NCBI GenBank assembly: GCA_963281255.1
Contig: OY725506.1
Coordinates: forward strand, 248,001 to 312,000
From: Aphrocallistes beatrix
Taxonomy: Eukaryota; Porifera; Hexactinellida; Sceptrulophora; Aphrocallistidae
DNA length: 64,000 bases
Direction: 5' to 3'
The position numbers and the translations under genes are program-made. Positions 1-64,000 of the stretch are shown here, in pieces. The notes under the pieces were generated by a model. It did no database searches and had not been told where the DNA came from. It saw only the letters and a program-made list of their open reading frames with translations. How positions within the stretch are numbered: position 1 is the first letter of the stretch; each line of letters begins with the position of its first letter.

Positions 1-30
1 GACTTCCTTACACTGATTTTCCTCTTTTAG

Positions 31-305
31 GAGATCCCTTATTTGGCACTGGTTCAACCCGTCTAAGCACGATTCGTGTTCTCCGCGGGTTATCCTGGGA
101 GGAAGTGCTGCAAAGACTTCCACAGGACGATACGGAGGCCGAAAACGAGGGTATCTACCTGAGTTTGAAGGCGCAGCATGGGAAGTATTACTGTTTGTTA
201 GTTCTAGCGACGACAGACCCTGGCGCTTTCGTTGTCTATCGTCCGAATATTGGACGAGTCAATGCTCTGATGAGATCTTCTGATTTACAGCAGACTTACA
301 GAAAG
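31..305 (+). CDS. sbno: SBNO (strawberry notch) homologue, penultimate exon
   Basis: This internal exon belongs to a strawberry notch homologue, a nuclear DExD/H-type helicase-like transcription co-regulator. It starts after a TTTTAG acceptor at 25-30 with two bases completing a split codon, and ends with codon AAG before a GTTTGT donor at 306 (phase 0). The peptide contains RGLSWEE, ENEGIYLSLK and VVYRPNIGR, matching the SBNO C-terminal region (RGLSWEEA..., FLVYRPNTGK in vertebrate SBNO as I remember it). The helicase core lies upstream of the window. The next exon is 51 kb away at 51416. Recognition of the family is firm. SBNO1 and SBNO2 cannot be told apart in a non-vertebrate. Confidence 0.88.
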
Positions 306-695
306 GTTTGTATCTTTATTTGTTTATTTTTAAAGTTTGTATCTTTATTTATTTATTTTTAATTTCGTCGCGTTTTAGGATGTTTGTCTTCAAAAATAGA
401 AACTCCCAAGCCCCACAAATCTAAATATAGTGTCATTTATTATAACAAAACGACTGAAAATGTTGTGAAATATTATATTTTGATGATTTCTAAGTCATCA
501 TCATAAGGTAGAGCTGTAGTTCTGGGATGGACAACTTCTTCATATCTTGGGGGGTATTCTGGGATTGGGTATTGTCCCCAAGGAGTGCCACCTTCCACAC
601 CTATAAAACAAAGCTGGTTCAAAGATATATGATCTTCTTAAACCACGAGAAAGTAATTCAGACTTCGATCGGTGTTTTTATTTCTAATCCATGGT

Positions 696-1016
696 TTATT
701 TGTATGTAAAATTGTATATACGTATTTGTAAAGACTCACTTTGTTGCAATCTAAACGGTCTCGTTTGCATTGCTGTTGGTTGCTGATAAATTGCTCGGCT
801 ATTCAACTCAGATTGTTGTTCTCTACTTCTCCTTCTCCTTCTCCTCCTATCTCTTGCTGCTGCCTCCTGATTTTCTCTCTTTTCCAATTTTATTTTTTCC
901 CTTTTGTTGATGCAAAATTTTAGAATAGAACAAATAATACTGCAAATACAACAAGTCAATAACAGACACAACACAGGCGCACCTATTATGTACGCTATTG
1001 ATGGTATCTCAACCAT
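696..1016 (-). CDS. STM1, small single-pass membrane protein, function unknown
   Basis: Single-exon frame of 106 aa starting at ATG 1016. Residues about 8-34 are a very hydrophobic, Cys-rich segment (CLLLTCCICSIICSILKFC) that can span a membrane. It is followed by a strongly basic region with a run of eight arginines (about residues 57-64) and a Gln/Ser-rich tail. There is no separate signal peptide, so it may be a signal-anchor protein with a cytoplasmic basic tail. A TATA-like element (TATAAATA on the minus strand, near 1080) lies about 65 bp upstream. I do not recognise a family. The cysteines next to the membrane could be palmitoylated (inference). The opposite-strand frame here is a shadow. 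Confidence 0.5.
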   Translation of the reverse strand: MVEIPSIAYIIGAPVLCLLLTCCICSIICSILKFCINKREKIKLEKRENQEAAARDRRRRRRRSREQQSELNSRAIYQQPTAMQTRPFRLQQSESLQIRIYNFTYK

Positions 1017-1504
1017 TTCAACACTTTTCTAACACCTTTAATTATTTTATTTTCGATTTAGATCTTAGTTTGTGGGCTATTTATAATAGCATTATTGTCA
1101 CTTGAAAAGAACCAAATGTATGTCACTAATAAATGAATGAGAATAAAAACACAGCCAACATTATAAATAAATAAATAATTCCGCTTTTAGATCAGTTCAA
1201 TTCTATATTTAGATACCCATTCATTTTCATTTGTTTTCAAATCAAATCTTGTCCTACGTGCTAATTACATAGTTACAGTCTTTTGCATCACTGTGTGTCC
1301 TTTCTGAAATATTTATAATGGCGATACACCATACTGACTTCACCACCAAATTAACAGATAAAGTTTCCATATATTAGTATGCCTAACAATGTTCATTTTG
1401 CAGACCTCAACTTTCCACTAAATCTAGTGGCCATCACTTTCATATAGGCTCAGTCATATATAATAAAGCCTAGCTTGTTTCAAATCATTGAATTTACTCT
1501 GAAG

Positions 1505-1816
1505 ATGGATAAGTTTGCCAAATTGTCTGTTTTTCTTTCGCTTTTCGTGAGTGTCGTTTTAGCCGATGCGGATAACGGAATTTGCCTCGTCTGTTACTTC
1601 ACCTATTTCGTGCTACCGATTATAATCCTGGCGATCTTGATCGCACTTCCCACGATCTGCATATGTGTCTACTTCAAGTTTTTCTACAGAAAGAGTTATT
1701 GGAAAGAAAGTCCCCAAGCGAATACCGTCGAACTGAGTCCTGCCAAACTGGAAGCTGGTCCGCCCGCTTATGACGAGTCTACGGATGACAGGAAAACTTT
1801 GATTGAGGGTAAATAA
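1505..1816 (+). CDS. STM2, small type I membrane protein with PPxY tail
   Basis: Single-exon gene of 103 aa. I start it at ATG 1505, which begins a good signal peptide (residues 1-19, ending VVLADA). An upstream in-frame codon is less likely because TATATAATAA at about 1457 sets transcription near 1480. After a very short Cys-containing ectodomain there is a transmembrane helix (about residues 31-55). A basic stop-transfer stretch follows, then an acidic tail with GPPAYDES. PPxY motifs bind WW domains, for example in Nedd4-type ubiquitin ligases (established). The layout of signal, tiny ectodomain, TM and tail recurs in other genes of this intron. The specific function is unknown. Confidence 0.65.
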   Translation: MDKFAKLSVFLSLFVSVVLADADNGICLVCYFTYFVLPIIILAILIALPTICICVYFKFFYRKSYWKESPQANTVELSPAKLEAGPPAYDESTDDRKTLIEGK

Positions 1817-2251
1817 CTGAAACTTTGAAAGCTTGTTTCTTTGGATTTGTTTTCTTTTCAGTATTTGTTTGTTTGTTTGTTTTAAACCCCATCTCTAGTA
1901 TTGAGCGGATAATTCTATCTGTCAATATTCTTAAATACACAACTTTAACATTACCCATGGTTGTTGTTGAGATTTTGTTTCTGTTCATGTTATTCACCAT
2001 CAGCTGATTAAATTTATTTTTAGCTGGTTACTCTGATTTATTATTAGCACACACATTTCGTGCTCGCCGTGGTCATAAAGTTCTATTTATAGTAACACTC
2101 CTAGGCAGGAATTACAGGAATAGCGTAACAAAGCGTGAGACAAGCAATTGAAGGCACCTTTTTCTCTCTTAAATTACTCGAAATAGTCTAGGAGTGTTGC
2201 TAACTCATTTCCGGTTGATTTATTTTGTGCGGGGAAACTTAATTATAAATA

Positions 2252-2404
2252 CAGTCGACTCCGCTTAATAAGGTCACATCGGTCGAGGACATTTTACCCC
2301 TATTAACCGAAAATATTTTGTATTAGCTTCTATGTGTGAAAGCTATTCTGATCCTACCAAAAGTGGCCCGATTAAACAGTGACCCTATTAAGCGGAGTCG
2401 ACTG
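2252..2404. mobile_element. MITE, TA target site, CAGTCGACTCCGCTTAAT ends (copy 1)
   Basis: Both ends carry the inverted repeat CAGTCGACTCCGC / GCGGAGTCGACTG and are flanked by TA dinucleotides (2250-2251, 2405-2406). This is typical of Tc1/mariner-type non-autonomous elements. A second copy with the same interior (TTTTGTATTAGCTTCTATG) lies at 56179-56333. The STM3 frame can be extended upstream through this element, but that extension is not coding. Confidence 0.8.
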
Positions 2405-2587
2405 TATCTCTCAGTGCTAAATCGGGATACTTTATTCATAATACTAGTACGTATGTATTCCTCAAGTTGTCGCACAGTGTTCTGTATCTATCGCCATCAT
2501 CTGTGTCAACACTATTCTTACCTGCCTATACTTACTGACATCACATCTCGCTATAAACATTACACCAATTCTCCCTACACACTTCAA

Positions 2588-2839
2588 ATGGCTTTCTTCA
2601 ACATTTACTTGTTTTCCACACTTCTATTTATCAACCTGGATGTAGTATGTGCTCAGACTCTTCAAGTGGGATATGTCCTCCTGTTGACATTTTCTGTCCT
2701 ATTTTGTGTCGCGATATCGCTATGTGTCTCGGCTATTGTGGTGTCGTATTTATGTGATGTCACTCGTAAACGGAGAATTAGAAATATTACAACTCCAGAA
2801 TCAAATATTTCGAATGAAACTACTCCAACGACGACATAA
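2588..2839 (+). CDS. STM3, small type I membrane protein
   Basis: Single-exon gene of 83 aa starting at ATG 2588, about 40 bp after a TATAAA box at 2551. The longer frame reaches back through a MITE and is rejected. Residues 1-22 look like a signal peptide ending VVCA. A transmembrane helix follows at about residues 28-54, then DVTRKRRIR as a basic stop-transfer, and a short Ser/Thr/Asn-rich tail ending TTPTTT. Same architecture as STM2 and STM8, but no obvious sequence identity. Family not recognised. Confidence 0.6.
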   Translation: MAFFNIYLFSTLLFINLDVVCAQTLQVGYVLLLTFSVLFCVAISLCVSAIVVSYLCDVTRKRRIRNITTPESNISNETTPTTT

Positions 2840-3998
2840 CTAACCACATAGTACATTAGAACATTTAACACTGTTTTTATTTCATTTATTCATTATACAA
2901 TCATATGTTTTCTGAGAAATCTACTCTTGTTTTTAATTAATAGAATTTACTTAGCTGTAATACTCTCGCATATTTAACTGCTGAAGAATCACATCGCAGT
3001 ATGGATGATTTAATCTACTAGGTATTTACTGATGTAGGAGAGGATCGATATTATTGATACAACTTGACTAACTTCTGTTAGGTTACTTCAAAAATGTTTG
3101 TCATAGGCGTAACTCCAGGGGTGTCAGGGGTAGCGTGCCACCCCAAATACGTTTTAAAATAAATCATCAGTGTTTTAGTAAATAATTAACCAATTATATA
3201 TCCACATTATAAACATATTCTTCTTTATAAATTAGAATCCATATCGACGAAAAAATTATAGAATTGGAGACATTCTTGGAGTGTCAGGGTAGCATGCCAC
3301 CCCGTCACGAAAGATTATGTTGACTTGGGGTACTACCCCAAGTACCTAGCCTCCTAACCTGCCCTCCCTTACCTCCACTAATTAGTACCTATCGGAACAC
3401 AATTAGTCGAAGATTTTCGATATATATATTCAAAAATCTCGCCACCCCAGCTAACCATGAAAAAATCTAAATAGTTACGCCTATGTTTGTCATTCTTCAG
3501 CTTAAACAGATGGAGGGGGTTTACTCCCTAGTGGAAAGATGACGCATCGTATCACTTTAATTCAGCCATAACTTAAATACCTTATTGATATCGAGTTGGT
3601 TATTAGCTTGGATAAACTCAAGTTTCTCATCTTAGTAATTTGTCATCATTCTTTCACACACTTAGCTGTTTACCTAAGTTGAGAACTTAAATGTGTTAAG
3701 AATTGAAACTCAAATGCTGCTGATTGTTCACGAGAAAACAAAGAAAAGAAAGTTGTTCGAATTTAAACCTGAGTGTTTGAATATGTTTGATATTTTGCTA
3801 AACATAAATAATTTAACAGTAAAGGCATTTTTCCATATTTAATTAGAGATTAACAACATATAGCATACTCATATAAATACAGATAATAATATATAGGTAT
3901 AGAGGTTACTGACTCAGGTTGTTATAAGCTCACAGAATCTATTTTTGTATTACAGTTAATGGGTGAATGATTCCATTCTAAATGTTGGAACCATTGTG
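2840..3998. other. Intergenic (nested), AT-rich, with one MITE
   Basis: No supported gene. It contains the inverted-repeat element at about 3104-3484. The rest is AT-rich and shows nothing coding. Confidence 0.6.
3104..3484. mobile_element. MITE with TAGGCGTAAC ends and a 9-bp target duplication
   Basis: The ends are TAGGCGTAACT and AGTTACGCCTA. The flanks read TGTTTGTCA on both sides, a 9-bp target-site duplication. The interior carries the G/C-rich words GTGTCAGGGGTAGC and GTGCCACCCC, repeated once. A 9-bp duplication suggests a Mutator-like (MULE) or related non-autonomous element. There is no coding capacity. Confidence 0.7.
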
Positions 3999-4217
3999 TT
4001 AGTAATCCCTGACTCTTTCGAATCCGTTTTCAACACCATACCGTCCTCTCCTCGAATCTACTAGTAGATTTGTAGTATCCAAACTCAAATTGGCCTCATT
4101 AATTCTCTTTCTAATGAAGTAAATAATAACAAGAATACAAACTGTAAAATGGATAAATAAAGACAATACAAAGATTGCCATAATGACTAAGAATATTACA
4201 AAATTTACACTGACCAT
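3999..4217 (-). CDS. STM4, small single-pass membrane protein
   Basis: Single-exon gene of 72 aa. I choose ATG 4217 over the upstream ATG at 4280 because a CTATAAAG box lies at about 4258, between them, and would place transcription start after 4280. A long hydrophobic segment (about residues 4-37) is followed by FIRKRIN as a basic stop-transfer and a polar tail with RRGR. It could be a signal-anchor or a cleaved signal plus helix. Family not recognised. Confidence 0.5.
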   Translation of the reverse strand: MVSVNFVIFLVIMAIFVLSLFIHFTVCILVIIYFIRKRINEANLSLDTTNLLVDSRRGRYGVENGFERVRDY

Positions 4218-4888
4218 TTGAGCAGTTATGTCAAACAGACTATTGAATTGAACTTTATAGTAAAAATGCCAAACTTCCATGAAGTAATCTGTAACTATTT
4301 TTAAAAACTTTTTACAATTAGTTTTGATTTTTTGAATGACGGAGTCAGTGAGAAATTAGCTGACATGAAGTCTTCTAATGTTTGTTTTGACAGAGTACTA
4401 GTCCTTAAGTGGATTTTTTATTGTACGCTAACTGAAAATAGGTACACGTAATAGCCGTTTTCAAGATATTTTGAATGGAGCAGCACTTGTCAAATGGTAG
4501 GCATATGCATGTTCTGAGATTATTAGGTTTATTTGATAATGGAGAAACCCTAGTGTATTCCTAATTGAAGTCCATCATGCAATTGAAGATAATTAAGTCC
4601 GTTTAGTTAGTTTAGTTTGAGACAGTAAAATAAATCCCAAATATTTTAATAATCAGTAAAAATACCCTTCCATCCGATATCTATGTTTGAGTAACCTTAA
4701 TAAACGTAGTTCAGTAAACTTTCATGAGTTTTATCTGTATTTTATCTTTCAAAATATAATAATTTCTTATCCACAGAGCTCACAGCTTTTTAATACAATA
4801 TCAGTAAAATAAAACAGAAAACCAGTTCGTTCTAACATTAATTTGTCACACACAGACAATGCACTTTATGATCGTGTATGACAGGATA

Positions 4889-5287
4889 CTACGTGTTAAC
4901 TGCACTATGCATAACTTCATAGTAAACTCCCTTCTTATTCCCATTCCTCTGCTCCTGTACCTTCGTTAGCACCAGGACTGGAGCATAGGTATTCTCGTAT
5001 TTCGCGCCTTTCTCTAGATCTCTTCGTTTAGGCGGGATTGGCTTGAATATATTTCCGGGCAGCTTTGACATTTTCACGTAACGGTCATCTGAATCTGAAT
5101 CTGACCCCTTTTCTTTTGTGTCATTTGTTTCCTCATTTTGTTTTTGTTTATTATTCCGACGCGTCATAAGAAAACAACCCAAACACACACAACTCAACAC
5201 GAGTAAAGGCGTGCATACAATGATTAACGCTAGCGGAATGCCGACATAGCAAAAGTACGTGCAATCTCCAATAGGACTCGCTTCCAT
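4889..5287 (-). CDS. STM5, small Cys-rich single-pass membrane protein
   Basis: Single-exon gene of 132 aa from ATG 5287. A CTATAAAAG box lies near 5332, 45 bp upstream, and the longer frame begins at a GTG. A short N-terminus (MEASPIGDCTYFCYVG) leads into a hydrophobic helix (about residues 16-41) with four cysteines, then MTRRNNKQK. The cytoplasmic-type tail holds an acidic DSDSDD stretch, a KPIPPKRR proline/basic motif and tyrosines in ENTYAPV and VYYEVM that could be phosphorylated (inference). Family not recognised. Confidence 0.6.
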   Translation of the reverse strand: MEASPIGDCTYFCYVGIPLALIIVCTPLLVLSCVCLGCFLMTRRNNKQKQNEETNDTKEKGSDSDSDDRYVKMSKLPGNIFKPIPPKRRDLEKGAKYENTYAPVLVLTKVQEQRNGNKKGVYYEVMHSAVNT

Positions 5288-5323
5288 TCTGAAATTTGAA
5301 ATCTGTGCCAAAACCGATTTCAC

Positions 5324-6814
5324 TCTTCTTTTATAGCCGAAAAGTGCTGATTAACTTTATCATATGTTGTCACCAATGCTCATTGAATCATTATCATGTG
5401 AAGAGTCGATACGATTACTTACTGGAAAGTCTGAAAGTTTTCTGATTACCAGAATCGAAGAAGCCCGTAGCACTTCCTTTCATTAGCATATCTATCTCCA
5501 GCATCTGTTCTCTTATATGGCATGGTGGCTTCACACTCTGTCTGCAGTTTCTTGTATTAATCATAGGTTTTCCTTATATGGCATACAACAGTTGACGGTG
5601 TGAAATTTTAAGTCTTATTTCTAACGAAGCAATGATTCGTAATAGCTAGACATTTACACACAAGTCTTCTCTGTTTGTTTGTTTTATACTAATATGGTAA
5701 ATAGTTTGATGTATTTATTTTTTCTTTCTATATTTTTCAGTTAATTAATAATACTCCTCGTATGTAACATCAGTATTTATATGACTGTTTAATAGTATAC
5801 ATGATTCCTCTGAATAGAACATCCACACTAAAAGTTTGAACATAATACTAGTAGTATTGATGAGTTCTAATAATAGTAATTTTAGGAGCAAACACATTCT
5901 ATTACAAATTTTCGGTGCTATGATATTACTGAAAGTGAGGGGGAGCAATGAGGAGGCTAAGGGGGCACATCCCCCCTCCATCCCCTGCCACTGATCCAAT
6001 CAACTCTTGATCTCGACAATCAATTTGATTCTTAGTATCCATGGTACTTTACTCAATTTAATTTAGTTTAAGCATTCCTAAATTGGGAAACTAGACTTGA
6101 GACAATTGAGTGCAGTATTGGCTTCCTTTACAGCAATTGCTAAACCGTCTCAATATTTCTTAAAATGCAGTTGTCACTTTGAATGAATTAAACTTTTGTT
6201 CTTAGAATTATTGGGTTTCTATTTCAAGAAATTGGCGACTAATATTCTTAATTTGTTCCTTCGTATGTATTTGATACCGGTGTCAAATTATGAGAATTTA
6301 TTATATTGCTTCCTAAAACATGTTTAATCATTCAATCGATTTGCTGCAGGAGTTGTACTATTGTTGTGTCATGGTCTTGTGGAGCCATTCATGGTAGAGA
6401 GTTCACCAGGGATAATGAGAAGTCTTTTATTCCCGTTTAACCTTACTTATAGTGTAATAAGATTTTAATTGGATTTGTAGTAGCAATAGACTCTCTTTAA
6501 CGCGAACAAACGTCTCCGCGGAATTATCTCGCATTAGAAAATCTGAACATTGTTGATGTTTTTTATACGTTATACTTAGGTGTATGGAAATTATATTGAT
6601 ATTATGGCATATCTCTGGTCAGTTGTGTAACACCTTGTTTATCACATTTATACAAACACTCGGTGGTTGCAACAATTTCACACAGGAATGTCCACAGGAA
6701 TACTGCCAGGTTATTTCCTATGTGCCTATGTTATCCCAATTTGCTTACACCCTGTGTCATAAATATTAATTCCTGATTGATTCTTATCAATAACAAACAT
6801 GTAAAACAACAAAA
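5324..6814. other. Intergenic (nested), no supported gene
   Basis: AT-rich. At about 5935-5995 is a short G-rich then C-rich stretch (GAGGGGGAGCAATGAGGAGG), typical of a decayed transposon end. A 61-codon frame at 6584-6769 has no promoter-like or domain support, so I do not call it. Confidence 0.5.
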
Positions 6815-7147
6815 TCAATTGAATCCGTCATACTTTGGAGAATTGGTCTTCATATCTGTCCTCAAAGTGCTTTCTTCGTTACAATCGAGCTGATAGTTCG
6901 GCGCTAGAATGGTGGAGTTGTTTTGTTTCATCCGTATATCTTCAAATCTCTCCCCTGTAATCTCTCCCACATTCATTTCTACTGTTCTTAACGAGGTCAA
7001 TCGTTTTACACTTGTGTCTCCTCTTTTTAGTTTGTTTCGATAATCCTTGAGACAGTAACACACGAAAAATCCCAAAACGATTGAGCATAGTATTGCAATG
7101 ACAGTGATGGTTATAATTGGAGTGAGTACGGTTCTTAAATCCAACAT
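6815..7147 (-). CDS. STM6, small single-pass membrane protein
   Basis: Single-exon gene of 110 aa from ATG 7147, with TATATAAA on the minus strand at about 7205-7215 (60 bp upstream). A hydrophobic helix spans about residues 8-33 and ends VCYCLKDYRNKLKR, a Cys-containing juxtamembrane basic patch. The rest is a polar tail of about 70 residues. Like STM1, it lacks a separate signal peptide. Family not recognised. Confidence 0.55.
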   Translation of the reverse strand: MLDLRTVLTPIITITVIAILCSIVLGFFVCYCLKDYRNKLKRGDTSVKRLTSLRTVEMNVGEITGERFEDIRMKQNNSTILAPNYQLDCNEESTLRTDMKTNSPKYDGFN

Positions 7148-7675
7148 TTTAATCGAAAAGTTAACAAAATATTGCAGATGTTACAGCACTTATTATGTAT
7201 TTCGAGGTTTATATAGTTTATCAATTGTATTTGAAGCCAGTGCGAATTTCAATATTTAAAATCATAATACAATGGTTGTGTAGGCTCTAACTTTGGTTTT
7301 TAATTTGTCGAATTTCGTTAGACGAAACTTCCTTTGTCTTTGGTTATTCCAATTAAATGCTCTATTCAATACTACACAACCCACGATATCTCGTATCGAG
7401 TTATTTACTAGAAGTTCGCAGTATATTATACTATTATGCTGTGGTCTATTACCTTTGAGATGTGAGAGTATAATTATGGAAAATTGTTAATAGTATACTA
7501 AATGCTGCAAATCCATATATGGAAACTATCAAATCGAATAAGAGTAGAATCCAATCGTTTCGGTTGCATGCATTTGCTCCTTAGTTACGATCTGGTCTAG
7601 CTGGTATTTTCTCAGTACCGCTCTCTAGAAGATAAAAATAGATTCAATGATTTGTTTGTATGCTAGTATGAATCC

Positions 7676-8270
7676 TCAATTGATCTCACTAATCCGCCTT
7701 GTGCATAACATACCTATTGCATCCTTTGGAAACCCTGAATATACCCAACACGCATCCTCCAGTTCATCTTCTAAGTCAATCTTCACACCTTTCTCTACTG
7801 AACCCAGCCTAGGTGCTCGCTTCCCGAAAATTCCAAACTTCTTTTTCTGCTTCTGTTTCTGCTTCTTCATATTCTGTCGAGGGATGACATCTTCAGAAGT
7901 AACACTCAGGGATATTGGAGTATCTTCAGTCGGTTCTGTTGAACGTACTTCTTCTATAGTCTCCTTGATATCCTCTGCGACTCCAACAGCTTGATCTACG
8001 AATTCTTAATTAAATATTTCGGTAATGAGGAAATGGGTCGACTTTTCGAAGAAGGAAGTAGTTCGAATTGCAGATTTAGGAAATAGTTCGCTTTTTATCA
8101 TTAGGATTAATCGGTTTTTATGTGAACTATTTCCTTTTTGGAAAGTCGAACTATTTCCACCATACCAAATATTTCCTATAAATTTAAACCGTACTTAAAT
8201 GCTCACCAACTATTTCACACCTTTGTTCCAGCCCATCGGCCAAATCAGCTGAGATGTCCACGACACCTCA
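7676..8270 (-). pseudogene. GZ0, 5'-truncated remnant of the GZ gene family
   Basis: The terminal exon 8004-7676 is open, beginning in phase 1 after TTAATTAAG. It encodes EFVDQAVGVAEDIKET, then KKQKQKQKKKFGIFGKRAP, parallel to the last exon of GZ2-GZ4. Upstream, 8270-8207 matches only the end of a middle exon (ADLADGL followed by EIVG, GTGAGC donor). It is cut off at a CACAGTAT word where the repeated unit carrying GZ1 begins. No first exon is present, and a MITE (8021-8166) sits in the intron. It is most likely a broken gene whose 5' part was replaced during tandem duplication. Confidence 0.6.
8021..8166. mobile_element. MITE, 9-bp target duplication AAATATTTC (copy 1)
   Basis: The element begins GGTAATGAGGAAATGG and ends CTATTTCCACCATACC. 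It is flanked on both sides by AAATATTTC (8012-8020 and 8167-8175). It is the same family as the element in the RpS8 intron at 53825-53970, which has its own 9-bp duplication. The interior repeats the word AAATAGTTCGACTTT. Confidence 0.85.
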
Positions 8271-8493
8271 CAGTATACAGGGGTATGCTACGTATATTAA
8301 TATGTTAATGTATTGTGTTTAATTGGTTGAACTGAGCATATACATACAAAATGGTAAAATTTCAACAATTCTGAATGTGCATGCAAAGTAATACTAAGAT
8401 TGCAAATCAAAATTCAATTGAGTGAGGAGTTGTATCTCTCAGGAGCATGCATGTAGTCCTTAGTTACAACTGCAATCTCCTCTTTTGAATCTT

Positions 8494-9289
8494 TTAATCA
8501 TCCTCTCCTCCTGTTCCGCTATCCACACCATCCTTCACTGTATTTGCGACGTGTGTCATACCAATTATTTCAGTTGCTTGATCCAATCCATCAGCGGTGT
8601 CATCAGCAAAGTCAACCACCTCTTCAATCCCATCAATGCCTTCCGTAGCCATATCACCAGCTGCCAGACCCAGTTTAACAGCTCCCAGCCCTAATTTAGT
8701 CCCAATCTTAGCCACATTCATTCCCATCTTGATGTTCTCTTTCTTCTTCTCCTGTTTCTCCAATTCCTCTTGAGAGAGAACTATTTTAGGTTTGACAGCT
8801 TTCGGTTTGGGTTCTTTCCCTTCGTTTCTCGCATCGTTCAAAGCCGCAGCTTTATCCACTCCTTTATCCACGACCGAATCTAAATGAAGATTTTCCATTA
8901 AAGCTTAAATATTAAATTTATAAAATAGCGCCCAAATCCTAAGGAAAGCTAAATTTTTGGTATAATCGAGAATATTTTTGACAAAACTTTTGCCTCTTTC
9001 TATTAATCAAACTTCAAAGATGACTCGATTCATTTGAAAAAAATTATTATTATTATGTCTTAAAATTGTATATTTGCAACTTACCAACAACTCCTGTGTC
9101 CTTATTAATCTCATCTGCTTGATCGATGGTATTCGAAATTGTGTCGCACATCTCTCCACCAGGAAGACCTCCGAGTGATAGACCCAGCTTAACCGCGCCT
9201 AATCCCGCTATCCCGCCCAATTTTGCTAGTTTTAGTCCGGCCTTTAGTCCAGCTTTTATTTTATTGTTTTCCGGAGCTGCTGATGCCAT
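8494..9289 (-). CDS. GZ1, Gly/Lys amphipathic-repeat protein (two-exon, fused form)
   Basis: Exons 9289-9085 and 8879-8494, joined in phase 1 (GTAAGT donor, ATTTAG acceptor), give 196 aa. Exon 1 encodes a Lys/Gly amphipathic stretch (KAGLKAGLKLAKLGG...GAVKLGLSLGG). Exon 2 has a charged EEKQEKKK-type linker and a second such stretch (VAKIGTKLGLGAVKLGL), then an acidic helix ending in EII. The reading frame passes straight through the position used as a donor in GZ2 (here GTATGA). It continues into a tail (VANTVKDGVD...GGEDD) homologous to the end of the last exon of other copies. A deletion therefore appears to have fused exon 2 to the C-terminal tail. No signal peptide and no recognised domain. 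Confidence 0.65.
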
Positions 9290-9938
9290 TTGTTTGTCTG
9301 TTTTGTTTCGCTGCTTTATGGAAGAGTTGAATGTTATCTTCTCTCTGATTTTTGTCTTTTTATATTGAATTTTCGCTCTGTTCGTTATATTAACGATCTT
9401 GCCTTGTTCCAATTTCTGATGATTTGTCTCAAAGTTAAGTAATTATTAATGGAGCATTGCTGACTAGCTTGCACTTTTGATACTAATTTTAGTTCAATAT
9501 GTATATCCAATATTGTTTGATACTAATTTTAGTACTACACGTATATCCAATATATTTTAGTGCTCTCATCTAACTCACATTAATTACCTAAATCGTTTGT
9601 AACTAATGATTGTTTTGTTCGGCGATGTTATTTATATTTACAATTGTCTCTATGAAATTTGAGAACATTTGTTGTACAGTCGACCCTTTTGATTGGACAA
9701 CTTTATTCTAGCATAAAGGAATTCCAATTTCCGGAGTCAACAGTATTGGGATTTAAATGGTAGAATTGATCAAATTAAAGTTATGGGAGAGTAATGTATC
9801 CTTACTTATTCAATGACGCGGCACTGCTATGCAATTTCTTAATAGTGCATGTAATTGTAGTAGCCATATTTGATACTAATTTTAGCTTTATCTACCGTAC
9901 CTTACTTAAAGAAATAACTGTGAAACACGTAACTTTAC

Positions 9939-10200
9939 TCAAGCATACGTTTGTCTGACCAAACGAATGTTTGAATTCGAGACTTTGATATTATAGCTCA
10001 CATTCTCTCCCATCTTCGTTTCTATGCGGGGCACTTGATCAACTAGAGGGAATCTGTACCTCCTGCATGAAACTCTGCATTTGCATTGGATACTCTCCTT
10101 GTCCGCTCCAAATCCGATTTTGGATCCAAATTTAGCTACTTTCGCTCCCTTTTTAAACAGCTGTTTCTCCAATTCTTCTTGGGGAGAGGGCTTTTGTTCA
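9939..10200 (-). pseudogene. Relic of a GZ middle exon
   Basis: The minus strand reads QEELEKQ, then KKGAKVAKFGSKIGFGA, matching the middle-exon core of the GZ genes. It then degenerates into unrelated sequence (a word encoding CKCRVSCRRY). Similar decayed blocks, sharing the word CTCACATTCTCTCCCATCTT, occur at about 13500-13690 and 19070-19260. They mark the same position in three of the four duplicated units. Confidence 0.55.
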
Positions 10201-10686
10201 GTATATCGAGGCGTTCATTAATAACCCACCTATACCAGGAATGTGTTGCGTCATTTCCTGTTTAAGCCATTTGGGCGGGGAAGTCATATAAATTTAGGGA
10301 TCCAGAGATTTTGTTTCGCTTATTTAAATGGCCTGGTGGTTCAATCGGTTTATTGGGACATCTATTTATAGTATACACTTGCAATTAGTTATGTTATGAT
10401 GTAATAATATTCCAATCTATTATTATCACTACCAACTCAGTTTAAACCTAACAACAATTCACAGTATGCAGGGGTATGTTTATGTTATATTCCTCTCTGT
10501 TGCAAATGTATTGTTTAATTGGTTGAACTGAGCATATACATACAAAATGGTAAAATTTCAACAATTATGAGTGTGCATGCAAAATAATACTAAGATTGCA
10601 AATCAAAATTCAATTGAGTGAGGAGTTGTATCTCTCAAGAACATACATGTAGTCCTTAGTTACAACTGCTATCTCTTTTGAAACTT

Positions 10687-12632
<1,946 letters not shown>

Positions 12633-13499
12633 TTGTTTGTCTGTTTTATTTCGTTGCTTTAGGGAAGAGTTGAAATGTTTGATATCTTGTCTCTGATCTT
12701 TGTCCTTTTATATTGAATTTTTCGCTCTGTTCGTTACACTAACGATCTTAATTCCTGTTATGATTTATCTCAAAATGAAGTAATTATTAATGGGAATTCA
12801 CCCTTACTGACGGAGTTACGTCGCTGTTATTGCATTTGCATGCGAGTGAATGTTATGTTGCACTTTTGATGCTAAATTTAGTTCTAAATGTATACCCAAT
12901 ATCGTTTAGACTGATTATGTACTTTTTAGAACACTCATCTAGTTAAGATTAATTATCTAAATTTTTGGTAACGCGTGGCCTTACTAATCCCTTTTTCTCT
13001 TAAGAGTCGTTGGAAATATCCGCTTTACCGACTAATCTCCTCTGTTTCCACTATCTAACACATTAATAAATATGAATAGTTTGTTTTGTTCGGCGATGTT
13101 ATTTATGTTTACAATATTCTCTATCAAATTTAAGAACATTTGTTGTACAGTCAGTCGACCCTTTTGATTGGACAACTTTATTCTAGCATAAAGGAATTCC
13201 AATTTCTGGAGTCGACAGTATTGGGATTTAAATGGTAGAATTGATCAAAATTAATTGGAGTTATGGGAGAGTAATTTATCCTCACTTATTCAATGAAGTC
13301 ACTGCTATTGCAATTTCTTAGAAGTGAATGTAATTGTAGTAGCTTTATTAGATACTAATTTAAGCTTTTTCTGTGGTACTATTTGTGAGGAAATGTGCTC
13401 CGTTTTTCTAATATTGTATTGTTGAGTCTAACAATACACTTCTTAGGACATTTCTCTAGGCACCTTACTTAAAGAAATAACTGTGAAACACGTAACTTT

Positions 13500-13690
13500 A
13501 CTCAAACATATGTTTGTCTGACCAAACTAATGTTTGAATTTGGGAGTTTTATAAAATAGCTCACATTCTCTCCCATCTTCGTTTCTATGCGAGGCACTTG
13601 ACTAACTAAGTGGGAATCTGTACCTCCTGCATGAAACTCTGCATTTGCATTGGCTACTCTTCTTGTCCATTGGAATTAACATTAGTTCCG
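13500..13690 (-). pseudogene. Decayed GZ-unit upstream block
   Basis: Matches the 9939-10200 relic in the words CTCACATTCTCTCCCATCTT and TGTACCTCCTGCATGAAACT, but keeps no usable frame. It is useful only as a marker of the duplicated unit. Confidence 0.45.
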
Positions 13691-14049
13691 ATTTGAAGAT
13701 CTAGTTACTACAGTTTGTACGAAATGGCCCAAACTGATCAAAATGCTTCACCATATCAACGCAGGAATGTGACAACATTCAATTGAAAGATTCTAAATTT
13801 TTCAAATCAGCTAGTACTAATTTTGGTTCTCCAAAAAAATCACACCTTAATACCATTTAGAAATAGGGTTAAAACAGCTTAGAAAATCGCTAAAATCGTC
13901 CTTAGAATGACCTGTTACGCAATAATATTATGACTAATCAAATATTTACCAACAAATATATGTGCTCTGGCATCATGTTTATATATACTGGTAATACATT
14001 CTTAAGGTCTATTCTGCATGGCAACGATTTTAAACTGATCATGTATTAT

Positions 14050-14500
14050 TTCAATCGGCTCTACTTCATCCCTAGTCATAGACGCCAAGATTTGGAAATA
14101 CAATAAAACCTGGGGGGCCAAGAGCGAGCGAAGCCAGCGACGGTGAGGGGGGGTCTGGAGTGCTTGCCCCCCACAAAATTTTTTAAATCTTAGATGCTCA
14201 AATATCGATATACAGCTATTGTTGTTACCTAGGAAAAAGAAAATCTCGGGCTATAGTGGGAGAAAAATGTTATATAATTAGACTCAATTAACATAATTTT
14301 TGGCTTTAGTTGTAACCTATAAGTTTGTGCCATATAACAGCTTCCTCCACCGCCCCATTGCCCAGCACCACGGCCCCCCACAGGCTCCAAACCTGTGGGG
14401 GGGTCGCCCCTCCCAGGTACCCACACTTGACACCTATGTCCCTAGCCCATAATTTTCAGTCTAATGTGAGGCATTATTAGGCAATAGTATCGAGTAGACT
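14050..14500. repeat. G/C-rich decayed transposon pieces between GZ2 and GZ3 units
   Basis: Two islands stand out in AT-rich DNA. One is near 14110-14180 (GGGGGGCCAAGAGCGAGCGA; a GGTGAGGGGGGG run). The other is near 14340-14425 (CACCGCCCCATTGCCC; CCTGTGGGGGGGTCGCCCC). They look like ends of unrelated non-autonomous elements. No frame is supported. Confidence 0.45.
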
Positions 14501-14823
14501 ATGGATGAGCCCTATCACTTATTGGGACATCTATTTATAGTATACACTTGTAATTAGTTATGTTATGATGTAATACTATTCCAATCTATTATTATCACTA
14601 CCAACCCAGTTTAAACCTAACAACAATTCACAGTATGCTGGGGTATGTTTATGTTATTTACTCTCTGTTTCAAATGTATTGTTTAATTGGTTGAACTGAG
14701 CATATACATACAAAATGGTAAAATTTCAACAATTCTGAATGTGCATGCAAAATAATACTAAGATTGCAAATCAAAATTCAATTGAGTGAGGAGTTGTATC
14801 TCTCAGGAACATACATGTAGTCC

Positions 14824-16040
14824 TTAGTTAGTCGCTGCTCCTCTCCCGAAAATGCCAGCCACCTTCTTCTTTTGGTTGGATTTCTGTTTTTTCTTGTTTT
14901 CTAAAGCTTTGCCAGGGTCTGAAGGCTGACTGACTAGCATCCGTGGCTTTTCAGCTTGCTCGATTGAGGGAGATTTTTGCTCGATTGAAGGAGACTTTTG
15001 CTCAATTGAAGGAGACTTTTGCTCAATTGAAGGAGACTTTTGCTCGATTGAGGGAGACTTCTCGTCTATCGAAGGAAACCTTTCGTCGATTGAAGGAGAT
15101 TTATCATTGCTTGGGGAAGACTCTCCATCTGAATTAGAGTCTGAACTCTTCTCTTCAAGCTGTTCTAGAACTTCATCTCCAATGTCTGCGATGTTCTCTC
15201 CAAAGTCAACAGCTTCATCTAATACAATTATATATCAATAACTCAATACTAAAAAGTAGCTAATTATATTATCATAAGATTCAATACGAAGTATTTGATT
15301 GGTGAACTCTGTACTTACCAACTATTTCAGTTGCTTGTTCGAGTCCATCTGCTACGTCATCAGCTATGTCTACCACCTCTTCAATTCCATCCACTGCATC
15401 CGTTGCTATCCCACCAGCTGCCAAGCCTATTTTCAGAGCTCCTACTCCAAATTTAGTTCCAATCTTAGCCACTTTCATTCCCGTTTTCATATTCTTTTTC
15501 TTCTTCTCCTGTTTCTCCAATTCCTCTTGAGAGAGAACTTTTTTAGGTTTGACAGCTTTCGGTTTGGGTTCTTTGCCTTCGTTTCGCGCATCGTTCAAAG
15601 CCGCAGCTTTATCTACTCCTTTATCCACGAGCGAATCTAAATGGATATTTCCATTTTTACTAATCTTAAATTTATATAATATCGCTCTAATCCTAATGAA
15701 AGCTAAATTTTTGGTATAATCGAGAATATTTTTTGAAAACTTTTGCCTCTTCCCATTAATCAAACTTCAAAGATGACTAGATTCATTGGAAAAAATATTA
15801 TTATTATATCTTAAAATTGTATACTTGCAACTTACCAACAACTCCTGTGTCCTTATTAATCTCATCTGCTTGATCGATGGCATTTCCAATTGTGTCGCAT
15901 ACTTCTCCACCAGGGACACCTCCGATTGATAGACCCAGCTTAACCGCGCCTAATCCCACTTTCCCGCCCAATTTTGCTACTTTTAATCCGGCCTTTAGTC
16001 CAGCTTTTGTTTTCTTGTTTTCCGGAGCTGCTGCTGCCAT
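14824..16040 (-). CDS. GZ3, three-exon GZ protein with expanded heptads and cut C-terminus
   Basis: Exons 16040-15836, 15636-15319 and 15218-14824, all phase 1, give 305 aa. The first exon begins MAAAAPENKKTKAGLKAG, and the middle exon has the FGVGALKIGLAAGG core. The last exon carries about seven SPSIEQK/SIDEK heptads (a 21-bp minisatellite at about 14950-15100), against four in GZ2 and about one in GZ4. It ends prematurely as GIFGRGAATN. A deletion removed the conserved KLGLGVANKVKD tail and joined the frame to downstream sequence. Otherwise intact, so possibly functional. Confidence 0.65.
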
Positions 16041-17297
16041 TTGTTTATCTGTTTTATTTCGTTGCTTGGAAGAGTTGAAATGTTTGATGTCTCTTCTCTG
16101 ATTTGTCCTTTTATGTTGAATTTTTCGCTCTATTCGTTACAATAACGATCCAATCTTGTCAGAATTCCTGTTATGATTTATCTCAAAATCAAGTATTTAT
16201 TAATGAGAAATTCACCCTTTCTGAATGGATTACGTCGCTGTGTTGTTGCATTTGCATACGAGTGAATGTAATTATCTTGTACTTTGGATACTAATTTTAG
16301 TTCTATATGCATATCCAATATCCTCTGATTATGTACTCTGGTGCACTCATCTAGTTCACATTAATTATTTAAATAGTTTGTAACTCGTGCCCTTACTAAT
16401 CCTTTTTTCTCTGACTTAAGAGTCATTTGAAATCTCTGCTTTGCCGACTATTCTCCTCTGTTTCCACCCTCTAACACATGAATAAATATGAATAGTTTGT
16501 TTTGTAAAAATTAAAAATTTGACGATTTTCGAGTATTAGTATTAGAGACCTTACCTAATCCTTTACTATGATCTTTTCCCTTCTTAGTATCCTGTTTGCT
16601 TGTGTAGACAATTGAAATATACAAGATATCATATTCATCCTCTAATAGAAGTGGTAAAGTAGTATATCATCAATTGCTATGATTTCACCAGGCGCGATAT
16701 TCGGAAGAAAATTCTTTCAGTGGTCCAAGGTACATATGTTTGAAGCTTTCATTCATTGTCAAAAGAGGCAGGCTTTACTGATATAACAGCACCATAGATA
16801 GTAGAGAAGCTAATACTAAATCAAAAGATAATTGTATGTCAAAAGGTGTAGAGAACTGCTCTGTAGTGGGCTAAGGTATAATCATAGCCTACTGCATATA
16901 TATATATATATATATATGCAGTAGTGAGGTATGGTCAGGGGTGTAGTCCTAAAAAAATAGTGGGGGATGTTCACTTAGCCAACTACCCATTGAAATTAAA
17001 AAATACAATTCGTGTATCATACAGGGTGTCCCAGTGTAGCAATATCGTTTCACAACGCAACTCCCATTATGCTTAAGTATGCTGGGGGTATGTTATAGTC
17101 GTCTCTGTTTCAAATGTATTGTTTAATTGGTTGAACTGAGCATATACATACAAAATGGTAAAAATTCAACAATTCTGAATGTGCATGCAAAATAATACTA
17201 AGATTGCAAATCAAAATTCAATTGAGTGAGGAGTTGTATCTCTCAGGAGCATGCATGTATTCCTTAGTTACAACTGCAATCTCCTCTTTTGAAACTT

Positions 17298-18493
<1,196 letters not shown>

Positions 18494-19069
18494 TTGTTTG
18501 TCTGTTTTGCTTCGTTGCTTTAGGGAAGAGTTGAAATGTTTGGTGTCTCTTCTCTGATTTTTGTCCTTTTATATTGAATTTTGCTCTGTTCGTTACACTA
18601 ACGATCTTATCTTGACAGAATTCCTGTTATGATTTGTCTCAAAGTTAAGTAATTATTAATGGACCATTACTGACTATCTTGCACTTTTGATACTAATTTT
18701 AGTTCACTCATCTAATTCACATTAATTATCTCAATCGTTTGTAATACGTGGCCTTGCCAATCCCCTTTTCTCTTAAGAGTCGTTGGAAATATCCGCTTTA
18801 CCGACTAATCTCCTCTGTTTCCACCTTCTAACACATAATAAATATGAATAGTTTGTTTTGTTCTGCGATGTTATTTATATTTATAATTGCCTCTGTCAAA
18901 TTTAAGAACATTTGTTGTACAATCGACCCTTTTGATTGGACAACTTTATTCTAGCATAAAGGAATTCCAATTTCCGGAATCGACAGTATTGGGATTTAAA
19001 TGGTAGAATTGATCAAAATTAATTTGAGTTATGGGAGAGTAATTTATCCTCACTTATTCTTTAACTTTA

Positions 19070-19260
19070 CTCAAGCATATGTTTGTCTGCCCTAATTAAT
19101 GGTTGAATTCGAGACTGATATTATAGCTCACATTCTCTCCCATCTTCGTTTCTATGCGGGCCACTTGATCAACCAGGGGGCATATGTGCCTCCTGCATGA
19201 AACGCTGCATTTGCATTGGCTACTCTTTTGCCCATTAAAATTAACATTAGTTCCCATTTT
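19070..19260 (-). pseudogene. Decayed GZ-unit upstream block, third copy
   Basis: Shares CTCACATTCTCTCCCATCTT with the blocks at 9.9 and 13.5 kb. No intact frame. Confidence 0.45.
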
Positions 19261-19959
19261 ATAATCCCGACATAGTACTAGATATATGGGGATCAAATAT
19301 TGAATTGAGTTTATTACATATTCCTTACAGTTATACAGGTAAATTCATAATATTATTATGACGACACAATTAAGTACACAAATTGAGCCTTCTGTCCATA
19401 ATAAGATGTTAGCTTTTCATGAACAGTAAGATGATGAATCTTGGAGATTTGAGAAAGATAGCTCCAAGGGTTAAGAGGGACATTATCATGTCTGAAGACA
19501 TCTTGTATTGTACTAATTTGATTCTGAATTAAATTGAATACTATATATACACGATATTGAAACTATTTTTGGAAATTTTCTCATGAAAATAAATTTAGCA
19601 TGTCCTACTTCTTTGAAATATCATTACTTCTGTGTTTTATTAATGTTTACACGTGAAATGTCCGCTGATTTTCATATGATGAGAATTGATTTGGTTGCCT
19701 GACGTTCAGAAATACCCAAAACTATTTCTGCCCCGTCAGGGGTTTAAACCACAATTCTCAACGACAGCACTGACACATTCTACGGAATTATAGTTCAGAG
19801 CAGTGAGAAGGAAATACAAGTAGATGTTTGATATGTTTCTAGTGTGGAAATTGTTCTTACTAATTGTTTCATTAACACTGGCTTCTGGGATACAGTATGA
19901 AAGACTGATTGGCTTAGCCTGATTGGCTTAAACTGTGTAGAAGACTTTTTACTTAGATT

Positions 19960-20460
19960 CGACAAACCATTTAACTTTGTTTACAGTGCTTTCACTATTT
20001 GACTGAAATCATACATCAGCTTTCACCGTTACATATTATAAGCTAATATATATTTTACAAATTTTAGTATTGTTCAATTCATTGATAATGATCTTTCAAA
20101 TTTAGGGAAGGGATTTTGAAATTTGTTAGCTTACATAAATTTAACTATCTACTCTGGATGAGATATCTGTAATGAATTGATTAAAGAAACTACCAGGCAC
20201 AGAAAGCTGATTTTTGGCATGTGGGAGCTTTTTCGCTATGGCTCCACTAAGTGTTCTGACCTCAGACCAAAATTTCGACTCATCATGGAATTGTGACGTC
20301 ATTGTCACCTTTTTTTATAATTAGAAATTTCAGTTTTTCGACTATAACTCGTGTAGAATTGTTTACTTAGATTCTACAAACCATTTAACTTTTTTACAGT
20401 GCTTTCACTATTTGATTGAAATCTTACATCAGCTTTCACCATTACATATTATTAGCTGAT
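19960..20460. repeat. Local direct repeat, about 110 bp, twice
   Basis: The stretch with TTTACAGTGCTTTCACTATT and ATACATCAGCTTTCACCGTT at about 19960-20060 recurs with a few changes at about 20355-20460. Nothing coding. Confidence 0.6.
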
Positions 20461-20463
20461 ATA

Positions 20464-20942
20464 CACTATCCGGACAAAAGTATTCGACCACCACCTAAAC
20501 CTCCATACAAATAGTATTAAATTAGATCTTTTAAAAAAGGAACTTGTCTTTAAACAGTTAGAAAATACTCTATTTTTTAGTTCGAATTCGTAATCTGCAT
20601 ATTCTAATTACTCATAATTGAGAGTTTCAACTCGATTACTTATTCTTATGTAGAAAATTATCAACCTATGCCACTTTGTGTCACTAAACGCCATCATATT
20701 TAATGGCTGTGACTTAGGACAAGTTGCATCAAGTATCAAATGTTGATATTTATTAACTTGAGAGTTAGTAATTAAGCTGAGGCTATCAATTATGAATAAT
20801 TAGGATGTCTAGTTTACGATTTTGAAATAAAAAATAGAGTATTCGTTACAGTTTGAGTACATATTCCTTTATGAATAGACCCACTTTAATACTATTTGTA
20901 TGGCGGTTTATATGGTGGTCGAATACTTTTGTCCGGGTACTG
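20464..20942. mobile_element. MITE with CCGGACAAAAGTATT ends, TA target (479 bp)
   Basis: Long terminal inverted repeats (about 55 bp) begin CACTATCCGGACAAAAG and end CTTTTGTCCGGGTACTG, flanked by TA. Related ends occur on the element at 30839-31305. Consistent with a non-autonomous Tc1/mariner element. Confidence 0.85.
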
Positions 20943-21002
20943 TATATTTACAAATTTTAGTTTTGTTCAATTTGTTGATAATTATGAAATTATGAAATTA
21001 TT

Positions 21003-21258
21003 ATTTGTTTGTTGAATCTAAATTTATTCTTTTTTTCTCAAATTATTTATAATGTTCGAAACTGTAAAAATTACTTGTAAATATATGTGAGCTAACGAAT
21101 TTAAAAATACTTCAAGTGAAATCTTCAGTACACGATTTCACTTGAAGTATTTTTAAATTTGTTAGAGCTTACATATATTTTACAAGTAATTTTTACAGTT
21201 TCGAACACTATAAATAATTTGAGAAAAAAAGAATAAATTTAGATTCAACAAACAACTA
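21003..21258. repeat. Near-perfect long inverted repeat (hairpin, arms about 120 bp)
   Basis: Arms of about 120 bp are about 95% complementary and separated by a loop of about 10 bp (TTCAGTACAC region near 21127). A transcript would fold into a long imperfect double-stranded stem. No TA or other clear target duplication is seen at the ends, and no coding frame. It ends five bases before the small ORF at 21264. Confidence 0.85.
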
Positions 21259-21263
21259 ATAAA

Positions 21264-21386
21264 ATGCCTGGAGTAATTCTCAGTATATTTTCATCCTGTG
21301 GCTCGTTTCTTCTGAATGTTTTTACAACCGTCATCTCTTGTCTATGCGAAGGGGGACCATCTAGTACTATGCCTATATATCTGTAA
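21264..21386 (+). CDS. Possible 40-aa hydrophobic peptide
   Basis: ATG at 21264 to TAA at 21384-21386. The peptide MPGVILSIFSSCGSFLLNVF is followed by a TTVISCLCEGG segment. It has three cysteines and a hydrophobic N-terminal two-thirds that could be a membrane segment. It lies directly after the 21003-21258 hairpin. There is no clear TATA box. It is short enough that chance cannot be excluded. Confidence 0.25.
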   Translation: MPGVILSIFSSCGSFLLNVFTTVISCLCEGGPSSTMPIYL

Positions 21387-22040
21387 CTTATTATTGTGTT
21401 TGTGTTAGCCTGTTTACTATACTTTAATTAAAATGTTTCTTTGTAATTTCAAATAGGAGTAATAGTTTAGTTTGAATTCTCCAAAATAAGAACAATGTTA
21501 AAGATGACTAGAAATAGTTCATAACAGTAGCACCAATAGGTATTCTAAATTTAGAACTAACACTGCTCTTGGGTTATAATTAGTTTCTATCTAGTCATGA
21601 TGTTTCATTCGAACATCAACTCATCGAGATACATCAATTGGGGAAAGTTCGATTTTTCACGTTAGATGTTGTAGCAGTCAAACATTTTTATTGATATCTC
21701 CATAATATATCTTTATGTATCAAGAATTCCTATTTATATCCATCAATAGCTGTTTTAAAAGATACAATAAAATATCCTCGTCTTTTCTGTCTACGTTTTG
21801 AAATGTCTCTAAATAGATTAACAATTAGAGAACATCGCCGAACAGCTCACTTTGTTTACTCAAATCTGCTTAACTCATTATTTTGAATAAATTACAGACT
21901 GTAGTACGTAGCTCATTGTACTGTCTGTGAACCGAGTTAGAATGTAATAACAATGATTTTTCAACTTTGTTTAATCAGATATAAATAAATAATTGGTAGG
22001 ACAGAAACAATACTCTTTCCAACTGAATAATAACTGAAAA

Positions 22041-22133
22041 ATGTCAAGTGTATATTTTCAACCGTTTGTAGATTGCATGTCTGGAATATGCACAGCACTT
22101 TGTTCCTCTTGTTGTTCTTGTTGTGTTACATAA
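22041..22133 (+). CDS. Possible 30-aa Cys-rich peptide
   Basis: ATG 22041 to TAA 22131-22133. The C-terminal half contains seven cysteines, ending CSSCCSCCVT. A TATAAATAAATA element lies at about 21980, about 60 bp upstream, similar to the spacing of other single-exon genes here. Cysteine clusters of this kind can be palmitoylated or bind metal (inference). There is no homology I can name. Confidence 0.3.
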   Translation: MSSVYFQPFVDCMSGICTALCSSCCSCCVT

Positions 22134-22488
22134 CTATTATTATTTACACCCAGCTACGTATATACTGTGATGCATTTACCTTTTGTCATGTTTTATCAGT
22201 ATTAAAATAACTCAACTTTTCGTACTGTTTCTATGGGGAGATATTTATTGGGGATTTGGGGTGAGCGGTTTGTGTGAAACTTGAGTTATGTGAGTTTTCA
22301 ATGTTTTCATATAGAAAAATCCTTACACATTCTCACAAATGGTCATTGTAACCATGGATGTTATTGTATCCAATATTCTTACAATCAACATCCTATGTAC
22401 CGTATTATAATACAAATAATATAACATTATTTATGATATAAAAGCATTTATTAATAACTGAATCAAGAGCAAACGAACAAGATCATTC

Positions 22489-22495
<7 letters not shown>

Positions 22496-22531
<36 letters not shown>
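22496..22531. repeat. (TA)n microsatellite
   Basis: About 35 bp of alternating TA. Confidence 0.95.
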
Positions 22532-22533
<2 letters not shown>

Positions 22534-22720
22534 CTATGTACACTAAATTAAATCTTTCTTGTGTTTTTTGCTCGTATTCCTTCAGAAATTCTTAGCTGCT
22601 GTTCTTAATGAGGTCTCCAGGTTCTAGAGTGAAATTTCATAAATAAAGTAGGAAACGCTTAAATATTTTATAGTAAACATCTTGAAAGGTCTAAACAAAC
22701 AATTACACATTTCAAACCTG

Positions 22721-24851
22721 TTATTTTGATGTCTCAGTCATTCCTTCTATTGCAATTTCATTTTGAATTCCAGATCTATCTCCTGCATTCAATGCTTGCA
22801 TTCCCGATTTAGCAGATGAAATCCGCATTTTAATTTTCTTGCTATTTTGTTTTTCAACTTTTTTCTTTTTGTTTCCTTCCTTCAAAGCGCTTTGCCCCAC
22901 ATCGACGATACTCTTCGTAGTGTCTGTTGAGCAGAAAATGTGTTAGATTAACCAGAAAACTTAAATTGTACTCTCCCAAGTGTGGATCTAAAGTCTTATA
23001 AAAATTAATATTTCAGGTAGAATTTTCTGAAAAATAGTTTTTCATAATGAGTATAACCACTCGAGTGTTTGAGCAAATGAAAAGAGAGAATATTTTGATT
23101 TCAAAATTTGTAGAGGGTTGTGAGGGTCACGAGATTTAGATTATTGAGATTATTCGTGAATCGGCTACTATTTAGGGATATACGGTATTTCCTTTATAAT
23201 GATATTCAATGTTGACTATATAAAAGTGTGTATCTACGATTATCCATTGGTATGACAGTATAAAGATGATGCACTCCTTACCTATAGCATCTGATGCTGT
23301 GTCTACCATATCCATGGTCGTTTGTGAAATTTCAACTGCTCCCTCTACCACATCCACTATTTCCGTTCCCACCCCAGCTGCTGATAATGCCACTTTACTT
23401 ATAATTAGTACCACTCTGCCGCCTATTTTTAGACATTTCATCGCTTTTTTGAACTTCTTTTTTCTCGCTGCCTTCACGTCTTTAGCACAGTTCTCTTCAC
23501 CAGAGGCTTCTGTTACTTTCTCTGTTGAATCACTGAAACATCCTACACACACTTAAACTATTGAACACGGAGAGGTTGAAAAGGTGTGAAAAATTTTCAG
23601 GATTTGAACCCAGGTTCAAATCTCTACCATATAATATTTGGTAATATATAGAATATATGGTACAAATTTGGTCCAATAGATTTCCAGGATCGAGCAGACG
23701 GACGTCGCACACCGATCATGACATAAAGCATCTTCTAAACTAGTAGCTGCACTGAAAAGTAATCAATATTTTAACATTTTTATTACTTTTACTCACCTGT
23801 TGAATCCTGTGCTAGTTTCAAGCTTTCCAAAGTTTGTGGATTAACATCATTGATTAGTTCATACAAGCCCTCTGCTATATCTTCACTCTTCAACGCAGCA
23901 ATGCTAATCTTCTGTCCATTGTTAAGATTTAATAAAGGCTCGAATGTATCATCGTTTTCTGGTGATTCCTCTCCGTCACTATTTGTGTGATGTCTTCCCT
24001 CAGGCTTGAAATCAGTTATTAAGTTCATTCCCTGTACGGACTTGGATTTGGCTTGGATCTGGCTCAATTGTAAAATTACATCTTGAAACGTAACTAAAAT
24101 TTATAAATTGTAAATATTTTATTAGAAACCGGTATATTGTTTACCAATGAACCCCTTTGAAAGGTAGGACAGGTAGCTTATTGCCGTGAAGCTACTTATC
24201 ACAGGTTTTTAACATTTAATCAACGATATTGGAGGAAAGGAAGAAGTAAAAGATGCCAAAAGCTGTGGAAAAGTAGTGCCACATGAATTTTATGGATATC
24301 CAATATTCGTTCCAGAATTTTTTAACTAAAACTTTTTTACTATTAAGATTTAGTTTCACCAATCCATCATCTTTCATGCCACATCACCACTGTCCTGATA
24401 GCTATGTTATTATTTAAACATACAGTAGAACTCAGATCAGACGTACCCCTTCGGGAAGGAATTATTAGTACGTAGAATCCGTAAGTACGTACTAACCGAC
24501 TTTGTACTACATAGAAATCTATATTATAGATGGATTTTGGTTCAGAGAATTGAGTACGTACTAAACCGAAGCACGTATTATCCGAGTACTAACCGAGTTC
24601 AATTGATGTATAATATACGTATTTAGAATACTTAATTGAGCATTTTATCTCTGAATACATAATCATTCCTTCAGAGAGTTTTAGATAAACACATACTTAG
24701 TGAATAGTATCCAGTCACTATCAGATATGGACTAGAATCTCCAAGGTTCTCATCCTAGACTACCAGACGCCGTATTTGATTCTTAAATACTTCATATTTT
24801 AATTAATATTGAAATTACTAAGATTACCAAAGTCTTACCACTTTTATCCAT
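22721..24851 (-). CDS. GZ5, diverged four-exon GZ-family gene
   Basis: Exons 24851-24839 (MDKS plus a split codon), 24093-23797, 23542-23282 and 22923-22721, all joined in phase 1, give 257 aa. The third exon has KKFKKAMKCLKIGGRVVLI followed by ALSAAGVGTEIVDVVEGAVE. It aligns with the middle exon of GZ2-GZ4 (charged linker, G-x3-G core, acidic helix). The last exon is Lys-rich, like theirs. The 13-bp first exon is inferred from a good GTAAGA donor and preserved frame and is the weakest part. The second exon is acidic and unlike other GZ exons. It is clearly an older relative outside the recent duplication. Function unknown. Confidence 0.6.
24424..24610. mobile_element. Inverted-repeat element with GTACGTACTAA words
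   Basis: The ends CAGTAGAACTCAGATCAGA and CCGAGTTCAATTG are partly complementary. The interior repeats AGTACGTACTAA. No coding capacity. Probably a MITE. Confidence 0.5.
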
Positions 24852-25408
24852 CGTGCTACTTTTCATTGAATTTCCAGCATTCCTTTCATTGAGTCCTGTA
24901 TCCATACTGGGACCTTGTTTCTTCATATTGTGGCACATTTTCTTAATTATTGTGGATTTAGTTTTTAACTATTTATATTTATATCTCAACCTCATTTCGT
25001 ATATTACGAGATTAAAAAATCAATATTTGCAGCTTACTGTACACGTAGATGTAATCTGCATGGTATTACAGAATATTTAATTTGGTATATTTCCAGATTA
25101 TCCCCAACTTTCACACGTGTATAATCCTATTCCATGCTACTCCATTAGTGTCAGCAAGTTGGACACACTGGGAGGTGGGTTAACTCCGTTTTATAATGTT
25201 AAGTAATAAATCTTAGCAGACGTACTTAGCTACGTAGTTACGAAAGTGCATTTTGTAAAATGTATCTTTTGATTACCAATAATAAACTCCCCACTCAAAT
25301 AATGTTATCAGATTTTTAATAAAATAAAGTTCTCTTTGTTATCATACAAATGGGGATATATCCTTTCTAACATCTCTAATTCAATGAATGTACATCAAAC
25401 ATCGTTTA

Positions 25409-28400
25409 TTAGAAGCAATTGCAGTTTGGACAGATAGAAGATATCCCACCACCTCTATCTGAAGGATTTGGGTTTAAGGGTGTGATTTCTGTGGGTTCTT
25501 TTGATGTGTTGACAATTGGTTTTCCAAATCCAGGAAAGTTCTTTATTTTGTCTTTGTTTGCACCCAAATCTTCCGCGACATTTGTTGCAGCTTCTCCCAC
25601 AGCGATAGCTAAATAAAGAATTTAAGCTTAAAAGTATCTTATCCTTTCTTAAGATAAAGCAAAAAGAAATAATATGGTTATTTTGCTGAATTTGTGGAAA
25701 ATCAATGTTTTAGATTTTGGGTATTAATCAAAGAATTGAGAAATAATATTATTATTATTACCTTTTTCTGCGATATCTCGTTCTTTAGTTGTTTTATCTT
25801 TTGACTTCTCTTTCTCTTCCTTATCAGCTGATTTCCCTAACCCCATAGCTTTCCCAAACCCCATAGCTCCTTTTCCTAGTCCTACTACGTCTTTCCCAGC
25901 TCCCACTATTTCCTTAGCCTCTGCCACTCCTCCTACATTCACTCCTGCCAACTTCTCTACGTCTCCTGCTACCTTCAGACCTGAATCTGCCACTCCGAGA
26001 CCTGAAATAGTAATCTGTAAGTTGTTTGCTCATGCAGACAATTGAATTCGCTGGAGATAACCCATTCTCATTTCTTGATTAGTTTCGTTTGAGATTTTAG
26101 AAGTATGCTCGCCCTGGTATTCCCATTGATCAGGATTACTTCTTTTGATTTTAAAAGCTATATTAAATATTCCGACAATGTATACGGATATGTAAACCTA
26201 CCTTTATCTGCTATGTCGAGTCCCTTATCTGCCTGTCCCTTCGTGTCTTCCTCCTTTCCATCCTTCTCTTTCTCTTCCTTATCAGCTGATTTCCCTAACC
26301 CCACAGCTTTCCCTAGCCCCATAGCTCCTTTTCCTAGTCCTACTATGTCTTTCCCAGCTCCCACTATGTCCTTAGCCTCTGCCACTCCTCCTACATTCAC
26401 TCCTGCCAACTTCTCTACGTCTCCTGCTACCTTCAGACCTGAATCTGCCACTCCGAGACCTGAAATAGTAATCTGTAAGTTGTTTGCTCATGCAGACAAT
26501 TGAATTCGCTGGAGATAACCCATTCTCATTTCTTGATTAGTTTCGTTTGAGATTTTAGAAGTATGCTCGCCCTGGTATTCCCATTGATCAGGATTACTTC
26601 TTTTGATTTTAAAAGCTATATTAAATATTCCGACAATGTATACGGATATGTAAACCTACCTTTATCTGCTATGTCGAGTCCCTTATCTGCCTGTCCCTTC
26701 GTGTCTTCCTCCTTTCCATCCTTCTCTTTCTCTTCCTTATCAGCTGATTTCCCTAACCCCACAGCTTTCCCTAGCCCCATAGCTCCTTTTCCTAGTCCTA
26801 CTACGTCTTTCCCAGCTCCCACTATGTCCTTAGCCTCTGCCACTCCTCCTACATTCACTCCTGTCAACTTCTCTACGTCTCCTGCTACCTTCAGACCTGA
26901 ATCTGCCACTCCGAGACCTGAAATAATAGATTTAACGAATTATGCAAAGCCGAAGTCGTAACATGAAGATCTCCTATGATAGAATATCGATGTAATACGT
27001 ACATTTTGTATTTTGTTAGATTACCAAAGTATTGGGAATGGCGAGCAATGATCGCTTGGGTTGCTAGCAAACACGCTGAGGTCGCCAGCAACCTCTAGTA
27101 TTGCCCCGTAGCAACCCATAATGAATTCTTGCAACTCCGTAGCTGTGCCAGGGCCGGCGCCACCAGGAGTGTCCAGACACCCACTGCGTCCTGTTTTATC
27201 ATAATGTACAATATGTATCCCTCCATAAATGGACACCCACTTTCAGGGAAATCCTTCTTAGGACTCCCACTGCCGATAAAACAATGCGCCGGCTATGTAT
27301 GCCTATGGGCTCATCCCCCAAAGTGAAAGAGGAATAGCCAATCCACACCCCAATTGCTGAATTATTCGGAAATTTTAGAGGTTTTTTACATACATGAGTA
27401 TATATGTCATCAGTACGTAGCTATCTACAAATAATAATATAATGTAATTATGCTGCTTAGATAGTAAACCTACCTTTATCAGCTATGTCGAGTCCCTTCT
27501 CTGTCTGTCCCTTCGTGTCTTCCTCCTTTCCATCCTTCTCTTTCTCTTCCTTATCAGCTGATTTCCCTAATCCCATAGCTTTCCCAAACCCCATAGCTCC
27601 TTTTCCTAGTCCTACCACGTCTTTCCCAGCTCCCACTATGTCCTTAGCCTCTGCCACTCCTCTTACATTCACTCCTGTCAACTTCTCTACGTCTCCTGCT
27701 ACCTTCAGACCTGAATCTGCCACTCCGAGACCTGAAATAATAATATATAAGTGTATTGTTTGTTCATCTAGATTCTAGAGAATTTTGAAGATTCACACTA
27801 CCTGCTTTTTCCACTTAACAATAGATATACGTATTTGTTTATTCATAATTGTAGAGCTATAATTCGCATTTTCTTCAATTTAGTAAATATGCAAATTGCT
27901 TTGTTTGTCATTATTTGCTCTCTATGCTCGCATTGGTATTCCAATTGATCGGAATTACTTCTTTAAGTTTTAAAAAGTTACATGAAATATTCCTAAAATT
28001 TATATGAACAAAATGAAACACCTTTATCTGCTATGTCGAGTCCCTTCTCTGCCTGTCCCTTCGTGTCTTCCTCCTTTCCATCCTTCTCTTTCTCTTCCTT
28101 ATCAGCTGATTTCCCTAATCCCATAGCTTTCCCTAGCCCCATAGCTCCTTTTCCTAGTCCTACTACGTCTTTCCCAGCTCCCACTATGTCCTTAGCCTCT
28201 GCCACTCCTCCTACATTCACTCCTGTCAACTTCTCTACGTCTCCTGCTACCTTCAGACCTGAATCTGCCACTCCGAGACCTAGTTGGAGGATTATTACTA
28301 ATCTTTTCAATATCAAAACTTAAATGATACGCTACCAAGGTTCATAATGGTAATGTTATGTACATTGGAAGTTACTTATTTCGGTTTGATTCAAGGGTAA

Positions 28401-29045
28401 AACTATGGGGGGGCAATGCCTGAATCTCAAGACCCAGGGCCCCCCTTGGCAATGAGGTTGTTTCTGAACTGGACTGCAAATTTTAGACGTTTTTTCCCTT
28501 AAACCAAAGCTATTTTTAGTGTCTCCTGGATTAATACCTTTATCTGCTAGATCGAGTCCCTTCTCTATCTGTCCCTTTGTCCCTTCATCTCCATCCTTTC
28601 CTTTCTCATCTCCCTCTTTCTCATCTTTATCAGCTGATTTTCCTGATTCTGTATCTCCTTTCCCTTCTGCTACTGTGCTTTTACCAGCTCCCACTATGTC
28701 TTCAGTTTCTGCCACTTGTCCTGTGTCCTCTCCCGTCACATTTTCGTCCCCTGCCACCTTTGTAACAGGATCTTCTACTCCGGGATCTGAAATATATTTC
28801 ACATACAATTAATTAACTGCTCGTGATGCTCCAGTTGATGTTATATCCTCACCACTATCTGCTGTAGCCATTCCTTTCCCAGCATCACCTCCATCTTCTC
28901 CCTTGCCAACCTCGTTCCCATCCTCGCTCGCGTCTTTGAATTCCACTTCTAGTTCAGGAATTACGTCTTTGAATTCGTCATTCGTGTCTTTGTCTGCACT
29001 TGCGCTGTTCCCATTCAAATTTTCTGTCTTCTCTCCTTCACTCAT
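25409..29045 (-). CDS. Eight-exon repeat protein with 86-aa Gly/Lys repeats
   Basis: Exons 29045-28853, 28786-28538, 28279-28022, 27731-27474, 26917-26660, 26459-26202, 26001-25762 and 25608-25409 join in phase 1 everywhere, giving 637 aa. Exon 1 (from ATG 29045) is Asp/Glu-rich. Exons 3-6 are each exactly 258 nt. They encode GLGVADSGLKVAGDVEKL, then VGAGKDVVGLGKGAMGLG, then a charged KSADKEEKEK segment ending LDIADK. Exons 2 and 7 are diverged or shortened versions. The last exon ends CPNCNCF. The repeats are amphipathic and Gly-rich like GZ proteins but not alignable in detail. No signal peptide or known domain. The exon 3 donor (GTGTTT) is weak. Confidence 0.7.
26004..26659 (-). repeat. 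Recent 458-bp tandem duplication of exon plus intron
   Basis: 26004-26459 and 26462-26917 match base for base except for a few changes (for example CTATGTCT versus CTACGTCT), introns included. One unit is one 258-nt repeat exon plus a 200-bp intron. Much younger than the other exon copies. Confidence 0.85.
27000..27330. repeat. Foreign-looking repeat piece inside an intron of the repeat gene
   Basis: The longer intron between exons 4 and 5 carries a G/C-richer stretch (GCCAGGGCCGGCGCCACCAG at about 27148; GGACACCCACTTTC), like a MITE end. No gene supported. Confidence 0.4.
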
Positions 29046-30167
29046 GTAGCACTCTAATGGACTATTGAAGGAATTTGTATTCAAAATGAAATATGGACAT
29101 TTTTCTTGATAAGTTTAAACTCAGGTTCTCCAAAATTCGAACGAAAATACTTGAATAATCACGTTAAATTCGAGATAAACGAGTATCAATTTCCTAAGAA
29201 AATATTCTAATTTGGGGAAATAACTCAATTTAGCCTACCTAATTGCATACTATCAACCCTACTGATTCTATAGTACAGTCTTACTATGTATTATTATGCA
29301 CAAACTGTCTTCGGCTCAGATTTCTGTTCCACCTTTATTTGTCTGACATAATACTACACATATGTGGAGAGTCTACCTGTGACTTCTCTACTGTACTCAT
29401 GAGCTAGGTTGTTATTGCACATGTAGCTCTTAATTAATTTACACTGCATTTCTCCAGTTATTAATCAGCTAAATACTAACTTGATAAAAATAGATTTTCA
29501 CAGGTTGAGGAAGGTTATATTTAGATTCAACTATTATGCGTATATTAAAATTTCGGAAATATTTAAATTTTCTATTCTGGGTAACATTATTTAATATTAT
29601 TTAATAAAGGATAAATCCATAATCTCATCATTTCACAGCCATTATCTGTTTAAGATTATATCAGGGAAATACAATGCTGAGTAATAATTTCCAGACCCAA
29701 ATTATGAGATAGCACTACTGATAGAATATTTGCATGTGTGTGTGTTGGGTAATCTTTTCATATCAAACTTAGAAGATGGTACTAATGGCCGAATATTTGC
29801 ATGCAGATAAGTCTACTTGTTTTTTCCGCTGTTTTTGCAACGTGTTTCCCGATTAATCGGCGCCTGCAGCTTTACATATTGCATAATAAGATAATATAAT
29901 TATTAGTGTGGAGAAGTAGATTGTCATGTGAATTGATTGATTACAACAATTTGCAAATTGATGAATGTTATCTGCTAAGTGCAAAGTGGAGTTTACCTGG
30001 TGGTAATGGCTGTAAACTACAAAAAATTTTAAATATTATCATTTCCGGCGAATGTAAGTTCCCCTTTCTGCTCGAATTAGTATTTAAGTGGTTTCAATTT
30101 GATTGTTCAACAGAAAAAATAAAATCCAAAGTTTCAAAAAAACAACAGAATAAACTGAACATCCAAG
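29046..30167. other. Spacer between - and + strand blocks
   Basis: Presumably holds the promoters of the repeat gene (- strand) and CAP1 (+ strand). A TATTTAAG element lies near 30089. Nothing else recognisable. Confidence 0.5.
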
Positions 30168-30665
30168 ATGCAAAATTCTTCATCAAATATCTCCATTGCT
30201 GAAGCCCAAATGAACAGTTCAACCAATTATTTAAGAGTTCCCCAGCTAGAGAGGAAGGTATTGAGACAAAATACTTCCAATGCCTTCTCGCATCATCGAA
30301 AATCATTGAGCTGTACCTGCCTCCTCGACTTAGAAGCTATTGTTAACGGGGACATGATTAATTGCATAGAGGCGAATTCAGAGTACTTAGAAATGTCTTC
30401 ATCTACAATAGATGTCTCCAATACCCAAACAGTGGCAGAAGGTAGTGAAGTATTAGTGGCAAGAAGTGAGGAAGTGAGTGAAAATCAAGAGAGAAACCCT
30501 AATGGAAACTCTACCCGTAGGCAGCGAAGAAGGAGATGCCTCAAGTTCAGAAGGATACCTGGAATGTTGGGCAGGCAGTTCGTGAAGATTGGTGGAGGAG
30601 TGGCTCATGCAGTGGAACATTTCGTTGATTCCATTCCAGACATCCTTGAAAACTTTGGAAACTGA
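30168..30665 (+). CDS. CAP1, Ser/Cys-motif plus amphipathic-helix protein
   Basis: Single-exon gene of 165 aa from ATG 30168. It has three parts that recur in CAP2-CAP5: a Ser/Asn-rich N-terminus; the motif KSLSCTCLLDLE (about residues 45-56); and a basic region (RRQRRRRCLKFRR) leading to an amphipathic C-terminal helix with LGRQFVKIGGGVAHAVEHFV, then DSIPDILENF. No signal peptide and no long hydrophobic helix. Family not recognised. The paired cysteines and basic/amphipathic end suggest peripheral membrane attachment (inference). A microsatellite (GTT)n lies 80 bp after the stop. Confidence 0.65.
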   Translation: MQNSSSNISIAEAQMNSSTNYLRVPQLERKVLRQNTSNAFSHHRKSLSCTCLLDLEAIVNGDMINCIEANSEYLEMSSSTIDVSNTQTVAEGSEVLVARSEEVSENQERNPNGNSTRRQRRRRCLKFRRIPGMLGRQFVKIGGGVAHAVEHFVDSIPDILENFGN

Positions 30666-30743
30666 ATATTTAATTTAACTATCAGTTGTACTAATTATCA
30701 GCTACCACTGATACACTTGAATTTTTGTGTTTTTTGTCCCTAA

Positions 30744-30745
30744 AA

Positions 30746-30787
<42 letters not shown>
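30744..30787. repeat. (GTT)n microsatellite
   Basis: About 43 bp of GTT repeats downstream of CAP1. A shorter (GTT)n follows CAP3 at 34212-34243, at a similar distance after its stop. Confidence 0.9.
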
Positions 30788-30789
<2 letters not shown>

Positions 30790-30838
30790 TTGTTCTACCA
30801 CAAAAAAATAAAGATTCTTACTTTGTATCCAACGAGTA

Positions 30839-31305
30839 CTCTAACCGGACAAAAGTATTTAAAATCCTTACTATTTTCCATCATAACGAGTTATAAAGTG
30901 GGTCTATTCATGAGTGAAATGTAACCAAACTGTAACAGATACTATAATTTCGATTTCAAATTCATATCTAATCTCATTCGAATTCCTCAGGTTTGAGCCC
31001 TTCTATTACTATACTCATAAGTTGAATTATTATCAATCTATGTCACTTTGTGCCACTTTTCACTCCCGTTACCATTAGACATGATGACGAGGAGTGGCAC
31101 AAAGTGGCACAGTTTGATTAATCTTAACCTTGGAAATGAATAAATCAATAGAAGGCATCTAACCTGAGTAATTCGAATGTGTAGAATATGAATTTGAAAG
31201 CGAAATTATAATATCTGTAACAGTTTCACTCCATGAATAGCCCTACTTTATAACTCATTATGATGGAAAATAGTAAGGATTTCAAATACTTTTGTCCGAT
31301 TAGAG
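30839..31305. mobile_element. MITE with ACCGGACAAAAGTATT ends, TA target (467 bp)
   Basis: The ends CTCTAACCGGACAAAAG and CTTTTGTCCGATTAGAG are flanked by TA. The inverted repeats extend about 80 bp inward (TAAAGTGGGTCTATTCATGA against its complement). Relative of the 20464-20942 element. Confidence 0.85.
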
Positions 31306-32156
31306 TATACTGACCTAGAGAGTTTATAGCATTGGCTTCCTTCATGAACTTGATAAGGGATGGATACCCCTTCTAATAAAATTATCGATGTTAATTCAAT
31401 TTTAACACGAAACTTTTTTAAACTTTAAGAGCGGTCTTATTCAATATTTTACTTATTTATATATTTTTTCGTCATTCGTCAAGAATCACGATAAAGTGTT
31501 GCATTTGGGATCCAAATGCGGTATTTATCGTGAATCTGAATCGATAAATGAAAGATAAAATAAGCCAAAACCTGAATAGGGCCGCTCAATGCTCAACAGT
31601 TGAGTTATATCTTGAAGAGTCGATTTGGAACATTTCGTACAATTTTAACTTCAAATTGCCTAACCCACTACATATTTTGGCCGGAATAACTTCGTCAGGC
31701 CTTTTGTGGTGTTTTTGGCATTAATAGTAACTAATTTGAACAGTGATTATTCATAATTATTTTATTATTATCGAATAGACCCCTTTCACGTAATTTACCC
31801 TAAATGTAGTTATAATTGACTAAGATTAGAGTAGAGTTTGTGTAGTAATTTCTCCTTTCACTCATACCTTGGTTTCTCAAATGTTATTCAGCTCATGAAA
31901 TATTACGTACTTGTTTATTACTTAGGTAATGACCAGTAAGAGTTAGAGCTCTTAAGAATATGTATTTGTATGTGAAAGTACGGGACAATTTCCTGTAGAC
32001 AGTAGTTTCCAGATAAATGTGCTTACAAATGTACAGATAATATTCAGTGATAATATAAAGGATAGCAAATAATCGTCAGGAAACATAACAACAAGCAAAT
32101 CAACTGATAATACAAATAACAACAAGCAAATCAACTGATAATACAAGCCTTGAAAG

Positions 32157-32396
32157 ATGAATTCAACTGACTCCATCCGCTCTTTGAATTCAACTGACTC
32201 CATCCGCTCTTTAGTTTCAAAAAGTTCAGGGAAAGATTGCTCTACAGCTAAAGAGAAACCCCGAACTAAGTTCACTGGCAAGAAATTCTTTCGCCTAATC
32301 TTTCTCCCATTCACTCAATTTGGGGACGTAGTCATTGCTTTGCTTGATTTTTTGGTAGAAATCATACCAGATAATGTTGCAGATATTTTTGGATAA
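32157..32396 (+). CDS. CAP2, short CAP-family member
   Basis: Single-exon frame of 79 aa from ATG 32157. The N-terminus is an exact duplication (NSTDSIRSL twice, a 27-bp tandem repeat). The C-terminus matches the CAP helix (KKFFRLIFLPFTQFGDVVIA, then LVEIIPDNVADIFG). The SC-C motif of the other members is absent; only a single DCS remains. A TATAAAGG element lies near 32056, about 100 bp upstream. It could be a reduced but functional copy. Confidence 0.5.
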   Translation: MNSTDSIRSLNSTDSIRSLVSKSSGKDCSTAKEKPRTKFTGKKFFRLIFLPFTQFGDVVIALLDFLVEIIPDNVADIFG

Positions 32397-32705
32397 CAAC
32401 TGTATCAAATATTTTTATTTGTTTTCTCTCATTTAAAGTTTATGCCCCATTATTTGTTATTAAATTAAACATTTTATTTAAATAATTGTGAAAAATACAA
32501 ACATATTTTGAAATGTTTACTCTCCTCTGTCTGATTATTAATAATATCACATCGTAATAAAAGCTTAACGTTCTTGAGACACTTTCAATGGAAAATAAAT
32601 ATTTTTTCAGAAATATTGGGTCGAGAGGACACTCAAAGAGATCGTTGCAGTACTTTCATAACAATATTAGACAACAACAACACATGCCCTACCTGTAAAT
32701 AAAAT

Positions 32706-33253
32706 ACAGGTATCCCTCGCCGTTCGCGGGAGTTACGTTCCTGAGAATTGTCGCGAATGGCAAAATCGCGAACGGCAAGACGTGAGTTCAATGAGAATAG
32801 TGGGGTTACGTTCCTAGATTATAAAAACGACGCTAGATACAGTTTGCTAAATACGTTATTGATTCAATAGTTGAGCTGTAATACTGATACAAACACTGGC
32901 ACAAGTGAAATGGTAGTAATAAATGAAGTGATAAATGAAAGATATAGATCCCCTAGTAGCAAACCTTCCTCTTAGGCATTTTGTAATTATTAGGTAGAAA
33001 ATGATAAGTATAGAAACAATATAGAGTCTAGTATTAGTATAGAACAATAGAAACAGTAAACGATATTGCCAGGATAATATGGAGATACATATAAGGTTAT
33101 GGACTTATGCTAGCCCATGAAACTACTGAAGAGAGTAACGAAACCGCGAATAGTCGAGGGAACGAGTCGCGAATAGCAAAACAAGACTCAAAACATTTTC
33201 CGCAAATAGTCGAAATCGCGAATGACAAACTCGCGAACGGAGAGGGCTGCCTG
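32706..33253. mobile_element. MITE with CAGGTATCCCTCGCCGTTCG ends, TA target (548 bp)
   Basis: Left CAGGTATCCCTCGCCGTTCG and right CGAACGGAGAGGGCTGCCTG ends are flanked by TA. CGCGAATGGCAAAATCGCGA and CGCGAATAG words recur inside. Non-autonomous; the small frames in it are not genes. Confidence 0.85.
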
Positions 33254-33667
33254 TATATCCAAACAGACAACAATATTACAATTTCTTAATGATGGCATCT
33301 CCCTTTATTCTCGGAGTTGAAGACGTATGGATTATGTTAAACTTTTTAGTTTTAATTCGATCAGATAAATGATAGAGTGCAAAGCTTAAAATAGATTGGA
33401 AGGAATAATAGTAAACATACGAACTAAAAATAGTTGTCGAGTAACACCAAAGCACTTTAGGAATGTCCCTACGTGTATCCACTGGAAACTTAAGTAATTT
33501 CCAGTCACTGAATTATATTGAACCAAATTGAAAGTATTGTCGGAATATTGGAAGTTCACTGATCAATGCTGAGTGAGTTCAGTATGGTTGAATCTGAGAC
33601 AGTATATAAGCCACTGCTAATGGCAATAAAGAGAAAACCTATACTCAACTCAACACAGATTTATACA

Positions 33668-34156
33668 ATGCAAACGCAAAATAGCGACCAACAGCTGACT
33701 TTCCTTGAGTCCGTCATTGACTTCCCGTCTGATGTGGAGACCGATTCAATAAAGAGGAGTAAATCTCCGAATTTTCAAGGATTGAATCACGCTATTCGCC
33801 AGTCAATGAGCTGTTCCTGTCTAGTCAACCTAGACCAGTACATTAACAATCTCGGAGATTGTTCTGGTCGAGAAATTCAACACAATTCGTCAACTAGGGA
33901 TGTCTCAGGTTTTTTTAATAAAAAATATGAGACGATTGATGATGAGGATGCAGTAGAGGTACCTCGACCACGTAAAGCTGTTTTAGAGCGAAAGCCTACT
34001 ACAGAATCTGATAAATTAATATTCGATTCTCCCAAGAAAGCGAAAGGGGAGAATCGCGTTAAAAAGAGACTCCGCATCTTGGGTCGTCCTTTTGCAAGAT
34101 TGGGTGAAGGAATGTTGCATGCAATGGAGCATTTAGTGGAAGCAATTCCGATCTAA
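33668..34156 (+). CDS. CAP3, CAP-family gene with frameshifted C-terminus
   Basis: Single-exon gene. I choose ATG 33668 because it aligns with the start of CAP4 (MQTQN / MQAQN) and a TATATAAG box at 33602 lies between it and the longer upstream frame. 162 aa, with an acidic/Ser-rich N-terminus, QSMSCSCLVNLDQYINN, the STRDVSGF motif shared with CAP4, and the basic plus amphipathic end LGRPFARLGEGMLHAMEHLV. It stops at EAIPI, while the next frame continues with residues homologous to the paralogues' ending (DLIEEL). One base has therefore been lost or gained near 34150, truncating about ten residues. Confidence 0.65.
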   Translation: MQTQNSDQQLTFLESVIDFPSDVETDSIKRSKSPNFQGLNHAIRQSMSCSCLVNLDQYINNLGDCSGREIQHNSSTRDVSGFFNKKYETIDDEDAVEVPRPRKAVLERKPTTESDKLIFDSPKKAKGENRVKKRLRILGRPFARLGEGMLHAMEHLVEAIPI

Positions 34157-34436
34157 TCGAGGAGTTGACGAACAAATGAGTTCAGTGTTTTGATATTCAG
34201 TCATTAGGTTATTTGTTGTTGTTGTTGTTGTTGTTGTTGTTTTCTATTTCTTGTGAATTTAACGTTAACTAACTACATATTTAATTAAAAATATCAAGAA
34301 TTTATTTGCAAATATTTTGTCTGAAATCTCAACACAGATAGTTCATTTACTCGTAATACCTTTCTAAGTACACACTTACATTCATCCATGCCTAAACACC
34401 AGGAGTTCTATCCGAAAATTCTTCAACACCCTATAA

Positions 34437-34580
34437 CAGTGGTTCCCAACCTGGAGGCCATGGACCCCTTAGTGGTCCACAGGTTTCGAAATTTTGTGTT
34501 ACGGTTAGTAGGATGGGGTCCACAGAATATAGGAAACTTTTTATAGGGGGTCCACAGCCCAAAAAGGTTGAAGACCGCTC
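34437..34580. mobile_element. hAT-type MITE, 8-bp target duplication CCCTATAA
   Basis: Begins CAGTGGTTCCCAACC and ends GGTTGAAGACCGCTC. Flanked by CCCTATAA on both sides (34429-34436, 34581-34588). The 8-bp duplication and the CAGTGGTT end are typical of hAT elements. Confidence 0.9.
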
Positions 34581-34768
34581 CCCTATAACGACCATTCCAA
34601 ACCCTGAGAGTCGATTATTTTCCAGAATATCTGGTACTTATTAGGACAAGTCCATTGAAAATACTAAGTAATACTCGTGATGTCAGTAATGGAACTCTGA
34701 AACACTATAAAAGCAACTGATAAATGGGAGTTAAGTAGAAAAATCAAATCAACTCCAATATCTACAAA

Positions 34769-35239
34769 ATGCAAGCACAAAATAACTCGCAACCAACTTT
34801 CGTTTTCACCTGTGTTGATGACTCCCGATGTGATGTAGAGTCCGATTCGATACTGAGGAGTAAACCGCCGAATCTTCCAGGATTTAAAAGCACTCTTCGT
34901 GAGTCACTGAGCTGTTCCTGTCTACTCAACATTGACCAGTACACCAACAATCAAGAATATTGTGCGGATACAGTTTCTCAAGAAATACAATACAATTCGT
35001 CTACCAGAGACATCACAGCTTTTTACACGCCAAGGACAAATCCTAGCTCAGAGATACATTCCGGAGCTGCGAAATCTGTTTCTGAATCTCCGAAGAAAGC
35101 GGAAAGGAGGACTGGCAGGTTTAGAAGGGGACTGTGCATTTTAGGGCGTCCGTTTGCCCAAATGGGTGCCGGATTAGGGCACTTAATGGACATCTTAATG
35201 GACTCCGTTCCTGACTTAGTTGATGAATTTCACAAATAA
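34769..35239 (+). CDS. CAP4, CAP-family gene
   Basis: Single-exon gene of 156 aa from ATG 34769, with CTATAAAAG at about 34704 (65 bp upstream). It shares with CAP3 the segments DVESDSI, ESLSCSCLLNIDQYTNN and STRDITAF, and ends with LGRPFAQMGAGLGHLMDIL, then DSVPDLVDEF. It shows what the intact CAP3 end should resemble. The conserved parts are the Cys motif and the terminal amphipathic helix; the middle is loose. Cellular role unknown. Confidence 0.65.
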   Translation: MQAQNNSQPTFVFTCVDDSRCDVESDSILRSKPPNLPGFKSTLRESLSCSCLLNIDQYTNNQEYCADTVSQEIQYNSSTRDITAFYTPRTNPSSEIHSGAAKSVSESPKKAERRTGRFRRGLCILGRPFAQMGAGLGHLMDILMDSVPDLVDEFHK

Positions 35240-37228
35240 GTCCAGATTCTTGAAGCTTCAGTTTTTCATGTTAATACTGTTAATGTTGATTTTGTGTTTC
35301 ATTCTTTTTCTATTTCTTACTTGTTCTGAGGCTACTGATGTAATTTAAAAAGTTTGATTTGCAACTATTTTCCTGAAAAGTTTAATCGCAAAACTATTAT
35401 AGTACACTTTCTATATATAGAAACATTAACCTTCGTATTTTTAACTAAAAAGATATCCCGAATCCCTAATAGTTAAATTCCTATACGTCTGTAAACATAG
35501 AATTGTAACTTTCAATTATCCAACAGAATTATGTTTATTTTATTTTCACGTTGGGAAATACTGATTATTTTGATAATAATAATTCACTATCGAAATAAGA
35601 ACCCAACCTAGTGATATATCATCCTATATGGAATGTTAGGATAAGTAATAAATTAATAACAATCACAGAGCACTACTGTTATGAGTCCAATTGTCCACCT
35701 GGTACTTAGGGTACCTCCATGTGCGGATAGGGCTGCTATGGAGCTGGGTTTCATCCCATTTTGTCCCTGCCACTCTGCCAGATTGGAATCGCCTAGGTTT
35801 TCATGTACACTGGTATTATACAGCCCTCCTAAATTTTCATAAATCAATAAATAGCACTATAATATAGAGTAAATTGGGTAATATTCTAAATGTTCACGCT
35901 CCTAAACACTTTCGTGTTTAAAATCATTCGCCTAAAGGAACATCTCGCGCTCCTAGACAATCCCTTGCACTGGACTCGTAATACATTGAACTAGTTCTAT
36001 TCCTGAATTATGTTCCAATGGAATAACGCTATTTAATGGAATTAAGTCTGAATTCGTTACATTGGGAGGTTAGAAATATTAGAATCCAGCCTTTGCTTCC
36101 GATCAGAAAGACTTCTTGAAGTCAACTACCAAACTGTATCACTAGATGCTAAGCAAGGAATTAGTATTGAGTATCAAGTGCTGGTCAAATTGAACATTCT
36201 TTATAACATAAACGTCTAATCTTACGTAAGTCTCCTACACACTGTGTTGATTGTTATTGACAGGAATATTGAGAGTATTTATTTAGGTTTAAATATTTTT
36301 GAAACGATTTAAAGAGTATTATACCCGAAAGAGTTCCCGGCGTTATTCTCTTAAACAGGTGCTGATGACGAAAATAGTTAATTCATTCTATCCCTCCCCA
36401 TTCCGTAGCATTTATAAATATGATACTATGATAATATATTTTCCCAGTTTAAGCAACGTATAAAACTTAGCGCTTCATGAAAACATCCATCCATTACTGA
36501 GTTCTTAAAAATTGAATATTCAGTTAATGTCATTGATAATTCACTCTTTACTTAAAGCATGGTGCCCAGAGCAAGCTTTGACTGAGAAATCTTCTTATCT
36601 AAAAGTTGAGGTGACTGAGTGAGCGATGTAGGTACGCATGCCTGATTACTGTAAGCAAATACAGATTTCAGGAATTTCAGGAATTTCTTCTTCTTCACTG
36701 CATCCGATATTGAACTGTACTCTGCCGAAACTATTTACATTTTAAGTGAATCAATTCATAATTTTAGTTCTCTAAATCTGTACTTAAATTTAATTTTTTT
36801 GAAAAGCTAACGGCATAAATTCAATGTCGATGAATTCGATTTCTCAATTCTTTGATTGAGAAATAGTTACTTTGTTGTCACCAACCTGACTAAAAATTCT
36901 ATTTTTATGATAAAAAACTTTTAAAACTTGCGCCATTACTCTACCATCTGTAATAGTCCGTAACCTCACACAAATGATTACACAGTGATACTAAGAGTTT
37001 CTACCTGCTTAGTCATGCTTATTGCGTATATAAACTTTTCTGTAAATTTAGGAGACAGTACCGTTATCCTGAAGTAATAGTCTGTGCTTTCCAGTAGTTT
37101 ATTGCTGAGTGATAATTATGCCAACTCTATGCTTAATAACGGCGACAGAATTGTATAAATACAGGTTCCATTAAGTATTATTAACACAGTAAGAACTTAA
37201 AAACAAACAGAAACAGCAACTGAAAGAA
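35240..37228. other. Long AT-rich spacer
   Basis: No supported gene. At about 35670-35830 is a stretch of balanced base content (GGTACCTCCATGTGCGGATA) with a minus-strand open frame of 64 codons. It looks like a repeat fragment rather than a gene. The rest shows nothing. Confidence 0.5.
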
Positions 37229-37756
37229 ATGACACAGGTTCCTCCAACCCTCCAATTCTCTGATTTCGATGCTCCTAGAAAAGGACCCTTCCCGTATATT
37301 GGATTTAACCCAGAGCTACTTGAGGACAACAACACAGATATTTTAGGATCAAATCTAAATCCAATTTCACGGAGTACTTCGAGTAGTCTTCTCTTGCCTA
37401 ATAATCCCATTCGCGAGACGTCGAGCTGTACATGTATTTGCACTTCAGAGGAAAATGTAAGAATCGAACGTGAAACCAATGTTAACGCAGTTCCCAAAGG
37501 TTCTAGGATGCTTTTACCAGTTGAAGCAGCCTTGTACAATAGTTCCTCGTCTGAGGAGATTAACATACTCCCTAGAGCATCTTCATTTAGCAGCCCAAGA
37601 CAGTATCAGCGCCGTCCGGCAGTGAGAAATAGGAAATTTGTGACGGACAAAGGCCCTTCAGATAAAAACCAGAATCAAAGACCTAAAAGTCCAATGTGTA
37701 TGGCTAAAAGTAAATTCACCCGTTTCGGGAAACAACTTGTAAGGTACAAGAAATAA
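37229..37756 (+). CDS. CAP5, diverged CAP-family gene lacking the terminal helix
   Basis: Single-exon gene of 175 aa from ATG 37229, with TGTATAAATA at about 37152. It keeps a Ser/Asn-rich N-terminus, a Cys motif (ETSSCTCICTSEEN) and a basic C-terminal region, then ends KFTRFGKQLVRYKK, just where the other members start their amphipathic helix. Its membership rests on the Cys motif, position and layout, so it is the least certain of the five. Confidence 0.55.
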   Translation: MTQVPPTLQFSDFDAPRKGPFPYIGFNPELLEDNNTDILGSNLNPISRSTSSSLLLPNNPIRETSSCTCICTSEENVRIERETNVNAVPKGSRMLLPVEAALYNSSSSEEINILPRASSFSSPRQYQRRPAVRNRKFVTDKGPSDKNQNQRPKSPMCMAKSKFTRFGKQLVRYKK

Positions 37757-38723
37757 TACCCCTGCTATCTAATATCTCTTTTTCTTATTTACTCTTGTTT
37801 ACTCTTGTCTTTGTATTTTGTTTCTTCAACAAGAAATATCCAACATTATTTATTAAACTCCCTTAATTAAATTACACATTCAAATCAAGTTATACCACTC
37901 CATTAATGCAACCATGGATAGCATAATCCGATTCGCACACTAAGTCACTCGATTAATCATTAACAGGAACACTGATCTAAAAATAGAATTATTAGCCAAT
38001 TAAAGGAGTTCTTAGACGCCCCAGAGCAATTCTGTATTGCCTCCGTAGAACAAAGTATAATCCCCCTCATTCCACGGGGTTCAGTGACTTGTGTCATAAT
38101 AGAAGTTAAAAGAAAATAGAATTTTTGTTTACAAATAAAAATACTTGTAACTATGCCAAGAAATTGTTTGTCAATTTATTTTCTTGTTTTGCAATGACTT
38201 CGCATATTCGGACAATGGATCATCTATGATAGTATCACCACACCAATATTTTCATTTATTCTCTTAACAGCTAACTTCAAATAATGGCATCGTATGTAAA
38301 TGCTAATTAGACCAAGTTAAACTAGTGACTAGGTAGTAAATCGGAAATGATGACATAGTTACCAACTCTCTCTAGAAAATCTTCCTTGATTTTAAAGCTG
38401 AAATCCCTGGATATTTACAGAAAACCCTTAGATGCTAACCAATTTTACAACTTTATTCGTTAATAACTAAATTCTGGTATGTTCTTGCGGTTTTTGAAGT
38501 AAATATTTTCAATCCTTATTACACACACAAAAGACGATTGACAGTACATGGTTACCATGGATGTTAGGAACCAGTTCTAAACCTGCTTAATGGTGAAGAT
38601 ACGTAGAACATTAGAACTATACATGTCCATACAACCATATATGGTCATATGAACAGTTTTAATGATATTTATTTCTATCTCATTCACTGTTAATATATAC
38701 AATCAAATTGTCTATCTACATTT
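37757..38723. other. AT-rich spacer, nothing recognised
   Basis: No supported frame, repeat element or RNA gene seen. Confidence 0.5.
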
Positions 38724-38981
38724 TCACACAACTTGTAGAGAATCCCTCCTCATTAGGCTGTCGTATGCTGGCGGAGGAGTGTACACTCTCGAATTCTCGT
38801 ATGTCTCACATTCACTCTCTGATTCTTCAGCTTTTTGAGTGCATAACTTAAATATCTTGAACCTTCTTCCTGTTTCTGTTTTCCCAAAATAGTAGCATGC
38901 TCCTATTAATAGGAACATTATGGCAGTTAAAAATATACCACAAACTGGTCCTATAATAAATAGAGAAAATACTGCCTGCAT
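38724..38981 (-). CDS. STM7, small membrane protein with PPPAY tail
   Basis: Single-exon gene of 85 aa. ATG 38981 is chosen because TGTATAAATATAG lies just upstream (about 39007-39019) and the longer frame starts at TTG. A hydrophobic segment spans about residues 2-31 (FIIGPVCGIFLTAIMFLLIG). Then come KTETGRRFK and a tail with YTPPPAYDSL, a PPxY WW-binding motif like that of STM2, 37 kb away. Probably a membrane-anchored WW-domain ligand (inference). Confidence 0.6.
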   Translation of the reverse strand: MQAVFSLFIIGPVCGIFLTAIMFLLIGACYYFGKTETGRRFKIFKLCTQKAEESESECETYENSRVYTPPPAYDSLMRRDSLQVV

Positions 38982-39020
38982 TCTAACTGGAGTTGTTATT
39001 GCTGTTCTATATTTATACAA

Positions 39021-39648
39021 GCATTAGTGATGAGTCTCGTTTATCTATAAATTTCGGAATCATCGAATAAAATGGCTGAGTCACCTATAAACCATTGTGC
39101 AAGACATTGCATTGTGTTGGAACATGGTTGCGTGTGGATTATGAGTATAGCTATTCTTAGTACTAAGAATCACTGTAGTATCCACGTTTGCTACTGCTTC
39201 AATTTTTAAAATTGATTTATAAAAATTTTGTCGAAGTGGAACTTTCATTTGATGAAGCATAATGGAAACTTTACAGAAGATATTTAGTGTTTCCGTAGTA
39301 GATATGTTTACTCAATTAATGTACTACGTATATGTCTGACCTAAATTTAGTAACTATCTTAGTAACAAGATGTTCAGTACAGGAATGTGGGATACATCAT
39401 GATAATTACATAGACGCACTGTAGCATCACGAGGAAGGTTTTACACGTATAAAGGAATGTATTATACAATAACAGTACTGTGTTTCAAATCTGGAATAAG
39501 TTTTTCACAAAATCAACACAGTTTAAAGTAGATATTGCAAATTACTGTCCATTACGTTTTAAACACAAACAAATTGACATTGTTGTCCAGACTTAGCAAA
39601 GTACTGAGGTTAGAAACTTAAGATATGGGTTAATAGTAATAGTTATTA
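39021..39648. other. AT-rich spacer, nothing recognised
   Basis: No supported feature. Probably the 3' flank of TRAF-like gene 1 and the 5' flank of STM7. Confidence 0.5.
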
Positions 39649-40554
39649 CTAAAATTCTTCTTCTATGTCGAAGTAGAACCTCATGATACAGGGGCTACAT
39701 TTCACATGGTCTATCTCATCACTGAGAGAGTACAGCTCCAGTTTGTGCTCATGAGAATCGTTGCTCGTCTTCGCTCTCCCAGCCTGTTCGGCACTGCTGT
39801 ATGTCAGCTGGGCAGGCGGTAGACTCTCGTCAAACTCTCCTGGAATCCTCCGGACGTAGAACTTCAAGTTGTCCTCTACCTTCCCTACCAACTGCAGATG
39901 GTAACTCCTGATATAGAAACTGGGACCCTCCAGCTGTCCTCCCGTATGTGTCGGCACCACTCTCCACTCCACGCCCTCCAAACACTTCTTTCGCGTCTCA
40001 ACGAACTTAGAAATGCGGTTTCTATCTAGCAACCCTTCAATACGCCGCTTCATGGAAGCGTTTACCACTTTAAAATGTGAGTTTTCAGTTTCGAGATGTT
40101 CTAACCTCAGTTCGTAATGCTCAATCCTGCACTCCCACTTATGAGTTTCCATCTGCAATTGGCTCTGAGTTGTAAAAGTACAGCCGAAATCAGCGAAAGG
40201 ACATTTCTTTTCGAAGTATTCGCATTCTTCCAAATGTTCGTTAATGAGCAAAATCTCACCGGTCCATCCGCACCCCTGATCAGAAAAGGGACACTTTCCT
40301 TCCATTTTCCCGATGTTTTGGCGCAGAATTTCGGCTGGCGTTCCTTCAAATTTATTTTCGCAACACTCCATACATGTTGTCTTTCCGTCGTATACAACTG
40401 CATCAACCATTATCCCTTGACATTTGGGACAGGTGATTAACTGCTCTTCAAGATTTGAAGTCTCACTCTTTAGAATTTGTCTTTTGTAGAAACTTTTGCT
40501 TCTACGTCTTGAGATTTGTCGATCCGGTTCATTAGATGTGTAGTTATCAGCCAT
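39649..40554 (-). CDS. TRAF-type zinc-finger protein 1
   Basis: Single-exon gene of 301 aa from ATG 40554. The domains run in order. A CPKCQG...CMECC cysteine cluster (about residues 41-67) looks like a degenerate RING. Two TRAF-type zinc fingers follow (CPFSDQGCGW to H-EEC, then CPFADFGC to H-WEC; about 89-141). Next is a coiled coil (about 143-185). The last 105 residues, WRVVPTHTGG to MRFYFDIEE, have the size and position of a TRAF/MATH domain, although I do not see a clean match. Such proteins act as cytoplasmic signalling adaptors or ubiquitin ligases (family knowledge). Divergent neighbour: TRAF-like gene 2 starts 291 bp away on the other strand. Confidence 0.8.
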   Translation of the reverse strand: MADNYTSNEPDRQISRRRSKSFYKRQILKSETSNLEEQLITCPKCQGIMVDAVVYDGKTTCMECCENKFEGTPAEILRQNIGKMEGKCPFSDQGCGWTGEILLINEHLEECEYFEKKCPFADFGCTFTTQSQLQMETHKWECRIEHYELRLEHLETENSHFKVVNASMKRRIEGLLDRNRISKFVETRKKCLEGVEWRVVPTHTGGQLEGPSFYIRSYHLQLVGKVEDNLKFYVRRIPGEFDESLPPAQLTYSSAEQAGRAKTSNDSHEHKLELYSLSDEIDHVKCSPCIMRFYFDIEEEF

Positions 40555-40845
40555 AATTGCAACTTAACGAATAAAACACTTTATTAGTATTTTACCTTTA
40601 AATATTAGTTAGGAACAACCAAATGCAATTAAATTATAAAATAAGTCCAATTTGCCTATCTCAAAACTACATATAAATGTGACTAATTATAAAACTTAAT
40701 TTGACCCAAAGAGTAATATTAGTATGCAGGATCAAATAAAGGTAACTAATATCAGGTAACACCATTTCAGGATTTAGAAGGAGGATAGTTTACCCATGGC
40801 TATTTAAATACTTTCATTGATAATATTATTAAATTTCTGCTCAAA
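40555..40845. promoter_or_regulatory. Shared bidirectional promoter region of two TRAF-like genes
   Basis: 291 bp between two divergent start codons. TATA-like words lie on both sides: TATAAAAC and ATATAAATG for the - strand gene (about 40670-40690), and CTATTTAAATAC at about 40800 for the + strand gene. Co-regulation is an inference. Confidence 0.45.
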
Positions 40846-41763
40846 ATGTCGACAAAGATTACAACTGAAGATCAATTCAATGAGCTGTCCTGTGTATCAA
40901 ATTCAGAATCAGGGTTCGGTGGCTATCGAATGGATCTACTAAGTCAGAATCTCAGCGGACTAGAGAAAAGTCTGGTATCCTGTCCAGTATGCTCGGGTAT
41001 AGTACGGAATGCTACCGTGTTTGACGGAAAGACTACATGTTATAACTGTTGCGAGGATAAGTCTCGTTCATCTTCGAGCGTGCTACTGTTAGGAAGCATT
41101 GGAAAACTCCAAGTGAGATGTCCGCTTAATGAAAGGGGGTGTCCATGGGGAGGCGAGCTAGGAGACTTCAGGACACATTTGACGGTCTGTGAGTTCCTCA
41201 TTGCGGAGTGTCCTTACGCGAAATACGGATGCAAGTTCCAATCCTTGGAAGCTAGAGAAGTAGCGAAACATAAATCAGACTCTGCCTTGGAACATTTGGA
41301 GATGAGAATGGATATGCTCGAGCTAGAGAATTCACAGCTGAAAACTTCCAACAAAAAGATTGACAACCAACTCAACGCTCTTTTGAATAAAGCCAAGTTC
41401 TCTAAATTTATTGAGAGCCGCAAGAAGTGTTTGGAGGGCGTGGAGTGGAGAGTGGTGCCGACACATACGGGAGGACAGCTGGAGGGTCCCAGTTTCTATA
41501 TCAGCAGTTACCATCTGCAGTTGGTAGGGAAGGTAGAGGACAACTTGAAGTTCTACGTCCGGAGGATTCCAGGAGAGTTTGACGAGAGTCTACCGCCTGC
41601 CCAGCTGACATACAGCAGTGCCGAGCAGGCTGGGAGAGCGAAGACGAGCAACGATTCTCATGAACACAAACTGGAGCTGTACTCTCTCAGTGATGAGATA
41701 GATCATGTGAAGTGTAGCCCCTGTATCATGAGGTTCTACTTCGACATAGAAGAACTTTACTGA
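40846..41763 (+). CDS. TRAF-type zinc-finger protein 2
   Basis: Single-exon gene of 305 aa from ATG 40846. Same order as gene 1: CPVCSG...CYNCC cluster, CPLNERGCPW and CPYAKYGC zinc fingers, coiled coil, C-terminal domain. The N-terminal half is clearly diverged from gene 1. From WRVVPTHTGG onward the two proteins are nearly identical, and the DNA over about 340 bp differs at only a handful of sites. That contrast implies recent sequence exchange limited to the C-terminal domain. Likely an adaptor, with different upstream partners but the same C-terminal binding surface (inference). Confidence 0.8.
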   Translation: MSTKITTEDQFNELSCVSNSESGFGGYRMDLLSQNLSGLEKSLVSCPVCSGIVRNATVFDGKTTCYNCCEDKSRSSSSVLLLGSIGKLQVRCPLNERGCPWGGELGDFRTHLTVCEFLIAECPYAKYGCKFQSLEAREVAKHKSDSALEHLEMRMDMLELENSQLKTSNKKIDNQLNALLNKAKFSKFIESRKKCLEGVEWRVVPTHTGGQLEGPSFYISSYHLQLVGKVEDNLKFYVRRIPGEFDESLPPAQLTYSSAEQAGRAKTSNDSHEHKLELYSLSDEIDHVKCSPCIMRFYFDIEELY

Positions 41764-42117
41764 AGCAGTGGATCTATGTAGATATAGTATACCTGTATAT
41801 AATCATGTATCTCATTTTAGATTGCTCTAATCCTAATTATAGTAGTAGGTTTGAAATATCTTTTCGCCGAATTTAATATGGGAATACATAGGTATTTGTG
41901 AAATCTGCATAATCTCAACAACCCTACCTGTCCGTCCTCTGATTAATACTGCATGAAGTTAGTTATTCTTCCAGTAAATACTTGTTTTAATACTAACCAT
42001 GGATACGTACCAGTAATTAATAATTAATAATTGTACTGATCATAGGGGTAGTAAAATGTATATTGTTTTGTGATTATTTCTAAACTTAGTAGCAATTGAA
42101 TAGAAACGGCAAATTGT

Positions 42118-42678
42118 TCAACACATTATCTCGAAGTAGAACCTCATGATACAGGGGCTACATTTCACATGGTCTATCTCATCACTGAGAGAGTACAGCT
42201 CCAGTTTGTGCTCATGAGAATCGTTGCTCGTCTTCTCTCTCCCAGCCTGTTCGGCACTGCTGTATGTCAGCTGGGCAGGCGGTAGATTCTCATCAAACTC
42301 TCCTGGGATCCTCCGGACGTAGAACTTCAAGTTGTCCTCTACCTTCCCTACCAACTGCAGATGGTAACTGCTGATATAGAAACTGGGACCCTCCAGCAGT
42401 CCTCCCGTATGTGTCGGTTCCACTCTCCACTCCACGCCCTCCAAACACCTCTTGCGCGTCTCGACGAACTTAGAAATATGGTTTCTGTCTAGCAACCCTT
42501 CAATACGCCGCTTCAACTGGGCATTCTTCCTCCACAGCTGTCTGTTCTCAAACTCTAAGTTTTCCATTCTCTTTTCAATATTCCTGATCTCTCTGGGGAA
42601 ATCGGACCCCTTTTTGGTTGGACTGTTCCCCTCTTTTTTGGAAATACCTAACACTTTCTTGATCATTTGCTTTGACAT
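42118..42678 (-). CDS. TRAF-like protein 3, lacking zinc fingers
   Basis: Single-exon gene of 186 aa from ATG 42678. A short basic N-terminus (KKVLGISKKEG) leads directly into the coiled coil (RNIEKRMENLEFENRQLW) and the same C-terminal domain as genes 1 and 2, nearly identical in sequence. The Cys cluster and zinc fingers are absent, so it could act as a competitor of the full-length proteins (inference). The frame is intact. A decayed copy of its 5' part lies at 45855-45975. Confidence 0.7.
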   Translation of the reverse strand: MSKQMIKKVLGISKKEGNSPTKKGSDFPREIRNIEKRMENLEFENRQLWRKNAQLKRRIEGLLDRNHISKFVETRKRCLEGVEWRVEPTHTGGLLEGPSFYISSYHLQLVGKVEDNLKFYVRRIPGEFDENLPPAQLTYSSAEQAGREKTSNDSHEHKLELYSLSDEIDHVKCSPCIMRFYFEIMC

Positions 42679-42721
42679 TGTTAGATCTAGTAATGATCAT
42701 AATAAATCGACTTGTGTGTGA

Positions 42722-42770
42722 TGTGTTTGTTTGTTTGTTTGTTTGTTTGTTTGTTTGTTTGTTTGTTTGA
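42722..42770. repeat. (GTTT)n microsatellite upstream of TRAF-like 3
   Basis: About 48 bp of GTTT. The same tract, expanded and followed by (GATT)n and (GGTTGTTT)n, lies at 46055-46180 next to the TRAF relic. This shows that gene and tract were duplicated together. Confidence 0.9.
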
Positions 42771-43299
42771 TTATATATAATACACCATAATGATCAGAAA
42801 CAACCTGGAAATCGTACGCATTTTTCGATTACTTGGGAGTAGGTTATAAAAATGAAATGACTAGAATCGCGAAATAAATTCATTCACAGTCAAGTATTAT
42901 TTATAGTCAGTGTGTGAATACTTTGTTGCATCATAATCGATACTATGGTAGAATGGAATTGGAACTTTGAAACGTCAATCTAAATGCATTTATTTGTCAC
43001 GTTAAATGTTTTCGAGGTACCGTACTGTATGTATTATTTTGTGATTATTTCAATTGAATACAGCAATATCGATTTTTGTAAGATCTGTTCAATAAACTAA
43101 CTTGGATAAGCTCTCTGGTATTTGTTTTTAAAAAAACTTTTGATTGCATATAATATATTTCTTCTTGAACTTAATTCTAATCAAAAATACGTAAATGATG
43201 AATTTTAACTATAAAATGATATTCATGCCAAAATCAAAAACTTTTTTTAGCATATATTATCACATACATAAGAAGGTAAGCCAATACAATATTGGTAAG

Positions 43300-43520
43300 T
43301 GTATACATGTCAACTTGCCATGATAAAGCGGGACGCAACGTTGAATTTCACGGGACATGGCGGGACGCGATAGAAAAGTATTATACATAGAATCAAATAA
43401 AGTGGGACAAAATGGGAAATTTCAAGTTTAATTAAAGCGAGACACTCGTGAAAATAAGCTCAATGGAAGAGTGGGAAAAGCGGGGCGTCCCACCAAAAAC
43501 GGAACTGTTGGCGAGTATGT
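43300..43520. mobile_element. MITE with GCGGGAC words (copy 2)
   Basis: Begins with CAACTTGCCATGATAAAGCG and ends with GGAACTGTTGGCGAGTATG. Interior CACGGGACATGGCGGGACGC. Closest to the copy at 53215-53415. Confidence 0.65.
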
Positions 43521-43819
43521 TAGTAAATGACGAATTATTCAAATCACAAATCCAGTTTATTTTCACTTTTACTATATCCTAAATTAGTCCCAATATTCTC
43601 ATCTTTGACAACAAGTAAATATGATTAATTATTAATATCCATCCAAACGATGTTTATTTCAATTAAAGTAAACAAAATAACAGAAACAATATATGTATAT
43701 AATATTTTAGGCACACTCTTGAGTAATAAAATGAAAATAGGAATAAACAATTTATATAAACAAACGAGCATAGCTCAGTTCTATAAGCGTTGTTAGCTTA
43801 GTCAAGTTGGATACGGAAC

Positions 43820-45448
43820 TCACTGAGAATTCTCACCCAATGGATAAGGACTCCTAGCAACAGGTGGTTTGGGCGGAATGTTATTCATGGTCATGTAATG
43901 TGTAAGTTGTCCTGGGACCTCTGCCAGCACTTCCTTAGCGAGGTCGAAATGTTTCTCGTTACTTTTAACGTCTCGCATTGGGACAAATTGGACAATGTCA
44001 CTTTTCATATTGTGTCCCGTTTTCGAATGGATCAGAGGGACATCGTCTGCATCTAGCTTGTGCATGTTAGAAAAGTCCGCACCCCCCACACCCACGATTA
44101 CGACTGACAAGGGTAGAGCTGAGGATTCGACTATCAGATCCGAGCTCCGAATCATATCATCAATGACTCCATCGGTTATGATGAGCAAGATAGTGAATGC
44201 GTACTCTTCAACGTGGTTCTCTGCGACACCTTTCGCATACATGAGAATCTCTCCAAAGCGAGTTGGCCCGGACAGGCGACACATTGAGAGGGTTTGCTTG
44301 TAGGCATCCAAGATCCCTGCCACTGCACGCACATCTGGGTTCGGTTGTGCGTTCAAGTTGAAGCAATGGTGAGCCTGAGCATAATTCGGAGGCAATTTAG
44401 CTCCGAATCCAAGAGCTGGGATCAGTTGGTCCGTGTCATAAGGTATCAGGATGTTCCCGACACTCTTGATGGCTTCGACGTATTCGTTGTCAGTGGTTCC
44501 GATGTAGTGGAGCGAACTGGGATCTGCTGGGTTACCATTCGAACCTGTGAAGTCAATCGCGACGATCAGTTGAATTTCTAAGCCCCCTTTCAGGTAATCA
44601 ACGAATGTATGAACAGGAATGATTTTGACATTCGTGAATTGGAAAATTCCTGAATTATTTCCTTCCTTTTCCCACTTTTCTGCATTGATAATTTCAAATT
44701 CTTTCGTTCCAGAGTTGATTTCTGCTAGAGAGGTAGAAAAGGTTCCAATCGGATCTGGAATTCCATTCGCATTCCAATCGAAAACATCGAATTTCAACGG
44801 AGTGTTGATATCCCCGGAGCATAGCAACCACATTCCAATTTCGAAAGGTGTGAAAGTTGGATTCAAAGTGTTTGAAATCACCTCACTCTTGTAAACAATA
44901 ACAGAATCTTTATCTTCTTTCTGCCTTCGTACCTCAAAATATGGATCAGATTTGTCAAAACCATCCTTTCTATCCAATTTTTTGCATTGAGCAGATAATT
45001 TGACTTTAGATTTAATCCCATTGGTTTCCTCTGCAAACAACTGAATCTTTCCTCGATCTTTTGCTCCATCTTTCAGAACGAATAAGATTGGTTCTCCGGA
45101 ACTCGCCAACTCTCCCATTCGAACTTGGACCTCTCCAATAAAATCATTCTTACCCACAACATCGGAGTCTTCGCAAGTGAATTTCAAAATCTGTTCTTCC
45201 TCGAAGTAGTACTTCATCTGAAATACTGTTTCAAATTTGGGATTTTGGGTGTTTTTCTTCACTTCTGTTTGTCCGATTTTATTGTACTTACTGGAGTTTC
45301 CTTCTTTTTGGAATATTGTCACAAATGGATCTGATTCCGAAGTGTCCACTTTTGGCAGATCAAAGCATGCGATTGATATCTCAACCATCGAAGTACAGTC
45401 ATCTTCATAGAGAAATGGTTGAAGCGTAGACGTTGAGGTAGTAGCCAT
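43820..45448 (-). CDS. Copine 1 (C2-C2-vWA)
   Basis: Single-exon copine of 542 aa. ATG 45448 is chosen because the longer frame has no ATG. Two C2 domains (about residues 10-130, with SESDPFVTIF and VGKNDFIGEV; about 140-265, with KSDPYFEV and NTLNPTF) are followed by the copine vWA domain. Its metal site begins DFTGSNG (about residue 300) and it contains HYMTMNNIPP near the end. Copines bind phospholipid in a Ca2+-dependent way and recruit partners through the vWA domain (established). It faces copine 2 head to head, 1.25 kb apart. Vertebrate copines have many introns; this one has none, suggesting retroposition of an ancestor (inference). Confidence 0.88.
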   Translation of the reverse strand: MATTSTSTLQPFLYEDDCTSMVEISIACFDLPKVDTSESDPFVTIFQKEGNSSKYNKIGQTEVKKNTQNPKFETVFQMKYYFEEEQILKFTCEDSDVVGKNDFIGEVQVRMGELASSGEPILFVLKDGAKDRGKIQLFAEETNGIKSKVKLSAQCKKLDRKDGFDKSDPYFEVRRQKEDKDSVIVYKSEVISNTLNPTFTPFEIGMWLLCSGDINTPLKFDVFDWNANGIPDPIGTFSTSLAEINSGTKEFEIINAEKWEKEGNNSGIFQFTNVKIIPVHTFVDYLKGGLEIQLIVAIDFTGSNGNPADPSSLHYIGTTDNEYVEAIKSVGNILIPYDTDQLIPALGFGAKLPPNYAQAHHCFNLNAQPNPDVRAVAGILDAYKQTLSMCRLSGPTRFGEILMYAKGVAENHVEEYAFTILLIITDGVIDDMIRSSDLIVESSALPLSVVIVGVGGADFSNMHKLDADDVPLIHSKTGHNMKSDIVQFVPMRDVKSNEKHFDLAKEVLAEVPGQLTHYMTMNNIPPKPPVARSPYPLGENSQ

Positions 45449-45559
45449 TCTTACTGAGCTGAGTTCGAAATTTGAAAAGTGAACATACACATGTTGTATT
45501 TATACAAATTAATGAGTGTGAATAATCTCTTTAGTATCAAATGTGTAAGACATAGTTCA

Positions 45560-45780
45560 AGTGAATAAACTGGATTTATGAATTGAAGCATACCTCATTT
45601 GCTCAGCAATATTATATATTGCTTTCCTTCTTATGTATTTGACAAAACTATAAAGTTGTTGATTTTGACAAAGACATAGGAAGGTGGATTTAAACTGAAC
45701 TTATGATTTGAAGTATGCATCATTTACTTGGTAATATTATATATTGCTTACCTTCTTATGTATTTGATAATTATAATTGT
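45560..45780. repeat. Direct repeat in the inter-copine spacer
   Basis: The segment with AATATTATATATTGCTT and CCTTCTTATGTATTTGA occurs twice (about 45607-45650 and 45730-45775), preceded by similar AGTAAATGATGC/TGAGCAAATGAG contexts. Confidence 0.6.
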
Positions 45781-45854
45781 AAGAAGCTTTTGATTATGAA
45801 AGTCAACCAATGGATATTTCTATTTGTTTTGCTATCGATGCCCTTTAATCCACT

Positions 45855-45975
45855 GGGACCCTCCAGCTGTCCTCCCTTTTGTGTCGGTACCATCTCCACT
45901 CCACGCCTTCCAATCACTTCTTTCGCGTCTCAACGAATTCAGAAATGCGGTTTCTATCTAGTAACCCTTCGTCAA
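45855..45975 (-). pseudogene. Relic of a TRAF-like gene
   Basis: The plus-strand text (CTGGGACCCTCCAGCTGTCC ... GAAATGCGGTTTCTATCTAG) matches the minus-strand TRAF-like genes across the start of the conserved C-terminal domain and the end of the coiled coil, with small deletions. It is followed by the (GTTT)n tract, as at TRAF-like 3. It is a decayed duplicate lodged between the copines. Confidence 0.8.
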
Positions 45976-46054
45976 CACCTGTACTTTCCTTGAATTGCTG
46001 TTTTGATATGTTGTAGCTAATATTATCATAATACTAAATTAACTTGTGTGTGTA

Positions 46055-46110
46055 TGTGCTTGTTTGTTTGTTTGTTTGTTTGTTTGTTTGTTTGTTTGTT
46101 TGTTTGTTTG

Positions 46111-46156
<46 letters not shown>

Positions 46157-46185
46157 TGGTTGTTTGGTTGTTTGGTTGTAAATGC
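46055..46185. repeat. Compound (GTTT)n(GATT)n microsatellite
   Basis: About 60 bp of GTTT, then about 50 bp of GATT, then GGTTGTTT units. Confidence 0.95.
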
Positions 46186-46694
46186 ACCCCAATTATCTTA
46201 AACAGCCTGGAATTCGTACGAAGTTTTAAAAACTAGGGAGTGTTTAGAAAATTATTAATTTATGGATTTTCTTCCGACCCCCTTCCCGTTTATTAGATTT
46301 CGTAAATTAACTTTGAAATTTTTGTCAAACACAGCATTTTATCGTATGTATTGCATCAATTATCTTCTATCTGAATTATTTGATACGTCAAACTGAACTT
46401 ATGCATTTAATGTGTCACGTCACGTCTATATATATAAATATCGATTTTTGAAAGATCAGTTCAATAAACTTAGCATAATTACCAAATACATAGTAAGGTA
46501 CATAATGAGGATCATGCTCCAAATCATTAATCACTTTCACAACGTATTTAAACATAAGCATTTGATACGAAGAGATTTCCTTATGACGAAACTGATCTGT
46601 GTTCTGTAACTATATTTAGAATTTATTATTCACACTCATTCAATTGTATAAATATGTTAACTTTTCAAATTTTCGAACTAGCTCTCAGGTAAGA

Positions 46695-48377
46695 ATGGCT
46701 ACTGCCTCAACGTCTACGCTTCAACCATTTCTCTATGAAGATGACTGTACTTCGATGGTTGAGATATCAATCGCGTGCTTTGACCTGCCAAAAATGGACA
46801 TTTTTTCTGAATCAGATCCATTTGTGACAATATTCCATAAAGAAGGAAACTCCAGTAAGTACAATAAAATCGGACAAACAGAAGTGAAGAAGAATTCCAA
46901 AAATCCCAAATTTGAAACTGTATTTCAGATGAAGTACTACTTCGAGGAAGAACAGATTTTGAAATTCACTTGCGAAGATTTCGACCATGTGGGAAAGAAT
47001 GATTTTATTGGAGAGGTCCAAGTTCGAATGGGAGAGTTGGCGAGTTCTGGAGAACCAATCTTATTCGTTCTGAAAGATGGAGCTAAAAGTCGAGGGAAGA
47101 TTCAGTTGTTTGCAGAGGAAACCAATGGCACCAAATCTAAAGTCAAATTATCTGTTCAATGCAAAAAACTGGACAAAAAGGATTTTTTTGGCAAATCTGA
47201 TCCGTATTTTGAGGTACGAAAGCAGAGAGAAGATAAGCATGCTGTTGTTGTTTACAAGAGTGAGGTTATTAAAAACACTTTGAATCCAACTTTCACACCT
47301 TTTGAGATTGGAATGTGGTTGCTATGCTCCGGGGATATCAACACTCCATTGAAATTCGATGTTTTCGATTGGAATGCGAATGGAATTCCAGATCCGATTG
47401 GAACCTTTTCTACCTCGCTAGCGGAAATCAACTCTGGAACGAAAGAATTTGAAATTATTAATGCAGAAAAGTGGAAAAAGAAAAGAAAGAATTCAGGAAT
47501 TTTCCAATTCACGGATGTCAAAATCATTCCTGTTCATACATTCGTTGATTACCTGAAAGGGGGCTTAGAAATTCAACTGATCGTCGCGATTGACTTCACA
47601 GGTTCGAATGGTAACCCAGCAGATCCCAGTTCGCTCCACTACATCGGAACCACTGACAACGAATACGTCGAAGCCATCAAGAGTGTCGGGAACATCCTGA
47701 TACCTTATGACACGGACCAACTGATCCCAGCTCTTGGATTCGGAGCTAAATTGCCTCCGAATTATGCTCAGGCTTACCATTGCTTCAACTTGAACGGACA
47801 ACAGAACCCAGATGTGCGTGCAGTGGCAGGGATCTTGGATGCCTACAAGCAAACCCTCTCAATGTGTCGCCTGTCCGGGCCAACTCGCTTCGGAGAGATT
47901 CTCACGTATGCTAAAGGTGTCGCTGAGAACCACGTTGAAGAGTACGCATTCACTATCTTGCTCATCATAACCGATGGAGTCATTGATGATATGATTCGGA
48001 GCTCGGATCTGATAGTCGAATCCTCAGCTTTGCCCTTGTCTGTCGTAATCGTGGGTGTGGGGGGTGCGGACTTTTCTAACATGCACAAGCTGGATGCAGA
48101 CGATGTCCCTCTGATCCATTCGAAAACGGGACACAAGATGAAAAGTGACATTGTCCAATTTGTCCCAATGCGAGAGGTGAAAAAAAGCGGGACACATTTC
48201 GACCTCGCTAAGGAAGTGCTTGCAGAGGTTCCAGGACAACTTACGCATTACATGACCAGTAATAATATTCCACCCAGGCCACCTGTAGCTAGGAGCTATC
48301 AAAATATTCTTCCTCAATTTAGTGTCCCTCCTTATCCATTGGGTGAGAATCCTCAGGGAGTTCCGTATCCAACTTGA
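46695..48377 (+). CDS. Copine 2 (C2-C2-vWA)
   Basis: Single-exon copine of 560 aa from ATG 46695 (a longer frame starts at TTG). C2A, C2B and vWA as in copine 1. C2A and C2B differ at scattered sites (for example KMDIFSESDPF versus KVDTSESDPF), whereas the vWA domain is almost the same. The C-terminus carries an extra Pro/Tyr-rich tail (PQFSVPPYPLGENPQGVPYP). The DFTGSNG metal site is kept. TATAAATATG lies about 45 bp upstream. Inverted relative to copine 1; the homology continues into the 3' flank to about 48600. Confidence 0.88.
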   Translation: MATASTSTLQPFLYEDDCTSMVEISIACFDLPKMDIFSESDPFVTIFHKEGNSSKYNKIGQTEVKKNSKNPKFETVFQMKYYFEEEQILKFTCEDFDHVGKNDFIGEVQVRMGELASSGEPILFVLKDGAKSRGKIQLFAEETNGTKSKVKLSVQCKKLDKKDFFGKSDPYFEVRKQREDKHAVVVYKSEVIKNTLNPTFTPFEIGMWLLCSGDINTPLKFDVFDWNANGIPDPIGTFSTSLAEINSGTKEFEIINAEKWKKKRKNSGIFQFTDVKIIPVHTFVDYLKGGLEIQLIVAIDFTGSNGNPADPSSLHYIGTTDNEYVEAIKSVGNILIPYDTDQLIPALGFGAKLPPNYAQAYHCFNLNGQQNPDVRAVAGILDAYKQTLSMCRLSGPTRFGEILTYAKGVAENHVEEYAFTILLIITDGVIDDMIRSSDLIVESSALPLSVVIVGVGGADFSNMHKLDADDVPLIHSKTGHKMKSDIVQFVPMREVKKSGTHFDLAKEVLAEVPGQLTHYMTSNNIPPRPPVARSYQNILPQFSVPPYPLGENPQGVPYPT

Positions 48378-48610
48378 TTAAGCTAGCAACGCTTATAGAA
48401 CTGAGCTATGCTCGTTTGTTTGTATAAATTGTTTATTCCTATTTTTCATTTTATTACTCAAGAGTGTGCCTAAAATATTATATACATATATTGTTTATCT
48501 TATTTTTGTTTACATTATTTGGTAAATAAACATCGCTTGGATATGGATATTAAAAATAAATAATCATATTTACTTGTTGTCAAAGATGAGAATATTGGGA
48601 TTAAGTCAAC

Positions 48611-50104
48611 CAATGGATTTTTCATCTTGTTTGCTGGCAATGCCACTGAATTTAACTCATCTTTTCAGTTATAATTAAAATTTTAATTATAATACTATTA
48701 CCTTCAAAACCTAACAGTCAGATTTCTGCCAAATTTCGCATATCGGATTCATTTATGCTGTGAATATGAATTATAAACTTTTTTTCTCAAAATTCCATTC
48801 TTTTTTTCTGTTTTTTTCTCGAATAATGAAGGTAATTTTATGAATAATAAGTAGCATATATATATACGTATTTTCACACCTAATTGAAGTTTGATGCAGC
48901 TGTATTGTCAGTCTGTCTACCATGCATATATGCTAACATACATTATAACCGGAATGCATGAATATTGAATCTAGACATTGCACTGTTGGATAATAAAACT
49001 ATTGTCTGAGATTTCGATGACTTTCCAACATTGTATTATACCATTATAATTACCACTACGTATTTGGTGATGATATTGTAAGGGGACATTGTGTATTTCA
49101 CTCATATCAAAACCCATTATGTTCCAATGTTAGCATTCCTTGTTAACTTTCCACCTCTACCAGATCACGCAATATGCCAATTTGTAAGGTAAGCTATTAT
49201 CCGATCTCTCTTTACTTAAAATAAAATTCTCAATTATCTGATATATCCTTATGTTGACACATGATACATTACAGATCAATGTAATACAACTACTTACTTC
49301 CCTCCCTATTCTAAAAGCTTACTTAAATGTGAAAGAGTAATGGGGCACGTGGGTACTCAGGTGACTTATTCTTATATTGTAACAACCTCTTCAAATTCTT
49401 TATTGATTAGATCTGTTTAAGATTATTTCCAATGGAGTTGATTGGTGGATGGAACTATCCTCTTAGTGCAGCTCCCATTAGGCATAGGTTTTATGTCATT
49501 GGCGAGGTATAACGTCCGTACGTTCGTTCGCGCGATTTTGGAAATCTAATAGATTGAATCACGACAAATTTTGGATGAACTTTCCTTATAAAGTGTAAAT
49601 ATTCCCCTGGGTGCATCATCTGTTCTTACAAGATGAAAAGTTGTATTGACCAATGAGAACTTAGCCTCGGATAAGAGACACAGCTCAGTACAGCTCTCTG
49701 AAATCTTATATATTTGTTCACGAGTGTTCCACGTATGATTTCAGAGTGATATATTTCTCCATTATTATTTTTCAAGTGATTCAAGCAATTTTTAGGGGGA
49801 AAACATAGCTATTCATAAGCATATTCAAATGAACACGTCCGTTAAAATATATTTTTTAACACCTAGCGATGTTATCAAATCATTAATGTATCATAATTAC
49901 AAATCCCTTAGTGGTTAGGTGTATACATGCTCTGATATATATTTTACATAGTAAACTCACGTCTTTCTCGTTGCACTTACGCATTGATGTAACCAATCAT
50001 TTATTTCTGTGCTTTGCTATAGATCCGCTGTTATCATCCTTAACACGGAGTTATATAAATAGGAAGAAATGTACTTACTGCAAGAAAAGTGGTATTTTGG
50101 GACA
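48611..50104. other. AT-rich spacer, nothing recognised
   Basis: No gene supported. The only G/C-rich spot is near 49505-49545 (ACGTCCGTACGTTCGTTCGC), of unknown nature. Confidence 0.5.
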
Positions 50105-50404
50105 ATGAATTTCTATATTTTTTATTTCTGTATTTTAGCATTTCAAGCTGAGTTCGTCTTCTGTATCTCAAAGTTGGAGATTACTCGTTACGTCATAATC
50201 CCTACAGTTGTTATTGTAGGGTCTTTCTTTTTCATTCTCCTTTGCATGCTTTCGTTGCTTTTTTATTTGAAATTCGGACATAAGATTTCCAAACTGATTA
50301 AGGGCAATCGTCTCAGTGATGAGAAGACCGTTGTCTCTGTGAGGAATACTGTTCTGCCTGAATTCCACCTCGAAAACACGAGCACGAAGAGTGAACGTGT
50401 TTAA
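50105..50404 (+). CDS. STM8, small type I membrane protein
   Basis: Single-exon gene of 99 aa. ATG 50105 is preferred to an in-frame ATG at 50069 because TATATAAATAG at about 50051 puts the transcript start between them, and 50105 begins a signal peptide (residues 1-20, ending AEFVFC). A short ectodomain (ISKLEITRY) is followed by a transmembrane helix (about 31-56), KFGHKISK and a polar tail. Same layout as STM2 and STM3. It lies near the 3' end of the SBNO intron. Confidence 0.65.
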   Translation: MNFYIFYFCILAFQAEFVFCISKLEITRYVIIPTVVIVGSFFFILLCMLSLLFYLKFGHKISKLIKGNRLSDEKTVVSVRNTVLPEFHLENTSTKSERV

Positions 50405-51415
50405 TTATTTCATTTTATTAATGTTGTACATAAGAAGTGTGATTAGATATTTTCTTTTTAGAATAAACTTACAATTTTGGGACAAACTAGTATTGTATGC
50501 TCAGTTAAACACGAGATTTAAGTGTAAAAATGTGATATTTTAGTTTTCCTTTTTTACTCAAAGATTCAACAAATAAATCCAGTGTTACTAAACTAAGTGG
50601 CACTTCTATTTTTAGAATTAGACACACTATTTTATAACACATATGGTTTAAGTTAGTACTGAGCCTACTGTTATTTTAAAGGTAATTTTCTCAGCACAGA
50701 ATTCACCATATTATATTCAGTTCACAGTCTGTTGCTTTCCTCAGGAATGATCCAACCTAGTCTATTTGTTATCAAATTTGTTTTATAAGCTAAAAGTACT
50801 TTAATTATAATTTCTTGTCGATGTATTAATTCATAACTCGTGGGTTGAAAATATTTTTGTTAACAGAACAGAATTTACTATTTAAGGCTTGTGCGAAGTT
50901 TCGATATGTGAGAATATTTAATATATGTATGTATAAGTGGTTATAACGTAGCACGTTAGCGTAACGTTCTATCAAAATGGTATTGCGAATAATCATACTT
51001 TTGTGTTAGTGACCGAATAAGTGGTAGAGAGAGCGTGGCGGTTATAACTACATAGCATCCTATCTAGAACTTAAACTAATCACCTGGGATCCTATTTATA
51101 GCATGGACTCACATTTCTAAGGTTTCCCGCCCAAAATTACTTAACCGGAAATGAGCTAGCAGAATCCATAGTTAATGAGTGTATTAACAAATATTATTTT
51201 CATTTTATTTCGGCGTATGGTCTTTCCAATGAATTCCAAACAAACAAAATGTTGTTTTTACAGTGTAAATATATAATACATAATAACCAAATTTAGTGAA
51301 CATAAACATCAATATTGACTGGAGTCACTAGATGCTAGTACATTCATTTCAAGATGCATTTAAAAGGTATCAACATAGTATCAATATTCTATTTATATAA
51401 CTGTGTTTATTCTAG
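50405..51415. other. 3' end of the SBNO intron
   Basis: No gene. Contains a degraded element at about 51075-51175 (TTTCCCGCCCAAAATTACTT; ACCGGAAATGAG) that is the inverted match of pieces near 2200, 10245 and 59240. Ends with the TTCTAG acceptor. Confidence 0.55.
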
Positions 51416-51877
51416 GTCACACTAGAAGAGGCAAAGCCTCATTGGAATGAGCTCTACAGTGAATCTCTCACCAAATGCAGGCACAAATTTCTGATGGGAA
51501 AATGCAGATTTGATCTTCCAAACAGTCCTTGCGAAGTAGGACTCCGTTCTTGCACCAAGTACATTCTGAGTGGATCTGTGTTGGGTGTTTGGTCACATTT
51601 GTGTCGATCACTGGCCAATGACTTAACAGGGAATTTCTACATCCAAGTGGTACGGCTGTACACCACGGACCTGGAGAGGGAAGTGGGCATTCTGATCCCT
51701 CCATCTCGTGTCGAGGTGTTGAGGGAGGCTCTCGAGCAAGTGGATAAGCAAGCTTGCGGTGATTACGAAACCATCACCGTAACTGAAATTGGAACTAACG
51801 AGATGGAAATTGGAACTATGGATGCACAGATTGAGATGTTGATCGAAAAACCAAGTTCAGATTCTGACAGTTCTTAA
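51416..51877 (+). CDS. sbno: SBNO (strawberry notch) homologue, last exon
   Basis: After the TTCTAG acceptor the exon opens in phase 0 with VTLEEAKPHWNELY. It then has CRHKFLMGKC, CEVGLRSCTKYILSGSVLGVW and QVVRLYTTDLEREVGILIP, which match the end of SBNO proteins ([21 protein letters not shown] in the vertebrate protein as I remember it). It ends with an acidic/Ser-rich tail (SSDSDSS) and TAA at 51875-51877. Together with exon 31-305 it restores the conserved C-terminal region and defines the intron between. Family recognition is firm. Confidence 0.9.
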   Translation, partial: VTLEEAKPHWNELYSESLTKCRHKFLMGKCRFDLPNSPCEVGLRSCTKYILSGSVLGVWSHLCRSLANDLTGNFYIQVVRLYTTDLEREVGILIPPSRVEVLREALEQVDKQACGDYETITVTEIGTNEMEIGTMDAQIEMLIEKPSSDSDSS

Positions 51878-53468
51878 CAAAGTTTCTCTTAAATGCTCTT
51901 GCGATCACTTCCATGCCAATCAACATCCAATCAAATGATAGAGTGTAGACTTGAAGAATTGATTAGCTTGTTGTTATTGTTGTTATTGTTTACCGTTGTC
52001 ACATGCTAGGATAGAAACATAATAGATTTATTTCTCGATATTTTGCGATGTTGCGTATTTCTATTATTATTATTATTATCATCATCCGATCTGATTAATG
52101 AACTGATTTAGATTTGGTGTTTGTAAGGTTATTAAAGTATACTAAAAATAGAATTTCTGTACATTCCAGATTAAGTATCTTCATTTCAGTTTAGACATTT
52201 CGTCATAAGTTCGTTAGTCTTAAAAGTGCTCCTTCCTGGAAATTCTATTGGACCATATTTTCCTTGTAAGGTAGAGATTTGTACCTGGGCAAAAGGTATT
52301 CTGTATTAGCCAATCAGAGTCCAGGGATTTAGCATTACAAAGGCTTTGATATGATTAACCAATAGGATTAGACCTAACTCAATGCATTTGCGAGATAATT
52401 CTCTTAAAATCTCTCTAAACTTGAAATCCAGCTGATTGGCTAGAATGAAAAATGTTTACGAAACAATAATACCTGTATATTATCACAAAAAAATATTTTC
52501 ACACCTTTCACATTAATTTATATTTTACATAGAATTTCTCTCAACGGTGAATAGACAATTGGGACAAATCTCCAGGAACAGAATAGTTCCTATTCATAGA
52601 AGCTAACACTGAATTCCATTGGTTAATTGGGAACTCCTTCTAATCAGGACAAAATATCGAGACCCGATGTGTCCCAATTAACTTCTTTCTTTTTTGATCC
52701 GGGGGCCCCGACCAGTAGCTCCACGGGGGGGTTGTTCCTACTTTTGATCTTGATTTTTATGCCTCAAAATGAATGGCGGAATTTTTGTGCCCTGAAATGA
52801 TTTCTCAATCAAAATGCCTCATTTTAACCTTTTTTTTTCAAACATACTCCACTCCAAAAGGCTCACTTCCCGTTCCTTACATATTAATGCCTGTTTATTT
52901 TAGTCTCTAATGAGACAGAAGTTCTGGGGACGAAAGTTCCGCTATCCCTCAAAATGAATGAATAATAAGATATATTTAATCGATATTTCAGCGTCTAAGA
53001 TTTGAAATTTTTATGTGGGACAAGTCCCTAGGACAGTCAAATTTTTAAGTTTGGTCCCTAAATTAAAATCTCTGGAGCCGCAACTGGAAATTACGACATA
53101 GGAACTGTATTTGTTCTGAACATTATAATTCTCCGGAATCGTACCGTCATCCGTAATTATGCACTGAGGTATTCCGGAATGTACCGGACCAAACTATCCG
53201 GTTTACCATCACATTAACATGCATGCCAACTTGAGCCATGATAAAAGCGGGACGCAGTGTTGTATTTCACGGGACATGACGGGACGCAATAGAAAAGTAT
53301 TTTACACATGAAATTTTAAAAAAGCGGGACACTCACGAAAATTAGCTCAATAGAAGAGTGAAAAAAGCGGGACGTCCCGCCAAAAACGGGACGGGGCGGT
53401 TGGCATGTATGCATTAACTCAGTTTATGATATACTCGTTCCAGATTCGAAGTTTCTAGTTAGCTGAAA
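51878..53468. other. SBNO 3' flank and RpS8 upstream region
   Basis: Contains a GCGGGAC MITE (53215-53415) and G-rich repeat scraps near 52695-52735 (GATCCGGGGGCCCCGACC). No gene. Confidence 0.5.
53215..53415. mobile_element. MITE with GCGGGAC words (copy 3)
   Basis: Ends CATGCCAACTTGAGCCATG and CGGTTGGCATGTATG, interior GCGGGACG and CACGGGACATGACGGGACGC. It ends about 55 bp before the RpS8 start codon, so it may overlap its promoter. Confidence 0.7.
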
Positions 53469-54537
53469 ATGGGAATTTCTCGAGACAAGTGGCACAAGAG
53501 GCGAGTGACAGGCGGGAAGCAAGCATTCTGGAGGAAAAAGCGCAAATTCGAGATGGGAAGACCTCCAGCCAACACGAAACTGGGACAGAAAAGAATCCGA
53601 ACCGTCCGAACTCGCGGGGGAAATCAGAAGTTCAGGGCTCTGCGAGTGGATTCCGGGAACTTCAGCTGGGGCAGCGAGACCGTGACGAAGAAGACCAGGA
53701 TTGTGGATGTCGTCTATAACGCCAGTAACAACGAGCTGGTCAGCACCAAGACACTCGTCAAGAACTGTATCATACAGGTGGGGGAGGATTCTATTTTTAG
53801 AACGAGCTTTACTGTTTCAGCTGTGGTAGTGCGGAAATGGTTCGACTTTTCGAAAAAGGAAATAGTTCCAATTGCAGGTTTAAGAAATAGTTCGACTTTT
53901 TATCATTAGGATTTATGGTGGTTTTCATGTGAACTATTTCCTTTTTTGTGCGAATTATTTCCACCATACCTTCAGCTGTGTGGATTACGGACACTTTGTT
54001 TCCGTATAAACCATTTTTATGAATGTGCCATGCCTCTAAATCGAGCGTCCAGTTAAGGAAGCGGTCTGGGGGGTTCAACCTCTTGGACAAAGTGCGTCTA
54101 ATTTTAGAATCTCTGTTTATTTTTAGATCGATGCTACGCCGTTCAGACAATGGTATGAGGCCCACTACGGTCTCCCGCTAGGCAAGAAACGAGCGAGAAA
54201 GGATTCCGAGAAAGACTCAGAGAAAACGAAGGAAGCTAAAGCGAGCAAAGATGCCAAAACAACCAAGGATGCGAAAACTGGGAAAGATAAGAAAAAAGTG
54301 AAGAAAGATGGAGTAGAAACCAAGGATGCGAAGCGGCCTTCAAAACATGTGCGATACAAGCTAGCTAAGCGGAAACAGATCTCGAAACTTGAGCAGGGTC
54401 TATCGGACCAGTTTAATTCTGGGAAACTTTACGCCTGTGTCTCGAGTCGCCCCGGGCAGTGCGGGAGATGTGATGGGTACATCTTAGAAGGCCGTGAGCT
54501 CGAGTTCTATTTTAGGAAGATCAAAGCTAGGAAATGA
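53469..54537 (+). CDS. RpS8: 40S ribosomal protein S8 (eS8)
   Basis: Exons 53469-53777 and 54127-54537, joined in phase 0 (GTGGGG donor, TTTTAG acceptor), give 239 aa. The protein starts [18 protein letters not shown] and contains [26 protein letters not shown], then after the junction FRQWYEAHY and finally [16 protein letters not shown]...[10 protein letters not shown]. All are hallmarks of eS8, a small-subunit ribosomal protein. It is about 30 residues longer than the usual 208. Residues about 127-175 are a Lys/Asp-rich stretch with imperfect repeats ([18 protein letters not shown]) replacing a short variable loop. The intron carries a MITE. Confidence 0.95.
53825..53970. mobile_element. 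MITE in the RpS8 intron, 9-bp target duplication TTCAGCTGT (copy 2)
   Basis: Begins GGTAGTGCGGAAATGG, ends ATTTCCACCATACC, flanked by TTCAGCTGT at 53816-53824 and 53971-53979. Same family as 8021-8166. Confidence 0.85.
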
Positions 54538-55059
54538 TTGGCTGCTTGAGTAGTAGTGTAGAGTTAGGATCTAAGTGTTGTAGCGAGTAATAATGAATCT
54601 TAGAATTATGAGTTTCTAGTTGCGGGGAATACTTCTACACCAACCCGTGAGCTATTTTTAACTACTACTGGATACTATTTTTAGTATCAGACTTAACAAT
54701 GGAAATACAATGATGAGTAAGAACATAATATGAAAGAGCATAAACTCAGACTTGCATCCATGGTTTTGTTTCATGTTAATGTATCCGAATGTAAAAGAAA
54801 TAGATGAGTGGTTTGCTGGGCTAATCACCAGGTTGTGTCCATGTGTCACCAAACGGTGGATTAATAGATTGCTTAGAAACTGATGGAACTCAACCTGAAT
54901 GGTTTAGTTCGAGTTAACCACCGAAGCGTCTAATTGTGTCGAGTTGCATACAATTCTATTCAAAAACTGACCATGAATTTACTACTATCATAATCAATTG
55001 AATTGAAAATGTGGAAATTTGACGTGACTGATTCCCACAGTTCACTGGAATGACGTCAT

Positions 55060-57907
55060 ATGAAATTCTTTGTTCATAAATGTAGGAATATTTCAGGAAT
55101 AATAGATTTAGAGTATTCACCTGAAAGAGTTACTGATTTAGAACAGAAACTTACTGGATTCAAATTCCTATCTCAAAAACCTGTTTCAATGGCGACCGTT
55201 CGAAATCAAGAAATTCTCGATCCAGAAGCGATCAGTGCTGAATCTCGAACAGTTCAGCATCAGGTGTGCGATAGCTCAGAGATATTAGCTCTTTATAAGC
55301 CTAAGTCTTGTTGATGAAGAGTAACTGAGATTAAAGTTCCTTTTGATCTGATTGGTTGATTTTTTAATTAACTTCCAGAGTTATAATACCGTATTTCCCT
55401 GAATAAGCGCCGGGTCTAAAGGGTGAGCGAAATAAATAAGCGCCGGGGCTTAAATAAGCGCCGGGGCTCGAATAAGCGTCGGATGCCGGGGCATTTTAGT
55501 TCTCTGAACATCATATCAAACTAGTATCTTCAGTAGTGGCACAAGTGCTCAAGTGCTTTTTGAAACATTACATTATCCTTTTTTAATAGAACTAACATTC
55601 TCAGTTGTGGCAAAAATAAAAGTGCCAGTCAATGTAGTAAACAAAAAAAGAGCGCCGGGTCAAAATAGCGAATGAAAAAAATAAGCGCCGGGTCTAAAGG
55701 GTGCACGAAATAAATAAGCGCCCGGGCGCTTATTTGAAGCAATACGGTATGTATTTTCAATAAAAAGTTTTGGTTTTTAGCATTGGTTGGAGCGAAATGT
55801 GTATTTTGATGACAAGAAAAGGAAGATTGGTGAGTTCACACTTCTATTTTATTTATTGTTTACTTTATTATGAGTCAATAAAAACAAAAAGCTTTAAAAT
55901 ATCCTTCATATGAATATAATACTCTAGATTTCATCTTGGTGTACAGTGATTCTTCTGATTCTACCTCAGCACGTTACAGGAGTGTGTTCGAAGATCATAT
56001 CTCTAAGAAAGGGTTGGAATATGAACTGCAAGACAAAGAGGTTAGGCGCAGGAGATAGTAGGCTCTAGAAATATCATTTTATTGCGATTCTTTCTTGCAT
56101 TTTGGCGAATCAAATTAGTTGCATTTTTACAATGCTAATAAGTGCAGACTTCTGAAATTCAAAATTTGGTATTCAATACAGTCGACTCCGCTTAATAGGG
56201 TCACATTGGTCTGAGGACATTTTGTCCCGATTAAGCGGAGAACCCTATTAACCGAAAATATTTTGTATTAGCTTCTATGTGTGAGAGTTATTCCGGTCCT
56301 GCCAAAAGTGGCCCGATTAAGCGGAGTCGACTGTATCTCGAGATTAAATATTCTATCATAGCTTTTTAGTATAATAAGATCTAATAAATCACTTTTAATT
56401 CCATATAAGGAATGTGTTCTTAAATAGACTTGTCTTATTATTTCCACTTATTTACATGTGTTTATTGTATTTATATTTGTAGCTATCTCCTAACAAGAGC
56501 ACCTTCTATCTGAAGATCCACGCGCCAGATCCTATACTCAGGAAGTACGCAGAATACATGGGCATCCGACTACCCATCGATAGGCAAGAGACATTCGACT
56601 CTTCTCTCTTCAGCAAACTCTACTCTTGTCTCAAGATTGGAAAGCTGTTCTCTCCCTTCCAGGCTAAAATGCACGAAAAATTTGAGGTTATTACCAATTG
56701 GATTTCATTACATATTTGAATATATTTAGATATAAATTCGCCAACCTATGCAAGGAAAAAGCTGGACATAAGTGTATTTTAGCGGGATATTGAATTATTA
56801 AGCGGGATATTGAGTTATTAAGCGGGATATTGAGTTATTTAGCGGGACATAGTATATTTGCATCAGTCCTATACACTGAAAAGCGGGGCAATTCCACTTT
56901 TTGGGACGTTTTCGCGGGACTTTACTTTCAACATCTGTCCAGTATGAGATATATACTGTGTATCCTTTCTGATTGAATCTCGTTGGTATCAGCGTAGGTG
57001 AATCGAATTTTCAACGTTGAAATTTTGCATCCACCAAAGTTGACTGACAAGTGTGTATTTACGAGTATTTCCAGGTTGGAGAATGCTATACCTCTTCCTA
57101 CTTACACACTAAACGAGATAAGTTCGTCCCCAGCTCCTACATGCCCCCGATGGAATCTCAGCTAATAGGGGGAGACGAATTGACGCGAGAACTCTTCTCC
57201 GATTCCCTGCGCAGTATGATTGTGTACTACATTCTCTCCATCGTTCCTTTCTCCACGAAAGAAGACACGATGAATGGTGAGAACAGTGGAGTAGAGTCCG
57301 ATTAATATTTCTATAACAAATGTTATAGTTTGAGCTTCACTAAATTAGTAATTCAGAAGAGATTATATTCTCTTTTGGAGGTGATTATTCTAAGTGTGAT
57401 CTTATTTTAGCACCTGCGAAGCTTAAATGTGAATATTTCATGGGTTATTAACAAATGAATATTCTTCTGAATTTAATTCACTCCATATCAAAATGACAAA
57501 AATGAATGCTAACAACTGAGAACTGTCATTGGCAGTTTCTTCAGTTAATTCCATTAGGATTCCATGCCACATTAGCACAGTTAACAATTCCTGTAATAAG
57601 AATATTTGACTATATTCTCATATATATAATCAATTCAAATTGAGAGTAGAAGTTAATGGTGAATCGTTTGATAATATTTCTAATTCAGTTGGTCTGGAAC
57701 GCCTCCTGTCCCGAGGAGGATACTCGTCTGCCTATCCACTCCACGACGGACCCTGCTTCATGAACCAGGGACAGAAGCATCCAGACTGCTACAGACAGTT
57801 CCTCTACAAGGAGTGGGGAAGCCCCTTCGCATTCTTCAAGTCTCAGCCACTGGACAACATTAGAGAGTATTTTGGAGACAAAATAGCTATTTACTTCGCA
57901 TTCATTG
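55060..57907 (+). CDS. Anoctamin (TMEM16) family protein, 5' part
   Basis: Exons 55060-55263 (start at ATG 55060, least certain), 55781-55829, 55928-56040, 56483-56686, 57075-57276 and 57689-57907 splice in frame (phases 0,1,0,0,1, then 1 outgoing). The peptide has KKRKIDFILVYSDSSD, the start of the anoctamin cytoplasmic domain. It later has LLSRGGYSSAYPLHDG, YKEWGSPFAFFKSQPLDNIR and YFGDKIAIYFAFI, which leads into the first transmembrane helix. Anoctamins are Ca2+-activated chloride channels or lipid scramblases. The transmembrane exons and Ca2+ site are not found in this window, so the gene continues past a long intron beginning at 57908. Confidence 0.82.
55386..55752. mobile_element. MITE built of AATAAGCGCCGGG words
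   Basis: The ends ATACCGTATTTCCCTGAATAA and TTATTTGAAGCAATACGGTAT are inverted. The interior repeats AATAAGCGCCGGG five or more times. It lies in anoctamin intron 1. Similar elements are widespread in animal genomes (general knowledge). Confidence 0.8.
56179..56333. mobile_element. MITE, CAGTCGACTCCGC ends, TA target (copy 2)
   Basis: The same element as 2252-2404, with TA at both flanks, in anoctamin intron 3. Confidence 0.85.
56740..56955. mobile_element. MITE with GCGGGAC words (copy 4)
   Basis: Shares TATACACTGAAAAGCGGGGC and CATAGTATATTTGCAT with copy 1. A short internal unit (AAGCGGGATATTGAGTTATT) is repeated about three times. In anoctamin intron 4. Confidence 0.7.
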
Positions 57908-58361
57908 GTGAGTTGAATACAAATCTTGTTATTTATGGATTTTTAATACGAAATATTTGCTTTTCTTTCTTACTATAAGTATAAGATGTCTTACCCCACT
58001 ATAGTACTATAATACCTCTATATCTTATAGGAGGTAAAAAGTTAAAATGTAAGTTCATATTTATATCCCCGAATCCATACTGATATGTTCTCAGGGGTTT
58101 ATAATCTGGGTGAATACATTGTTTTAATTTTAGCTGCTCGCAATGCTTAAAAATAAAAATACACTATATATATACACTCTACAAACACAATATTATGCAC
58201 TCAAAATCTACAAAATGTACTACAAACTGTCTCATGTTATCTAAGCTTTAGCTGTCTTGCTGCTCTCAATTGTGTGCGTTTATGTCATAACTGATTCGGA
58301 TTAGCTACTTGCTGTCTCCATTACCAGGCTTGTATTAACTAAGACTCCTAATGAGCATGCA

Positions 58362-58739
58362 CTATACGATTATGTTGTGATGATGATGGTAATGATATAA
58401 TTTTTCGAAATCTTCAGGTAATAAACACCATTCGTGTTTGAGCCGAAACTTCTCCCGATCTATCTCCTGAGACATCCCTTCTCTACACTTGTGTGCATTC
58501 ATTCTCCCTTCGTAATCAGGATGCTTGTATTTGTATTTTTCCTCTTCTTTCGAGATCTCTTCAGGCAGTTTATTTTTTAAATCCCATTTGTACTTGTGTC
58601 GACATTCCTCTTTTGATGAGTTTTCAATTAGTGCAATTCTTGATGTATAAGAATCAGGATTTGATCTTAACATCTTTTGTTTCTGAATCATCTCAGATCT
58701 ATATATAATACTCATCTTACCATCACGTCGTTTCTGCAT
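58362..58739 (-). CDS. Unknown basic/acidic protein, copy A
   Basis: Single-exon frame of 125 aa from ATG 58739. Highly charged, with KMLRSNPDSYTSRIALIENS, KYKWDLKNKLPEEIS, HPDYEGRMNAHKCREGMS and KHEWCLLPEDFEKL, ending in a His-run (HYHHHHN). No signal peptide or membrane segment. Copy B at 59858 is about 80% identical over the shared part, and two decayed copies follow. Family not recognised. Conservation of frame between A and B suggests both are or were coding. It lies opposite to, and probably inside, an anoctamin intron. Confidence 0.5.
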   Translation of the reverse strand: MQKRRDGKMSIIYRSEMIQKQKMLRSNPDSYTSRIALIENSSKEECRHKYKWDLKNKLPEEISKEEEKYKYKHPDYEGRMNAHKCREGMSQEIDREKFRLKHEWCLLPEDFEKLYHYHHHHNIIV

Positions 58740-59364
58740 TTCCTATCGATCTTTCCCAGTTTACATCCTATTACATCTCAAATTACTTGTAATTTCACGT
58801 GCTAGGTGGAACTTAATGCATTAGGAGAGAATTTTGAAAGAAAAGACTACTACAATCTCTAATTGAATGATATTGCATTTATTCAACTTTCCTAGTCAAT
58901 ACAATATCAAGTTTTATGTTGACTTGAGTAAACAGTGCTCTCTGAATTGTTCATTGTTTTCACTAAAAAGATCTCAATCATGAGCTTTTTCGAGTCATGA
59001 TTTTCACGACTTTAAATCCGTGTTGTCACATCGGTAATGCTATGAGTGGTTGATATTTCCTTTTGGTGAATGTGCTCCCTCATTTTCATCCGTTACCAAT
59101 TGTTTTAGAGAATTTTCGCGTGGGAGATAGTCGATTGGGGATGAGTAACGAGTTGATAGCCCTCAACTACAACACCCGGGGAAATTACAGAACGTGTAGT
59201 CTGCTAGTTAACCTCCTTCATTGACAATGACTTCTGCTTGCTCATTTCCGGTTAAGTCATTTTGGGCGGGGAAGCCATAGAAATGCGGGGTCCAAGCTAT
59301 AAATAGAATGGACCCCAGGTAGACCGAAGAATCACTAATGAGACAATAGAAAAAAGCCGATCTA

Positions 59365-59650
59365 GGTCTTAGCCATTGGTCATATTCTCCAGACCTATCA
59401 GTGCTATCACCCTGCGACTACTCTGTGTTCTCTAGAGTGGGAGATCTCATGCGTGGGGTCGTTTTGAGTCTCCTGAAGCAGCAGTTGATGCCTATAAAGA
59501 CCACCTTGAGACCTTCACCATGTCACAGTGGTGTAATCTCACTGAAGTGGTTTGGAAGGATGAAACTTTGCATACAAACTAGGTTTGGACGGTTTGAAAA
59601 GCTGTGAAGATTTACCGTTAAAAGTTCAAATACTTTTTGCGTGACTAAAA
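59365..59650 (+). pseudogene. Fossil mariner-type transposase fragment
   Basis: The frame contains SYSPDLSVLSPCDYSVF, resembling the YSPDLAPCDY-type block that holds the third catalytic acid of mariner transposases. About 50 codons later it has WFGRMKLCIQTRFGRFEKL, like the end of such proteins. The N-terminal DNA-binding and first catalytic regions are missing. Near 59235-59300 an element fragment (TTCCGGTTAAGTCATTTTGG) precedes it. Dead element. Confidence 0.5.
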
Positions 59651-59857
59651 ACTTTCCGCGTGCCCCTCGTATCCCCCAGAATCCATACTGATATGTTCTC
59701 AGAGGTTTATAATCTGGGTGAATACATTGTTTTAATTTTAGTTGTTATGTAGCAATGTTAAAAACACTATACACACAAGAGCTCTACAAAACACATTATG
59801 CACAGGAACTCTACTAAATGTACTACACACTGCCTCATGTAATCTAACTGCATCTTA

Positions 59858-60262
59858 CTACTCTAAATTGTGTGCGTTTTTGTCATAACTGATTCGGATT
59901 GACTGCTTGCTCTCTGCAAGTAATCTACTTGTATTTCTCCTCAAGACTCCTTCTAAGGAATCTACACGTATACATTTATGATGTGATAATGATAAATGTT
60001 CGAAATCTTCAAGTAATAAACACCATTCGTGTTTGAGCCGAAGCTTCTCCCGATCTATCTCCTGAGACATCCCTTCTCTACACTTGTGTGCATTCATTCT
60101 CCCTTCGTAATCAGGATGCTTGTATTTTTCCTCTTCCTTCGAGATCTCTTCAGGCAGTTTATTAGTTGAATCCCATTTGTACTTTTGTCTATACTCCTCT
60201 TTTAATGAGTTTTCAAATAGTGCAATTCTTGATATATAAGAATTAGGGTTTGACCTTAACAT
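59858..60262 (-). CDS. Unknown basic/acidic protein, copy B
   Basis: Single-exon frame of 134 aa from ATG 60262. It shares MLRSNP-SY-SRIAL, NKLPEEISKEEEKYKHPDYE and GRMNAHKCREGMSQEIDRE with copy A. After FEHL it diverges into a different C-terminus (KCIRVDSLEGVLRRNTSRL) because its 3' sequence is not duplicated. It lacks the first 20 residues of copy A and starts at the ATG matching an internal Met there. Function unknown. Confidence 0.5.
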   Translation of the reverse strand: MLRSNPNSYISRIALFENSLKEEYRQKYKWDSTNKLPEEISKEEEKYKHPDYEGRMNAHKCREGMSQEIDREKLRLKHEWCLLLEDFEHLSLSHHKCIRVDSLEGVLRRNTSRLLAESKQSIRISYDKNAHNLE

Positions 60263-61039
60263 ATTTTCTTTCTATTAAATGTAATATCTCAAATCTTTTT
60301 ATACTTTACCATCTTACCAACACATTTCTACCTTTCCTATCAATCTTTTCCAGTAACCCCAATGTTGCATTCCTCATCTCAAAAACTGTACACGTAATTT
60401 CACGTATACTATCAAATGGTTGTGTGGTAGATGGTAGAACAGAATGTATTAGGAAGAATTATGGAAGAAAAGACTACAGCCTCTAATTGAATGATATCTG
60501 CATTTATTCTTTATCAGATTGTGTTATAATATTATATCAGACACAACCGCTATTAAGGAGTACTGCATAGTATCAGGAATATCTCCGTGTTGATTTTCTC
60601 CTCATCATCTGCTGTACTTTCCTAAGCTTAGTACTGTTAGTTCTATCTTGGTAGATTTTCTATTTTTAGCGCAGAGATTTCTACATTGTCATTTATGATA
60701 AATCACAAGTATCTTATTAATTTCTACCATACATACTAATAGTGCTAGTTCACTCAATACATCATCATTAAAAGTTGATATATCCAGATCATGTTACAAA
60801 CATTCCAGTCAAAATTGACAAAGATAACCGTATTATTTCTGGAGTTAACTGTGTGTGTAATAATGTGAAACTCAATGTAATATCCTAACATTACCTCATC
60901 TTGTGATGGTTACTTACCTTTCAAGTTTGATAAGTGTTCTTCGCTCGCTTACGTTAAACGATTTATGATAACAAGAATGCACCACTTAAACCCATTATAA
61001 TCCACTGCGCTGATGGTATCTCAAAGACTGGCGTTCTAC

Positions 61040-61250
61040 TGATGTCTACAATACAGTACAGGATTTGAATGGGAAGAAGAGTGTGGACATCTACAATGCT
61101 GCGGGGAAATTAAGGAGGCAAAGGATGGAAATGGTATTCATTCGCCCTTCGTAATCAGGACTTGTACTATACTTGTATTCCTCTTTTTATAAATACAGAT
61201 TGAATTCTTGATCTAGAAGTATTGGAGTATATGATCGTAGCTTTTGTTAA
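61040..61250. pseudogene. Shuffled relics: YNTVQDLNGKK fragment and copy-A-like fragment
   Basis: On the + strand, VYNTVQDLNGKKSVDIYNA stays open for about 36 codons to a TAA. The same fragment occurs at about 63055-63170, again open. Next to each is minus-strand text from the HPDYEGRMN region of copies A and B. This copy has lost the flanking frame entirely. Confidence 0.45.
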
Positions 61251-61913
61251 ATACACGTCACTGAATATGATTGATTATTTATCAATAAACTATCTCTGAA
61301 ATCAAAGCTCCTTTTGATGTATCTTAATCTTATGTCAAACTATGTACACTAAATCTACTTTCTATCAATCTCCCTACACGTAATGTTATATCCCACTTGA
61401 TCAAGACTGCACACGAATACTAGAGTGGATATTAGACAGTAGAAGGACTGCATTATGGTAATTAATGAGGTCTACTTTTACGTACATTCTGTATCTTGCT
61501 ATCTGATTTCTACTTAATCATATTCTGAGTGCTACAAGGCTCTTTGTATCGACTCTATATTAAAATCTCTTTATTGCCGACTATGCTTTGTATAGTGGCC
61601 TACTTCTGAAATTCCCAGCTACCGCATTATATAATTATTTCAAGGAATCCTTGTTTCTGTGTATGGATATATGTCATACTTATATTATCTTCCTTTGAGA
61701 TGGAATTCAGGATTCCATCCAAATTTCCCTCATAAACTGAACTGATACTGATTGGTTGAATCATATTTACAAACTGATATTAACAATTCAAAACAAAATT
61801 GTTTATCACAAAATAACAGCAGTGAAATGAAACAAACTTAACTAGGGGAACTATCACTTTTGTATCATCAGTGACTAAGGATCTAAAACTAAGAAAGGTT
61901 GTTATGTATGTAG

Positions 61914-62639
61914 TTAGTTCATGCCCATATGAGGGAAGGAATAGTTAGATGAGTTTAGGTAGTCCAGGGCCTGGGAGAGCCGAAGGGGAAGTCCTGCTTG
62001 TTGGGGTTGTTGCACATCCTGGTCATTGAAATTCTGTTCCGCAAAATGAGGAAGAGAAGAAACACCCTGCATATCTTGACCATAGATGGTCTCTGTTTCA
62101 AACTGAAATTCGTTGCATCTTTTCTTGTAATGATCGGTCTCTGTTTGCAATTTTCGTATCTCCTCTGCTAAACTGTCTCTCTCCTCTCTTAAAATTTCAT
62201 TTTCTTTCCTTTCTCTCTCTTCATTTTCAATTTCTTTTCTTTCTCTCTCTCTTTTTTCCATTTCTTTAATTGCTTTATATTCTGGGTACATTTGAGTGAA
62301 GAAATCACGTTTTCTTTTGTGGAGTCTGTTAACTCTAGTATTCTTCTTTGTGGACAGTTCTTTGCGTTGTGAGTTTACTGAGTTGCCTAATGGTGCTAGT
62401 TGACTCGATACATCATCATTAAAAGTTGATATATCCAGATCAGATTGTTTTTCTAGTTCGTATTGCATTCTCTCTTCGAGAGTTGTGAACAAATAATTAT
62501 CAAATTTCTTCATCTTTTGACTCCAATTCTTATCTGAATATTTTATACTCTCCATTAGTGGTTCAATTATTTCCCAATCATAATCAATGTGATTTCTCTT
62601 ACCCTTGTACTTCTCTAACCGTTTATTCAAATCACTCAT
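61914..62639 (-). CDS. Coiled-coil protein of unknown function
   Basis: Single-exon frame of 241 aa from ATG 62639. The N-terminal 75 residues are mixed charge (DYDWEIIEPLMESIKYSDKN). Then come NDDVSSQLAPLGNSV and a basic patch (VNRLHKRKRDFF), and a long Glu/Arg coiled coil (about residues 122-175, KRERERKEIENEERERKEN). The tail is Gln/Asn/Ser-rich and ends FPHMGMN. No membrane segment. The frame looks genuinely coding by composition, but I recognise no family. A 55-bp piece of it (around the DISTFNDD codons) is repeated at about 60740-60795. Confidence 0.55.
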   Translation of the reverse strand: MSDLNKRLEKYKGKRNHIDYDWEIIEPLMESIKYSDKNWSQKMKKFDNYLFTTLEERMQYELEKQSDLDISTFNDDVSSQLAPLGNSVNSQRKELSTKKNTRVNRLHKRKRDFFTQMYPEYKAIKEMEKRERERKEIENEERERKENEILREERDSLAEEIRKLQTETDHYKKRCNEFQFETETIYGQDMQGVSSLPHFAEQNFNDQDVQQPQQAGLPLRLSQALDYLNSSNYSFPHMGMN

Positions 62640-63049
62640 ATTTCACTTTTTTATTGCAACTTAGTTATATCTCTCCTTTTGGAATTCATTTTTTCTCCCT
62701 CAATACCTTATATTTATACAGTTGTTATTGTTGTTTAGATTACAATGCAAATACACAATATTATAATACAAATAGATATGCAAGACTATCTTCATAAAAG
62801 AAAGTAAAATACAGTCCATTTTAGGAATAACTATTTTATGCTTAGGAGTATTGAGTTAAAATATATACATTATTATCATGTTACAAACATTCCAGTAAAA
62901 ATTGACCTCAGAGAACATACAAAGATAACCGTATTATTTCTGGAGTTAACTGTGTGTATACGTAATAGCGTGAAACTCAATGTAATATCCTAACATTCCC
63001 TCCATCTTGTGATGGTTACTTACCTTTCAAGTTTGATGAGTGTTCTTCT

Positions 63050-63320
63050 GTCTGACTGTCTACAATACAGTACAGGATTTGAATGGGAAGAAGAGTGTGG
63101 ACATCTACAATGCTGTGAGGAATTTGAGGAGGCAAAGGATGGAAATGCTATTCATTCTCCCTTCGTAATCAGGATGCTTGTATTTGTATTTTTCCTTTAT
63201 CTCTTCAGGCAGTTTATTAGTTGAATCCCATTTGTACTGTGTCGATATTCCTCTTTTAATGAGTTTTCTAATTGTGCAATTCTTGATTTAAAAGATTTGA
63301 TCTTAACATATTTTTAATAA
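63050..63320 (-). pseudogene. Decayed third copy of the copy A/B gene
   Basis: The minus strand keeps KYKHPDYEGRMN and RIAQLENSLKEEYRH blocks. A single-base loss after the EEYRH codons breaks the frame, and part of the EISKEEE segment is missing. Adjacent at 63055-63170 is the second YNTVQDLNGKK fragment. Confidence 0.6.
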
Positions 63321-63329
63321 TTATTCTGT

Positions 63330-64000
63330 GTAATTTCAAATCTATATTTTATACTATCTTACCAGCACGTCATTTCAATATTTCCTATCAATATTTTCCC
63401 GTAATCCCAATTATACATTCCATCTCAAAACTGTACAAGTAATTCACGTGTACTATTAAATGGATAGACAGTAAATGATAGAACAGAATGCATCCGGAAG
63501 GAATTTTGGAAGAAAAATTCTACAGCCTCTAATTGAATGATGTCTGTATTTATTCTTCTCCAGATAGTGTCATAATATTATATCAGACAACCGCTATTAA
63601 GGAATACTGCATAGTATCACGAGTATATTCGTCTCCGTGTTGATTTTCCACTCATCATGTACTACACACTGTACTTTCCTAAGCTTAGTACTGTTAGTTC
63701 TATCTTGGTAGATATTCTATTTTTAGTGCAGAGATTTCTACATTATCATTTATGATAAATCACAAATATCTTCTTAATGATTTCTACCACATAATGTTCT
63801 GTGTTGTTAGTGCCATTTAGTTCCATATTATAGATTTTCTAGTCATTAGTTGTCTTTTATGATAAATTTATGATGAAGTATGTGCTACGTAAAAGAATTT
63901 CAAAGTTTGATCATCACTCTATCTATCTCCAATGCTAGGATCCAATTCTTGATCTAGAAGAATTGGCGTATATATATGATGGTAGCTTTTGTTAAATACA
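63330..64000. other. Repeat-rich end of window
   Basis: Matches sequence at about 60340-60740 (for example GTACTGTTAGTTCTATCTTG and TTTCTACATT-TCATTTATGA), so it is the 5' flank of a duplicated copy A/B unit. No gene. Confidence 0.55.

Follow-up and report, generated by a model that had tools for sequence, protein, structure and literature searches.

A 51-kb interval filled with genes, best read as one intron of strawberry notch in the glass sponge Aphrocallistes beatrix

Can one intron of a conserved gene hold a whole neighbourhood of other genes while the host is still made as a single transcript? The question is raised by a 64,000-nucleotide stretch of the Aphrocallistes beatrix genome (contig OY725506.1, positions 248,001 to 312,000, forward strand; hereafter the window), in which two coding exons of the strawberry notch gene (SBNO) are separated by about 51 kb. 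Positions are those of the window; the prefix C20 denotes the contig scale, on which window 305 is C20:248305. The host features are listed first, with a slash marking each exon border.

31-305, plus strand: penultimate coding exon of SBNO, 275 nt; acceptor CTTTTAG/GA, donor GAAAG/GTTTGT
306-51415, plus strand: SBNO intron, 51,110 bp, GT-AG, phase 0
51416-51877, plus strand: last coding exon of SBNO; acceptor ATTCTAG/GTCACA, stop codon TAA included

The sequence-only reading had taken the two exons to be adjacent, on the same strand and with nothing missing between them, and this is borne out by the GT-AG ends and by the joined translation, which matches the SBNO alpha/beta domain (Pfam PF25373) over 119/119 profile positions (E 7.9e-27), with the 305/51416 junction falling within the domain. 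Both exons had also been placed in phase 0, which is correct for the 51-kb intron but not for the 5' end of exon 31-305, where a phase-1 codon (G/GA) begun at C20:217026 is completed by the first two bases of the exon. A genome-wide search with the last coding exon gave a single match in the 100.5-Mb genome. Upstream, the SBNO helicase is found as five pieces of AAA_34 and four of Helicase_C_4, each present once per genome over the profile and all collinear on the plus strand, that of the C-terminal exons. Since the domain spans the junction, and the helicase pieces and last exon are found once and in collinear order, the exons that flank the nested genes are consecutive host exons, and the interval 306-51415 is best read as one SBNO intron. 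A PDB search with the SBNO C-terminus returned a sole, irrelevant match (E 0.23). The donor GTTTGT of exon 31-305 has a duplicate 29 bp downstream, which counts against the explanation that we favour below. By eye, a GTTTGT donor is also present in another SBNO intron, at about C20:211039, where the exon lies in no domain match.

The preceding SBNO intron is also giant. It occupies C20:217027-248030 (31,004 bp, GT-AG, phase 1) and contains the sole full-length match to CRM1_C (XPO1) that was detected, in one exon and in the same direction as SBNO; this XPO1 may be a retrogene. The 31-kb intron also carries a membrane-protein family with copies elsewhere in the genome and no Pfam match at E 0.1. 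Minus-strand ORFs lie between other pieces of SBNO, and the neighbouring anoctamin gene, with an 8,078-bp intron that starts at window position 57908, appears to be organised like SBNO, with nested ORFs in that intron. The earlier view of a single peculiar intron, in surroundings where other introns measure 0.1-0.8 kb, is therefore not upheld: the 31,004-bp and 8,078-bp introns both extend past the window. The giant gene-filled SBNO intron itself is confirmed, as a larger phenomenon than first described. As a yardstick, the 58 gaps in 11 multi-exon myosin genes have a median of 276 bp and a maximum of 8.0 kb.

An error of assembly, by which the 51-kb interval (and the 31-kb one) would have been misplaced between SBNO exons, has to be considered, since local tandem and inverted arrays are hard to assemble. 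There is, however, not one N in the surrounding 134 kb; two independent misjoins would be needed, both within SBNO introns and both leaving order, strand and phases intact; and the anoctamin gene appears to have a large intron with nested ORFs too. We regard such an error as unlikely.

What the 51-kb intron contains was assessed from its ORFs. The sequence-only reading had counted about 24 genes on both strands; both strands are indeed used, and a hand count gives about 22 genes, about nine of them sense and 13 antisense to SBNO. Some ORFs belong together as exons repeated in tandem within a single gene.

696-1016, minus strand: orphan small membrane-protein ORF with one strong hydrophobic segment; matches only itself in the genome
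1505-1816, plus strand: orphan small membrane-protein ORF; self match only
2588-2839, plus strand: orphan small membrane-protein ORF; self match only
3999-4217, minus strand: orphan small membrane-protein ORF; self match only
4889-5287, minus strand: orphan small membrane-protein ORF; self match only
6815-7147, minus strand: orphan small membrane-protein ORF; self match only
7679-9292, minus strand: family A copy 4, Gly/Lys-rich; exons a (9089-9292) and b (8551-8880), with a diverged ORF resembling exon c at 7679-8005, read by eye
10690-12632, minus strand: family A copy 3; exons a, b, b' and c
14827-16040, minus strand: family A copy 2; exons a, b and c, with phase-1 G/AT borders by eye
17301-18496, minus strand: family A copy 1; exons a, b and c
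23175-24100, minus strand: family A-like gene; 23265-23543 is 32% identical to family A exon b, and a second ORF (23792-24100) is assigned by position only
25763-29114, minus strand: family B gene, with a single exon present in six tandem copies; the ORF 28812-29114 may be its first exon
30168-30665, plus strand: family C gene 1
33668-34156, plus strand: family C gene 2
34769-35239, plus strand: family C gene 3
37229-37756, plus strand: possible distant family C gene 4, on a BLAST E of 0.014 only; absent from the family C genome-search matches
39649-40554, minus strand: TRAF/SIAH-like zinc-finger gene; Pfam zf-TRAF E 0.00067, below the curated cut-off
40846-41763, plus strand: TRAF/SIAH-like zinc-finger gene; Sina_ZnF E 4.7e-5, below cut-off; its C-terminal part is an inverted copy of that in 39649-40554
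42118-42678, minus strand: TRAF-like relative sharing the C-terminal part of both TRAF/SIAH-like genes, with no zinc-finger match
43820-45448, minus strand: single-exon copine
46695-48377, plus strand: single-exon copine, a 95% inverted copy of the preceding one
50105-50404, plus strand: orphan small membrane-protein ORF; self match only

The interval had been described as a nursery of lineage-specific families. This stands for families A and B and the seven orphans, whose genome matches are confined to the 51-kb intron, and for family C, which has one match outside it, on another contig (E 0.85); it does not stand for the copines, which are dispersed in the genome, or for the TRAF-like genes, likewise found outside the intron. 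Families A, B and C have no Pfam match at E 0.1, and for six of the seven orphans (all except the ORF at 2588) Pfam gave either nothing or matches below the curated cut-offs. Scanning the window for Rfam families and tRNAs found nothing. A bacterial origin was considered for family A only and rejected, a scan of contigs giving 202 pattern matches and no confirmed one. Glycine zipper was rejected as a name for families A to C, in which GxxxG counts are not clearly above those of shuffled sequences.

Comparison of the copies argues that the nested genes are real and under selection. The dN/dS ratio, a pairwise estimate carrying no significance test, is below 1 in 30 of the 33 pairs that gave one. 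It is 0.28 for the copine pair, 0.31-0.43 within family C (3/3 pairs), 0.19-0.46 for the TRAF-like C-termini (3/3 pairs) and 0.11-0.37 for family A exon b (6/6 pairs below 1). Values are below 1 in 13 of 14 family B pairs (the other being 1.28) and in four of six pairs of family A exon a (the others being 2.02 and 2.32). The seven orphans, having no paralogues, stand outside this comparison. Synonymous divergence differs among the families, with dS of 0-0.65 in family B, 0.08-0.19 for the copine and TRAF-like genes and 0.85-2.3 in family C, which suggests that the interval was filled in stages.

We consider it highly probable that SBNO is one transcription unit, the last two introns of which have turned hosts for other genes. 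The unit would extend over at least 95 kb (C20:204.6-299.9 kb), with nested genes in introns of 31.0 and 51.1 kb. The pre-mRNA would be made through the nested genes and then spliced from 305 to 51416; splicing across 51 kb is what we infer from the exon borders. Each nested gene, on either strand, would be transcribed from its own promoter to its own 3' end. Against this reading stand the three dN/dS ratios above 1 and the orientation of nine of the approximately 22 nested genes, together with XPO1, which run in the direction of SBNO and so need 3' ends that SBNO ignores. The polyadenylation motif AATAAA occurs 65 times in the sense direction of the 51-kb intron, against a Markov expectation of 40.5 (82 antisense), and 43 times in that of the 31-kb intron, against 32.7 (33 antisense). 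Recursive splicing was considered as a route of removal and rejected: neither intron has a sense site, and the antisense strand has one in the 51-kb intron and none in the 31-kb intron (Markov means 0.17 and 0.47).

The frequency of sense AATAAA also bears on whether the gene has been split or truncated, most SBNO transcripts stopping short of the giant introns, and its C-terminal exons being relics or parts of another transcript. Early polyadenylation of the host provoked by nested genes is reported for human genes (PMC3192792), and an acceptor-like sequence seen by eye near 378 would open a short alternative exon that soon runs into a stop codon. A relic would decay, however, whereas both C-terminal exons are open, the conserved domain is kept across their junction and splice sites flank the 275-nt exon on either side. 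We therefore think fission or truncation improbable.

Alternatively, three pieces of the SBNO mRNA might be transcribed separately and joined in trans. Many genes in the intervals are in the sense orientation, and 4% of the long reads from a glass sponge are reported to show spliced-leader trans-splicing (PMC10282587). Leader trans-splicing nevertheless differs from exon-to-exon trans-splicing of coding sequence, and with every piece collinear on one strand, cis-splicing is the simpler route; we hold trans assembly to be extremely improbable. A related proposal, in which the continuous pre-mRNA has been lost, the last two pieces of SBNO are severed by 31 kb and 51 kb of independent genes, the mRNA is trans-assembled and the interval has become the protected, exclusive home of families A, B and probably C, is to our minds very improbable.

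If SBNO is indeed one transcription unit, its intron was presumably filled gradually. The copine and TRAF-like genes and the membrane-protein genes of the 31-kb intron would have come from families also found elsewhere; transposase pieces, which are present, and XPO1, a single-exon candidate retrogene, may mark routes of arrival. Tandem and inverted duplication would then have multiplied genes and exons, while families A, B, probably C and the orphans would have arisen, or survived, only here. Because the flanking SBNO exons are under selection, a large deletion or a breakpoint here would carry a cost, and nested content may be gained more easily than it is lost.

Introns that harbour gene clusters have been described before, and that of SBNO is an extreme example of this kind. 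In insects a cluster of GMC oxidoreductase genes is nested in an intron of flotillin-2 (Flo-2) that exceeds 83.2 kb in D. melanogaster (PMC1891103). As at SBNO, the whole cluster sits inside a single intron of a conserved gene and has grown by tandem duplication. As described there, the D. melanogaster cluster comprises one family and one other gene, nearly all antisense to the host; the SBNO intron, in contrast, holds five families and orphans on both strands, some with matches only there, and adjoins a second giant intron. The TipE sodium-channel subunit cluster lies in the last intron of CG18675, with a host span that varies among species from about 20 to 100 kb and a nesting kept in most of the insects studied; unlike the SBNO intron, it comprises five genes in D. 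melanogaster, of which four belong to one family (PMC3240667). Aphrocallistes vastus, a glass sponge and thus of the same class, resembles the present case in its many nested genes, 2432 (12.4%), with many single-exon, lineage-specific tandem clusters (PMC10282587), and the ctenophore Hormiphora californensis has 2357 nested intronic genes (PMC8527503). In the parts available to us, these two accounts describe no single intron of such size and gene number. Our literature search found no paper on strawberry notch with nested genes, or on strawberry notch introns in sponge genomes. A ctenophore host was considered in view of the nested genes of Hormiphora; an innexin search gave no match, which carries little weight because its control matched nowhere either. 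The mitochondrial code then indicated a glass sponge: at 0/16 places does an AGA codon coincide with arginine, a usage also seen in glass sponges.

In an animal with introns of usually a few hundred bases, the SBNO intron allows the limits of nesting to be put to the test. To all appearance the host exons are joined across some 22 genes, and across several more in the preceding intron, XPO1 among them. As families A and B are matched nowhere else in the genome, and C almost nowhere else, the locus also offers a test of whether the introns of constrained genes may shield young families from loss.

The three splice sites that the sequence-only reading assigned to strawberry notch (SBNO), the + strand host gene, are present: an acceptor before position 31 (CTTTTAG/GA), a donor after 305 (GAAAG/GTTTGT) and an acceptor before 51416 (ATTCTAG/GTCACA). 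Its claim that exons 31–305 and 51416–51877 encode adjoining protein is borne out by a Pfam search of the joined exons, which match PF25373, the SBNO alpha/beta domain, over 119/119 positions (E 7.9e-27), with the 305/51416 junction inside the domain. Since consecutive coding pieces join within a complete PF25373, 306–51415 (51,110 bp) lies between them. The last exon (51416–51877) has a single match in the assembly searched (100.5 Mb, 28 contigs), and the 134 kb around the interval contain no N bases. We consider it highly probable that 306–51415 is a single SBNO intron. A 29-bp tandem duplication (306–362, 96% match) begins at its donor, such that the donor sequence is present twice; the second copy, if used, would shift the frame.

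Upstream on the same contig (C20, of which the window is 248001–312000), a genome profile search places PF13872 (AAA_34) in five pieces at C20:204574–209471 and PF13871 (Helicase_C_4) in four pieces at C20:213674–216968, all on the + strand and in order. Neither has a match elsewhere in the genome, even at E 10. The exon ending at C20:217026 has a phase-1 donor (G/GTATGT) and the window exon begins with GA, which completes a glycine codon with the G of that exon. The preceding SBNO intron is therefore C20:217027–248030, 31,004 bp. The following features lie between SBNO pieces or in this 31-kb intron.

C20:206027–209166, − strand: ORFs of 373, 223 and 134 residues, between SBNO pieces
C20:211674–212813, − strand: ORF of 380 residues, between SBNO pieces
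C20:218297–221602 (positions 297–3602 of the assembly stretch L004), SBNO's strand: XPO1/CRM1, open frame of 1,102 residues, CRM1_C E 2.1e-124, inside the 31-kb intron
C20:229286–247516: tandem array of intronless membrane proteins, ~385 residues each, 7TM-like by eye
C20:232473–234321, − strand: THAP/P-element-like transposase pieces, in the 31-kb intron

Tandem repeats of ~140 bp occupy C20:214833–216146, between two helicase pieces, and at C20:223969–228680 in the 31-kb intron a tandem-repeat ORF (SRKSYPTG repeated) is enclosed by a long inverted repeat. XPO1 is the sole full-length CRM1_C match of the genome. The other match is one piece of 58 profile positions on contig C1, adjoining copies of the membrane-protein family, and near it short stretches of the 31-kb intron recur as a mosaic. 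Of this family, which is without a Pfam match, the intron contains six nearly complete members plus a fragment; genome-wide the family has at least 110 matches, some with stops.

Both giant introns are clear outliers against the myosin family, the one family compared. Our yardstick comprised 69 of 78 Myosin_head matches, drawn from the 11 genes that have at least three each; the nine others, one or two in each of eight genes, were left out, so that intron-poor and intronless genes are uncounted. Within these genes 58 gaps separate neighbouring matches; their median is 276 bp, the longest is 8,017 bp and none reaches 30 kb. Any small exons missed would inflate these gaps, not shrink them. Among glass sponges, a mean intron of 341 bp is given for Oopsacas minuta (PMC10280926), and means on matching scaffolds of 194 bp for O. 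minuta and 516 bp for A. vastus (PMC10282587).

The mitochondrial contig (C28, 17,996 bp; GC 28% over C28:1–10000, the stretch L051) carries COX1. Opposite its 16 AGA codons the best PDB match has Ser six times, Ala four, Gly three, Asn two, Lys once and Arg never, while Arg stands opposite seven of the nine CGN codons. There are 14 TGA, 0 TGG and 42 ATA codons. According to PMC2267718, AGR encodes serine in the three hexactinellids then known, not in demosponges or other lower metazoans, and is otherwise so read solely in some bilaterians; those three also nearly lack UGG and prefer AUA. From the COX1 codon usage we conclude that the host is most probably a glass sponge, a bilaterian being a less likely alternative.

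By hand count the 51-kb intron contains ~22 genes, nine on the + and 13 on the − strand; the higher figure of about 24 in the sequence-only reading is partly a count of exons. They comprise seven small orphan ORFs, four family A genes and one A-like, one family B gene, four of family C (the fourth weak), three TRAF-like genes and two copines. Curated Pfam cut-offs are passed by the copines only, the TRAF-like matches falling below. Read by eye, each family A gene is split into three or four exons whose borders are in phase 1; the single family B gene carries one exon in six tandem copies. Each orphan has one strong hydrophobic segment (maximum Kyte–Doolittle 2.6–3.0), the seven having been chosen for a membrane-protein look before scoring. 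A weak basic/glycine motif is common to families A and C (10690–11085, 23265–23543, 30168–35239; BLAST E 0.002, some members), and the two may form a single ancient superfamily spread over both strands. The copines, 95% inverted copies, form a large palindrome (43674–48506) with arms ~1.2–1.5 kb apart.

Genome-wide searches, in which the best candidates alone were scored, placed in this intron 9/9 family A matches at E <=0.001, 6/6 of family B and, with three genes as queries, 4/5 of family C at E <=1, the fifth being on C7 (E 0.85). The orphans matched themselves (7/7 at E <=0.01; a single joined query, perhaps less sensitive). Copines have 12 matches in ~11 genes, two of these in the intron.

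Pairwise dN/dS (Nei–Gojobori, own script, without a significance test) is below 1 in 30 of 33 ratios. The copine pair gives 0.28 (dS 0.13), family A exon b 0.11–0.37 (six pairs, dS 0.15–0.39), family C 0.31–0.43 (three pairs, dS 0.85–2.3) and the TRAF-like C-termini 0.19–0.46 (three pairs). Family A exon a ranges over 0.38–2.32 (six pairs, two >2) and family B over 0.30–1.28 (14 of 15 pairs yielding a ratio, dS 0 to 0.65). As dS spreads from 0 (B) to 2.3 (C), the copies are of unequal age, and filling of the interval probably proceeded in stages.

Judged from profile matches, nesting appears to extend beyond SBNO to an anoctamin gene downstream. PF16178 with PF04547 positions 1–27 come first, then PF04547 11–41 (E 0.0038) and 86–155 (E 0.03), both below the Pfam cut-off, and then 279–388 (E 3.4e-29).

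C20:305908–313985 (57908–65985, running past the window): first anoctamin intron seen, 8,078 bp, with four − strand ORFs

These ORFs, of 126 to 242 residues, belong to two families. A later ~8-kb stretch, which may include undetected anoctamin exons, has four − strand ORFs clustering with the TRAF-like genes (zf-TRAF looked at in one of the four).

On anatomical grounds, the most likely arrangement is that SBNO transcription would run through the interval, with its exons spliced in cis and the nested genes driven by their own promoters. Human nested genes can trigger host intron retention, exonization and early polyadenylation (PMC3192792), and by analogy a fraction of SBNO transcripts may terminate prematurely; by eye, the sequence at ~378 resembles an acceptor and could be a candidate route. 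The sense strand of each giant intron is rich in AATAAA. In 306–51415 this hexamer occurs 65 times in sense and 82 in antisense (Markov-simulation mean 40.5, sense), commoner than predicted on both strands. Recursive splice sites were sought in the giant introns and not found. Because SBNO exons are needed on either side, selection should act against large deletions and breakpoints, and would thereby keep the nested genes in place. The TipE study reports gain of nested structures as more frequent than loss (PMC3240667).

The closest precedent found is the insect GMC cluster within a Flo-2 intron of >83.2 kb (PMC1891103), followed by the TipE cluster (PMC3240667) and the generally plentiful nested genes of A. 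vastus (PMC10282587) and Hormiphora (PMC8527503). The SBNO locus differs from these in its mixed families on both strands, in families without another good match in the genome and in a second giant intron enclosing the sole full-length XPO1 match. It is an extreme case of a known kind, the intron-nested gene cluster.
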